The notes under the pieces: model-generated
What the model saw: only the letters and a program-made list of their open reading frames with translations
Told to the model about the DNA's origin: nothing
Databases searched by the model: none
Shown: positions 1 to 64,000 of the stretch, piece by piece
Layout of the letters: every line of letters begins with the position of its first letter
How positions within the stretch are numbered: the first letter of the stretch is position 1
DNA from: Ilex aquifolium
Lineage: Eukaryota; Streptophyta; Magnoliopsida; Aquifoliales; Aquifoliaceae
Length of the DNA stretch: 64,000 nt
Assembly: GCA_951799425.1 (NCBI GenBank)
Contig: OX637398.1
Span: 19,540,270 to 19,604,269, forward strand
Reading direction: 5' to 3'
Made by a program: the position numbers and the translations under genes

Positions 1-153
1 TGACCCCCTTCCCTAAGTCCTGGTGGAACCCAATTTGCGGACCACACACGGGCCCAAACCCCCCGATATCCTAAGAGGTTCCACACTTCCACTTGCACAT
101 CTCCAACGCGTCGTCCTGCTTTGGCATCTCTCCTGCCGCCGTTATTCATTATA
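1..153. other. GC-richer unique stretch, no gene seen
   Basis: This start of the window is richer in C and G than what follows and holds short blocks such as gggcccaaac. No reading frame, repeat partner or RNA gene is visible. It could be the edge of a gene-proximal region lying to the left. Confidence 0.3.
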
Positions 154-358
154 ACGGTGATAAGTAATATGGTATAATTAATCAATAATAGTAAAATAAA
201 TAAATTGATAGACCTTACAAAAATCAATAACTAACATGTCATATAAATAAATAACTCCCCACATTTCTGTCATATAAGTTCAAATGAAATTTTTCTATTT
301 TAAATTTTATTATTTATTGATGATACCATATAATTAATTGTGACATGATATCACTGTT
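154..358. mobile_element. Small MITE-like inverted-repeat element
   Basis: The left end (AACGGTGATA) is matched in reverse complement by the right end (AACAGTGATA), and the similarity continues inward over about 40 bases including an ATATGGTAT block on both arms. No protein is encoded. I could not define a clean target-site duplication, so the superfamily is open. Confidence 0.45.
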
Positions 359-1854
359 GCATTCATGTTTACTCCAACGTAACAGGGTCAGCCAGCTAGT
401 AGTTTGCCACGTGGAAGAACCTACTTGGCTTATTGATCTTTACAGCACCTGGGTGGGCCTGGAGAAAATATTCAATTAACATTGAACCTCAAATAGTGCG
501 ACATAATGTTACCCTCCAATAGTAAGTAAATCTTACAAATTTCAATAATCATTGATTCATTTGCCATCCACCTATATATATATATATATATATATTAAAT
601 AGGCTTAAAAAATTATTTAAAAATTTGATTTGATAAATCATTACCATTGAATAAGTAATATGTTTCAATAAATATTAGAATTTATATTTAAATCAATAAT
701 AAATATAACAGTCATATCATCAAGTTAAATTTATAAATCTGTGTAGTATTGCTTTAAAAATGTTATTTAGACCTAATTCAATAACTCAGTTTTTAAGTTA
801 TTTTTAAGAAAAATGTTATTTAGACCTAATTTGAGGACCTAATTGTAGACCTAATTCAATACAACTATTAAATTAAAAGTGAGATCTATTAAATATTAGA
901 ATTCACAACTAATATAATGACTGCATTAAATGAAATCTCTTATTAGGTCTCAAAAATTATATCTCTATAGCATTCCTGTTTTTTTATACAGTATCACTAG
1001 CGATTGGGTATGTTTCCATCCATATTAACTCGTGGGTGTGGCTGCTAAGAAAAGGGTTTTTAGATTTAGTTCGCTGAAAGGGAACTATACCAGATTTCAG
1101 ATTCGGAACACATTACTGGGTGCCCTTTTATTTCTTCCTTTTTTTGGTTGCCCATTTATTAACCTTTCTCAGATTAGTAAATGGTCCCTAAACGTTAAGG
1201 CTTTTAATTATAGCCCCTTGTATTGGCCGGTAAAACTAGCAGCTCCAACCTACTCAGATACCCAAAACTAGCTGCTTTGATTACTTCTGGTCTATTTGTT
1301 TTTAACCAAAAAAACATACTGAGTTAGTAGTTTTCACGAGATTTAACTTTATTTGTTGACATGAATCTAACACGATATAAATTATAAAATAGTACAATAA
1401 ACTTATATGGATAAATATGTACCCCAAAAAAAAAAAGGTATTATAACAATTGTTTCAGAATTATTTGATTTTTTATTTAATTTTAAACATGATTGTGTTA
1501 AGTAGATTTTATTATTACTAACAATACACCACGTGCGTTGCACGTGAATAAATTTTGTATACAAAATATTAATAAAAAATATTAGGTATATGTGTATCTA
1601 AATTAAATATTACCTCAAGTTTATCAAAATTATATTTGTATCAATCGTATTATATTACAGAATTTGAAAAATTTTATCTGTTCCCAACGATTCGTTGTTT
1701 TAACTATAAGAAAATAGATAAAAATAATTTATTTGAATATCATTTGATTTGGTTTCAACTTATAATTCATTAAATAAAATAATAATATTTATCAATATTC
1801 TAAACAATACTTACTATAATTAGGAATCAATTAGGTCAATAGGGATAAAATATA
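359..1854. other. AT-rich intergenic DNA
   Basis: No supported gene. It contains a G-box-like CCACGTGG at 407-414, a (TA)n microsatellite at about 573-595, a short direct duplication of the block TGTTATTTAGACCTAATT near 760 and 813, and a 7-bp stem (CACGTGC/GCACGTG, 1530-1546). The 79-codon frame at 1032 has no recognisable domain. Confidence 0.5.
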
Positions 1855-2189
1855 GGCTTAATAGCACTTTTGGTCTCTAAAGTGTGCGCGCTTTGTCAAT
1901 TTAGTCCTCGATATATGGATTTTGTCCCTAAAATATTCAATTCTTGTTTAAATGACCATTAACCAGATGATCCATTAAGTTATTTGATCAAAGTGACTAC
2001 GTGTTATTCATTCAGACAGTATCACATAATCAGCATGTGATCACTTATGTCAAAAACTTAATAGACTGTTTGTGTATGGATCATTTAAACATTAACTAAA
2101 TATTTTAAAGAACAAATTAACAGAATTGATCAATGAGAACCAAATTGACAAAATATACATATTTTAGCGATTAAAAGTTCTATTAACCC
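1855..2189. mobile_element. Fold-back MITE, Mutator-type target duplication
   Basis: The two halves are near-complete inverted repeats: the left end GGCTTAATAGCACTTTTGG corresponds to the reverse complement of the right end, GGGTTAATAGAACTTTTAA, and pairing continues towards the centre (for example GTTTAAATGA blocks). The flanks are taaaatata (1846-1854) and aaaaatata (2190-2198), an 8/9 match that fits the 9-bp target duplication of Mutator-like elements. It is non-autonomous, with no coding capacity. Confidence 0.75.
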
Positions 2190-2805
2190 AAAAATATAAT
2201 ATACTACTATATAATATATATTTTTAATGAATATTAAAATTCTAAAATTCAAGTTTTACTTAAAAATACACTATAATATAATTCTTAATAAAACATGAAA
2301 AGTTTACTGTGATTAAAGCATTACGTTGATTTAATATAAATTATTTAAAAAAAATTTATATAAAAGATTATTTTTTATCTTAAAAATGAAATGGTTGTAA
2401 TTTTGGATGAAAAAAAAATTACATATACGTAAGTATAATATTATCTTTATATTTGAAATGAGTAATATTAGATTGATGAAGATTTTTTAAACGTATTATT
2501 GAAAACTGTTATGATGTATATATTTTTTAAGGGTAACATAATTTAAATATGGAAAGATAATATTGTATTTAAATTTTTTTTATAAGGGTAAAATAGTGAA
2601 TCAAAATTTTTTTATTCAAGGTACTTTTATTAGTAATATATTTATAATAGACAAATTTGTGGTGGATTAGGCTAAGAATGGAAGAGTACCATCACTGCAA
2701 TTTCTAAATCTTAATTTAGTAAATAACTTAATTCGAATATAGCACGCCATAGATTAAATGGTTGGTTCAATTTTAAAATTTGTGCTTACATTACACATTC
2801 AATAG
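2190..2805. other. AT-rich intergenic DNA
   Basis: No gene or repeat structure that I can support; poly-A/T-rich throughout. Confidence 0.4.
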
Positions 2806-3261
2806 TGTTTGAATTTGAACCAAACTCTTTAATGGTTATGAAAGAAAGTTTGTTGAATAATCAATGTAAGAGTCCTAATAAACCATGGATAGATTTATTA
2901 GTGACCTAATCAAATAGAAAATAAATTGGAAGAATTTTAATATACCATTAATAGGTATATTAGACATGTGATAAGAAACATAAAAATCAAGTTGTATATG
3001 AATAGGTTTAGATAATAGTATTTTATCCATATAAATAGGGTTAAGTATTATGTAATCAGTTACCAAATGACTAGTTTTTCAATGAATAATACATCGATGT
3101 AGGTTTTTGGTTCTTGAATGTAGGTACGGTATACCGGGAGGGGATGCTGTATCGAATCATGTTATTTCATTATGTCATGTTTTTATTGTTTTTCTATTTT
3201 TGTTTGAATTCCAATATTCTAATAAGTATTATTTTTGTTAATTATTCGTTGTGCAAAAACA
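2806..3261 (+). mobile_element. 5' LTR of a short copia-like element
   Basis: The stretch starts TGTTTGAATTTGAACC and ends AAAAACA. Its first ~75 bases recur at 3915-3995 (shared blocks: GAATTTGA, CAAACTCT, TAATCAAT, AAGAGTCCTAATAAACC). A TATAAATAG box lies at 3030-3038. Five bases downstream is a primer-binding site, TGGTATCAGAGC (3267-3278), complementary to the 3' end of initiator methionine tRNA. This is the usual arrangement of a plant LTR element on the + strand. Confidence 0.65.
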
Positions 3262-3914
3262 ATAAGTGGTATCAGAGCTAGATTGATAATCCTAATAAAA
3301 CTATTAGAGCTAGATTGTCCTGATGCAACAATCAAAGCAAGTTGTTGGCAATTCGATGATCAAGTTGGTGTTCATGTTGAAGAAGACTCCCTTGCCATGT
3401 GTGTATAACATGGTGTGAAGATTGATTTTGTTCCGGGTACATTAAGGACGTAATCTTAAAAAATTAGTTGATTCATATTTTTGTTTAGATCCCCAAGGAA
3501 AAATTTAAAATTGGTATAAAATCAAACGTAAGACTAAGTTGCTTTCTAATTGTTTGGATTTCAAGAATTACCACACGTGCTCTGTTGAAAATGTTTCTTC
3601 AAGTTTTGGAGCTCTTAAAGTTGAAGTCGCAGTATTTCAATGGTTTTGGAGCTATTGGACTAGTATAAACCCAATAGTGATGATGTAGTGTCTTGTGGGT
3701 TACGAGACACTAGGCCATTGAAACCTCCCTAGAGCAAGTAAGACGCGGGTAGAGGTGCACCCAAGGTGTAAGTTCTTGAAAGACAGAGAGAATTGTGACG
3801 ACTCAGAAGAGTAGGTTTGCACGTTGTGTTTGAAAAAATTAGTGGATTAGAATCAAGGCTGCTAAGTTCGATCTTGGGGATGACCAAATTTGAAGAGTTT
3901 GGTTCATGGGAGGA
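3262..3914 (+). mobile_element. 653-nt internal region of the copia-like relic
   Basis: It begins with the tRNA-iMet primer-binding site and ends in the purine-rich ggttcatgggaggat immediately before the second LTR start. No gag or pol frame is visible in it. Either this is a deletion derivative or it belongs to a non-autonomous (TRIM/LARD-like) family. The interior contains short duplicated phrases (for example the two GGTTTTGGAGC-type blocks near 3605 and 3640). Confidence 0.5.
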
Positions 3915-3995
3915 TATTGGAATTTGACCCAAACTCTCTATAATTTTCATGAAAGAGATTTTGTTGGGTAATCAATCTAAGAGTCCTAATAAACC
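3915..3995 (+). mobile_element. Truncated 3' LTR of the copia-like relic
   Basis: It starts TATTGGAATTTGACCC and matches the first ~75 bases of the 5' LTR, then similarity stops at about 3995 where an unrelated TCTTC-rich sequence begins. The remainder of this LTR has been lost or replaced. Confidence 0.6.
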
Positions 3996-6122
3996 TAATA
4001 AACCAAAACCACCATCTTCTCTTGCGAGGAAGATCGCTCTGGCCTCCTCCTCCAACCACTAAACCACCCTCTTCTCCGACGAGGAAGACCAATCCAACGA
4101 GGAAGACAAGTGTGACAAAGAAGACCACTCCGGCTTAGTAGCTTAACTCCGGCAACATATTTTCTCCGGTGGTGCTCTCTACATTTTCTCCGATATTTCC
4201 CCCCCTCTCTCTCTGTCAATATACTGTCAACCCTAAAAATTTTGAATGATCAAACCAACAAATAGAGCACATGACTAGAGTTCCCAATTCAACTGTTAAA
4301 CAAACCATTGAATTCAACCTAGAATCTGCTAGAATTGTCAGCATGCCCTACTGCCTTATATAACTCATATTGGCTTTAGAAAAAATAGAAGTGAGACAAT
4401 GCTTCTTGAGGAAAAATATCCATGTTACAAGCAAATAAATATTATGTGTCATCACATGTCGCAAGTCAACATACATCTAGGAATAAAATTTTGAAGTCCA
4501 AGTAAGTAATAACAAGTAACTTGTATAGTGTTGAAAACCACATGAGAAACAATGGGAAATTTAACTAGCAAATAACAATTAGAACCCTCTTCCCAGCAAT
4601 AAGAAATTCAAACATAGAATAGACGAGAGAGAACTGACTCTAGGAATGTTGGGTCTATGTTGTCGTTCAAAGATGTTATCCAATGAGTTGTGTGTGCTTT
4701 TGTGTGGTGCTAGGATGACCCCGTACTCAATAGCCACGCGATGTGGACAAGTCATGGTAGTGTGCCCTTCAACCCAGAAGACAAATGAGAAAACAGAATT
4801 GGTTTTGTTTGATTGATATGCTTCTTCCAACTAATCTCTCTAGATTTGTTGTAGTTATTTGTATTAATGATTCCATGATTTTGTTGTAAGCTTAAGGATG
4901 CTGGATTTGATGCGTTTAGGATTGTTATAGAGTTGAAACCTCGATTATGAAGTTTATACATGGTAGCTATTCTAGAAAAGCAAGCTAGTTGGTGCTAACT
5001 TCTATGACTATGAAAGCAATGTGCTTGTATACTACGTGAACTTTTTTTTGGGCTTACCATTTAATATATGCTTATGCTTATTTTTTGTTCTTCTAACCTT
5101 AATGGTTAAGAAACTTGTATTTGTGGATCATGGGGGTATTTCATGATTTGACCCTGTATTCTACCATTGCTTTGCCCCCAATGGATTGGAAGTTGAGGTT
5201 TTTTTACGCAAGAATTGAACGAATTCATATTAAAAATCCGTAAAGGAATATTAAGGTGTTGTACTCGTAGGTTCAATTTATGGGTACAAATCAAGAAGCT
5301 GGTGCATTATATTGTTAGATATGTAAATGATCCTCATTTTCTGCATTGGCCATATTTTAATAGGATTAATACCTTAAATAAACATTTTAGAAATTTGAAC
5401 TCATTAATTTCAAATTTCCATGATTGGTCAAATGAGCCCTTAATCTCTCTTCTCTTCCTCCTCCCCTTCCTCTTCCTCTTCCTCTTCCTTCCCTCTCCCT
5501 CTCCATCTCTCCCTCTGCCAAAATTATCTTATTGCTGATTATCTTACAAGATTTTTGTAATAAGGTTGATAGAGAACAAGGTCAACCTCAAAACCTCAAA
5601 ACAAGGTCCCTCTCCAGAAGTCATGATATTGTTCTCTTCAAAACATTGATAGAATTATGTAGTATTGATTTTTCTTATACTTCAATGGAAACGATAATGG
5701 GTATGACTCTTTTTTTTAGTATAAAGTAGCGATATGACCACACATTCCTACATGTGTGATTTGGTCTAACAGAGCATGTGAATTAACATAAAGTAAAATG
5801 GTTTACTTATTAGAGTATTGCCAAAAATCTCATTTCAGGACTATTCGATTTTTTAATTACGTATAATTATGTCATTATTGTAAGATATTTTGTGTCATCT
5901 CCACCAAAAAAACATATATTATTCAATGAATCCATTGATACTTAGAATTTTTCCTGGGAAATAGATATCCAAAAATTATATTTCAAAAGTTCTAATGATG
6001 AAATTAATCTAACCTAACGTATTTGTCTTAGTATTTGTTGGAGTAACAATATATAATTAAAGTTATACGCGTAAACAACATCTAATGTTATTTTTTATGT
6101 CTTTATTGTAGAATTGTTAAAA
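3996..6122. other. No supported gene
   Basis: It contains a TCTTC/CTCC-rich stretch (about 4010-4210) and a strong polypyrimidine run (5441-5520, CTTCCTCTTCC type), the latter accounting for the leucine/proline-rich frame over it. A short hairpin (CACACATTCCTACATGTGTG) sits near 5731-5758. Nothing else is recognisable. Confidence 0.4.
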
Positions 6123-7745
6123 ATGACTGGAAGACGTGCTTCTATGATGGTTTATTGGGGTGGTACCATATTCAAGAACGATGATGTTTTACGGTACGAT
6201 AATTGTTATAAGCGTGTGATAAAGGTTCCTCATGACACAAGTCACTTGATTTTGGTGGATAGGTTGCATGATGTGACGGGGATAGATAGGAATAAATACA
6301 ACCTCAAACTTATTTGTAGGTTTCCTACTGCATTGGGAACTAACCTCTTTACATCTATTCCATTAGAAGTTGTTGACAATGATGGTGTGGAAGCAATGGT
6401 GGATGTTGTATTTAACAATCAAGGTGTTGCCAAAGTGGATTTGTATGTGAGCGAAGATGTTAGGTCTGATGACATTAGTGGAAGTAATGAAGGTTGGCTT
6501 GATTGTGGTTCATACTCTTCCCTATTCAGTCAACAACCATATATCACAATGTCTAACCCTTCAGCAATGGTGGATAATTATTACACCCCTATAACGATGC
6601 AGTGTATGGAAAAATACAATTGATATACACATGCACAGTCTGAAACAGGCCCTAGTACTTTTCCAGAATGCTCATCACAGCAAAACTACAGTGCTACCAT
6701 GGGTAACGAGAGGATGGAAATGATTGTAGTTACCCCGACACCAGCGCTAGTAGACCCGGTCCAAGAACTTGTAATACATCAGATTGCTAATAATATGTAT
6801 GAATGAATGCATGCTTCTGACCGGAATGAGTACTACGAACAAGAAGAATTGCCAGAAGATTTATTGACTGATGAGTCTGATGATGATAATGACGATGCCG
6901 AAGGTAATTCTGTTGAGGATGATGTTAAGGTTCCTATGCACGAGCCAAAGTCAACATTGAACCGGGAACCCAGAATGAAATTGACAGTTTGTGCAATTTG
7001 CATGGATTTAAAATATGGGATCCTACAAAACCTAAACTGTTGAAGGGTATGGTGTTCAAGAATAAAAAATAGTTGGAGATCACAGTGAAATTGTATTCAT
7101 TGAAGATGCACCAACAATATGTTGTTGTTGATACAAACAAAATGCGCTGGGTTTTAAGATATAAGATACATGTACAATGTAGATGCAAATGGAGGCTATA
7201 GGCGGTTTTGAAGGTGAAGCACGGAATGTTTGAGATCACAAAATATCAGGGACCTCACACTTGTTTCTACCCAAGGTTGAACCAGGAGCACTGTTAGCTT
7301 GATGCGGGCTTTTATTTCTAGATGGATTGAGGGTTTGGTTCGGGTTACACCAGATGTAACAATTTCTGTCATCATAGAAATGGTGAAAAAAGAGTATCAA
7401 CATTTGATAACGTACAAGAAGGCGTGGAATGCGAAGAATAAGACTATAGCAAAGGTTTCGACGACTGGGTAGTTATTACAACATCTTGCCCAAGTTTATG
7501 GGTGCTATTGTGAAATACAACCCTGTGACAATTGTAAGGTGGCAGTATGAGGTTCATGCTCCCACATTCGACATATTTGGGAAGGTTTTATGGGCTTTCA
7601 AAGCTTCTATTGATGGATTTGTTCATTGTCGACATGTAATTAGCATCGATGGCACATTTGTAAATAGCAAGTATAAACATAAGCTTCTGATTGCTACTGG
7701 GATTGACGCTCAGAAGCAGATTTTTCCCCTGGCATTTGCCTTCGT
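6123..7745 (+). pseudogene. MuDR-like (MULE) transposase pseudogene
   Basis: The coding remnant starts at ATG 6123 (MTGRRASMMVYWGG). The first ~160 codons resemble the N-terminal domain common in plant MuDR-type transposases. After in-frame stops at 6621 and 6804 comes an acidic segment (QEELPEDLLTDESDDDND). Around 7170-7260 a CRCKWRL/HTC region resembles the MuDR DNA-binding motif. From 7486, in another frame, is the catalytic-domain start (ISIDGTF, with the first catalytic Asp, then GIDAQKQIFPLAFAFV). Similarity stops at about 7745, where Athila-like DNA begins, so the second Asp, the Glu and the zinc knuckle are missing. It is dead: at least two stops, frameshifts and a truncated 3' end. 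Confidence 0.75.
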
Positions 7746-7999
7746 TCACCTGGCATCGATGACAATGCATGATTTAAGTTGAGGGGTGAGGTGCACCATT
7801 TACATTTTCCACCACTTTTTGTATAGAATAATGGGAAATGTGAAAATTTTGAAAAATTTTGAACAGTTTTTGGTGAAAAAGGGTTTAAGTGGTGCTTGTT
7901 ATGTTCTATCATGGTGTTTGAGGTGATTGGAGATGGTGTGGTGGCTTGTTGGTAGCTTTGAGGGTGAAGGAACCAAGGATTTTGCAGCATAAGGAAAAA

Positions 8000-8121
8000 G
8001 CTACCGGTAGTAACTACTGGTAGGCGTTGGTTTCTGGACCTGAAGCTACCTCATGACTACCGGTATTCATTGGCTATTGGAGTCATGACTACCGGTAGTC
8101 ATTTCACGAGCTACCGGTAGT
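8000..8121. repeat. ACTACCGGTAGT palindrome cluster (internal)
   Basis: Copies lie at 8000-8011, 8014-8023 (degenerate, ACTACTGGTAG), 8056-8067, 8088-8099 and 8110-8121. The best is an 18-bp perfect palindrome, ATGACTACCGGTAGTCAT, at 8085-8102. The same motif recurs twice in this element's LTR. Confidence 0.8.
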
Positions 8122-8626
8122 AATTGCCTGATATGCCCAAATCTTGTAACTCAAGCCCTGTAACTTTGGGGGTCCCACCATTAGGCCTCCCACTTGTACC
8201 CTGACACTAAAATATCTAATATTGAACTATATTCCCCTATTTTAATTGTTGTGGGAGTTGTGATTGCTTGATCTTCATTATGAACTTTGAACACATGAGT
8301 ACACTATAGAAGTTTATCCTATGCTTGAGTATCACATATGTGTTTGTTTTTTAACTCAACCATAAGTGCACCTTAAATGTGTAATTTGGATAATTTACGG
8401 ATTGAGTTCACATTTGAGTGCTGGACATGAATAGTGGAGATGAGTAAGAACTCATGTGAGCTTTAATGCCAATCCTTATTTGGAGGGAACTTACATTTAC
8501 TCAAGGAACAATTTTTCAAATTCCAAATTTGTTCAATAATCTCATTATGTTTGTTTTGGTTAGGTGCATTTGGGTAGTTGATTGACTTTGTCTTGATTGT
8601 ACAATGCTCCCATATGCTCATCTAGA

Positions 8627-8710
8627 GATGATCTTAGGCCATTTTTGAATGCTTTGAGCCTAAGCCTTTTTCTTGTGAAATTTATCCCTAGTGCCATGAT
8701 TGAGCCTTAA
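8627..8710 (+). other. Conserved non-coding block 1 (copy A)
   Basis: It contains GATGATCTTAGGCC, TTTGAGCCTAAG, AAATTTATCCCTA and TGATTGAGCC in that order. The same ordered words occur in reverse complement at 39655-39750 and 58642-58737, about 1.1 kb upstream of each element's polypurine tract. No reading frame is conserved over it. Confidence 0.65.
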
Positions 8711-8884
8711 TTGAATTCATTTCTATGCCACACATTGAACCAAGCCAAAGAAAATAAGAAATACCTACCTTACCTTGGTTGTTCCTAAAACAAAAAATGA
8801 GTGATTGCAAAAGAAGGAAGTATGGTGTGGAAACTCAAGCAAAAAGGGGTGAATGATGTTGGAACGCATAGAGTTCAATGAAAG

Positions 8885-8995
8885 AAAAAAAAATGATAAT
8901 CCAAGAAAATGAAGAAAAGGGGTGAGAAGAAGAAAAGAAAGAGAAAAAGAAAAGGGAAAAATGTAAAGGAAAAGAAAGAAAAGAAACAAAGGATG
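8885..8995 (+). other. A/G-rich polypurine tract
   Basis: About 110 bases almost entirely A and G, with GAAAAGAAAGAGAAAAAGAA-type runs. Shorter A/G-rich tracts occupy the equivalent place in the other two Athila-like copies. Confidence 0.6.
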
Positions 8996-9649
8996 TGGTG
9001 ATGGTGTGAAAATCAAAATCCCATAAAAGGGAAGTGTTTTTCTAAGATTAATGTCTCTCACTCGGAACAACCCTCTTTGTTATCCTATATCCTTCGTTTC
9101 CCTTACCACAACATCACCCAAAGGCCCCATTATAACCCATGAAAGTCCTACAAGATCTAGAGAAGCATGGGGGATGCATACTTTTAAAGAAAAAGAGAAG
9201 TTAATTTTACTATCTAATGCCCTAGCATTCCTTTCATGAGATTATGCCAAGGTTGTTTCATTTGTATACATGTGCTTCATTTTTGGATTATATGTGAGCA
9301 TTTTGGTTTGTGAATAAGATTCTATCTCACATATACACATGGAGTGCATGCTAGGATAATCATTGAGTTATTCATTTTTGAGAGAAACCCTTGGTGAGTT
9401 TTTGCATCAAAGCTTAATTTGGATAGCCACGTGAATGTGAATTCCGTTGTGTAAATGCTTAAATTACATGTTCAGTTCACACACACACGAGTTTTGAAAG
9501 GAAATGTATAGGTGAATACTCTAGAATAGCATTTAAAGCTATAATGTGTTGCATGTGTTTTTAGTTAGGATGTTTTGAACATAGTTTTTTTATTGAAATC
9601 CCATCGCTAGTTAAGATAGGAGAATATACTTTAAATATTGGATATTAGA

Positions 9650-9756
9650 AAGAAGTTTGTAGGTACCTTCACTGGAAACATTCACGAGACAAAATTCGTC
9701 CACTAGGGATCACCTAGGGGTTTAAAGGCTTGTTGCATGTGCTAAATGCAATTGCG
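9650..9756 (+). other. Conserved non-coding block 2 with hairpin (copy A)
   Basis: The order is AGTTTGTAGGTACCTTCACT, CACGAGACAAAATTCGTCCACTAG, CACCTAGGGGTTTAAAGGC, then a stem TTGCAT...ATGCAA with loop GTGCTA. The same block occurs at 38648-38752 and 57731-57837 (minus strand), each about 90-180 nt before the LTR. The stem bases are kept in copy 1 while loop bases differ. Confidence 0.7.
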
Positions 9757-9820
9757 GAATTAGTATAGGTTTATTTTTGTTTGCTTGCTTTTACATTTTG
9801 TTTGCTAGGGACTAGCAAAG

Positions 9821-9836
9821 CTTAAGTTGGGGGGTG
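9821..9836 (+). other. Polypurine tract before the 3' LTR
   Basis: TTAAGTTGGGGGGTG sits immediately before the LTR start TGATGAGC. The same TTAAGTTGGGG form precedes the LTRs at 57632 and, in weaker form, 38562. Confidence 0.75.
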
Positions 9837-11353
9837 TGATGAGCGCATAATATTGCATATTTGAAGGGCTCATTACATGCATTATAACTCAACTTTTGCA
9901 TTTAAATACTTAGTGTTAGCCAAAATTGTCAATAATGTTGATATTTTGATGTTGCATGTTTTTATACCTTAAATCATGTATTTTATAACCTTGCAACTAT
10001 GATGGATGTGTGGTGAAGGCATAGACACAATACATGAAGAATTGGAGGCTTAAAAGTGAAGAAATCAATAAGGCATTGGTGCTTGGGAACAAGGGCATCA
10101 GCAGCCACATCATTTGGAAGCACTGCCTTGGTTTTCCTCCATTTTGGCCATGATCTACTCAGAATCAGGAAAAGTTCAAAACATGAAAGTTGTAGATCTG
10201 GATGTCTTCTATATTGTGTCCAAATTTCAGCTCAATCGGATGGTTGGATCAAAAGTTATGCCAATTCTACGACAACTGGTCCAGAGCAGACAACTACCGG
10301 TAGTTAGCACTCCAGTAGCAAATGACTACCGGTAGTTATCACTCCAGTAGCCTGCCAATGCTTTCAACTCAGCCCCCTCTTGATGGGAGGCTTTGCACAC
10401 ACCTTGGGGGGACCACCATGCACGAAAATGCATGTCTACACTCCATACATTCAGCATTACACATTGTATGGTTAGTTGGCTACCTAAGCTTAGGATTAGA
10501 TATAGAAAGCTCCAAGGGGGAAGATGATGAATAGTGCTCAAAGTGACGTTTTTGCATTTTTCTTCCACTCTTTCACTTGTAGTTTAATGTAAGAACCTTG
10601 TAAGCTTCATTTATTGTCTTTAATGTCATTCCTTTCAAGTTTATTGCAAGTTTACTTTCATGTTCTTCATTTCACCATTGTTATTTAAGTTTTTTTCATT
10701 TCAAGCTTTTATATTGGGTATTGCATATTTTTCCTTCATAGCTTTAGATTTCTTGTTGTAAGTTAAGTTCCATGCTCCATTTCCCTTCCATGTCAATTTC
10801 CTTTATGCTTGTCTTGCATTGTTAATATGAGTAGCTAGGATTTAAGTTGGCTAATCCAAGGGAAAATTCCTCTTGGGAATACCATTTTCAACTCTTCTTC
10901 ATTCCTCCCTTTAGAGTCAAATGGTTCGGTTTGACGGGGTTGAGAGTGGATGAGTTGGTGAGCCTTTGATATTCCGTAGGCCTAGTCACGGTTTATGCTT
11001 AGATACTCACCAATCTCGTCCCTAGCTTCCCCCGAATCAATCGTTCATTCATGCTCAATCGGAGGAAGGCTTTGAGTTGATTTGGTATTCCCATTGGAAT
11101 GAACCCTTTGGATTAGCCAACACTTGCTTTATTTGTATTTTCATTTACAAACCAAACACAAAACTCAAACAAAAGATTTTACATTTTCTTTTCACTTTTG
11201 CAAAATCACTTTCACAAAACTCCCTTTCCTTCCCTGAGGAGACGACCTTGGAATACTCTTCCAAGTAAAACACCGACAACGAAAGACTCCTTGCGATTGG
11301 GGAGCACTTTTGTTCACCACACACGCATTTCATTTCATACATTTTGTTCATCA
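9837..11353 (+). mobile_element. 3' LTR of Athila-like copy A (~1.5 kb)
   Basis: It starts TGATGAGC directly after the polypurine tract. The proposed end is CATCA at 11349-11353, which gives a TGATG/CATCA terminal inverted repeat; the TGAT/ATCA form recurs in the other two LTRs. The 3' part contains the CCTTCCCTGAGGAGACGACC-type block typical of the LTR end region. Two ACTACCGGTAGT palindromes lie at 10293-10304 and 10325-10336. The right boundary is by structure only, since the 5' LTR is missing. Confidence 0.6.
10293..10352. repeat. ACTACCGGTAGT pair with CACTCCAGTAGC spacers
   Basis: Two perfect palindromes (10293-10304, 10325-10336) are each followed by CACTCCAGTAGC (10308-10319, 10340-10351). 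The same spacer word, as CATTCCAGTAGC or TACTCCAGTAGC, separates the different palindromes of the Tekay-like LTRs at 44.5 kb and 52.2 kb. Confidence 0.85.
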
Positions 11354-12269
11354 CATTTCCATTCACATCCATTTTGTTGTTGTTTCCTATCTTCTTGCAT
11401 CATCCAGAGGGAGAGTGACACTCCCCCATTCCTATAAGCCATATACACATGTTAAAGGGTGATGTTTAGAGAGGTTAGGGAATACAACAACGTTTTTCAT
11501 CAATCATATACATATATATACATACATATTTATATATATATAATCAACGTATTGTGTATGTAATTGTGGGCATGGGAACGTTTGTTACACATTAGTCCAC
11601 AACGTGTGCTACCGCGACAGAACGTGGCCCATGGTGCAACTGTATTTCATGGGCAAGAGGATATTCCACCTGTGCACAATGGGGCTAATGCAGTAGCAGG
11701 GAATCGGTGTAGATGTGGGCGGTGCACATGAAGATGTTGATACACACATAGTACATGATAGTCCACTTGGTTGTAGGTGCATAATAAAGATACAATGCAC
11801 TCTAATATATATTTTACGTATTAGTATGTCTTTATAAATTTGTTGAAATGTATAGATGAGATGTAACATTTTCGGAGCAGCACACTCCTACCATGTATTA
11901 GTTCACTATCGGGACCAGGTGGACCAGATGCGAGATGATCAGGTATATAAGATTGGCCATATCTTACTTACTCGGATGTTTGTTGTTAAAGTTTGTTATT
12001 GTGTTTTGGGTTGATTACATTGGATTTACATGTGAAATTAGTGAATGTTGAGATTTTGGGATCTTTATTTATATTACTTTATGTCTGCCATTGAGTTGGG
12101 TGTGTTGTATACATGTTGAAAAATTTTGGAAAGGTCCAATTTATAAAGGAAACTCTGCCCAATTTTTGAAAAATACTTTTACATTTATTAATGAGTGCTC
12201 ACAATTTATATTGCAGATGATATAGAAGTCGTATACTGCTAAGGTAATAAGTCACCTTTCAGATTATTG
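11354..12269. other. No supported gene
   Basis: Sequence between the LTR and the PMD pseudogene. A TA-rich patch lies at 11505-11545. Some of it may be upstream sequence or intron of the PMD gene or of the interrupted MuDR-like element, but I see no domain. Confidence 0.35.
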
Positions 12270-14760
12270 CCTTACTGGGCAAGATATTTGACACACACGT
12301 GCGCCATTGATTTGTTTCGATGTCGTAGAGTGGCATTTTCCAAATCGAGTTACCCGACAGTTTGGCCTTATTCAGCGCATACCACAGTCATGCGATACCA
12401 GCAGGGCCTTGGATACTATCAACCGTTGAGATAGATCTGAGATGTGGGCACATCATAGAGATACCATTGTTACCGGAGAGCTAGGTACTGCACCAATGGA
12501 TCCGACTGACGCATACATGCAATGGTATCGTCGCATCACTCGACGGCTTTTCGGTCCACCCATCGCTAGGCCCACTGTCGGTTTTCAGTCAGTTGGGAGC
12601 ATCATAGAGCTGCTGGTAATATGTTATTAAATGATTTACTATTGAATTGTAAGGCAAAAAAGTGGAATTGTTTACAACAATTAATAATATCCTGTAATGT
12701 TTTTGTTGGAAGAGACGCTTACACGGATATGTCACATTTCATGTTCTACATATGAGGGCAGCCCAGATTTTACACTTTTCATGGACACTCTTAGTCGTAT
12801 CACAGATATGAGCTCCTCATGTTTGACATCCATCCGTGAGTAGCGACGACTTATCGACGCTTCAGTCTCGGCAGCTGATGTTCCGTCTACATCTGCGAGT
12901 CACCTCCTCGTAGTGATTGGATGACTCCTTTATCTTCACCACCGTCTTTGACATTTGTACTGTCATCAGTAGGCTGCCCATCGCCACCAGTACCCACCTC
13001 GACACCAGTATCAGCATCAGCACTGGCACCGTTACCAGCTCCTGCACTGGCTCTTGCACCTACACCTGCACTTGCGCCTGCGCCTGCGTCGACACCGATA
13101 GCGGCACCGACACATGCACCTGCACCTGAACCGACACTGACAACGGCACCTGCACAGGCACCTACACTTGAGCCGACACCGATAGCGGCACCTGCACTTA
13201 AGCCAACATCGACAGCGGCATCTACACCCACATCGACCCCGACATCCACACCCACACCGACCCCGGCATCCACCCCGACATCGACTCCAGTCATAGGCGA
13301 AGGGACATATGGTTCAAGGTGGGCAAGTGCCCCCCCTCAATTTTTTTATTTATTTATTACCTAGATATATATATTATATTTGAATAATATATCACTTGTG
13401 TCCACCTAAAACTAAAGAAAAAAATGCTAGGCCAACCAACTCCACCCAAAAAAAATTAAAAAAACCAAGCCCACATAAAACAAAAAAAAACTCTAGGCCC
13501 ATATTGTTGAAATCTGAGTATTGTACAAAAAATTAAAACTTAATCATGTTAAGTTGCGATTCAAATAGATCGAGTTGCGACTCAATAGAATTGAGTTAGG
13601 ATTGATCCCCAAAACTTGGGATGAATTCTAAATTGTTGAAATTTGGTATCGATCCAATTTTTTAACCGATTGAGTTGTCAGTTGATCATAGTATACAATA
13701 TCTTCTCAGTTTTTTATGGGTACGGTATGAAGTTTTAGATTTTTCTATAATACTTGTAGTCATATAGATAATGTTGAGTAGGATTAAAAAGGCAAATAGA
13801 ACAATGAGACAAGTTTTTTATTTTATTAAGGTTTTCTCCAGATGACCTTAATTTTATTATTTATAAATTTTTACAAGTAAAAGTTTCTGCAATTGACCTT
13901 CATTTAACTTTTTTTTTAACGAGAAATTGTCACTATTTTTATTTAAGTATTGATTATAGTATTTGCTATGTGTCAATTGATTTTAAATTTTTTTACTATG
14001 TTTAGCTCTTAAATTTTAGTTTAATAATTTTACTATGTTAATATATCAGTGTGTTTGGAACATCATTTATTGGATAAATTTAATGGATTGTTAGTGAATA
14101 ACTGATATTTTTTTTATACAAAAATAACAATTAGTTCTATTTTTTACAATGGTGATAATTAGTCATTTTTTGTACATATATAGTATGCATTATTTTTTTG
14201 GTATTTTTTTATGTTAAATGGAATTCATTTATCAAATGTGATATAATAAATATAAATATATTATATAGCGTGATTGGTTAAGAAAAAAAAATTAGAGTGC
14301 GTAATTAAAGTGCCCACCCTGAACAAAATTTTTGGCTCCGCCCCTGACTCTAGTTGCGTCCACACTAACACCAGCACCCACCCCGAGACCAACTCCAATA
14401 GTGACACAAACTCCAGCATTGACACCATCACCAGTCATCTTAGGAGTACAGAGTCCTACATTTACAGTGACACATTGTCCTACACATGTAGATGTTCCTA
14501 TTTCCACTCCACCGGTAGTGTCAGTAGGCGTTACCATGAGGTCATCACATACATTCCCTCCTACCCCTTCTGGATAGCCTCCCTTATGAGATCCTTTGTT
14601 AGATGAGGAGAAAGTGACACAGGATGCTACAGTTGTAGGTGTAGGTCATGTGCGAGCCGACCCGCGAGTTAGAGGTGGACGACAGGGTCAGGGATGGGGG
14701 GCGAGGTCGTGCACAGCATGCACATCATCACAATGACGTCTGTGTGTCACAGGTGACACA
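12270..14760 (+). pseudogene. Plant mobile domain (PMD/MAIN-like) pseudogene
   Basis: From about 12307 one frame reads FDVVEWHFPNRVTRQFGLIQ, then, after an in-frame TGA near 12430, MWAHHRDTIVTGE and MQWYRRITRRLFGPP. These are hallmark segments of the aminotransferase-like plant mobile domain found in MAIN/MAIL proteins and in transposons. A plausible splice donor follows at 12615, and a second exon begins near 12716 (ETLTRICHIS). A Pro/Ala/Thr/Ser repeat region (12921-13283) resumes at 14355-14577 after a DNA-transposon insertion. The 3' end is Arg/Gly-rich (about 14650-14760). It may belong to the same composite transposon as the MuDR-like transposase upstream, since PMD and Mutator transposase associations are known in plants; here that is inference. 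Several stops make it non-functional. Confidence 0.65.
13292..14346. mobile_element. Non-autonomous hAT-type element, 8-bp target duplication
   Basis: The ends are imperfect inverted repeats: the left starts CATAGGCGAAGG and the right, in reverse complement, starts CAGGGGCGGAGCC; both continue to a GTTCA(A/G)GGTGGGCA block. The flanks are ACTCCAGT (13284-13291) and ACTCTAGT (14347-14354), a 7/8 match that fits the 8-bp duplication of hAT transposons. The 1055-bp interior is AT-rich without a transposase. It splits the Pro/Thr/Ser-repeat reading frame of the PMD pseudogene. Confidence 0.8.
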
Positions 14761-15059
14761 GGATGCTGAGCAGGAAGTTTGCAGATAGCCGAAGCGATAT
14801 AGGTGACCACCTACGTATGGGACGTGATTTTGATGTATTTGTTAGCTTTTTTTTTCCCAGAACTGTACAAAGTTTTTCTTTTGTAAATGCATTGTCACAT
14901 ACAAAATCATGTTTTTGTATTGCATTCTTGAATCAAGTTGGCACATACACAATCAATATTGTACACAATACATTTAACTCATTTCAACATTACACTTACA
15001 TTACACTTCACATGTAAATCTCGACACAACAATAACATGATTTGGAGACAACAAAACTA

Positions 15060-15270
15060 ACATAATACTACTTCACACAACACTAACATAACATTTCTAC
15101 GCACAAACATTGACATAACACTTGTTCCCAAAACACTAGCCTAACACTTGTCCACACAACATAACACTAACCTAACACTTGTCCACACAATAGTAACATA
15201 ACATTTCTCCACACAACACTAACATAACATTTCTCCACACAATACTAACATAACACTTCTCCACACAACA
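15060..15270. repeat. ~26-bp minisatellite
   Basis: About eight degenerate units of the form AACATAACATTTCTCCACACAACACT run in tandem; the last three (15190-15268) are nearly identical. A second unit flavour (CCTAACACTTGTCCACACAA) occurs in the middle. Confidence 0.8.
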
Positions 15271-15274
15271 TGTT

Positions 15275-15700
15275 TCATGAGTCAATATCTTCGTCAGACA
15301 TCTCGATATCAGAAATACATCCAACATCTTCACTTGGGAGGAAACTTATACGTGCTTCTTCCATTAACCTTTCTTCAACACGTTCTCATGCGATGCAACG
15401 GAGGTTGTAACGATTTAGACGGATTTTCATGTGATTGTTCTCAACGCGAAAACAATACAATGCTCGCTCCAGTTGTTGAGGTGTCTCAACTGGCATATGG
15501 ATGACAATTTGTCGAGGCCTTCGTAAATTGCAAGTTTGCATATCTCCACTAAGATTTTCAAGCTCCGTCAAACGATATTGCAATTCGGCGCTCATGTTTC
15601 TTATGGCCCTGCTTGAATAACGTAAACGAGGATTTATTGGATAGAAGAACTCATCCTCTAAGGCCCAATGATAACCCATATTTTCATATAACGTTCTCAT
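15275..15700 (-). pseudogene. Unrecognised small ORF, one internal stop
   Basis: I do not recognise it. It reads for 104 codons (start MRTLYENMGYHWALEDEFFY), has one in-frame stop at 15386, and continues to an acidic C-terminus (EMSDEDIDS) at 15275, about 141 codons in all. The middle has heptad-like Leu/Glu spacing (LQYRLTELENL) and a charged HMKIRLNRYN segment. No membrane segment or signal peptide is evident. Its place between the minisatellite and a coiled-coil frame of opposite polarity suggests a further gene of the PMD/Mutator composite element, but nothing proves it. Confidence 0.35.
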
Positions 15701-15738
15701 ACTATAATTTATGTTAGAAATGATTTTTCTTCAATTAG

Positions 15739-16070
15739 TTGCTTACACAAGATGAATATATAGTCATGAAAAATCAAGGTTTTGATGGACATATCAACTC
15801 ACTGAGAAAGGACTATCATGACTTGAACGTGAAAATGATCAGATGCAGCGTCAACTTGATCGTTTGCATGCAATCGAGCATGCAAAAATTGAGCATTTCG
15901 ATCCTAACTATGCTGAGATTCAAATTTTACAGGATCCGTTACTTGTTTTCGATCCTAAACTTTTTGATTATTCCGATTTAAGTAATGATGTGTCTGACAC
16001 TTTTATTCCATTGAGTTTATGTGTACTCGGTAACCTTTTATGTTGTTTTCTACATCAACCACAATATTGA
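15739..16070 (+). pseudogene. Unrecognised coiled-coil ORF remnant
   Basis: A frame from 15843 reads MQRQLDRLHAIEHAKIEHFD, then an acidic FDYSDLSNDVSD segment. The codons just upstream in the same frame (LERENDQ) suit a coiled coil, but a stop separates them from another open frame starting at 15739. The function is unknown. It may pair with the minus-strand frame at 15275-15700 as transposon accessory genes, or be chance. Confidence 0.3.
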
Positions 16071-16628
16071 CACACTGTATTTCTTACAATCTCATGTAAT
16101 AACATTGTTTTGTTTAATGTATAAGTACATTTTTTCATATTCTCATGTTTTGTACATTTTTGTAGGTCAACTCTCATTGTTCAATGAACTAATAACATAA
16201 AATTGGAATAGACAATTTGTTAACATATACAAAAAAAAAATTCTCAAAATTAGTCACAAAATTCATGTACACACAAACAATATTTTAAGCATTTTTTGGT
16301 AATGTACTGCAATGAATTAACTTTTTTTAATTTATAACTTGATTTTTTTAGTAGCTTTCAAAGTTTATAAACTTCTGTGCGAAACATGCTTTAATAATTT
16401 ATTTTTTTAGTTAAAATAAAACACTGCTGAACAAAAAATTTAATATCATCAAAATAATTAACAGCGTTATTAAAAAATTGGGGTAGGATTAACTCCGGAC
16501 CTCGACTGTAATTGGAATATGCTTAGAGGTACATGGACTATGGTCATGTGTGGATATTCTTTATTTGAAAAAATTTGTGGGTCTATGGAACATACTGAAA
16601 AAATCTAATTTATGTAAAATTTTAAACT

Positions 16629-16699
16629 TGTCATTTCGAATGATGTTTTTAAACTCGTCATTCTAAATTATGTTTTTAAAAACGTCATTCAAAATGACG
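16629..16699. repeat. Three tandem CGTCATTnnnAATGACG-type palindromes
   Basis: Imperfect palindromes at 16629-16645, 16656-16672 and 16683-16699 recur with a 27-bp period, separated by TTTTTAAA-type spacers. The last one, CGTCATTCAAAATGACG, is the most symmetric. Confidence 0.7.
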
Positions 16700-16914
16700 T
16701 TTTTTACAATCAATTTTTTGTAACGCCGGTTATGTACACCGTTTTCAATTTACTTTTGTTACCATAGTCTTTGTTTATTTTTAGAAACTTCAAATAAATA
16801 TATGGATCTTAAAAGTAAAATCTTTGTGTGAAAATGAATAAAATGATTATAATATCGGTCATATTTTATATTAGAATAAACATGTCATATTAAATATATC
16901 TAAAGTGTCCACAT

Positions 16915-16974
<60 letters not shown>
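16915..16974. repeat. (TA)n(TG)n microsatellite
   Basis: About 19 TA units pass into about 11 TG units; an obvious length-variable locus. Confidence 0.95.
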
Positions 16975-18476
16975 ATGAGTGTGTGTAAAGAAAAAGTGAC
17001 ATGTGTACTGGACTATGAGATAAACCGAAACAAGGCAAAAAAAAGACAAAAGCATAAACATGAACACTTATCCATGGTGGTGTCTTGAACACATCACCGC
17101 ATGTGCCATATGCACATGACATGAGATGCTTGGAGGCCAAGCATTTTCACTATATAAATAGAGATGTCAATTCGGTAGGACAAAATGGGGAAAAAAAGAA
17201 AGAGAGGAAGAGAAAGAAAGATGAAAAGGGGGGAAAAAAGAGAGAAAAAAAAATGAGGACTTAGGTTCGAAATTAGATGATGACTTTTAGTCTCGAATCT
17301 TATGAAATTAATACGATGATAATAAAATTTATTAGTATCACTTGATAATTTGAGGTACGAGGTAATATATAATATATTTATATCTTTCAATCTCTTTGCA
17401 AAAAAATTTCTTTTGACTATTCAAAATTTATACTCCTATTGATCAGTTTCCGTTGATATGAAATTCTACAAGTTTTGTTGTTCTGATTGATAATTTGAGC
17501 TAAATATTTGGTATATGTACAAAGTGTATTTATAGCATATTTTCTGAAATATGATTTAAGACCCTGCAAAGTTTGATTATTCGGTTTGATTATAGTCTTG
17601 CGAGTGTGTGATTGTTCCATATAAGTATGAATTTATATGCCCAAGTGTCATTTCATGTCACCAAGATAAACTGAGTATGAGTTTGATTGCGCAGTTGAGC
17701 TCTGTGACATGTTAAATTTGATTCTTGATTCCGCTGCTCGTGTTTGTCTACCGATTGAATTATCTGGTATTTAATAATTCGTTTTGTTATCGTTAAGTAT
17801 ATTGTTTTCTGTCATATTGTATATTTTTCCATTTTTAATATTTTTCAGGGTGATCTAGAAAAAAATGATTAGAGTTAAGATATTATAGAATTTAAGATTT
17901 ATAACTTTTAGTTTTGTTATGGTAATATATAATTTGACTAGATTCATTTGTATATTGTAAAGATTATTATTATTTATTTTTGAGATAATTAAAATTGATC
18001 TTGCATTTAAGATATAATTATTAATATATTATGATTGATTCATAAAATAACAGATCCAAAAAATTGGGGCGTCACAAATCACTACCAAGCAATAAAACCA
18101 TGTATTTTTGCCCTAAGAGTTTAATACTTGTCCCTAATTGCTGTCAATTTTTCCTAATCATGGGGTCTGTGTGCGTGATTGAAAGGAAGGGAGATACAGA
18201 GGGCGTGAGGGAGAAAGCATGTGTATGAGAAGTGGTCAAGAGTAATAAATTATACGTGGAGTTTGAGTCTAGTTGATACTGGATAGAAAATTCTGAGGGG
18301 TTAAATTTTTTTAACTAATTAAAATAAAAAAGAATAAAATTCCTATAAATATTTTACATGCAAAAAACATTAAACATCCATTTCTTATTTTATAATAATA
18401 ATACATAACCTGCTAAAGATCTTCTTAAATGATTTTTTTATTTTTTCTCATTCCTTAGTCTAATACTCATTGTGAA

Positions 18477-19071
18477 GAGTAATACTAGACAAACTTAAAA
18501 TTTAGACTTAAAAAACAGACTTGATGATGTGGTTGCTGATGTGTACCAGCCATGTCATCAATTTCCTTCCCAAAAAAAAACCTGTTTTTAAAGAAAGATC
18601 AGAATTTGGGTCTGGACAGACCCAACCCTCCTCTTCCCTTTTCCCTCTTCCCTCTTCCCTCCCTGTCGCCTTCTCCCTTCCCTTTCACTAAACCAAACAC
18701 AGCTGGCCAGCCATAGGATTTCTTTATCAGCTACTCCCTACACCCTTTCTGTTTAAAAAAAAAATTTGAACCCAAAAATTGAACCCAAAATGTTTCTTGT
18801 TACTGAGTAAACCCAAAATATCGACCAGTGTTCTCAATTGCTTCAAGCATTTCTATTCGAAGCCGATCCAAAGGCTACGGTTTGTGAGTGTTTATGTTTT
18901 TTGATTCATTCAATTTGGTTGAAATGATTTATAGTCTATGTGCAATGGAGAAAGTTTGAGCCTTAAATTTTAATTGATCTTGATTTTATTCATCTGGACT
19001 TTTTGAAATATCATAGGGGTGAAACAATCGAATGACTTTGTTTCCTTTGAAAATCATTTGAAGAACTGATT
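18477..19071. repeat. Left TIR of the Mutator-like element
   Basis: Its inner part (18966-19071) matches 23937-24055 in reverse complement over blocks such as GACTTTTTGAAATA and GGGGTGAAACAATCGAATGA. The outer part matches over CTTGATGATGT, GTTGATGTGTACCAG and CATGTCATCA-type words. It is about 76 bp longer than the right TIR, so the arms differ by indels. Confidence 0.8.
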
Positions 19072-19672
19072 GTTGTGGCTCTTGGGTGAGGTCTTCAAGG
19101 ACTTTTTGAAATACCATAGGGTGGAACCCTAGTTGCAGCGATAAGGTTCTTAGGTGAGGTCTTTGATGTTCTTTTGTGGCTTTCCTATCATAGTTCCTTG
19201 TGAAAACTTTAATTAGACTGGTTTCTTAGCTGTGTCAGATGACTAACATGATTGAAATCGTTTATCACTAGAACGTGTTGGGGCTAAGGTATTTGAATGT
19301 GCTTGTGTTGTCGGGTTGCCAGAGATCAAGGTAGTTTCTGTAAATTTCCCTTTGTATTTTTTTTGTTAGATATTAAAACCTAATTTGTGCTTCTAATTAG
19401 ACATACTTGGTCTCCTTGTTCTTTCTCCAGTAATGTCAATTTACAAAAAGTTTACTCAAGTCATTCTTTAGATGTTTTCCAGCTTTTCACTGTCATTGTA
19501 TGACATGTAAATCCTCTCACAAGGTGATTGTGGGGCTACTTATGCATCATTGTTTGGAATAGCTTAACTGCATATTTGGCTGAAACTTAGTTGAGTATCC
19601 TTCTGCCATGCATGGCCATTGTAAAAATAGTAAGCACAACTTCTTTCATATGCGACTTAAAAAGGAATACTG

Positions 19673-20070
19673 ATGTCTGTTTTTAGGGTAAACATGGTAT
19701 TAAAAGGACATTGGAGAGCTTGGAAATATTGGGACCTTTATAGACAGATTATGGAAAGGTTGGGCATGTTGCGGTATCAGTTTGGGCATGTATACAAAGA
19801 GGCCAACTATATGGCTGATTTCTTTGCTAATGTGGCTGTGCAACAAGGTTGTTCCACTGGTTTTTCCCATTTGCTTGACATTCCCTCACAGGCGAAGGAG
19901 ATATTACTTCGGGATCAACAAGGATTCAAAATTTTGTGCAAGAAAATTGTCATTGTTTGATTCTTGTAATTTTTTTTGGCTTGAGTTTGTATAGGCAGGC
20001 CTGTCTGTCCTTTTCATGACTGTAATTCTTTTTTCATGAAATAAAGTGTTGATTTGTTTGAAAAAAAAAA
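19673..20070 (+). pseudogene. LINE 3' end: RNase H-like fragment plus poly(A)
   Basis: The 95-codon frame carries FGHVYKEANYMADFFANVAV, the C-terminal motif of the RNase H-like domain at the end of plant L1-type LINE ORF2 (HVxREAN...AD.LAN). After its stop come an AATAAA at 20040-20045 and a 10-A run at 20061-20070, as in a 5'-truncated LINE insertion. The upstream ORF2 domains are absent. It sits inside the Mutator element, so it is either a nested insertion or a captured fragment. Confidence 0.65.
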
Positions 20071-20902
20071 ATTGTAATTGAACATTTTTTTGTATGGTCG
20101 ACTATAATAGCCTTTGAATGTTAAGCTAATTGTAAAGACTAGGTATAAACAATAGAATGGAAGATAAGATCAAGTAAAAGGAAAGGAACATAATTTGGAA
20201 CATAATCCATTATCAATAATCAACCCACAATATATCTGAAATACAAAGAAACATCATTTGAAAAAATTGAAATACAAAGGATGGCTTTAATCCTTCAAAA
20301 GGACTTAAGCCATTTTTAACTACTTTATGTAGCTCTCTCTCTGCCCAGCTTGTGATTATTCTGCAATCAAACCATCCAAACAAAAAAAAAATTCTCCCAT
20401 GTTACACCAGATACACACACCCAGCTCCAGAGTTAGATGTTCAACCATGATCATAAAAAATCAGAATACTCTTAGTAGGCAGAACATGTAAGCCTTTCTG
20501 ATCCTGAACCAATCGTTGAGTCACAGCAACAGGCTGCTGATCAGAGCGAACGTAGAAGAAAAACCATCTTGAACTGCTCTATTTGCCAAAGATCACATGT
20601 TTGAAACAAAAAAAAATTCCTACAATTAATTCATTGAACAATTGTTTAAAATAAAATTGTCGCTGCAAAATCCAACCCTTAAGTCCTATTATAAAATCAT
20701 GAGTATCCAAAAATAATAGAACAACTCAATTTTGGGTAACAAAAGGACACAAAATACTACAATCTTTGTCTTGCACATCTTGACAAAGGGTTCCTCCTTT
20801 ATATACCTGTCATAGGAAAAAAAAAATAAAAACTCAACTCTTGAATAAATGACAAAGACTTTTTATAGAATTATTTCCAATTTACCAAATCTACTTACCA
20901 TT
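20071..20902. other. Internal non-coding DNA of the Mutator element
   Basis: It lies between the LINE tail and the last recognisable transposase exon; probably 3' untranslated/intron sequence of the minus-strand transposase gene. No frame supported. Confidence 0.35.
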
Positions 20903-23736
20903 TGACGGTGATGTTGAAGACAGGACTGACAATTCTGGATTGTCTACTACTTCTTTTGAGTTAGAAGAAGGCATATGTTGCATGTCATATTCACCATTCC
21001 AAGGATGATATTGGTTATTCTAAACCAAAAAAACAAGAAATTTCATAAATTGACATTATAGTATAAACAAAAAAAAAGATATAAAATTTCTAAAACTAAT
21101 GTCAGATTGCTAACCATGAAATAGTTTTTCATCCCATATGATTGGTTTTCATGACCTCTTTGAGTGACTCCCCATAATAAGACCAAATTATTTTGTCATA
21201 ACAAAATTACAACAGATTACTACAAAATTACAACAGATTAATTACAAATAAACTTTCACAACTTACATTATAAAGAGGCTAATTGGAGTATTGACCATCA
21301 CTTTTGGCAAGATTACCACTTTGGATAGTTTTCGAATCCTACATTACAGTTAATTCCAAGTATGAAATTAACCAATACATTAAAAAAAATATATTACAAT
21401 TCCAAAAATGATGGTTATGTCATACCATCACAACAATGTTCTCTTGTGTTCCAAGTACGTCAACAATTTTACTAGTGGGTTGACCATCAATATGCCCAAC
21501 GGCATCACTTTTAGTTATGAGGGTATCCTACAAAATATAAATTAAATAAAAAATAATAAATAATAAATGTTACAAAGAATGTAAATAATTTTAATTTAGT
21601 GGTATAATTTTCATGAGATACCGCCTTTTTTTTTCTTTTTCCTAGCAACTTGCTCCACTTTTGATTGTTTCCTTTTGAATGGTGGACGACATTTGCTTCG
21701 AACTTCCAATGGAGTAAGTATATTCCTCTTCTTTGATATATCATTTACATCACCACCGGAGCTTCTATCGACAGTTGAGTTGGGACTCGGTTCATAACTT
21801 GTAGAACCACCTTTGTATTTTTGTAATTTCTCCTTTAGATCATGTATACAATCCATCACAAATGTGCACTTATCTTCAGAATCTACTATCAATTCTACAA
21901 TCTCATTAAAAGCATTGCACATTTTATCTAATCGTTGTGCTTTAGGTGTGGCACTCCAACAGTCATAACTAATTTTAATCTTTGTGTGACATCTTTTCAC
22001 ATCCTTCCTCCATCTCTGAACGATATATTTATCAGGAAGTAAGTAAATCTTTCTACGGATTAACACTACCACGGCATGCCTGCACAATATTCCTCTAAAC
22101 TCAAACAAGCGACAACTGCATTTCACTTCACAATCCTTTTCATTAAACAAAACCTTGAAATTTGCACTCTTTCTTTTCTCTTCAGTCATGATATCCTCAC
22201 ATACATCATATTCAGAAATCAAGCCATCCACTTTGACCGAAGTCAAATCACAATACAATTTCCCTGTCAATTCACTTTGGAACTCCTTAATCTTTCAGAT
22301 GGTGTAAACCTTTTGAACTTGTTTCTCCATGCCATAATGGGTTACACAAGGGACTTGCGAAGAGAAAGACTTAGATTCTTCCGCGTTCTCCTTCTCCACC
22401 TTACTTTTCAAAGCATTTTCATATTGTTCGACGAATTGCTTTAAGGTAGTCTTAGAGTTGACATACCCATCAAAGAATGAATTCATACTCTCACTTCGTT
22501 GTGTGGTAGACATTCCCGCCCAAAAAGTATCTTTCACAACGATCGGCACCCAACGAAGCCTCCCACTGTACAGTTCACTCAACCAGTCATTGTTATGTAG
22601 CATGTGCTTCTCAATCATTCCATTCCAACTTTCCTCAAATTCAGTACAACTTAATGAATCATAAACGGCTCTTTGCAAGAAAAATTTGATGGATTCATAC
22701 TGCTTATAACCTCTCAACTTTTCAGGTAATTTTTTCATGATGTGCCATAGGCACCAACGACGCCTAACATTAGGGAAAACATTCTCAACTGCTTTCTTCA
22801 TGGCCTTGTCCTGGTCAGTTATTATGGAACGTGGAGTTTTCCCAGACATACATGCAAGCCATGATTGAAATAACCAACTAAAAATTTTTGTATCTACACT
22901 AGAGATCAAACCACATCCAAACAAAGTTGATTGCCCATGATGATTAACACCTACGAATGGAGCAAATGGCATGTCATACTTATTTGTCAAATATGTTATA
23001 TCAAACGTAATAACATCACCAAATTCCTCATATGCAGCCCTACTCCTTGCATCAGCCCAAAACACATTCCTTAACCAACCCTCATCATCCAAATCCATTG
23101 TATAAAAGAAGTTTGCATTTTCACTTTGCACCTTTAAGAAGTAATTCTGTATCGCAGAAGCGTCTCCTTCGCCAAGTCGTAAGCGCCTTATTTTGTCAAT
23201 GTAGTTTCTACAATCCTTCTCTAAAAAAGAGATATTCTCATGCCCCCTGCTTCAACCACATCAACCACAAATGAATTAAAAAAATTATTTATTCTAATCC
23301 CTACCCTGTCGTTCAATTCAAGCTTCCTTTTTACATTTGGTCCCATCAGTCGATTGCAACGAAAGAATCGAGCTTTGCTTAGACTCATCTCATGGTTATG
23401 ATCAAGCATGATAGTGTTCAGTCGCCACTTTCTATCAGCACATAAAATTGCTAGAACCTTAGCCTTACAACCTGTTCTGATGCATGGACGCGGTTTGAAA
23501 GGATTTTTGGAATTGCAGTATGACTTTCCTGATCGAGAACAACAAATCATCAAAATTTTCAACTCACCATCATCTCCTTTTGCTGATGATCTTATCTTAA
23601 CTGGGAACCCCAATCGCTTGCCATAATCTGTGTAGTAGTCAAACAACTCTTTTTTACTTTCAAACATCATCCCAACCTTAGGCTCATCTACGTCGACCAT
23701 ATTCTGTATTTTAGTCTCAACATTTTTATCAATCAT
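20903..23736 (-). pseudogene. FAR1/FHY3-related Mutator transposase pseudogene
   Basis: It starts at ATG 23736. Domains in order: FAR1-type DNA-binding domain (about residues 25-110; FDYYTDYGKRLGFPV, then TGCKAK and DHNHE), MULE catalytic domain (DVITFDITYLTNKY with the first Asp, TDQDKAMKKAV with the second), and a SWIM zinc finger (CEVKCSCRLFEFRGILCRH), ending in a basic KKKKK tail. Further exons with plausible AG acceptors lie at about 21530-21424, 21339-21277 and 21020-20903. Two lesions break it: a one-base shift in a five-G run near 23242-23246, and an in-frame TGA at 22295-22297. The frames either side still align with the family, so decay looks recent. Domesticated FAR1-related genes have the same domains, but the flanking TIRs and 9-mers argue for a transposon. 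Confidence 0.85.
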
Positions 23737-23936
23737 TTGTGTTTACTTGAACATTCTCCTTCCATTCTAAAAAAAATTAACCCCACCAAGTGTCTCTTTG
23801 ATTAATCAGAGATTTCTTAAACACAATATATGCCTAAACATCACAAGAAAAATAATATGTTTATGCTCCAAAATCACCAACAAAAATAAATGGATAGAAT
23901 ATTAAAAAGTAAAAAGATGCAATAAACTTATAAGAA

Positions 23937-24455
23937 AATCAGCTCTTCAAATGATTTTCAAAGGAAACCAAGTCATTCGATTGTTTCACCCCTATGGTAT
24001 TTCAAAAAGTCCAGATTAATAAAATCAAGATCAATTAAAATAAAAGGCTCAAACTTTCTTCGCTGCACATAGACTATAAATCATGTGCGCGGTGATTTTC
24101 GCATAATAAATAAAAAGACAGGTCTCTCTCTTGGTGAACTCGTATTTACCTTGAAAATCAATGATTCTGTGGCGAAGGGAGGCCAAAGGGGCCTAAGGAG
24201 GGGTGATGAATTGGTTTTCCGGCTGTCCAATCGATTCCGGCGAGCCGAAATGCACTCCTTGACACTCAAAAGGGAAGAGGGAAGAAGATGGAAGAGGGAA
24301 GAGTTGGGTCGGGAGAGAATAAAATCTGATATTTCTTTAAAATCTGTTTTTTTTTTTTTGGGAAAAGAAAATGATGACATGACTGGTACACATCAACAAC
24401 TACATCATCAAGACTGTATTTTAATTATAAATTTTAAGTCTGTGTAACATTACTC
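23937..24455. repeat. Right TIR of the Mutator-like element
   Basis: Reverse-complement partner of 18477-19071. The transposase start codon lies about 200 bp inside its inner edge, so this TIR probably carries the transposase promoter. Confidence 0.8.
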
Positions 24456-24689
24456 AATTGCGAATTACTTGAGATGTCACAGACCTGATTATTTCATGTG
24501 GTAAGGATAAAAAATAAATAATTGGGAAAACTATTTTATAAAAAAAATTAACAAACTTCAACACGTGTAAATCAATCCACTGTGTAAAGTGCCTACTAGG
24601 GGATTGAACAGCAGCCAACTGTCCAGAAACACTAATTACAATTTGTTCTGTTTGCCAGTCAAAAAGAAAGGCAGACCGAGGGAAGACAA

Positions 24690-24690
<1 letters not shown>

Positions 24691-24720
<30 letters not shown>
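24691..24720. repeat. (GA)n microsatellite
   Basis: An uninterrupted AG-repeat tract of about 28 bases. Confidence 0.95.
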
Positions 24721-24723
<3 letters not shown>

Positions 24724-24874
24724 AGAGTTTCAGAGGCAGGTGGACGTGGGTTTATGAGATAGTACAGTTCATCATTTATGCCCATAGTTGATCGTTAGTT
24801 ACCTTCTTTGTATCTAGCCTTGGTCCATAGCGTATTACATCACTCAAATTTTTACTTAAATCAAAAGAGATTTA

Positions 24875-25583
24875 GGGGTGTTTAGATTGTATTTGTAAAA
24901 TAATTTTTTATTTTCAAATTTCTTAAAAAAGAGAAAATTTATTGGGTCAAATTTTTTATTCTCCAATTTTTTGAAAAAAGTGGGAACGGAGCCATATTTT
25001 TTTAGAACAATGAAATAATATTCTCTTAGTTTTTTAAGTTAAAATGAAAACATGAAAAACACCAATCTCTTCTTTAATGAGGTCTCGACTCCGAGTCAGC
25101 AGGCCCTCTCTCTCGCAACTGAGTTCAGCAGCCCCTCTTTATCTCTCGCAACTCTCCCTTTCTACCGAATCCAACAGATCTGTGTGTGGATTTTCTATGT
25201 GTTAGTTTTCTGTGAGTGTTTGTTGTGTGAATGTGTGCGTGTGTTTGTTGCATGAGTGTGTGGGTTGTGTGTGATTATTTGTGTTTGCTCTGTGTGTGTA
25301 TTTGCTCTGTAAGAAGATAATGGAGAGAAAGAGAGGGGGGAAATGAAAAAACAGAGAGACAGGGCTAGAGAGAGGAGCAGGAGTGAATATAAAAATTGGG
25401 GGTGGGAATTTTATGGATTATTGTCCAAACAAATTTTATTATTTTTTGTTTTTTAAAATTATTTTAAAAAACATATAACCAAACAGGTTTTACAATATAA
25501 AAATTTTTAAAAACACTTTCTTAAAACTTTTACCAAAAATTATTTTCGAACACTGTTTTTAGATATGCGATTCAAACACGCCC
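24875..25583. mobile_element. Possible non-autonomous DNA element
   Basis: The left end GGGGTGTTTAGATTG resembles the reverse-complemented right end GGGCGTGTTTGAATCG, and AT-rich arms follow on both sides. The centre is GT-rich (TGTGTG-type, about 25180-25310) and has no transposase. No clear target duplication was found, so the assignment is weak. Confidence 0.4.
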
Positions 25584-25736
25584 TCAATCTTTTACTTAAA
25601 TCACTAATGATTAAATTTTATTTTCCTTTAAAGATTTAGTGGTAATATTATATCATCGTTTTGAGTTTGTCATTTTTTAACTTTGTGTTTCTTTATTGGA
25701 ATGTTTTGTGTCAAATTCAACTTTTTACTTAAATGT

Positions 25737-25766
25737 TGACTCAAATTTGAGTAAAAATTTGAGTCA
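25737..25766. repeat. Perfect 12-bp inverted repeat
   Basis: TGACTCAAATTT and AAATTTGAGTCA flank a 6-nt loop. It is followed by TTAGAGATGGTCTTAG, a phrase common at plant MITE ends, so this may be a remnant of a Tourist-type MITE. Confidence 0.6.
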
Positions 25767-26529
25767 ATGTTAGAGATGGTCTTAGGTGGTACTTAGACTC
25801 ATAGTTATATATAAAATTTGAGTGTAAATATCTCCTATTCTTATGCAAATTTTGGCTCAAATTTAAATTAGAGTAAAAAAATATTAGAATTAATATTTCA
25901 TCTTTTATTTAAACTCATATATCAAATGAGACAAAAATTAAATCATGTACAGTTATTTATCAGAAATATTAGCTGAAATTTAATTTTGAACAACAATTAT
26001 AATGTGATGGAAATAGTGAAGGAAAGAAATTTGAATGCAGGAATAATCAAAATTAGAGGGAAAAAAAAAATTTTAAAAAAAAGAAAAAAGAAAAAATGGG
26101 ATAACATGAGAATTTTTTAAAAGATTTGCATAAAAATGTGAGCTATTATATTAGAGTCATTTATATCAAACTAGTAATGCCCAACATGCATTTTACCTAA
26201 ATAAATTTAAATATTATTATTCTTATAAAAAAATTGAATTATATGTATAATTAAATTAAATTAAATTAAATAATAAATTAGGTGTCAAATAATTAATCCG
26301 TATTTTTAATTGTTGCTAAATTTAATTATTAATTTATTCTATAAGTTTTTGAATAACTAATCTGTCATTTATTTCGGTATATCTTCGACCCTTTTAGGCA
26401 TTTGGATATCTAATTATATTATAGAATTATTAATTTTTATTTTGTTAACTTATATTATTATATTATTACATATCAAAAAAATAAAATATAACATATATTT
26501 GACCATAAAATTCAACCTAATAACTACTT

Positions 26530-26970
26530 GTATATAATAATTTAACATATATAAGTATTTACTTCTTCGTATAGATAGATAATTGTATGTAACTGTACTA
26601 TTAATAAATGAGTTCAAGAAAATTTAAAAGTTGTTATAAAAGAGTTCACAATAAGTTGAAAGTTAAATAGGTGTAAAAAAATAAAAATTAGATGAAAGAA
26701 TATAGGTGGGTATAATTGATTTTATTATAATAATTAGGGATAACCAGTGTATAATAATTTAACATATATATGACTTTATTTTTTTTATATAGATATAGAT
26801 AATTATATGTAACTAGACTACTAATAAATGAGTTCAAAAGAATTTAGAAGTCCTTATAAAAGAGTCAAAAACAAGTTGAAAGTCAAATATAAGTAAAAAA
26901 ACAAAAATTAGATAAATAGAAGTATATAGGTGAGTATAATTGACTTAATCATAATAATTATGAATAAAAT
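26530..26970. repeat. ~217-bp tandem duplication
   Basis: Two adjacent units begin TATAATAATTTAACATATATA (about 26532 and 26750). They share in order ATAGATAATT(G/A)TATGTAACT, AATAAATGAGTTCAA, AAGTTGAAAGT and TATAATTGA, with scattered substitutions. No coding sense. Confidence 0.75.
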
Positions 26971-29900
26971 AAAAAATTAATTTTTTTTTGTAGGTGCTTA
27001 CATCTATAAATAGTGAAGATTAATTTTTTTTACACATATAAGTACCGTTTGAGTGATAATGGCCTCATAGTTGAACATGATAATTCAACTATATTAGAGA
27101 AGCAAGAAAGCCACAGGATCAGCTAAGATGTTTTACCACTTAGAATGTGAATAGAAAGCTGATTGAAGGTTCGGGAGAGAGAATATTAAGACTAGAATAA
27201 TCAAACAGAACCATTTGAAGATTTGAATACCTAGTTATTCAAACCACATAATCTGCTTCAAGCACAGAAAGTATGAGATTCTTTCATTACAATACGTCAA
27301 TACCCACCTCGTTTGGAATTTTTCACTTGCGTCTGTATCTAGGCAACTCCAGTTTTTGTGTCCGTCTTCATAATTTAATAGAGTTTGTGAAAAATTACAC
27401 TAGATCCCATGAACGATGCCCTCGTTTCATATTTAGCCCCTAAACTATCCACTTTCTCATAGGACACTTTAACCTATTGGTTTGAATTTTAGATTTCCTT
27501 AATCATTGATTTTAGTCTAATTTTTCCCAATAAATCAGAACAAAAAAAAATGGATTTTGACAGAGCTCGGAGATATGGTCTATCCTCTCTCATGTGGGAG
27601 AAATTACTTTATCTTCTTGTTTTAACATGAAAAATGGGATCGAAGTTAATGATTAGGCAGTGTGGAACTCAGACAAGTAGTTTAAGATACAATATGAAAA
27701 AAAGAATAACTTGGGGAGCAATACCAAACAAGTGCTATAGTTGAGGGGATCTAAGTGTTATTCTCTCTACATCATTTTGCATGTTTTATTTAGATTGTTG
27801 ATCTTCATGATTTGTGCTTTAATGGTCAAAACCGGTGGCACCGAAGATGCTCTGAAAGTGCTACTTACTACTGGTGTTTGGTTGCAGAGAAAAAGGAAAA
27901 GCAAAAGTGAAGTAATTAATTAGTTTAGAATGTAAAGAAACCTTTTATTAATTAACCAAAAAGTAATCCCTCTTTCTTCGCCTTAATCAGCGGGTGAGTC
28001 CAGGATTAATTTATGTCATTTGCCAATAATTCTTCTTCCACATTACGTGTTCTTTCCGAGGAATCACCTCTAGAATCTATTATAATGGAAGAGCATGCAA
28101 TAATATGCATTCAGTCAAATTATTTGAGTTTGAACGATGGAAAAGAATATATGAAGATTTTGAATAAGGAAAAAAGAAGCATATTAAATTTGATTCCTTG
28201 CAAGTGTCTGGTTGTGAAGCTTCCAAGTTCCAACACTCTTCTTGACTAGAGAATCAATGATGCATGCATTGGACATTTTAAAGATTAAAGAAACTTGACC
28301 CTGATCACATTCAACCTTGCAACCATTAGATGGTTTTTTTTTTTTTCTTGGTTGAAAAATATTGTGCTACCAAATTGGATGTTTTGATCTCGAATATCAA
28401 TCTCGGATTTCAAATCTTTCAAAATCTTATTTAACTAAATAGAGTGGGTTCAACTGTTAATCGTCGTCTATAATATGAGAATCATGTCTCAATACTTGCA
28501 CGACAATTTTCTACTCTTTTTATATCTTTTAGTTTTACTTAACAAATTTTGAGTGCTCTTTCTAGACATATTATCCTATCAATACAACCATTGTATTAAT
28601 TGTAATTTTCAATGTTAAATGAATAACCATTTTTATACAGTGACTAAATTGAATTAAATTCCCAAATTAAATCTCTAAATTATGATCAAGTAAATATTTT
28701 CCTTCCCCTACTACTTACCCTGCAGTCCTCTTTAAGCTTTTGCCTTGGGTTCTTAATTATGGAGTGGTTGGGCATGAAGGGTTATGGTCAATTTGCCTTC
28801 CCCTTGCTTTTAGTTTCAATTGTGCACCAATTATACATGAGACACTACTATTTTCCCATCTATTTTTATTAATTACGTTAAAATCGACAATCGATTGTTT
28901 ATATCTGTTTGTTATATTAGTTTTGTATCGAAATCGCATCCGGTATCAAAAATTGCAAGCCTAAACAACATGTTTGTTAATTTTTCAAGAACTTTTCTTG
29001 TCACCATTTTTTTATAAATTAAATCATAGAAATAAAACCCATATCAGTTTAATCTACTCATTAATCACCAATTGTTAATGAGTGTAACATGACCTTTTCT
29101 ATATTTGTGCTGTGCTGGCCGTCAACCCAACAAAAAACACACACGAATCCAAAAACCTAAGACTTTAGTTGTTACTTACAGGGCAAACAAAAATAAAATA
29201 AAAAAAGACTTTAAGTTGTCGACCTACGTGTCTTTTCTACACGACGCGTAAGCCTAAGAAAACTGTAACGACCAAGAGGGACAGTAGGCACACACGCTCT
29301 AGTGTTCCATGTCCGACACCATACGCGTGTTTTGGCATATCTACTCTTTCTGGGTACTTAATTTAAACACGTGTCATTTTTCAAAGACATCACAGTCCAA
29401 TAGGTGGGGTGGGCCCGGTGGGGTCACCGCAAGTCACATGTTCACCAACCAAAGTCCCACTGGTCGGTTGTTTCTCTCAATAAACCACAAAATTTTCCTT
29501 TCTTTTGAAAAACAGACATAAACAAGCTCTTCTAATTTGGTTTTTTTTAAACCCAAATGTCCAATTATTGCGCCAAACATTTACTTTCTATGACCATAAT
29601 TTTATTAGTTACCAATCAAAGTAAGTCCTACTTTTATATATTAAATACAAGACTGTCACAATATTCGAAACGTTAAATTTGGTTAGAGTAGCATTATTGT
29701 TACTTTCGGGAGGAAAAATATTCGAATAAATAAAAATAAAAACATTGGCATAATATTATAATGTAAGATTGCGTATATCTGATGTTACATAGATTTAGCA
29801 ATGAAAAAGAGTCTCGCTACTAGATTAATGTCATGTTGGATTTATGTGATACCCTAAATCATGTGTAGTCAAATTGATATTATATAGATATAAGTTCGTT

Positions 29901-30450
29901 TCTAACTATTTGCAAGAAGTGTTTGGCAGTTCGACCCTGTTATGAATCATAGACTTGGTAACTTTCTATTAGTTTTCTGACCCGTTGACAGATCATATAA
30001 AAGTGATGAATTTAGATGGGGACATTACGTGGTAGTATAGCTTATTGAGCTGTGGGCTGTTCATGGATTATATAGAACAAATTCTTTCCTTTAATCCCAC
30101 GAATTAGAATTTGGTTTCCCGATCACATGGATTGTCAATTGATGCCTCACCTAGTGTTGATTTATTGTCGACACGTGAAGAATGGAATCAGAAAAAGCAA
30201 CCCATTGAACAAGTACTTGGAAGAGGTGCATGTATCCATTATAATAGATATAGTAATCATGGTAATTTAGATTGTATCATTTGAATAAGCACTTGAATGG
30301 TAAAGTGAACCATCTTCTATCTCATTTCAAAGAAAAAGTGCAGAAGGAAAGAAAAATCAACGGAGGAATTCCAATTGAATGGGATATGAGAATTGAAGAG
30401 CAGAGAATGACTGTGTATGATTAGACCATTTAATGATTTCAAGTGACATT

Positions 30451-32704
30451 TGATGAGTCCTGACCCCAGTTAGGTGGGCCTAATTCATGGAGTAAGCCTA
30501 AATCAGCTAAAAGGTAAGTTAAACACAACTCATGCATTCGGCCCAATCTAAAGTTCAAGGAGTCCAGAAATATTGGCACACGTGGAGAGTAATTACTCCT
30601 CAACCTAGATACATATGAAATGCTCACATGCAATTCAACAAACAACAAATAATTCATTCAAAAATATACAATTCATATTAGAATTTTCTATGTCATGTCA
30701 TGTCATGAGATGAAACTCATACATGCAACTCAACCCGAGCCTTCACCGGCTCCCATAACACATGTAATGTCATGCGTATGAATCCAGACATTCTAAGCCC
30801 CCGCCATTGGTGTTATACATCCAATGACCATTTTATAAAATAAACTATGTGTCTTTCTTGGGTACATGGATTTTGGTATCTCACCGCCGGTTCCGTGACA
30901 CCAATACATTTTTTTGGACTTGTACCGACGGAAGTGTATAAACCAGTAACCCAGTTTTGCAACCGATGGAGAATCTAGCCCTTCTTGCTATACCCGACAC
31001 AAGTTTTTTTTCATGCAACCGTGCAACTCAGCCGGACCTAGGTCCAACCTTCCCGAGTCCACGCATCAACCACCAAGAATGGTGTTTGATCCAAAAACAT
31101 GCACACACACACCCACACTCATGTCAAATGCCCACGAATGCGATGCTTCTTGTGCATATGCAAATTTAATGTACACTTGCAATTTTATTATCATGTTCAC
31201 ATGTCATGAGCTTAATATGAACATCTTAAATATCCTTCAACCTTTTTCCATGGTCAATTATATCATAAATATGTAACTACCATCAACAACCTCAATGTCA
31301 ATATATCATAATGCATATACCAACATCAACTCCCAAGCATGTCATAACATAATCAATGCAAATAACACAGTTAATCCACATAGGCATTTCATTAAACACC
31401 TTCAAGGCATAAATGTAAACACTTAGCATACCCAATTAATACATTTCACAAGAAATCACAACAAGTAATTTCTAAATACCCAATTCATGATATAATTGAT
31501 TTTAACCCTTCTCAATACACATATTTCACATTTCAACTACCATAGGTATGTGTCATACCATGTTCAACATGTCATGAGCACAATATGAACATTTTCAATT
31601 CCTTAATGTAATCTATATCGTAAAGCATATAATTACATTCCAATATCATCATATTCTCAAATTGTCAATTATATCAAAGGCATATAATTGCAATCCAGAT
31701 TTTCACTAAGCATGTTATAACATTTTCAATGGAACCAACATGCTACATCAACATAGGCATTTTATCAAACACCCAAAAGACATACAATCATGTAACACAC
31801 AATTATACCCAATTTATCACATTTTTCATGAATTTACCAAACAAGTAAATTTTACAAACCCAATTCATGCAAGATTTGTTTAGCATATTTCTACACCCAT
31901 TTCTCATACTCTAGTTACACTAGGAGTACATCAAACAAGTGAATTCATCTCAAGTCCTGCTTACCATATCATATGAAACTCTAGGTTGAAAATAAACCTA
32001 ATTAGGAAAATAACTCTACTTCTTGAAGCATAAAACAAGTGGTAGAAAAATCTCCCAATACCCAAATCAAGCTTTAGCCCTTAATTTCTAAAATCCCATT
32101 CTTTGAACTTTGTCAAAATCTGTACTTTTTGGTACGTAGGCGTAACCCTCGTCGCGTAGATGTACTTTAGTTCTTGGCCCTAGTTGATTCGACAAACGTA
32201 AAGCCGTAGATCGTAGAGAGAAGCTTGAAGAATACCTTGATTTTCCCTCTCTCTTTTTTAGAAAACCCAGCTAAATAAATGGAGAGAAAATATGATTTTC
32301 TCCTCTATTTATACTCCTTGGAATACTTGGCCCTCGTTGCGCCACACGTCTTCCTTTTCCGGGTCCGATTTCGTCCCTAATCAATTAAATTTCGTCCAGG
32401 TTCAAGTTCAAAATATTTTTATTTGAACTAACTTTAAATTATTTTTCACTTTTCGCAATTTAATTTTCGGTCGTTTATTTAGGTCACGCTACACTCGATC
32501 GCCTCGTAAAATGAAAAAAATCTGACTGTCTCGGAATTCAATGAAAATTGACTGGGTAACTAGATTTTGCAAGAAGAATCAAACAGTGAGGTCCGTTTCA
32601 TCATCTAACTTCTAGAAAAATTCAGGTTTTCAACCTGTACCATAGTGTCTAATTACCGTTTTGCCATTTTAAAAAAAAAAAATCAAATTTACACTGGTTT
32701 TACA
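30451..32704 (-). mobile_element. 3' LTR of a decayed Tekay-like element
   Basis: Its right end (TTTTACA) abuts a polypurine tract exactly as in the intact Tekay-like element at 46818. Inner blocks match that LTR: CAACCTA(G/A)ATACATATGAAATG, TTTTTGGTA(C/T)...GTAG, CCGTAGATCGTAGAGAGAAG and a TATTTATA box (32306-32313, TATA on the minus strand). The left boundary (TGATGAGTCCTGACCCC at 30451) is a guess from weak similarity to TGTGACGCCCC. Divergence from the intact LTR is large, so this is an older relative. It lacks the ACCTTCCGGAAGGT cluster. Confidence 0.65.
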
Positions 32705-32720
32705 TTCTTCCCCCCTTAAA
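32705..32720 (-). other. Polypurine tract of the decayed element
   Basis: TTCTTCCCCCCTTAAA on the + strand, identical in kind to the tract at 46819-46834. Confidence 0.75.
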
Positions 32721-32815
32721 AAGAATTTCGTCCCCGAAATTCACACACACATGCACACTCAACCACATGCATATGCTTCAGTCATATAACATTCAATGAC
32801 TACAAGAATGTACAT

Positions 32816-35800
32816 TCATCCTCGAATAAGAACGCATAACTGGTACGTATAGTGTACTCACGCTCTCATGTCGCCTCTTCCGCACCACAGTGCTACCACA
32901 ACACCTTCACTAGCCTCACAATCTTGCCTCGCAAAACTTGCTCTCGACTATCCATGATACGTACCGGTCCCTCCTCGAAGTTTTCATCTGTATCAACAAC
33001 CAGCTCACCCTAATCCACAACGTGCGTAGGATTTGGAGTGTACTTCCGGAGCATGGAGACGTGGAATACCGCATGAACACCTGACAAATTTGACGGTAAC
33101 GCCAACTGATAAGCAACTGTACCAACCCTCTCGAGTACCTCGAAGGGCCCGATATACCTCGACGACAACTTTCTCCGCTTCCCGAACCTGACCACTCCCC
33201 TATTAGGATTTACCTTCAAGAAGACATAATCTCTAACCCCAAACTCTAGAGGTCACCGCCGTCTGTCGGTGTAGCTCTTATGCTGACTTTATGTCGTAAA
33301 AAGACGCTTCCGTATCAAATTTACCTTTTTCAAGGTGTCTCTAATCAAATTCGGACCCATAGAGGGTCTCTCTCCAACCTCCATCCAACAAATCGGAGAA
33401 TGACACGACCTCCCATAAAGTGACTCATAGGGAGTCATCTGTATACTCGTCTGATAACTATTATTATAAGCAAACTCCACTAAGGGTAAGTGCTCTTCCC
33501 AGCTACCTTTGACATCAAGGACACATGCCCGTAGCATGTCCTCTAAAATCTGGATGGTCCTCTCTGACTGACCGTCGGTCTGGAGATGAAAATTTGTGCT
33601 CATCATCAACTGTGTCTCTATGGCCCGCTGAAAAATTCTCCCAAAAATGGGCCATGAACCTGAGATCCCAATCTGATACTATAGATATGGGCACTTCATG
33701 TAACCGGACTATCTCACGTATGTGCAGGGTGCAGAATTCCTCCAGTATGAAGGTCATTCACACAGCTAAAAAGTGTGCCGACTTTGTAAGCCAATCCACT
33801 ATCACCCACACTGCGTCATGCCCCCACGATGTCCATGGTAATTGGGTCACAAAATCCATCGTGACGTGCTCCCACTTCCACTCAGCTACCTCCAAAGGCT
33901 AGAGCAACCCTGCTGGTCTTTGGTGCTCAGCCTTGACCTGCTGAGATGTGAGGCATTGACTAACAAAGTCCCCAACATGCCTCTTCATCCCACTCCAATA
34001 GTACTGACAACGAAGATCATGATACATCTTCGTGCCACCTGAATGTACAACAAAACAGGAGCAATAGAACTCCCTAAAGATCTCCTCTCTCAGATCCATA
34101 GACTGGGGAACTATGACCCTTCCCCTAAACCAAAGACTACCATCTGCATGAATGGTCTAGCCCTTGTCACCTGTGCCCAACTGTACCCCGTCCCTGATGG
34201 ACAATATCTCTATGTCCTGCCCCTAGGACTCGATCACTCTGCTCAGTAGGGAAGACATAACCACCAAACTCTCCAAAGTGCCCTGAGCCTAACTCATGTA
34301 GTGTAGCCAGAATTGCCCCACGGTCTCGAGCATCTGCCACTCCTGGGAAGCCACACTAGCCAAGACTCCCCATGACTTCTGGCTGAGTGCATCAGCCATC
34401 ACGTTTGCCTTACCAGGATGACAATGCAAAGTGAATTCATAGTCATCTAAATTCTCCATCCACCTACGTTGCCTAGTATTGAGGTCTCGCTGCGTAAAGA
34501 TGTAGTTCAGACTCTTGTGGTCTGAAAACACCTCAAACTGCTCACCATATAAATAGTGGCGTCAAGCCTTCAAGACAAAGACAATGACCACCAACTCCAA
34601 GTCATGCGTGGGATAGTTCTGCTTGTGGCTCTTTAATTACCGACAACCATAAGCTACCACCCTTCCGAACCGCATCAGTACACACCCAAGTTCATCCTTG
34701 GAGGCATCACAATACACTGTGTACATCTGTCCCCTTTTCGGGACAATCAAAATAGGAGCTGAAGTAAGCCTCCTCTTCAACTATTGGAATGCCTTCTCAC
34801 ACGAGTCATCCCACTGAAACTTGACCTTCTTCCGGGTCAATCTAGTCATTGGTGCAGCTAGACGGGAGAAGTCTTTAATGAACATCCTGTAATACCCCGT
34901 CAATACCAAGAAGTTACATATCTTGAAGACTGACTTTGGCCTCTCCCAACTCATGACTGCCTCAGCCTTATCTGGGTCCACGGATACATTCAAATCAGAC
35001 ACAACGTGTCCCAAGAATTTCACCTCCATCATCCAAAATTCACATTTGCTGAACTTGGCGTACAACTGATGGTCTCTCAAGGTCTAGAGAACATCTCTCA
35101 AGTGACCTTCATGCTCCTCCTCAGACTTGGAGTAGATCAAGATGTCGTTAAAAAAGACCACGACCAACTGATCTAGGTAGGGTTAGAACACCCTATGCAT
35201 GAGATCCATGAATGCCGTCGGGGCATTCGTCAATCCAAAAGGCATCACAATGAACTTGAAATGCCCACATCACATCCTAAACGTCGTCTTAGGGATATCT
35301 GTCTCCTTAATCCTCAACTGATGGTAACCCGTGCGCAGATCTATCTTGGAGTAGACCCGTGCCCCTCTCAGTTGATCAAACAAGTCATTAATCCGCGGCA
35401 AATGATACCTATTCTTGATAGTAACCCGATTCAACTGTCGGTAGTCTATACATAACCAAAGGGTCTTGTCTTTCTTCTTGGCAAACAATACCGGAGCGCC
35501 CCAAGGTGAGGTACTCGGTCTAATGAAGTCCTTGTCCAATAATTCTTGTAATTTGACCTTGAGTTCTTACAACTCTACAGGTGCCATTCTACGCGGAGTC
35601 ATAAAAATAAGGGTGTACCGAGGTGCAACTCAATGGTGAAGTCTACATCTCGATGTGAAGGTAATCCCGATAGTTCGTCCGGAAAAATATCCCCATATTC
35701 ACAAACCACCTGAGGTAGACCCAACTCCTGTCTCACCTCCTCCTCTAGGGTGAGGCTTGCTAGCCAACCCATCAACTGGCCGTGCCAATGGAAATCATAT

Positions 35801-35993
35801 ACTACTTCGGGTAAAACATCGTGTTTCTCCCCATGAAACTTGAAACAAACACCATCCGGTGTGTAGGTAGTAACAATCTTCCGATCACAATCAATAACGA
35901 CTTAGTGTGCCGCCAACCAATCCATCCCGAGGATGACATCAAACTCTGACATGTCCATGACCCTATGGTCCACGGTGAGTAGGATCCCCGAGA
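32816..35993 (-). pseudogene. Decayed Tekay-like pol pseudogene
   Basis: Reading on the minus strand from 35993 downwards: the end of the aspartic protease region (about 35.6-35.99 kb), reverse transcriptase (35539-34781, with [16 protein letters not shown] and [13 protein letters not shown]), RNase H (about 34.75-34.29 kb, [17 protein letters not shown]), integrase zinc-binding and core domains (34099-33289, with YNNSYQTSI) and the C-terminal tail (33219-32916, LSSRYIGPFEVLERVG). Each domain is in a separate short frame, broken by many stops and frameshifts. It aligns along its length with the pol of the intact element at 46.9-51.5 kb. gag is missing, because sequence beyond 35993 is replaced by a different gypsy fragment. 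Confidence 0.85.
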
Positions 35994-36692
35994 AGCCTCA
36001 ATATTGGTGGAAAGGGATGAAACAAGATGTGTCTAGGTACGTTGCAAAGTGTGGAGTGTGTCAACAGGTAAAGATTGAGCATCAAAGACCGAGAGGTTCG
36101 CTCCAATCCTTACCGATTCCTGAGTGGAAGTGGGACCATGTTACTATGGATTTTGTGTCAGGATTACCCAAGAACATCAAAGGTCATAATGCGATTTGGG
36201 TGGTGGTTGATAGATTGACAAAGACTGTCCACTTTATACTTGTTAAGACCATAGATAACTTGGTGACCTTGAGCCAGTTATAAATTCGGGAGATAGGAGG
36301 TTACATGGGGTACCATTGTCGATTGTGTCTGATTGAGATAGTCGCTTTGTGGCTAAATTCTAGCAGATCTTACAGAAGGCATTGTGTTCTTGACCTCAAA
36401 GAGAGTTGGAGTGAACATCTTTCATTGGTGGAATTTGCCTATAACAATAGCTATTAGAATAGTATTGGAATAGCTCCTTATGAGGCATTGTATGGAAGAC
36501 CATGTAAGTCCCTGACTTGTTGGTTAGAAGTTGGAGAGAGTAGCTTGTTTGGACCAGATATTGTTCGGAAGACTACTGAGAAAATTCAACTAATTACGGC
36601 TCAGAGTAGATAGAAAAGCTATGCGGATAGAAGAAGAAGGCTCTTGGAGTTCCAAGAGGGGGACTATGTGTTCCTCAAGGTGTCACCTGACT
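35994..36692 (+). pseudogene. Gypsy integrase fragment, opposite polarity
   Basis: The frame to 36283 reads QYWWKGMKQDVSRYVAKCGVCQQ (integrase HHCC region) and then WDHVTMDFVSGLPK with the first core Asp. After frameshifts come WSEHLSLVEFAYNNSY and IAPYEALYGRPCKS, then YADRRRR and YVFLKVSP. About 100 codons around the second catalytic Asp are missing near 36380. It is cut at 36692 by the LTR of Athila-like copy 1. It belongs to a different gypsy lineage copy from the pseudogene it abuts, since it runs the other way. Confidence 0.8.
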
Positions 36693-37439
36693 TGATCCGA
36701 AATGTGTACACCCAAGTGCAGACGGTCAAGCTGTAGTAATAATCTGGTATAGGTCCAGAGTCGAATCCATAGGGACCTATTGTTGGTGTTTCGAGATAAG
36801 CAGTGGTGGAGACCGAATGGTTGTAACCCTTGAGATTTGAAGTTGTGTGGTGTATGGAATTTTTTGGACAGAATATAGGATTCTTTCCAAGAGGGTTTTC
36901 TAGACAAAATATAAGATAAGCTCAAATGTAAAAAGTCACTCTTCAGTTCGAGGATCTGGACATGTAATTAATCATCCGGTTTATTATACTTGTGCTTGAT
37001 AACTCAATTAACCCCTGTGTCAACAGCAAGTTAATCGGAAGATAAATGTGGATTGTGAGAATTAAGAGCATGGTTCCAATGTCTTTCTAGAAGTTTACAA
37101 GAATTGTCTGTGCCGAGACTCAACACATCTAAAAACAAGCAAGTGTTTCTACAAGGCATCCAACCATGACATTAATATTCCATTTCCATTCTTCAATTGA
37201 AGCACAATAATGGTGAAGATTGAAAGGTAGTCATGAAGATCTAGTCGGGGTACTTGCCTTGAACCAATGAGTCTTTCTATGCAAGAGTTATCTATATTAT
37301 AGAAAGTACTCACGGTTATACAAAGTACCTTAACTTTACTAGATGCAGTCAATCATTCAATAAGAAAGTGAAATATAAAGCATTAAGCATAAAAGATATG
37401 CACAGATATAACTTCCGGATGATTTATACATGTCCATTA

Positions 37440-37675
37440 CCTCTTACTAAAGAGTGAATGAGAAACTACTCACTCTTCATGGCTTTGGTAAAGCTAGAAA
37501 AGTGAATGATGCTCATGCCTCCAAGTAGAGGAGTTACAAAGTAAAACACAATAAGCAAGGAGCAGATCTTCGACGAAGAATAAGTGAATCACGTTCCAAC
37601 CTTCACGGCTTTGGCAAAGCTCTAGAAAATTGGAAGAGTTTCACTCCTCTAAGGGAAGAAAGAAGCTCAAGCAAT
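37440..37675. repeat. Degenerate ~125-bp duplication inside the LTR
   Basis: The phrase TTCATGGCTTTGGTAAAGCT (37478) recurs as TTCACGGCTTTGGCAAAGCT (37603). Both are followed by TAGAAAA and an AGGAGT- or CTCCTCT-type stretch. Confidence 0.55.
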
Positions 37676-37876
37676 GCAAGAGAATGAAACAAATATTGAA
37701 AGTAGAAGAAAACTAGTCACTTTTGGAGGGTTTCCTCCTCAACCAAAAGATGATCTATCTCCATCTATGCAAGTTATTGAAAGCCCAAGTCTAAGACTAA
37801 TTCTATAACAAGCTAAGAAATGTTGGTCTAGTGCCAATCCAACCCCCCTCCTCCTTTGAAACACCCACAATGGGAG

Positions 37877-37884
37877 TATTTATA
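37877..37884 (-). promoter_or_regulatory. LTR TATA box, Athila-like copy 1
   Basis: TATAAATA on the minus strand, in the LTR 114 nt downstream (element sense) of the nearest palindrome. Confidence 0.6.
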
Positions 37885-37998
37885 GGCAAAGATGAGGGGG
37901 CAAGGTAGTCTAGAGGAATAGTACAAGGCCTTCAAAGTCCAAGTGAAAGTCCCAATGTCCGGAGAGAAAATCAACCACTCTGCAGCCTGTCTGGGGAT

Positions 37999-38379
37999 AA
38001 CGTTCGAACATTGTATGGCGTTCGAACGTTGCTTCTATCTTTGCTTGATGGGTGTTCGAATGTTGTTTGGCGTTCGAACGTTGTTTCTGTCTTTTCTTGA
38101 TGGGCGTTCGAACTCCAGATGGGGTCTGATCTTCCCACTCAAGTGGCCTATGGTCTTCTGTGAAATCTATTTCCACACTCCATGCACAACTTGATGCTTT
38201 GCACTCAACATCTTGGTCCTCAAATAATTCAAGGGGACGTTCAAACGTGAGTTGACGTTCAAACGTGGTACTCAAGTACCTCAGCGTTTTCCTTCTTGGC
38301 TGCAACACGTCATGTCTCAGCATCTTGGTCCTCAATTAATTCAAAGGGGACGTTCGAACGTGAGTTGGCATTCGAATGT
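37999..38379. promoter_or_regulatory. ACGTTCGAACGT palindrome cluster in LTR (9 copies)
   Basis: Copies are at 37999-38012, 38019-38028, 38053-38062, 38071-38080, 38105-38114, 38237-38248, 38255-38266, 38350-38361 and 38368-38379. They are mostly in pairs 7-10 nt apart. Substitutions are often C-to-T or G-to-A within the CGs (for example ACGTTCAAACGT), as expected from decay of methylated cytosines. All lie upstream of the LTR TATA box in element sense. Confidence 0.85.
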
Positions 38380-38647
38380 GGTTGCTTTGTTCCAAGCTTC
38401 TCCAATTTTGCCCCAGGGCATGCTGGTGTTGCACGAAAGTTTGATATTAATTATTTTTGGACCTTTGTTCAATTTATGTCCTGAAATGTCATCATTTAAA
38501 CTCCATCAAAGTATAATTAGTCCTAAAAAGGCATAGTAGTATGCTGATTTTAACTACTAATCACACCCCAACCTAAATATTGCTAATCTCTAGTAATACA
38601 ACAACAATGGAATGCGACTTTATTTACAATGCCATTTTCGTAGGTCA

Positions 38648-38752
38648 TCCGATTGCATTTAGCATATGCAACAAGCCGTTGAACTGCTAGGTTTACCCTA
38701 GCGGACGAGTGTTGTCTCGTGAGGGTTTTCAATGAAGCTACCTACAAACTTC
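38648..38752 (-). other. Conserved non-coding block 2 with hairpin (copy 1)
   Basis: Minus-strand counterpart of 9650-9756: AAGTTTGTAGGTAGCTTCA, CTCACGAGAC, CGTCCGCTAGGG, then TTGCATATGCTAAATGCAA. The stem is identical to copy A's and the loop differs. Confidence 0.7.
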
Positions 38753-39654
38753 AGTCGAACAGATGTGTATGTGGGATTGTTGTTTAAAGTAAGTTAGCAT
38801 CATAGTCGTTGGGACACCCAACCCTCAATTTCGACTTATCTCCCGCATACTCCTCTTTCATTGGTGTTTATTCTATGCAAAAATTAGCATCTGTCACATT
38901 GGCATTTGGAATTCCTTGTGTAGTAGGAATGATCATTCTAGCAACAAGAATTGTTATATAACCAACATTCCATTTTACCACCTGCCATGGATAGCTTTGA
39001 TTTCACAAACCTCTCTTAGAATGCTCTCAGCAAAAATTTTCTTCAATTATAGTGACTTGTCTCTCAAAGGGCATGTGATCAGAGGATGGCCAATCAAAAA
39101 ATCACATGCACAATTAGTATGGGAGTGAAGTTTTAAGGAAGCAGATTGATCATGTTTGGCATAATCTCATGGAAGAATATTGATACAAATAAAGAAATAC
39201 TATTTAACATCCCCCAACTTTTGGTTGACGACCTACACATGCATCAGACTTGAGATAAATTAGGGTTTTTTATAGGTTGTAATGTGGCCAAAGGTCAGTG
39301 GCTAACGAAATGACGTCAATGGTATTCAAAAGCTATCCTTTCATTATGTAGTGTAGCACACATCTTTCTAACTTTTCGACATTTTGCCTAGAAATGGTAT
39401 TTCTTTATTTCATTTTTCTCATTTTTCACTTTCTTGGCAATTTCCTGTCTTTCTGTTTCTTTTATTTTTCAATTATTTCCACCGACTTTTCTTTTCATTG
39501 AATATCAGCCACCATAGTCTTTTTCCTTTCTCTTGCATTTATGTATCATACTGATTTAGAAGAAGGTGCAAGAAAATTAGATAGCAAAGGTATGTCAAGT
39601 ATATTTTCTTGTGGCTTGGTAATTATATGGGTTACTTGAAAAAGAGATAATACA

Positions 39655-39750
39655 TTAAAGGCTCAATCTCGGCTAAATAGGGATATAATTTTGTAAAAGA
39701 AATGACTTAAGGCTCAAAATTAAGTCAAAGACGACCTAAGATCATTTCTC
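39655..39750 (-). other. Conserved non-coding block 1 (copy 1)
   Basis: In element sense: GATCTTAGGTCGTC, TTTGAGCCTTAAG, ACAAAATTATATCCCTA and GATTGAGCC, matching 8627-8710 in order. Confidence 0.65.
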
Positions 39751-40377
39751 AAGTATGTGCACATGTATGTGTCGTATAAATAGATTCTTGGAAGGGGGGG
39801 GGATATGTAAACAAATTGCTTTAGTTGCGTCAATCAAAGCAAGTTTAATGAAATTATTCAAGAATAGATAGTGAAAAACCTTACCTGAGTAAATGTTGAT
39901 ATCCTCTCAAAAGCATCGTAAGGCTCAAGGCTTACCATGGTATTCTTTGGTACCTCCACTGTTTATGTCAGGTTTCTCAAAGGATATCGGTTATATATCA
40001 ATTCCCTTTTCGAGTTTGGTCACCTTCTACCTTAAGAATAACAAATACCAATATACAGTTGACATTTTAAGTATAGAGAAAATACCATTTTTCAAGGATC
40101 TGTGGTGGTAAGTCTAGATTGCTAAGTTAGGTGTCAAATCTATCATGTGATTAGTCACTTTAATAACCAATCTTAGAATCCACATTTGTTTCATCACTCA
40201 TTAACAAATACAATATAATGCTAATTCTACACATGCATTTAAAAAGATAAATGTGATAAAACTAAACCATTCATTTAACCAAAATATGATAGTTTATCAC
40301 AAAAACAAAGGATTCAAACCATCCACAAAAGAAGTAATAAATACACCACCACACTTAAGAACAGAAATCTCTCTCTC

Positions 40378-41468
40378 TCACTCTCCTCCAGCTCCACCGC
40401 TCAGGAGGCGAAGAATCTCATCCTGTTTAGCTTCGATGCTAAGCATGATCTCTCGAAGTGAGCGCCGGGTGTTGGTGCTAGTACTGGGCCCTGCCTCCTC
40501 CTGAGTCTGCTCCTGAGCTCTCTCAGCATCTAACTCTCTCTCCTCCTCCTCATCTAACACATCCTAGACATCATCAGTGCCTCGGGTAGGGGGCACATCC
40601 TTTCTAGCCGCCGGGCCTTCACTGTGACCTTGGCTCCTCCGGAAGGAACTCTTGTTCAGTGGCCTCATTGGCTTCTGGATAGTCATCTCAGGCCTCACCC
40701 TAACCCCGTGGTCTGTGCACATCTCTGTCACCAGGGTGCCAAAAGGAAGCGAGTTCCTCTTCACATCGCATCCCTTCATCATCTTTGTCAAAATTAGCGA
40801 GGGGAGGTCTATGTTGTGGCCCCTCCCAAGTGCGTATAGTAATCGGGCTGCCTCTGGAAGGATCTCGTTCTTGCGCCCGATGGGGGCGAAGTTCGAGACC
40901 GCAATCAAATTCAACATTTTATACTTATCAGTCAACTCCCCTTGCCGAAAAAGTCTCCGATTCACCCAAGAGAATGTGCCCAATCCCGTCAACTCGGCCC
41001 CCACCACATCCATGCCCACCTTCTTCCTTGGAGGGTAGGTAGGCCTTTGTACCCAAGGCACCTCTTGTCTCAGCTCCCGGATGTACTCCTCATGCACATC
41101 AATATGGGCCCCCTTACATACGTTTTGATTGCCTCATTGATGATCTCGACGTTGGAATAGAACTCCTGTACCAAGTCAATCACGGCCTCTCCACCGTTTC
41201 TCAAGTATAACATCCACCCCCTCCTCTCAAAATTCTCAAAAATCCCAAACTCCGCAAAATCAGTCACCACCACATTCCGCTCACAAACCACAGCTTGGTT
41301 TCGATAGAAATTCTCATACCTGTTCGCTTTGAGGGTCGTGGGGAAGCGAGTTCGATCGTATCTTCGCACAATGGGCCTCCCCTCCCTTTCCTAAATGATT
41401 TCCTCCACCATATTGGGCTCTTGACTGACTGGGTTGCGCCTAGCAGGAAGCTTCACCCTTGGAGGCAT
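40378..41468 (-). pseudogene. ORF3, putative plant transposon protein family (copy 1)
   Basis: It starts at ATG 41468 (MPPRVKLPARRNPV). It has the core of the plant transposon protein family seen as a third ORF in Athila/Ogre-type elements: RYENFYRNQAV, GWMLYLRNGG, VQEFYSNVEII and VRGPILM, then ELTGLGTFSWVNRRL, AARLLYALGRGHNIDLPSLI and GTLVTEMC. The C-terminus is acidic and then helical (REIMLSIEAKQDEILRLLSG). An in-frame stop near 41393, a frameshift near 41080 and a stop at 40564 break it. The protein's function is not known. It has its own TATA-like box and palindrome cluster upstream, which suggests separate expression. Confidence 0.7.
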
Positions 41469-41683
41469 GGTTCTTGGGTTTGGGGTGTTTAGGGTTTTGA
41501 AAAGTTTAATTTTTTTTTGTGAGAATGATGATTTTTGAGGTGGGATTGCCTTTGGGGTGATCGATTTTTGGTAAAAATTGAGAATGGGTGGTGTTTGGAG
41601 ACTTGGGTAGTGAAGAGTTGCCCTAGGGTTTGAGGGTTTTTGGAGATTTTGGGTGTTTTTGAACTGGGGAAGACGAACCAGGG

Positions 41684-41690
41684 TTTTATA
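41684..41690 (-). promoter_or_regulatory. TATA-like box upstream of ORF3 (copy 1)
   Basis: TATAAAA on the minus strand, about 216 nt before the ORF3 start codon and 12 nt downstream (element sense) of the nearest palindrome. The leader between box and ATG is 5'UTR-like, with no upstream frame conserved. Confidence 0.5.
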
Positions 41691-41702
41691 GCCTGAGAGT
41701 TG

Positions 41703-41995
41703 ACGTTCGAACGTTCTTGACGTTCGAACGTGTGTAGAAGGTTTTTAAAAGGATCGTTCAAATGTGAGACTGGCGTTCGAATGTGGTGAGCTCCCAGTAC
41801 TTTTAGGTTATGTCAGAGACCAAAGTACTATAAGCTCATGGCATTCCAACGTTCTATTGGCGTTCGAATGTGGAAGTCTCGTTCAAACGTTCTAAAGGCA
41901 TTCGAACGTGATGAACTCCCAGTACTTTTGGGTTCCATCAGAGACCAAAGTACTGTAAGCAGATGACGTTCGAACGTCATCTGGCGTTCGAACGT
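41703..41995. promoter_or_regulatory. ACGTTCGAACGT palindrome cluster upstream of ORF3 (10 copies)
   Basis: Copies or near-copies are at 41703, 41720, 41753, 41773, 41842, 41860, 41880, 41898, 41965 and 41984 (12 bp each). They come as pairs 5-8 nt apart, and the pairs are separated by a longer repeated spacer (CTCCCAGTACTTTTnGGTT, then TCAGAGACCAAAGTACT). This is the same motif as in this element's LTR. Confidence 0.85.
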
Positions 41996-42268
41996 GGTGA
42001 GCAAAAAATAAATTTTTTTATGCACATTAGTATTCACAATAAAAGAGGGCTATACACACAAGTTTGAACCAAAAATTCATGGCGTCTCATGATAAGTCCC
42101 TACCCACGCTTTAGGTTGGTATTCTGGGACATTCCTTACTCGGCTTATGTTTACATTTTAGTCAAAAGAGTTTGTACATAAAAAGATTTTTACACTTTTT
42201 ACAAAAATTCAGACCCTTGGCTTTCATCCCCACATACACATTTTTCCACAGTTTTGTCAAAAAGCAGT

Positions 42269-42607
42269 CTAATCCGAGTCATCATCTGTCTCCGTGTCAT
42301 TTGAACCATCAGTGACTCTTCTAATTTCCTGTCGCACAAACTGGTTAAGCAAAGTACCAGAATAGGATGACGTGTCAGGATAATCCTTACTCTGTCCATT
42401 CACTATCCAGTCTAATCGATCGAGTGCGTGACCGAAAATTGGTTCAGAACACTGATTATATTCTTTCATGTGAAAGACCCAACCACATTGTTTACAAGCA
42501 CCAAGTCTTTTGGCATGACGACGTTTAACAAATGTTCTTCTGCCACATAGTGGTTTCGCTTGCTGTTCTCGAATTTCGTTCTTTCTTACCAATCTCGTTT
42601 TTCTCAT
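42269..42607 (-). CDS. Small Cys/His accessory ORF between pol and ORF3 (copy 1)
   Basis: I do not recognise a named family. From ATG 42607 it is 112 codons, open throughout, with no stop or frameshift. It is basic in the first half (MRKTRLVRKN, then KPLCGRRTFVKRRHAKRLG), then has CKQCGWVFHMKEYNQC (a CxxC...H...C zinc-ribbon-like group), and ends in an acidic tail (ETDDDSD). A decayed counterpart in Athila-like copy 2 (60960-61296) has the same order of motifs. An in-frame start further upstream (non-ATG, up to 42661) is possible. It is likely a nucleic-acid-binding accessory protein of the element; that function is inference. Confidence 0.6.
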   Translation of the reverse strand: MRKTRLVRKNEIREQQAKPLCGRRTFVKRRHAKRLGACKQCGWVFHMKEYNQCSEPIFGHALDRLDWIVNGQSKDYPDTSSYSGTLLNQFVRQEIRRVTDGSNDTETDDDSD

Positions 42608-43128
42608 GATCACAGTATGCACATCAGATAGAAAAGTGCATAAAACTCCCAGATGAACCAAAAAATTTTACTATCCATGCTTGCTAAATTTTAAGACACT
42701 CTATCTGGTTCTTTAACGTCTACCAGTCACAAAGACGATTGAAGCTAACTCACATACATGATCATCAATTTATACAAAATATGATTGAAAGCAACAACAA
42801 CAACAACAATAACAAAAATTTTACGGGCACAAAATATACAAGATATGAACTGTAGTTCTCACCCCCCAACCTAAACTGAATATTGTCCGCAATGTTTCGA
42901 ATTTACCAATGTATGGAGTTTGGAAATGAGGTTGTAAGGTAGAGATCTGTTCATCTACCGAAACCTACAAAAAAATTTACACAAATTAATCATCTTTTTG
43001 AACATCTGGGTTTCAGGTAGGATGGAAATCCTTGTGTGTGAGTGCGAACAAGAGTAGAACACCCATGGGTGAATACAAGATTAAAATGCAAAGCATGAAG
43101 CAAAGGATTGTCTTCGTGGAGTATATGG

Positions 43129-44215
43129 TCATGGATTTGCAGGGCCTGGGTCTCTTTTGTAGAAAACAGAGAACAACGAAGAAAAGAAGAAAAATAAAAG
43201 AAAATAAGAAGAAGGGGGGGAGGGGGGGGGCCAACGGCGGCGGATGGGGAAAAAAGGAATAAAAGGGTTGGAGGCCTTATAAAGGCGTCCTCTCGGGTTG
43301 GGTTGGGTTGGGTCGGATTTTTCCTGACCTGACCCTTTTTTTTGTCGGCAGGCACGAATCTCGGAGGAATATTCTGGATCCATTAAAAGAATGGTTTCCA
43401 CATTTTTAACAAAATTTTCCAAGAATGGCTTCAAACGTTGGCCATTGACAGTAAAAATATTACCGTTTGATGGATTTTTCACTTCCACTACTCCATGTCC
43501 AAACACTTTTTTGACAATATAAGGCCCAGTCCATCTTGATCTCAACTTGCCAGGAAAAAGATGGAGCCTTGAATTATATAACAGGACTTTTTGAGATGGT
43601 TCAAAAGACTTCCGCACAATATTCTTGTCATGAAAAATTTTCATTCTGGATTTAACAATCTTAGCATTTTCATATACTTCATTTCTCAACTCTTCCAATT
43701 CGTTAATCTGCAGTTTCCTTGAGAGTCCAGCCTTGTCTAGGTCAAAGTTCATTGCTTTAATGACCTAGTATGCTCTGTGTTCCAATTCCAAAGGTAGGTG
43801 ACAAGGCTTTTCATAGACTAATCGATAGGGAGACATGCCTAAAATTATTTTGAAAGCAGTGGGATAAGCTCAGAGTGCATCAGTTAGTCTTAACGATTAA
43901 TCTTTGCGGTATGGGTTTACCCTTTTTTCTAAAATCAGTTTGATCTCTCGATTAGTCAATTCTGCCTGTCCACTAGTCTGTGGATGATAAAGGGTTGCAA
44001 TTTTATGAAAAATCAAGTACTTTTTCATCAAATTCTAGAAAGGACGATTGCAAAAATGAGCCCCCCCATCACTTATGATGGATCTCGAAATTTCAAATCG
44101 GGACAAAATATTTTCTTTTAAAAACTTTATCACTGTGCGGTGATCATTATTTTTGCATGGAATTGCTTCAACCCATTTGGACACATAGTCTAGAGCTACT
44201 AAAATGTATAGATAG
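43129..44215 (-). pseudogene. Athila-like copy 1 integrase, 3' part of pol
   Basis: From the nested LTR boundary at 44215 downwards: VALDYVSKWVEAIPCKNNDHRTVIKF with a core Asp, SIISDGGAHFCN with the next catalytic Asp region, then a stretch with several stops (43753-44034) that still reads [10 protein letters not shown] and [15 protein letters not shown]. The C-terminal frame 43752-43129 has LRSRWTGPYIVKKVFGHGVVEV, the GPY/F motif. The C-terminal frame overruns the usual pol end by about 90 codons into proline/phenylalanine-rich sequence over G- and A-runs. The 5' half of pol continues at 54458-55949 on the other side of the Tekay insertion. Confidence 0.8.
44211..44215. repeat. Target-site duplication, left copy (GATAG)
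   Basis: GATAG directly left of the LTR start TGTGACG; the same five bases follow the other LTR at 54453-54457. Confidence 0.95.
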
Positions 44216-44450
44216 TGTGACGCCCCAATTTCTGGGGGTCCTTTATTAACCGTAGACCATCCGTCAACCCGCGGAAATACTCGTGATAGTCGTATAACCC
44301 GACACCACGTCATTCACATGCTTTTAACCGGATTTACCATCCACAAGGTCAATTATACCTCAATTTATGTCCATTTATGTCATAGAAACCAAAGAAAACA
44401 AAGCCCAAAAGCATGGCTAAGCATTTTGAAAATTTCAATTTTTTTGGAAA

Positions 44451-44843
44451 ACCTTCTGGAAGGTCGACATACACCTACCGGAAGGTCGCTGAAAGAACAG
44501 TTAAATGAAAAGAATCAAATGCAAGAACTTCCGGAAGGTCGACATCAGTAGCAAAAACCTTCCGGAAGGTTCATTCCAGTAGCCAAAACCTTCCGGAAGG
44601 TTCATTCCAGAAAACAAAACCTTCCGGAAGATTTTGGCAGTCAAAAAGAAACCCAAGGCAAAACCTTCCGGAAGGTCCATTCCAGTAGACAAGTTCTTCC
44701 GGTAGGTTTTACTCCAGTAGCTAAAATCTTCCGGAAGGTTCATTCCAGTGGGCAAAACCTTCCGGAAGGTATTAGCCGTGAACAAGGCATCCAGGGTTTT
44801 TAGCAAAACCTTCCGGAAGGCCGACATACACCTTCCGGTAGGT
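44451..44843. repeat. ACCTTCCGGAAGGT palindrome cluster (12 copies, 3' LTR)
   Basis: 14-bp units start at 44451, 44473, 44526, 44557, 44588, 44619, 44663, 44694, 44726, 44757, 44808 and 44830. Five or so are perfect; the others have one or two changes (ACCTACCGGAAGGT, ATCTTCCGGAAGGT). Spacers are mostly 17-18 nt and many carry CATTCCAGTAGC, giving a ~31-bp period. The outer units are joined to CGACATACACC on both sides. Confidence 0.95.
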
Positions 44844-46422
44844 TTTCAGACTGTGAGCAAAAAAAATGGAATTCTTTCCCCTCCAAACCATCCTTAAAGC
44901 TACCCCATACGCTCCAAACTCATCCAACACATGTTTAATGAGATTTTCCATATAATACACAACTCATACAAGCTCTATCACAATTCATTCCATAATATAT
45001 ATACATCAAAATGGAATTTTGTTAAAAGTTTTACAAAACTCAAACTAAGGCCACAAGCCGGCCCCCTTCATGCTCGATGCTCTCCAAGTGAGCCATCCGC
45101 CGGTGCAAAACCCACACCTGAAATGTTTTTCCCATAAAGGGTGAGCCACGCTCAATAGGGTATCTCCTAAAGAGGCTACTCCCCAACCTAAATGCATATG
45201 AAATGTTCACATGCTATCAATCAACAATCCACAACAAGAATATATTCCATGTTGAAACATGTAATGCCATGCTATGAAATGAGGTGAGACTCACTCATGC
45301 ACAACAACCGAGCCCTTCCCGGCTCTACACATGCAAGTGCCAATGTATACCAATCCGTCATTTATGTTTCACATCAAATGACATTTTATTCTAGGGTCTT
45401 TATAGGGGTGGATGTTCATGGACTCACATCAAGGGTCACCCAACCCACACGGAATTGACGGACTTCCACCGAAGGTTCCGCGTACACCCACACACTTCAT
45501 GGACCGAGCCAAGAGAGTGCGTATCCCATCACCGGGTCTCTCACCCGAGGGATAGTCTAGCCTTTCTTGCTACCCCAACCCTATTAACCATGCAAACCGT
45601 GCGACTCGACTAGGTCACCGACCCATATTACCCGAGCCCACTCGCCATCCACCACACGTGGTGAGGACAACAATCATGCACACTCACCCACTAAATGCGA
45701 TGTTCCCGTGCATATGCAAAGTGATGCTCCATTGCAACAATAATTTAATGTTCGATATGGTATGAGTGACGTATGAACATTCTCATCACCCTTCACATAT
45801 TTCATGGCGAAATCATATCATTAGCATCTAATTCCCATAATACAATTTTCAAGCATGTTATCAACATACTAGAATTTCAAGGCATATATATATATAAACA
45901 CATAACATGCCCACCTTTTCACATAACACATGAATTCACATTGGGTTCATTTCACATATCCAATCATAGAAATCACATTTAGTAACTTCTAAATACCTAT
46001 CCAAGCTAGGATTTTCCTTTACCCATTTCAATACCCAATTTCACGACAATAGGCAAGAGATACATAGGCTATCATCCTACCCATTCCATAAAAGCATTAT
46101 AAGCTTGGAATAAACCTTAGTAGGAAGAAACCCTACCTCTTGAAGCGTGAGGAACGACTGAGGGAAGTTCCAAGACCCGATTAAAGCAAAAACCCTCACT
46201 TCTCGAAAATCCCGTACCTTGATCTTCGGTAAAACTTGCGCTTTTTGGTATAGCCGCGTAGCCCTCGATGAGTAGAGCGACTTTAATTCTTGGCTTGCGT
46301 GGATTCGAGGTCCGTAGCACCGTAGATCGTAGAGAGAAGGTGAGTTTTCTCTCTTTTCTCCCTCTTTCTCTCTATCGGCTGAACAATCGGCTGAACAATG
46401 GGGAAAATCTAATTTTTCCCCC

Positions 46423-46430
46423 TATTTATA
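46423..46430 (-). promoter_or_regulatory. TATA box in the 3' LTR
   Basis: TATAAATA on the minus strand. The copy in the 5' LTR at 54056-54063 is the one that would drive the element. Confidence 0.55.
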
Positions 46431-46818
46431 TTTTAGAATACTCGGCCCACAATTCGCCACACGTCCTATTTAATTTCGGGTCCGTTTTAATCCCGAAACG
46501 ACTAAATTTCGCTCTGGTTCAAGTTCGAATTATTTTTATTTTAACTTGTCTCTAATATTTCCCCAAACTTGGAAATTTTATAAAAATTTCGTGTACAGGG
46601 TCACCCGGGGCCCGTTCGTCTCGTAAAACGCGAAAATCCGACTATCTCGGAATTCAACGAAATTTGACGTGGTAACTAGATTTCGCGAGACGAATCCAAC
46701 GGTGAGGTCCGTTTCGTCATCCGAGTTCTAGAAAAATTCAGGTTTACAACCTGTACCATAGTGGTAATTTACCGTTTTGCCCTTTTTCACAAAGGTTTAA
46801 ATTTTCTCGGGTTTTACA

Positions 46819-46835
46819 TTCTTCCCCCCTTAAAA
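46819..46835 (-). other. Polypurine tract
   Basis: Minus strand CTTTTAAGGGGGGAAGAA directly before the 3' LTR; primer for plus-strand synthesis. Confidence 0.9.
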
Positions 46836-46912
46836 GAATTTCGTCCCCGAAATTCACACACTCATGCACACACAATCACACGCATATGCAACAGTCATAT
46901 AATACTAAATGA

Positions 46913-48878
46913 CTATAAGAATGTACCTCCATCCTCAAATAAGAAAGGATAATTGGCACGTATGGTGTCCTCACGCTCCCATGTTGCCTCCTCCACTCCT
47001 CGGTGCTGCCACAACACCTTCACTAGCCTCACGGTCTTGCCTCGCAAAACCTGCTCTCGGCTATCCATGACACGCACTGGTCCCTCCTCGAAGGTCCCAT
47101 CCGCATCAACTATGAGCTCGCCCCAATCCACAACATGCGTCGGATCTGGAGTATACTTCCGGAGCATGGAGACATGGAATACAGCGTGAACACCCGATAA
47201 AGTTGGCGGTAACGCCAATCTGTAGGCCACGGTGCCAACTCTCTCAAGTATCTCGAAAGGCCCAATATACCTCGGCGACAGCTTTCCCCGCTTGCCGAAT
47301 CTGACCACTCCTCTCTTAGGCATCACCTTCAAGAAGACATGATCCCCTGCCTCAAACTCCAGAGGTCGCCGCCGTCTATCGGCGTAGCTCTTCTGGCGGC
47401 TTTGTGCCGTGAGAAGACGCTTCCTTATCAGGTCCACCTTCTCCGAGGTGTCTCTTATTAAGTCTGGACCCGTAGAGGGTCTTTCTCCAACCTCAGTCCA
47501 ACAAACCGGAGAACGACAAGGCCTCCCATAAAGCGCCTCATAGGGTGCCATCCGTATGCTCGCCTGATAACTGTTATTGTAGGCGAATTTCACTAAGGGT
47601 AAATGCTCTTCCCAGCTACCCTTGAGATCTAGGACGCATGCCCGTAGCATGTCCTCTAATGTCTGGATGGTCCTTTCCGACTGACCGTCCGTTTGGGGAT
47701 GGTTGGCTGTGCTCATCCTCAACTGAGTCCCCATGGCTCGCTGGAAACTCTCCCAAAAGTGAGCCGTAAACCTGGGATCCCGATCTGATACTATAGACAC
47801 GGGTACCCCATGCAACCGGACTATCTCCCTTATGGACAACCTGCAGAATTCTTCCATTGTAAAGGTCATCCGCACCGCCAAAAAGTGCGCTGACTTCGTG
47901 AGCCGGTCCACTATCACCCACACCGCGTCATGCCCCCACGATGTCCGTGGCAAGTGGGTCACAAAGTCCATCGTGACGTGCTCCCACTTCCAATGGTTGG
48001 AGCAAACCAGCTGGTCTTTGGTGTTCAGCCTTAATCTGCTGACACGTGAGGCATCTACTGACGAAGTCGCCAATCTGCCTCTTCATCCCGCTCCAATAAT
48101 ACTGGCGACGAAGATCGTGATACATCTTCGTGCCGCCTGGATGCACCGCAAAACGAGAGCAATGGAACTCCCTGAGGATCTCCTCTCTCAGCTCCGCCGA
48201 CTGGGGAACCACAACCCTTCCCCTAAACCGAAGACTGTCATTCGAGTGAATGGCCCAGCCCTCGTCACCAGTACTCGCCTGCACTCGGTCCCTGATGGAT
48301 GATAACTCTGAGTCCTGTCTCTGGGACTCAATCACTCTGCTCAGTAGGGAAGGCGTAGCCACCAAGCTCCCTAAAACGCCCTGAGTCCGACCCCGATAAT
48401 GCAGCCTAAATTGGCCCACGGTCTCAAGCATCCGCCATTCCCGGGAAGCTACACTAGCTAAAACACCCCGTGACTTCCGGCTAAGCGCATCTGCCACCAC
48501 ATTTGCCTTACCAGGGTGGTAATGCAAAGTGAAGTCATAGTCTTCTAGGTACTCCATCCACCTACGCTGTCTCATGTTGAGGTCCCGCTGAGTGAAGATG
48601 TACTTCAGACTTTTATGGTCCGAAAACACCTCAAATTGTTCACCATATAAATAGTGGCGCCAAGCCTTTAAGGCAAAGACAACGGCCGCCAACTCCATAT
48701 CATGCGTAGGGTAATTCTGCTCGTGATTCTTCAGCTGTCGAGAACCATAAGCCACCACTCTCCCGGACTGCATCAAGACACAACCCAGTCCGTCCTTGGA
48801 GGCATCGCAATACACCGTGTAGTTTTGCCCCCTCTCTGGAACAATCAAGATAGGAGCTGAAGTGAGCCTCCTTTTTAG
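46913..48878 (-). pseudogene. Tekay-like RNase H, integrase and chromodomain-like tail
   Basis: This is the continuation of the gag-pol frame after an in-frame TAA at 48879-48881. RNase [36 protein letters not shown] and DALSRKS. Integrase zinc-binding region: [17 protein letters not shown] and CLTCQQ. A deletion near 47990-47996 then shifts the frame. The core follows in the new frame: MDFVTHLP (Asp), SDRDPRF (Asp) and WEEHLPLVKFAYNNSY (Glu region), then LSPRYIGPFEI. The last ~45 codons (VRLVKVLWQHRGVEEATWER...) match the chromodomain-like C-terminus of Tekay-type chromoviruses, which directs integration to particular chromatin. The two lesions would stop production of integrase. Confidence 0.88.
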
Positions 48879-51485
48879 TTATTGGAATGCCTTCTCACAC
48901 GAATCATTCCACTCGAACTTGACCTCCTTCCGGGTCAATCTAGTCATAGGTGCGGCTAGTCGGGAGAAGTCCTCGATGAACCTCCGGTAATACCCTGCCA
49001 ATCCCAAGAAACTACGTATCTCGAAGACTGACTTTGGCCTCTCCCAGCTCATAACTGCCTCGACTTTCTCCGGATCAACTGATACCCCCGAAGCCGACAC
49101 CACGTGTCCCAAAAATTTCACCTCCGTAAGCCAAAATTCACATTTACTGAATTTGGCGTACAATTGATGGTCCCTCAAGGTCTGGAGAACAATCCTCAAG
49201 TGACCCTCATGCTCCTCCTCTGTCTTGGAGTAGACCAGGATGTCATCAACAAACACCACAACGAACTGGTCTAAATAGGGCTGGAACACCCTATGCATGA
49301 GATCCATGAATGCCGCTGGGGCATTCGTCAATCCAAATGGCATCACTGTGAACTCGAAATATCCATACCGCGTTCTAAACGCCGTCTTAGGGATATCTAC
49401 CTCCCTAATCCTCAACTGATGGTAGCCCGTGCGGAGATCTATCTTGGAATAGACCCGTGCTCCCCTCAGCTGATCAAACAGATCATCAATCCTCCGCAAA
49501 GGGTACCTATTCTTGATGGTGACCCGGTTCAACTGCCGATAGTCTATACACAATCGAAGGGTCTTATCCTTCTTCTTGGCAAACAACACCGGAGCGCCCC
49601 AAGGTGAGGTACTCGGTCTAATAAAGCCCTTGTCCAATAATTCTTGTAATTGGACCTTGAGTTCTTGCAACTCAGCTGGCGCCATCCTATGTGGAGTCAT
49701 AGAAATGGGCGAAGTACCCGGATGCAACTCAACGCTAAAGTCCACATCCCTATGGGGAGGTAATCCCGGTAACTCGTTCGGAAAAACGTCCTCATACTCG
49801 CACACCACCCGAGGTAGACCCAATTCTTGTCTTGCCTCGTTCTCCAGGGTAAGGCTCGCAAGCCAACCCATCAATTGCCCATGCCATCGTGAATCATACA
49901 CGACTTGAGGCAAAACATCATGTTTTTCCCCCTGAAACTTGAAACAAACACCGTCCGGTGTATAGGCAGTGACCCTCTTCCTGTCACAATCAATAACGAC
50001 CCGATGCGCCGCCAACCAGTCCATCCCAAGGATGACATCGAATTCCGACATGTCCATAACCCTAAGGTCCACGGTGAGTAGAATCCCCGAGATCTCTAGC
50101 TCACAACCCCGACATATCTGATTCACACACACCCTAGCTCCTAGGGGTGAATTCACATATAACAGCTCCTCCAAGGTATCAACCTCTAAGCCCAAATCCC
50201 TCACACATGATGCAGAAATGAATGAATGTGATGCACCAGAGTCAAATAACACTTTAGCCCATAGGCGAGAAAGTAGAAATGTACCCTGAATGACTGACTG
50301 GTACACTGGCTCAGCCTGAGGTGTAATGGCGTAGACACGCCCCTGGGTCCCCGAAGTCCCGGCCTGCATGCCCTGTCCTCGGCCTCGACCCACGCCCTGG
50401 CCCATCTGGCCTGTCTGCGGAGTTTCCGCTCGGAAAGTGGTAGGGGTCTGAGTAGCGCCCTGGAACTGATACTGGCTTCCCTGGCCCATGGTGGGGTAGG
50501 GAGGAACAAGGTGTGTCTGCGACTGTCCTACTGATGACTGGGACTGAGGTGTCCCATAGCTCTGGGATCCTTGCCTTTGCGGACAATCCCGCCTCATATG
50601 CCCCGGTTGGTGGCAATGGAAACATGTCTTCTGGCCCGCCTGGTAGGTAGTCCTGAAGTTTCTCCCGCCTTGGGAAAGCTGACCTTGGCCTTGGCCTTGA
50701 TAGCCGCGGCCCTGTCCTTGAGGAGCAGAGGTCCTCTGTTTCTTCCCCGAACTAGAAGAAGAGGATTGGCCCTCCTTCTTCTTATCCTTAGCACCCGCCT
50801 CACGGATGCTTCGTGCATCGTCAACCTCCCTCTCAATGGCCATAGCTGTCTCGACCATAGAGTCCAAGTCTTGCAAGCGGAGGCCCACAATCTTTCCCCG
50901 GATGGATAGCTTCAACCCATCCTCAAACCTTCTTACCTTGGCCATATCCGTGGCCACGTAATCATCAGCAAATCGGGCTAATTCGGTGAACTTAGCCACA
51001 TACTCCATCACCGTCATTGACCCTTGCTTCAAATCTAGAAACTCTCGGGCCTTTGCATGTCGAACGGCCGTTGGGAAATATTTACCCATGAAGAGCTCCT
51101 TGAACTCTCCCCATGTCATGGCCTCTAAGTTCTTCGAGGCCGTCACCCAATCCCACCACAATTGGGCTTCTCCCTCTAGCTGGAATGCAGCTAGTCTTAT
51201 CTTAGTAGCGTCTGAGGTGACCTCCATCGCCCCTAAGATCTTGTTGACTTGCCGGAACCAATGGTCGGCCACCATCGGGTCCGCCCCTCCCATGAAGACT
51301 GGAGGTTTGTGTGCTTTAAACTGCTGGAGGTTACTCGTGCCTCCCGGCCCGGCATTTGCACTAGCTTGTGCAACTGTAGCCGCCATCATACCCATGGTTT
51401 CTGTAAACGCTCGTTGATCGAAGACCGGTGGTGGTTGGTTATTGTTCCGCCCACCGCCTCGACGTCCTCTTCTTCCACTTGCCAT
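48879..51485 (-). CDS. Tekay-like gag-protease-reverse transcriptase (868 codons)
   Basis: Starts at ATG 51485 ([12 protein letters not shown]). Gag domain about residues 55-230 ([43 protein letters not shown]). A basic/Ser-rich linker leads to a CCHC zinc knuckle at 288-301 ([14 protein letters not shown]). A Gln/Gly-rich region precedes the aspartic protease, active site DSGASH at 415-420 and ILGMDWL at 485-491. Reverse transcriptase runs from about 580, with [18 protein letters not shown] and the catalytic FVDD at 746-749, into the connection region ([12 protein letters not shown]). It ends at a nonsense codon just after CEKAFQ; family members continue in frame into RNase H. So gag, protease and RT could still be made but not RNase H and integrase. 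Confidence 0.92.
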
Positions 51486-51826
51486 CTACACACAAGTCAA
51501 ATGGCAATGGTACAACAACTTAGTATCCCTAGATAGGGATCAAAGTTAAAACGTTCAAATCTTTCTCATTGTCTCACTAGTAGAGCGTATGCCTCCAATA
51601 GTGGACCCTTACGCTTTGAACTTTCCCGTTCATTTGATTTCCCACTCCCAAGGTTAAGTTCTCAAACCCTAGTGTGTCCATTTCCATACACATTTTACCA
51701 TGCATACAATACACATATCACATATCACATAACATGTAGCAATTTAAGCAAATAACATGTAATGTACAATGAATGCAATGGTCTAGACCCATGCCCCATC
51801 AAGCCCTAGGTAAATCGCATACCTAT
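51486..51826 (-). other. 5' untranslated leader of the Tekay-like element
   Basis: Non-coding stretch between the primer-binding site and the gag start codon. Confidence 0.7.
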
Positions 51827-51838
51827 GCTCTGATACCA
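51827..51838 (-). other. Primer-binding site, initiator Met tRNA
   Basis: TGGTATCAGAGC on the minus strand, 3 nt inside the 5' LTR; complementary to the 3' end of plant tRNA-iMet. Confidence 0.93.
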
Positions 51839-52076
51839 AGCTGTGACGCCCCAATTTCCGGGGGTCCTTTATTAACCGTTGACCATCCGTCAACCAGCGA
51901 AAATACTCGTGATAGTCGTATAACCTGACACCACGTCATTCACATGCTTTTAACCGGATTTACCATCCACAAGGTCAATTATACCTCAATTTATGTCCAT
52001 TTATGTCATAGGAACCAAAGAAAACAAAGCCCAAAAGCATGGCTAAGCATTTTGAAAATTTCAATTTTTTTGGAAA

Positions 52077-52469
52077 ACCTTCCGGAAGGTCGACATACAC
52101 CTACCGGAAGGTCGCTGAAAGAACAGTTAAATGAAAAGAATCAAATGCAAGAACTTCCGGAAGGTCGACATCAGTAGCAAAAACCTTCCGGAAGTTTCAT
52201 TCCAGTAGCCAAAACCTTCCGGAAGGTTCATTCCAGAAAACAAAACCTTCCAGAAGATTTTGGCAGTCAAAAAGAAACCCAAGGCAAAACCTTCCGGAAG
52301 GTCCATTCCAGTAGACAAGTTCTTCCGGTAGGTTTTACTCCAGTAGCTAAAATCTTCCGGAAGGTTCATTCCAGTGGGCAAAACCTTCCGGAAGGTATTA
52401 GCCGTGAATAAGGCATCCAGGGATTTTAGCAAAACCTTCCGGAAGGCCGACATACACCTTCCGGTAGGT
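52077..52469. repeat. ACCTTCCGGAAGGT palindrome cluster (12 copies, 5' LTR)
   Basis: Same array as in the other LTR, with independent changes: the first unit is perfect here but TTCTGGAAGG in the other LTR, and two units have lost symmetry (CCGGAAGTTT, CCTTCCAGAAG). Confidence 0.95.
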
Positions 52470-54055
52470 TTTCAGACTGTGAGCAAAAAAAAAGGATTTA
52501 TTTCCCCTCCAAACCATCCTTAAAGCTACCCCATACGCTCCAAACTCATCCAACCCATGTTTAATGAGATTTTCCATATAATACACAACTCATACAAGCT
52601 CTATCACAATTCATTCCATAATATATATACATCAAAATGGAATTTTGTTAAAAGTTTTACAAAACTCAAACTAAGGCCACAAGCCGACCCCCTTCATGCT
52701 CGATGCTCTCCAAGTGAGCCATCCGCCAGTGCAAAACCCACACCTGAAATGTTTTTCCCATAAAGGGTGAGCCACGCTCAATAGGGTATCTCCTAAAGAG
52801 GCTACTCCCCAACCTAAATGCATATGAAATGTTCACATGCTATCAATCAACAATCCACAACAAGAATATATTCCATGTTGAAACATGTAATGCCATGCTA
52901 TGAAATGAGGTGAGACTCACTCATGCACAACAACCGAGCCCTTCCCGGCTCCTCTACACATTCAAGTGCCAATGTATACCAATCCGTCATTTATGTTTCA
53001 CATCAAATGACATTTCATTCTAGGGTCTTTATAGGGGTGGATGTTCATGGACTCACACCAAGGGTCACCCAACCCACACGGAATTGACGGACTTCCACCG
53101 AAGGTTCCGCGTACACCCACCCACTTCATGGACCGAGCCAAGGGAGTGCGTATCCCATCACCGGGTCTCTCACCCGAGGGATAGTCTAGCCCTTCTTGCT
53201 ACCCCAACCCTATTAACCATGCAAACCGTGCGACTCGACTAGGTCACCGACCCATATTACCCGAGCCCACTCGCCATCCACCACACGTGGTGAGGACAAC
53301 AATCATGCACACTCACCCACTAAATGCGATGTTCCCGTGCATATGCAATGTGATGCTCCATTGCAACAATAATTTAATGTTCGATATGGTATGAGTGACA
53401 TATAAACATTCTCATCACCCTTCACATATTTCATGGCGAAATCATATCATTAGCATATAATTCCCATAATACAATTTTCAAGCATGTTATCAACATACTA
53501 GAATTTCAAGGCATATATATATATATATAAACACATAACATGCCCACCTTTTCACATAACACATGAATTCACATTGGGTTCATTTCACATATCCAATCAT
53601 AGAAATCACATTTAGTAACTTCTAAATACCTATCCAAGCTAGGATTTTCCTTTACCCATTTCAATACCCAATTTCACGACAATAGGCAAGAGATACATAG
53701 GCTATCATCCTACCCATTCCATAAAAGCATTATAAGCTTGGAATAAACCTTAGTAGGAAGAAACCCTACCTCTTGAAGCGTGAGGAACGACTGAGGGAAG
53801 TTCCAAGACCCGATTAAAGCAAAAACCCTCACTTCTCGAAAATCCCGTACCTTGATCTTCGGTAAAACTTGCGCTTTTTGGTATAGCCGCGTAGCCCTCG
53901 ATGAGTAGAGCGACTTTAATTCTTGGCTTGCGTGGATTCGAGGTCCGTAGCACCGTAGATCGTAGAGAGAAGGTGAGTTTTCTCTCTTTTCTCCCTCTTT
54001 CTCTCTATCGGCTGAACAATCGGCTGAACAATGGGGAAAATCTAATTTTTCCCCC

Positions 54056-54063
54056 TATTTATA
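54056..54063 (-). promoter_or_regulatory. TATA box in the 5' LTR
   Basis: TATAAATA on the minus strand, about 1.6 kb upstream (element sense) of the palindrome cluster, which would therefore be in the transcribed leader. Confidence 0.6.
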
Positions 54064-54452
54064 TTTTAGAATACTCGGCCCACAATTCGCCACACGTCCT
54101 ATTTAATTTCGGGTCCGTTTTAATCCCGAAACGACTAAATTTCGCTCCGGTTCAAGTTCGAATTATTTTTATTTTAACTTGTCTCTAATATTTCCCCAAA
54201 CTTGGAAATTTTATAAAAATTTCGTGTACAGGGTCACTCGGGGCCCGTTCGTCTCGTAAAACGCGAAAAATCCGGCTATCTCGGAATTCAACGAAATTTG
54301 ACGTGGTAACTAGATTTCGCGAGACGAATCCAATGGTGAGGTCCGTTTCATCATCCGAATTCTAGAAAAATTCAGGTTTACAACCTGTACCGTAGTGGCA
54401 ATTTACCGTTTTGCCCTTTTTCACAAAGGTTTAAATTTTCTCGGGTTTTACA

Positions 54453-54457
54453 GATAG
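54453..54457. repeat. Target-site duplication, right copy (GATAG)
   Basis: GATAG directly after TTTTACA. The Athila-like integrase frame resumes here with CCAAAGGAAGGGGG. Confidence 0.95.
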
Positions 54458-55949
54458 CCAAAGGAAGGGGGAAATGGTCCCATAAAATCAATGCCCCAAC
54501 AGTCAAAGATTTCAATTATCAGAATTGGGTTCAAGGGCATCATGTTTCTTTTAGAAATACTTCCCAACTTCTGGCATCTATCACATGTTAGACAAAAGGC
54601 ATGGACATCTTTAAAAAATGTGGGCCAATAAAATCCACATTGCAAGATTTTTGCAGCGGTTTTCTTTGATCAGAAATGGCCACCACATGCTTCAGAATGA
54701 CAAAATGATATTACATGTCTGCTCTCATGCTCGGGGATGCAATGACTTATGATTTGATCATTACAGTACTTAAATATGTATAGATCCTCCCAAAAGAAAT
54801 TACGGACTTCCTTCAGAAATTTCTTTCTATCCATCAATGTAAAAGAAGGAGGAAACATACCAGTAGCATGAAAGTTAGCAATATCAGCATACCATGGTAT
54901 TTCCATGACTGTGAACAGTTGTTCATTAGGAAAATTCTCATTGATTGATAGTCCATCCTCATGAAATTGATCCGTTAACCTGGACAGATGATCTGCCACC
55001 ACATTCTCAACACCTTTATTGTCCTTTATGATCAGATCAAACTCTTGGAGCAAGAGTATCCATCTTAAGAGCCTTGGCTTAGCATCTTTTTTTGTGAGCA
55101 AAAATTTTAACGCTGCATGGTCAGTGAACATAACAACAAAAAATCCAACAAGATAAGAATAAAATTTCTCCAGAGCAAAAACTACAACAAGCAATTCTTT
55201 TTCAGTTGTCGAGTAATTCATTTGATCATCATTCAAAGTTTTGCTTGCATAGTAAATCACATAGGGTTTCTTATCTTTTCTTTGTCCCAACACAGCACCT
55301 ACAACATAATCACTAGCATCACACATTAATTCAAATGACAGCGTCCAGTCAGGGGGTTGCATTATTAGAGCAGAAATTAGCTTACCTTTAAGCTTATTGA
55401 AAGCTTTATGGCATGCTTCACTCCACACGAATGATACATCCTGACTTAGGAGATGACACATGGGTTTAGATATGGTACTAAAGTCTTTTATGAATCTCCT
55501 ATATAACCCTGCATGTCCTATGAATGATCGGACATCATTTACAGTCTTGGGAGCAGGCAAATTTCCAATCAGATCTATTTTCGCCTTGTCAACTTTCATG
55601 CCTTCAGATGACACAATGTGACCTAGGACAATGCCTTGTGTTACCATGAAATGACATTTCTTCCAATTGAGCAATATATTGGCTTCCTTGCATCTTATTA
55701 ACACTTTCTCTAGGTTGGTTAGACACAAATCAAACGAGTCACCATATATAGAGAAGTCATCTATAAACACTTCCAAAAATTTTTCAACTATGTCACTGAA
55801 CAAGCTTAGCATGTATCTTTGGAATGTTGCAGGAGCGTTACAAAGTCCAAAATGCATCCTTTTGAATGCAAATGTGCCAAAGGGGCATGTGAACGTTGTC
55901 TTTTCCTGGTCATTTAGTGCTATCTCGATTTGATTGTACCCAGAATACC
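54458..55949 (-). pseudogene. Athila-like copy 1 RT, RNase H and integrase N-terminus
   Basis: The 395-codon frame 55857-54670 plus a few upstream codons reads SGYNQIEIA, TFTCPFGTF, FGLCNAPATFQR (RT), VFIDDFSIYGDS (the catalytic YxDD equivalent as FIDD), IGHAGLYRRFIKDF, then RNase H (MCDASDYVVGAVL, TEKELLVVVFALEKF, DHAALKFLL, VADHLSRL). One in-frame TGA near 54667 separates it from the integrase zinc-binding and core start (CDRCQKLGSISKRN, CWGIDFMGPFPPSFG) up to the insertion site. RT is cut at 55949, in the SGY motif, by another LTR. Apart from that single stop this half of pol is intact. Confidence 0.85.
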
Positions 55950-56359
55950 TGATTCGACTTGTTTTATATCATACACCCAAGTATAAGTGGTCAAATTATA
56001 GTTTTCTTGGTCTAAGTCCAAGATCGATCCCAAGAAGAGTTTTAATAATTCGAATTCAAAATAGAAACAGTAAAGTTGTTGTTAATGTAGCGAAAATAAG
56101 ATAGCTTGTGGTGTGAGCTTAGATTGATAACTAGTATGATTAAATAAAGTGCGTAAATAGATTGTTAAAGACAATAATATGAAAAGATACTCGTCAGTTT
56201 AAGGATCCCATATGCTTTATCTTTGTTAAGTACTGAAAAATGCCACCTTACAACAATTAACTTTCCTCTCACTTGGAAAGTCAACCGGTAGGTCTAATGT
56301 ATAGTAAACACAACAACTTCTTAGGTTAGCTGGTGTTATATATGTCAATTGACTAATTT

Positions 56360-56690
56360 AAGTAAACCAAAAGGACAAGCCATTTACCTTCCGACAAAAA
56401 AGGACAAGCCATTCATGAGGAATACCGAAACTACTCAATTTTTAGTTTAATATTATGTATCAGTTAAATGTCCCTAGTGAACCAGAAGGATAAGCCATTC
56501 AGGAGGATCACTTAGGTCATTAATCTGACAGCTTTATATACCAGTTAAACGTCCCTAGTGAACCAGAAGGACAAGCCATTCAAGTGGATCACTTAGGTCA
56601 TTAATCTGATAGTGTTATACACCTTACAACAGTAAAACATCCTCAGTGAACCTGTAGGTCAAGCCATTCCTTTGGAACACCATAGATATT
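56360..56690. repeat. ~81-bp tandem repeats inside the LTR
   Basis: The phrase TCCCTAGTGAACCAGAAGGA starts at 56472 and recurs at 56553. A more diverged unit starts at 56640 (TCCTCAGTGAACCTG) and a partial one near 56360. Each unit includes AAGCCATTC and CACTTAGGTCATTAATCTGA-type words. Confidence 0.8.
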
Positions 56691-57280
56691 CAACCGGCAA
56701 GTTGATGATTCACTGATGACATAATTCCGGACTATGTAGTAACACCCAATTACGTACATCAATGTATCATGCATGAAGTTCATAATGATATATAATATAA
56801 TAGAGTATATATAAATATAACCATCCAACAATTAAGGGAGGTATATATATATATATATAGTATAATAAAACATCGGCATTTCCACAACTTAACCAGTGTT
56901 ATACATATGTTTACCCTTCGCTGAAGGGTATAAGGAGACTACTCATGCTCCATTGCTATAAACAAGCAAGAAGTGCGGGTAATTCTCATTATAGTATTAA
57001 ATAAAATACAGACACATATACTTCTTTCGGAAGGAATAACTGAAATACTATCATCCTTAATATTGATTAAAATATAAAGGTGACGGCAGTTCAACTTTCC
57101 AAGTAGAAAGATATAACAAAAATATAGAAATACAGAGTTTTAGCTGGAGAGTAGGTCGCACCGAATCTGGAATATTTCTATGACTTTCTCTCTTTCCTTT
57201 CTTTTCTTTTCCTTCTATTATTTTTTCTCTCCTGGAGTTCCTCTCCCCTTGGCCCGGCTGGAACATGAAGAAGACTAGCC

Positions 57281-57288
57281 TATTTATA
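57281..57288 (-). promoter_or_regulatory. LTR TATA box, Athila-like copy 2
   Basis: TATAAATA on the minus strand, 50 nt downstream (element sense) of the first palindrome. Confidence 0.6.
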
Positions 57289-57338
57289 GAAAAAAAGAAG
57301 CAGGAGGTGGAATGATCAACTTGAGTCGCCAAGAAGGA

Positions 57339-57371
57339 CCGTCCGGACGCCATCAGCACCGTCCGGACGGT
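57339..57371. promoter_or_regulatory. CCGTCCGGACGG palindrome pair in LTR
   Basis: Copies at 57339-57350 (CCGTCCGGACGC) and 57358-57371 (perfect 14-bp ACCGTCCGGACGGT), 7 nt apart and upstream of the LTR TATA box in element sense. Confidence 0.85.
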
Positions 57372-57632
57372 GGTGCTTTGCTGGATCCTGATCTTTTTGT
57401 TGTGCTTGCCATTTTTGGTTGATTTACAGTTGCCTCCCTTGTTGTTTCAAGCTTTAATCAATTGTTTCTTGATACTTTTGGACAATTCCGCACAAAACCC
57501 TGAAATTTCAAACAATATATACATAAAAACCCTAGTTTACGCACAAACTCTAATTGATAGTTTTTAATTGTTTTATCTTAAAAATTTAACTTATTTAATT
57601 ATCCTAATTTATATAATAATTAGAGTTAATCA

Positions 57633-59332
57633 CACTCCCCAACTTAAACTTTACTAGTCCCTAGTAAATATAAAAAAATATTAACAAAATAAAATACAAA
57701 CAGAGGTAAAATCATTTTTGTAGATTTTGTCACGATTGCATTTAGCCTATGCAGCAATCCTTTAAACCCCTAGATGATCTCTAGTGGACAAGTTTTGCTT
57801 GTGAAGGTTTTTAGTAAAGCTACCTACAAACTTCAGTAGTTAGGAGATTATAATTCATATTTTTCACAAATAAAATTAAATTAATATTCCTGATCATTAC
57901 AAGAGTAACACACGTTAGTTATAACATTGTCCATATATTTTTCTAAAAACTTGTGTATGTGTATAATGCTTCTTTTATTTAAAAATCAGTTAAGAAATAT
58001 TACCATCTTTCATGGTAGTCTTGATGTCAATACTTCCTGAAATACACTCAGCAAAGAATACACATACGTTATAGTGACTATTCCCTCAATAATTACATGT
58101 GATTGGAATATTGTTAGCAAAGCAAATAATATCACATGTAGTATATTAGAAGAACGGTTATTCGAATAAAATTGGAATTTGATATAATCACATGAAAAGA
58201 TATTAACACTACATTAGATATATTATTAACATTCTCATTTGATAGGATTAATACCAGTATATGATCTCTGGAATCAAAAAGGACTTTCTTTGGGTTGTAA
58301 CGTGGCCATTGGCTTAGGGTTTAAAAAATGACGTTAATGGGATTCAAAAGCTACCTTTATTGTGGCACACCTCTTTTTAGCTTTTTAAGACTTTGCATTT
58401 TTATCCTTTCCATTTTTCACTTGCTTGGCTCTTTTCTTTCTGATTTTCTCTTTAAATTTCTTTTCATGGGTTCTTCTTTTTGCTGTTTAGTAAATACCCC
58501 CCCCCCCTTTTTTTTTCTCTCTTGCTTTTCTATATCCTTCTGATTTAAAAGAGGATGCAAGAAAATTAGATAGCAAAAAGTAGGTTTAATATATTTTCAT
58601 GTGGCTCGGGTATTTTTTTCGGGTTTCACGAAAAGAATTTATACTATTTTAGGCTCAATTATGGTTGACTAAGGATATAATTTTGTAAAAGAAATGGTCG
58701 AGGCTCAAAATTAGTCAAAATGGCCTAAGATCATTTTCCAGAAATCATATACTTGTATAATTCCTTAGTAAAAGAATTTTAAAGATAATGCTAATAATGC
58801 AATCTAACAAGTGTTAATCAAAACAAAACTAATGAGATTATTCAAAGAAAGTTTACCGTTGAATCGAAGATTCTTATTTGAGTAGATGTAGAATATCTCT
58901 TCAAGAAAGATTGGCTCAAATCATGTAATTGGTTTTACATCTCCACTATATATGAAAAGAGTGTAAAATTTCACAAGGTTTCTAAAATAAAGAAATTTAT
59001 TTGTGCTCATAAGAGTAAGTTTTAAACAAAAAAATTAAGATAATACATAACTAAAATATGAAAATCTTGCATGATCAGATTAAAGTTTATTTTTGAAAAG
59101 CATAGGAATATTAATCTAATTTAATTGCAGCTTATATGAAATAATCCTCCTAACTTAAAAACATAAGTTTCATATTAACTACCAAAAGCAAACTTAAACA
59201 TAAACAAGTTCAAAATCAACACAAGTTCAAAACAGAAATTAAATTAGAGTGCATAATTTAAAAGTTGAGTGAAAGATAGCAAAGTTTTTGTAGAATCTGC
59301 AGTCTTCAAGAAGTAGATGGTCCTTCACCGAA
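57633..59332 (-). other. Non-coding 3' module of Athila-like copy 2
   Basis: It contains the polypurine tract next to 57633, the conserved block with a weakened hairpin (57731-57837), the second conserved block (58642-58737) and homopolymer runs (58498-58517: C then T). It matches copy 1 at 38563-40377 in order. No gene. Confidence 0.65.
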
Positions 59333-60413
59333 TCACTCTCTCAGTAGCCTCAAAATCTCAACTTGATTTTGCTCATAATCATCCGTACGCTGATTGAGTT
59401 GATTAACAATTCTTTTCAATCCTAAGAAAATCTTTCTGTCAATTTTGGCATCTACTGGTACATATGGCTGATCTTCTTGTGGTGGAGGCTGTTCTTGTGG
59501 AAAGAATTCTTCGGGTACTTGGAATGGCTCATCTTGTTGTGTAAGTGGTGCTTCGGGTTGTTCTTCAGGCTATACTCCATGACTCTTCTTTAAAGAATTT
59601 TTATCTAACGGTCCAAAATGTTCCACCGTTTTCCATGAAGGATTAACAATCACTCCCTTGTTCCTGCATAATTGAGAACATAGCATATGGAAGTGAGGGT
59701 TTCTTTCTATTCACTGTAAGCAACATTTGGTCCATGATTAAGTTTGGAAGATTAATTGTGTGTCCCATCCCAAAAGCATATACAAAGTAGGCCTGCTCTG
59801 TATAAATCTGATTGTTCTGAGCTCGGGGTAACAAACTTTTTACTGTAATCATATTCAGAATTCGGTATTTGTCTGTCAGATCCCCTTACTTTATATATTT
59901 ATTTGGTCTACCCCAAACAAACTCTGGATTACCCGTCAATTCTCTCTCTACGTCATTCAAATCAGGTAATTCGGTGTAAGGATATTGCGAGTTGGGTGGT
60001 CTTTGCATGGGCTGAAAAAATTCGGCTATAGTAGCCAGTGTAACTTGGAAAACAATACCCCGAACAAATACACGCAATTGTCGTTCTCCAATTATTTCTA
60101 CATTACTATAAAACTCACGGACCAAGCAATCATAAGCAACAGAGCAACAGTTGTAGATCTAGCATAATGTAACCATCCTCTTTCAACAAGAATTTGTCTC
60201 ACTCCAATGTTTTCAAAATCCTAAAAAATAACTGGCCTTTTAGAAATGATAGTTTTAGACATAAAATTAGCATCGTACCAGGCCTGTTGTTCAAAATTCT
60301 CAAACATCACCTCATTGTAGATATTTCCTGGTCCAGGTTGTTGTGGAGGTGCTTGAGGTTGATCCCTTTGTGTAAGACTTGAAGATCCTCTCGTTTGACG
60401 CCTCGAATCCATC
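59333..60413 (-). pseudogene. ORF3, putative plant transposon protein family (copy 2)
   Basis: Starts at ATG 60413 (MDSRRQTRGSSS). It shares with copy 1: ARYxxxF-equivalent YDANFMSKTII, VREFYSNVEII, VRGIVFQV, LNDVERELTG, YFVYAFGMGHTINLPNLI and a C-terminal VEILRLLRE helix at the TGA (59333). Broken by several stops and shifts near 60230, 60125, 59885 and 59643. The protein's role is unknown. The N-terminus is Gln/Pro-rich, unlike copy 1. Confidence 0.65.
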
Positions 60414-60623
60414 TTTTTGTTGATTTCTCTCCAAATACTTGGTTTCAATTAATTTCAATCAGTAGAAACCTTCAAAATGTAATGGGTAAGTGAATAATTG
60501 GAGAAAATTTGAAGAAAAACGGCCGAGTATAACAGATTTGAGAGGAATCCTTTGGAGAAAACCGATTTTTTTGAATTCTGGCTGCGAGGGAGATGAAACT
60601 GATCGGTTTTTGCATGGAAGGAG

Positions 60624-60631
60624 TATTTATA
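60624..60631 (-). promoter_or_regulatory. TATA-like box upstream of ORF3 (copy 2)
   Basis: TATAAATA on the minus strand, about 211 nt before the ORF3 ATG and 9 nt downstream (element sense) of the nearest palindrome; the same geometry as in copy 1. Confidence 0.5.
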
Positions 60632-60640
60632 TGAGCACTG

Positions 60641-60673
60641 CCGTCCGGACGCTAGCACCACCGTCCAGATGGT
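60641..60673. promoter_or_regulatory. CCGTCCGGACGG palindrome pair upstream of ORF3
   Basis: 60641-60651 (CCGTCCGGACG) and 60660-60673 (ACCGTCCAGATGGT, two changes), 8 nt apart. Same motif as in this element's LTR. Confidence 0.8.
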
Positions 60674-60959
60674 GCTGACTAACTGTTTTGCTGCTTTGTA
60701 CACTCCAGGCTGCTGTTTCTGGTTTTCTGCAATTCTGCTTTCTTTATTTCATAATCCTGCAGTTACAAAGTTAAATACAGTTTTATAAATTTTACAAATT
60801 TTTGCAAGCCACTCTTTTTTTTTTTTTTTTCAAAAAATTGGTTTATTATTTTTTTATTTGTTATTTATTATTTACTGATTTTCCTATTTATTCTATAATT
60901 ATTTATATTTATGTACATATATGTACAATTCCAAAATTACATATTATTTTATCATACTT

Positions 60960-61296
60960 CTATTCAGATTCAGAGTCAGAAGTTTCTGGATCACTAATAC
61001 CAGTGACACGGTTAACTTCATTTCTTACGTATCTTGTTAACATAGGGGTAGAATAGGATGGCATCTCAGGGTATTCCTTACTCTGCTCATACCTAATCCA
61101 CGGGAGACGTTTTGACGCTCGACCTGAAATTGGTTCTGCACACTGATTATATTCTCAAATGCTCTGTACGACCACATCTTACACAACCACCGAGACGATT
61201 TGCTCGTCAGTGTTTAGCAAATGTACTTTTTCCACATAACGGTTTTGTTTGACTTTCTAAAATTTTTAAATTTCTAACTCTTCTAGCTTTTTGCAT
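60960..61296 (-). pseudogene. Small Cys/His accessory ORF (copy 2, decayed)
   Basis: From ATG 61296 it reads MQKARRVRN, KPLCGKSTFAKH, stop, RANRLGGCVRCGRTEHLRI. After a frameshift it reads SKEYPEMPSYSTPM, RYVRNEVNRVTGIS and an acidic end SDSESE. These match copy 1's open frame in order (KPLCGRRTF, KRLGACKQCG, SKDYPDTSSYS, FVRQEIRRVT, TDDDSD). Confidence 0.6.
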
Positions 61297-61674
61297 GATC
61301 AATGCATGTATATCTTTTTGGAAGATGACGCAGTAAAATTAAACTTAACCAAAATAGTTTCACATCCATTGTGAACTTATTTTTCAAAAATTTAAAAATA
61401 TTTCAAACACTTGACTCACTATCCGGTTCTTTAACGTCTGCCAGTCACAAAAACGAACAAAATTTTTAACAATACACAAACAAATATATTTTAAAACTTA
61501 TTTTAATAATTCCTTCCTTTCCCAGCTATATGAAACACTGTCCGTAATGTATATGAAAATCCGCAATTTGTTGTTGTTCAGCAGTTAAGATAGTAGGTTC
61601 TCATTCAGGAGATCTGTCACAAAAATAAAAACGATTAGTACTTTTATTTATAGTCAAACAAAAATATAAGTTTT

Positions 61675-62617
61675 TCATAATACATAGAGTGGTTCAAATA
61701 GTTGGATAGAAGTTATATCTTGAGTAAATCCCTCATAATAGGGTTTAAGCCTTTGAGCGTTGACTTTAAAACTATTTCCGGTTAATGGATTCTCATTTTC
61801 AATTGCCCCATAGTCAAAAACTTGTTTGACAATATACGGACCTATCCATCTAGATCTTAATTTTTCAGGAAATAAACGAAGTTTTGCATTATATAACAGA
61901 ACTTTTTGAGATGGGTCAATAGATTTCCGCATGATATTTTTATCATGAAAAAATTTTTGTTCTGGATTTAGCAATCTTTGCATTTTCATAGGCTTTGTTT
62001 CTTAATTCTTCTAATTCATTAATTTGTAGCTTACGAGCTATTCTAGCTTTATCCATATCAAAATTCATCATTTTGATTGCCTAATATGCTCGATGTTCTA
62101 ATTCTATAGGCAAGTGACATGGTTTACCAAAAACTAACTGATAAGGGGACATTCCTAAGATAGTTTTATATGCGGTACGGTAAGCCCAAAGCGCATCCGT
62201 CAATCTTAAAGACCAATCCTTACGATCTGGATTTTCTGTTTTTTCAAAAATGTATTTTATCTCCCTATTGACTAATTCAGCTTGTCCACTTGTCTGTGGA
62301 TGATACGGAGTTGATATTTTATGAGAAATCGAGTATTTTTTCATAAGATTTTCAAAAAATTTATTACCAAAATGTAATCCACCATCACTGATAATGGTTC
62401 GAGAAATTCCAAATCTAGATAAAATATTTTCTTTTAAAAGCTTGATCACTGTTCTGTGATCATTATTTCTACATGGAATTGCTTCTACCCATTTAGAAAA
62501 CAGAAAACCAAAAGATGGGAGAAATGGTCCCATAAAATCAATGCCCCAACAATAAAAAATTTCAACAATTAAAATAGGGTTCAAATGCATCATATTTCTT
62601 TTTGAAATATTTCCCAT
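61675..62617 (-). pseudogene. Athila-like copy 2 integrase
   Basis: The 178-codon frame 62617-62081 has [68 protein letters not shown] (core Asp, Asp and Glu regions) and MSPYQLVFGKPCHLP. The C-terminal frame 61989-61675 has LRSRWIGPYIVKQVFDYGAIE. A gap of stops near 62000-62080 separates them. In the core a segment after SFGFLF (usual DYVSKWVE region) is about 10 codons shorter than in copy 1. Confidence 0.82.
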
Positions 62618-62817
62618 TCTTTGACATCTGTCACAATTTAAAAAAAAAAGATATGAACGTCTTTAAAAAGAGTTGGCCAATAAAATCCACACTGCAAAAT
62701 TTTAGCAACGGTTTTCTTTGAAGCAAAATGGCCTCCGCAAGTTTCAAAGTGACAAAACTGAATTACCTGACCGATTTCATGATTATGTACACAACGACTT
62801 ATTATCTGATCTTTACA

Positions 62818-64000
62818 TTATTTAAACAAATAAGGATCTTCCCAGAAAAAATTACGTACCTCACTTAAAAACTTATTTCTATCAGTCCAGGTATAATTAG
62901 AAGGGATAGTACTAGTAGCTAAATAATTGGCTATATCTGCATACCGTGGTACTTCTGTTATTGCAAAAAGTTGTTCATCTCGAAAAGTTTCCCAAATCGG
63001 AATTGGTTCTTCCTTTATATCATAATTTAGTATTGATAGGTGATCTGCTACCACATTTTTAACTCCTTTTTTATCTTTAATAATAAGATCAAATTCTTGA
63101 AGTAACAAAATCCAACGTAAAAGACGTGGCTTAGTATCTTTCTTAGTAAGTAAATATTTCAAAGCTGTATGATCTGTAAATACAACAATTGACGATCCAA
63201 CCAGATATGAACAAAATTTATCTAATGCAAATACAACAGCAAGTAATTCTTTTTCTGTAGTTGAATAATTCATTTGCGCATCATTTAAAGTTTTGCGTGC
63301 ATAGTAAATAACATAAGGTTTTTTTTATCTCTTATTTGACCTAATATAGCTCCGACTGCGTAATCACTTGCATCACACATTAATTCAAAAGATAAAGACC
63401 AGTCAGGAGGTTGCATAATAGGTGCAGAAATAAGCATGTTTTTTAATTTATCAAATGCTAATTGACATGCATCATTCTAGTCAAATACTATATCCTGACA
63501 CGAGATTACATATTGGTTTAGATATTGACCTAGAAAAGATCGAATATCTTTTACAGTTTTCGGTGAAGGAAGATTAGCTATTAGGTCAAATTTTGATTTA
63601 TCAACTTCAATTCCTTTTTCAGAAACTATGTGACCTAAAACAATACCTTGTGTAACCATTAAATGAAATTTTTCCCAATTTAAAACAAGGTTTGTTTCTT
63701 CACATCGAATAAATATTTTTTCAAGATTTTCTAAACATAAATGAAATGAATCACTATATACCGAGAAATCGTCCATAAAAACTTTTAGATGTCGTTATAC
63801 CATATCACTAAATATGCTTAGCATGCAACGCTGAAAAGTAGCTGGGGCATTACATAATCCAAAAGACATCCTTTTATAAGCAAAAGTACTAAAATGACAT
63901 GTAAATGTAGTTTTTTTCTTGATCATCTATTGCAATTTTAATTTGATTATAACCAGAATATCCGTCTAAAAAGCAATAATATGCATGACCAGCTATTCTT
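62818..64000 (-). pseudogene. Athila-like copy 2 RT and RNase H
   Basis: From the window end downwards: AYYCFLDGYSGYNQIKIA, FGLCNAPATFQRCMLSIF (with a frameshift near 63915), then FMDDFSVYSDS with the RT catalytic Asp pair, LVLNWEKFHLMVTQGIVLGHIV and IRSFLGQ, where about 16 codons (the usual HAGFYRRFIKDFS region) are missing near 63520. Then RNase H: TEKELLAVVFALDKF, TDHTALKYLLTKKD and VADHLS. The RT deletion alone would inactivate the element. Confidence 0.82.

What the first reader, a model, noticed from the sequence alone, without database searches (positions are those of the whole stretch)
36693..60673. Family-specific CG-centred palindromes placed just upstream of TATA boxes, in the LTR and again before ORF3
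In both Athila-like copies that keep ORF3, one short palindrome is clustered at exactly two places: in the LTR upstream of its TATA box (copy 1: nine ACGTTCGAACGT at 37999-38379, TATA 37877-37884; copy 2: two CCGTCCGGACGG at 57339-57371, TATA 57281-57288) and directly upstream of a TATA-like box ~210 nt before ORF3 (copy 1: ten at 41703-41995, TATA 41684-41690; copy 2: two at 60641-60673, TATA 60624-60631). The sequence differs completely between the two copies while position is kept. Inference: these are operator/enhancer sites for a symmetric DNA-binding factor, co-ordinating genomic RNA and ORF3, with the motif co-evolving per family. VANC proteins of Arabidopsis VANDAL transposons bind family-specific short motif arrays to undo silencing; ORF3 or the small Cys/His ORF is a candidate binder here.
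Basis: partly seen in the sequence, partly recalled or inferred. Interest (0 to 1): 0.88.

Follow-up and report, generated by a model that had tools for sequence, protein, structure and literature searches.

The report
Paired palindromes before retrotransposon promoters
In one plant genome, Athila-like jumping genes repeat a short mirror-symmetric DNA site in front of two likely start points, one for the whole element and one for an extra gene, a layout also known from an unrelated group of plant jumping genes, so it probably marks a shared way of switching such elements on.

Summary
The clusters are real and recur genome-wide. ACGTTCGAACGT occurs 12048 times in the host's 800 Mb (backward-read control 44), CCGTCCGGACGG 1403 (10). 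In loci chosen by protein similarity, 45 of 50 family-1 copies have at least two exact GTTCGAAC before ORF3; in 40 of 50 a palindrome centre lies exactly 18.5 nt from a TATA-like box. Sites tend to pair 17-20 nt apart. Non-CpG palindrome columns vary less (4.7%) than spacers (16.6%).

Best reading: enhancer sites for a dimeric activator, used in the LTR and again in an internal ORF3 promoter. A sister family has ORF3 but lacks the block; 9 of 9 loci without detectable ORF3 lack such sites.

A VANC-like, element-encoded binder is not favoured, because similar palindromes occur in chromovirus-like elements and differ between close relatives there. It is not excluded. The small Cys/His ORF matches Pfam Viral_NABP (carlavirus cysteine-rich protein), an unexpected find.

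The layout has a precedent: Sireviruses (Ty1/copia) carry palindromic boxes in the LTR and upstream of ENV (PMC2829016). This is a new variant, in Ty3/gypsy. Binder, promoter activity and ORF3 transcription are untested.

The parts
36703..38563 (-). Copy 1 (family 1) 3' LTR, read on the minus strand; TG...CA ends
   Evidence: edges read by eye
37999..38379 (-). U3 array of 9 GTTCGAAC-type palindromes (up to 2 mismatches in the inner 10-mer), four pairs 18 nt apart and one single
37877..37884 (-). LTR TATA box; nearest palindrome centre 121.5 nt upstream
40400..41468 (-). Copy 1 ORF3, broken; one open piece matches PF20167 above cut-off (54.4 bits), another below it (22.1)
41684..41690 (-). TATA box of the putative ORF3 promoter; first T 18.5 nt from the nearest palindrome centre
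41703..41995 (-). Pre-ORF3 array of about 10 GTTCGAAC-type palindromes, mostly in pairs 17-19 nt apart; CpG o/e 1.5
42269..42607 (-). Small Cys/His ORF, open: PF05515 Viral_NABP match, 24.6 bits (cut-off 23)
55960..57632 (-). Copy 2 (family C) 3' LTR
   Evidence: edges read by eye
57339..57370 (-). Pair of GTCCGGAC palindromes in U3, centres 20 nt apart; TATA at 57281-57288 is 56.5 nt from the nearer centre
60624..60631 (-). TATA box of the putative ORF3 promoter, 15.5 nt from the nearer palindrome centre
60641..60672 (-). Pair of GTCCGGAC-type palindromes before ORF3, centres 20 nt apart, one with two mismatches
59333..60412 (-). Copy 2 ORF3, broken; two open pieces match PF20167 below its cut-off (37.1 and 29.9 bits, cut-off 45)
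60960..61338 (-). Copy 2 small Cys/His ORF, broken into two open pieces, alignable to copy 1 (50 and 57% identity); the 64-aa piece alone has no Pfam match
7784..8125 (.). Third Athila-like fragment: internal block with CTACCGGTAG/TACCGGTA palindromes at 8001, 8058, 8085, 8111 (left edge approximate)
9837..11430 (+). LTR of the third fragment (right edge not delimited); palindromes at 10292 and 10325
44216..54452 (-). Chromovirus-like Ty3/gypsy element (label recalled; no chromodomain match) inserted in copy 1, 5-bp duplication GATAG, LTRs 98.35% identical, with CTTCCGGAAG-type arrays at 44528-44820 and 52077-52446

Best explanation
The palindromes are binding sites for a dimeric sequence-specific activator, most likely a host transcription factor or a small family of them that reads a symmetric core around CG. 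Arrays in U3 drive the genomic RNA. In ORF3-bearing families 1 and C a second set of sites sits at short, nearly fixed distance from its own TATA box and makes an internal promoter for ORF3, so both RNAs answer to the same factor. Pairs 17-20 nt apart (a little under two helical turns) suggest two dimers side by side. Different families settled on different variants of the core. SHOWN: sites, pairing, fixed TATA distance in most family-1 copies, recurrence of position, lower variation of palindrome columns, and presence or absence of the block between families C and B. INFERRED: activator, promoter, host origin of the factor, ORF3 transcription.
For: Genome-wide excess 12048 against 44 and 1403 against 10 for the patterns read backwards. 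Loci taken by small-ORF protein similarity (50, the window's own copy among them): 45 with at least two exact cores before ORF3; 40 with a palindrome centre exactly 18.5 nt from a TATA-like box. 212 of 374 adjacent-site distances are 17-19 nt. Over 47 aligned loci, mean mismatch is 4.7% in non-CpG palindrome columns against 16.6% in spacers within the array (Mann-Whitney P 7e-10); the TATA columns are at 2%. CpG o/e 1.04 and 1.5 in the two copy-1 arrays against 0.34-0.65 around. In six aligned loci, families C and B differ by one clean block of about 250 bp holding palindrome pair, TATA and leader, ending about 5 nt before the ORF3 ATG. Without detectable ORF3: 0 of 9 loci have a repeated CG-centred palindrome in the 1.2 kb after the small ORF. 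Similar palindromes in chromovirus-like LTRs argue for a host factor.
Against: No expression, footprint or methylation data. 3 of 50 family-1 loci have no array (L022, L031, L057) and 10 of 50 lack the 18.5-nt spacing. The stretch between the small ORF and the array also varies little (9.7%), so the palindrome columns are only about twofold more conserved than that. In the LTR the TATA distance is longer and less constant: 99.5-122.5 nt in family 1 (6 of 6 measured) and 55.5-58.5 in family C (4 measured; none found by the pattern in L015 and L017, the latter read on the wrong strand). Three family-B loci have ORF3 without palindromes. An acceptor-like TGCAG|GA site, present in 6 of 6 family-B loci, is also kept in 6 of 8 family-C loci, so splicing could serve ORF3 there too. 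The one family-A LTR seen has no perfect palindrome array. Two of the nine ORF3-less loci have a lone TGACGTCA. The cores share little beyond CG symmetry and may need several factors. One genome; related copies are not independent.
Confidence: 0.62

Rival explanations
1. VANC-like: the element's own protein (the small NABP-like zinc-finger ORF, or ORF3) binds its family's palindrome to activate it or undo silencing, and motif and protein co-evolve.
For: The small ORF matches PF05515 at up to 53.7 bits and PF01623 at up to 28.3. A cysteine-rich protein of this kind (chrysanthemum virus B p12) is described as a transcription factor and weak silencing suppressor (PMC12172455, passages). The small ORF is next to the array.
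Against: The small ORF is alignable over its finger across families with different or no arrays (49-82% identity; weak, since specificity could still differ). The chromovirus-like element carries arrays, and two of its three long ORFs gave no match to either protein family. Family A has an open small ORF and no ORF3 found, yet no perfect array in the one LTR seen.
Confidence: 0.13
2. Host-silencing substrate: the palindrome-rich region is kept because it forms hairpins or siRNA templates, as argued for maize Sirevirus LTRs (Bousios 2016, recalled; not held).
For: Palindromes are CpG-rich and their CpG columns decay: 12.8% mismatch against 4.7% for non-CpG palindrome columns, as expected of methylated DNA.
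Against: It does not predict a fixed distance to TATA, paired sites, or a second array only in front of ORF3.
Confidence: 0.1
3. Neutral tandem-repeat expansion or shared descent of one minisatellite, without function.
For: Parts of the arrays are tandem duplications: 125 nt at 41772-41997 and 52 nt at 38001-38113. The stretch upstream of the array is also fairly conserved (9.7% mismatch).
Against: Spacers between palindromes vary 3.5-fold more than non-CpG palindrome columns. Copy 1's pre-ORF3 region and LTR share no match of 60 nt or more at E<=1e-6. Spacing to TATA is the same in 40 of 50.
Confidence: 0.08
4. RNA-level signal (dimerisation or packaging) acting in the genomic RNA.
For: Short CG palindromes can make kissing contacts (recalled); both sites lie in the genomic RNA when the 3' LTR is counted.
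Against: Sites lie upstream of TATA boxes, in U3 rather than in the 5' leader; up to nine or ten copies.
Confidence: 0.03

Closest known systems
Sirevirus (Ty1/copia) RM boxes, Bousios et al. 2010, PMC2829016 (abstract, parts 2 and 3 of the main section, other passages)
   Same: Palindromic CG-containing boxes whose sequence varies between elements; arrays in the LTR upstream of a TATA box; further boxes upstream of ENV in nine ENV-bearing elements and none in the linker of four ENV-less ones; CpG islands; an internal ENV promoter was proposed.
   Different: Other superfamily; no CGG-CCG core; sites paired 17-20 nt apart; a TATA box at short fixed distance before ORF3, whereas the authors could not conclusively identify a promoter; a presence/absence block between sister families; also in chromovirus-like LTRs.
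VANC/VANDAL of Arabidopsis, Hosaka et al. 2017, PMC5735166 (abstract and passages)
   Same: Short motifs in non-coding arrays that differ between families and evolve by tandem duplication.
   Different: VANC21 motifs lie in one orientation and are bound by the element's own protein; here sites are symmetric, cross lineages, and no binder is shown.
Athila-type ENV-like ORF expressed from spliced RNA (predicted acceptors, as cited inside PMC2829016, passage)
   Same: ORF3 downstream of pol; family B has an acceptor-like TTGCAG|GA about 60-85 nt before the ORF3 ATG.
   Different: Families 1 and C have a TATA-plus-palindrome block in front of ORF3; most family-C loci keep the acceptor-like site as well.
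Betaflexivirus cysteine-rich protein (PF05515, PF01623)
   Same: Basic stretch plus Cys/His finger; PF05515 cut-off met by the window copy and nine further ORFs, PF01623 cut-off met by eight of those nine.
   Different: Encoded in an LTR retrotransposon; window copy is below the PF01623 cut-off; function untested.

Membership tests
Sirevirus-type RM boxes (as an architecture) | Palindromic repeated boxes in LTR upstream of TATA | tested here: met
Sirevirus-type RM boxes (as an architecture) | Additional boxes upstream of the ENV-like gene, absent when that gene is absent | tested here: met
   present in families 1 (45 of 50 with two exact cores) and C (8 of 8, two decayed); 0 of 9 loci without detectable ORF3; but 3 family-B loci have ORF3 without boxes
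Sirevirus-type RM boxes (as an architecture) | CGG-CCG core signature | tested here: not met
   cores GTTCGAAC, GTCCGGAC, TTCCGGAA, TACCGGTA; in the paper Tnd-1 also lacks it
Sirevirus-type RM boxes (as an architecture) | Element belongs to Ty1/copia Sireviruses | tested here: inconclusive
   copy 1 pol piece matches RT_RNaseH and RVT_1 and ORF3 matches PF20167; the Ty3/gypsy placement is recalled, no RT tree was made
VANC-target arrays | Bound by the element's own protein | not testable with these tools
   no binding data; indirect, weak evidence against
VANC-target arrays | Motif confined to one element family | tested here: not met
   AACCTTCYGGAAGGTT in a chromovirus-like LTR and in an Athila-like family-B LTR; but VANC6 motifs also occur in an unrelated repeat (PMC5735166, passage), so the feature is not strict
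Pfam Viral_NABP (PF05515) | Score above curated cut-off 23 bits | tested here: met
   window copy 24.6 bits; nine further ORFs 26.6-53.7 bits; 150 of 150 scored of 3095 candidate genome places above cut-off, 0 of 14 control genomes
Athila lineage | RT phylogenetic placement | not tested

The most novel reading that the evidence does not exclude
A plant Ty3/gypsy lineage carries a carlavirus-type cysteine-rich zinc-finger protein that serves as its own transcription activator and silencing suppressor, acting through the palindromes on both promoters: a retrotransposon analogue of a viral early regulator, with gene exchange between plant RNA viruses and LTR elements behind it.
Probability: 0.1. 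Interest if true: 0.9.

Novelty: new variant of a known kind. Interest (0 to 1): 0.6.

Why it matters
How plant env-like genes are expressed is an old open point: splicing, readthrough, or an internal promoter that was proposed but not conclusively identified in Sireviruses. Here a discrete palindrome-TATA block, present in one sister family and absent in another, gives a natural experiment that can be tested directly. Recurrence of the same layout in Ty1/copia and (by label) Ty3/gypsy elements points to convergence or to a common host factor. The carlavirus-like protein, found above the curated cut-off at all 150 scored genome places, is a separate lead on virus-retrotransposon gene exchange.

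Tried and rejected
Structure prediction of the small ORF from window sequences alone gave mean pLDDT 43, unusable; no fold search was made. PDB sequence search gave only weak matches, the best to a ribosomal protein (E 0.037). Viral contigs: no relatives of the small ORF or of the RT piece; phage records: none for the small ORF. Copy-3 block as an ORF3 promoter: rejected, since no ORF3 was found in copy 3 or L098, a gag-like ORF (label by eye, not searched) lies upstream in relatives, and by position a weaker match to the block lies in another family's LTR (L099). Origin of the copy-1 pre-ORF3 block by LTR duplication: no match of 60 nt or more at E<=1e-6. Genome-wide counts for CCTTCCGGAAGG and for a CG-matched permuted control could not be had (service busy to the end), so the enrichment control is only the backward-read pattern, which is not CG-centred. 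Literature: 'Sirevirus' with 'palindrom' 13 papers, 12 listed; 'Athila' with 'palindrom' 26 papers, 15 listed; in these listings and abstract starts I saw no report of this layout for Athila. 'Viral_NABP' with 'retrotransposon' 0 papers; 'carlavirus' with 'Athila' 1 paper, listing only; 'GTTCGAAC' with 'LTR' and 'motif' 85 papers, 10 listed, none seemingly relevant.


Full report
What was checked. The window (G000:C8:19540270-19604269 of an unnamed 800-Mb genome) holds two Athila-like copies on the minus strand, nested with a chromovirus-like element, and a third Athila-like fragment at about 7.8-11.4 kb whose LTR reads on the plus strand. Exact 12-mers are few (four and one); the rest are near matches. 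Over 422 family-1 sites (up to 3 mismatches) in 50 loci there are 629 mismatches: 229 CpG transitions, 78 other changes at CpG positions, and 322 outside, of which 266 are at the last base.

Chance. In 50 shuffles of the whole window no CG-centred 8-mer palindrome occurred more than twice in 500 nt; the window has clusters of 5, 4, 4, 8 and 8. The test of one palindrome shared by both places gave 0 of 2000 for copies 1 and 3 but 95 of 2000 for copy 2, so copy 2 rests on the genome: CCGTCCGGACGG 1403 against 10, and ACGTTCGAACGT 12048 against 44 for the backward-read control. That control is not CG-centred; a CG-matched control could not be run.

Recurrence of position. Twelve regions were picked because their hits were spaced like the window's; 9 of 12 show both clusters (L006, L007, L010-L014, L016, L017), and in each of these ORF3 and the small ORF are detected. 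L008 and L009 show one cluster; L015 has two clusters 6.75 kb apart and neither ORF detected. This sample is biased by choice. The next two were chosen by protein, not by motif. Family 1: the 30 loci handed out by the search plus 20 of the other 120 listed, chosen for variety. 45 of 50 have at least two exact GTTCGAAC before ORF3; L022 and L031 have none, L057 one, and L042 and L060 keep decayed sites. 40 of 50 have a palindrome centre 18.5 nt from a TATA-like box and one has 17.5. Adjacent distances are 17-19 nt in 212 of 374. In the LTR the pairs are again 18 nt apart (20 in family C), but TATA lies 99.5-122.5 nt away (family 1, six measured) or 55.5-58.5 nt away (family C, four measured).

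Constraint. In an alignment of 47 loci (three without array dropped) mismatch to the column majority is 4.7% in non-CpG palindrome columns, 12.8% in CpG palindrome columns, 16.6% in non-CpG spacer columns, 16.6% in the leader, 9.7% upstream of the array, and 2% in the TATA box (P 7e-10 for palindrome against spacer). One of the eleven scored sites is a poor match. Columns and copies are not independent, so the P value is indicative.

Families compared. From 150 listed Viral_NABP places I took 20 for variety. Family C (8 loci): ORF3 is found in all 8 and a TATA box in each; six keep a perfect GTCCGGAC 15.5-16.5 or 33.5-36.5 nt before it, and two (L079, L084) have decayed forms. Family B-like (6 loci): ORF3 is found in three (L073, L075, L076; that of L076 has an early stop) and none of the six has a CG-centred palindrome there. 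All six carry a TTGCAG|GA acceptor-like site, about 60-85 nt before the ATG where ORF3 is found; six of eight family-C loci carry one too. L075 and L076 also have TATATAAA just upstream of it, so a plain promoter there is not excluded. Family A (6 loci): no ORF3 found by tblastn. Of the nine loci without ORF3 found, none has a repeated CG-centred palindrome; L072 and L077 have one TGACGTCA each. The alignment of three B and three C loci shows one clean block of about 250 bp present only in C: palindrome pair, TATA, leader, ending about 5 nt before the ORF3 ATG. Gain in C or loss in B is not settled; family 1, whose ORF3 is far more distant (about 35% identity), also has such a region.

Who binds. 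For host factors: AACCTTCCGGAAGGTT sits in the chromovirus-like LTRs of the window and, with one CpG change, in the family-B LTR; GTACCGGTAC sits in a relative of the chromovirus-like element (near-identical gag start, by eye) and in another LTR-like stretch. The small ORF is 49-82% identical between families with different or no arrays, which is only weak evidence against it as the binder. The plant factors that come to mind (HSF for TTCnnGAA, LBD for TCCGGA) are recalled, not tested.

The small ORF. It matches PF05515 Viral_NABP (24.6 bits in the window copy; 26.6-53.7 in nine others). Eight of those nine, not the window copy, also pass the PF01623 Carla_C4 cut-off. In the own genome 150 of 150 scored places (3095 candidates) are over the PF05515 cut-off, and 0 of 14 control genomes. 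Such viral proteins are described as silencing suppressors and, for chrysanthemum virus B, as a transcription factor (PMC12172455, passages). This is a lead on function, not a demonstration.

Comparison. Bousios et al. 2010 (PMC2829016; abstract, parts 2 and 3 of the main section, other passages) describe the same layout in Sireviruses: palindromic boxes upstream of the LTR TATA and 77 of 79 linker copies upstream of ENV, none in the linkers of four ENV-less elements. They proposed but could not conclusively identify an internal promoter. The present case is thus a new variant of a known kind, in another superfamily by label, with a candidate core promoter attached. I saw no report of it for Athila in the listings named in Tried and rejected; most subscription papers are not in that library.

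Limits. One genome, no expression or methylation data, related copies, no RT phylogeny, and a service that stayed busy for the last genome-wide counts.

Noticed in passing
window 42269-42607 (-); genome-wide: Small ORF of Athila-like elements matches carlavirus-type cysteine-rich proteins (PF05515; PF01623 in most); 150 of 150 scored places over the PF05515 cut-off, 3095 candidates.
   Followed up: partly
window 44528-44820 and 52077-52446: Chromovirus-like element (LTRs 98.35% identical, 5-bp duplication GATAG) has AACCTTCCGGAAGGTT arrays with about 31-nt period; a relative in L088 has GTACCGGTAC four times in its LTR.
   Followed up: partly
window 7784-8125; L090-L099: Internal block with CTACCGGTAG palindromes in an element whose relatives carry a gag-like ORF (by eye) upstream; by position a weaker match lies inside the LTR of another family (L099).
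   Followed up: partly
window 10310-10350; 44570-44750: Linkers between palindromes share CAYTCCAGTAGC between the third Athila-like LTR and the chromovirus-like array; could be chance.
   Followed up: no
L073, L075, L076 against L079, L083, L084: ORF3 without the TATA-palindrome block in one family and with it in its sister; an acceptor-like site precedes ORF3 in the first and is kept in most loci of the second.
   Followed up: partly
window 6075-7782 and from about 11440: Mutator-like transposase-like ORFs interrupted by the third Athila-like fragment (label by recall).
   Followed up: no
window 21611-23742 (-): FAR1/MULE-type transposase-like ORFs (label by recall).
   Followed up: no
window 31991-35993: Second chromovirus-like stretch, 80.7% identical to 46109-50092; no cluster of perfect CG-centred palindromes between 24 and 36 kb.
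   Followed up: no
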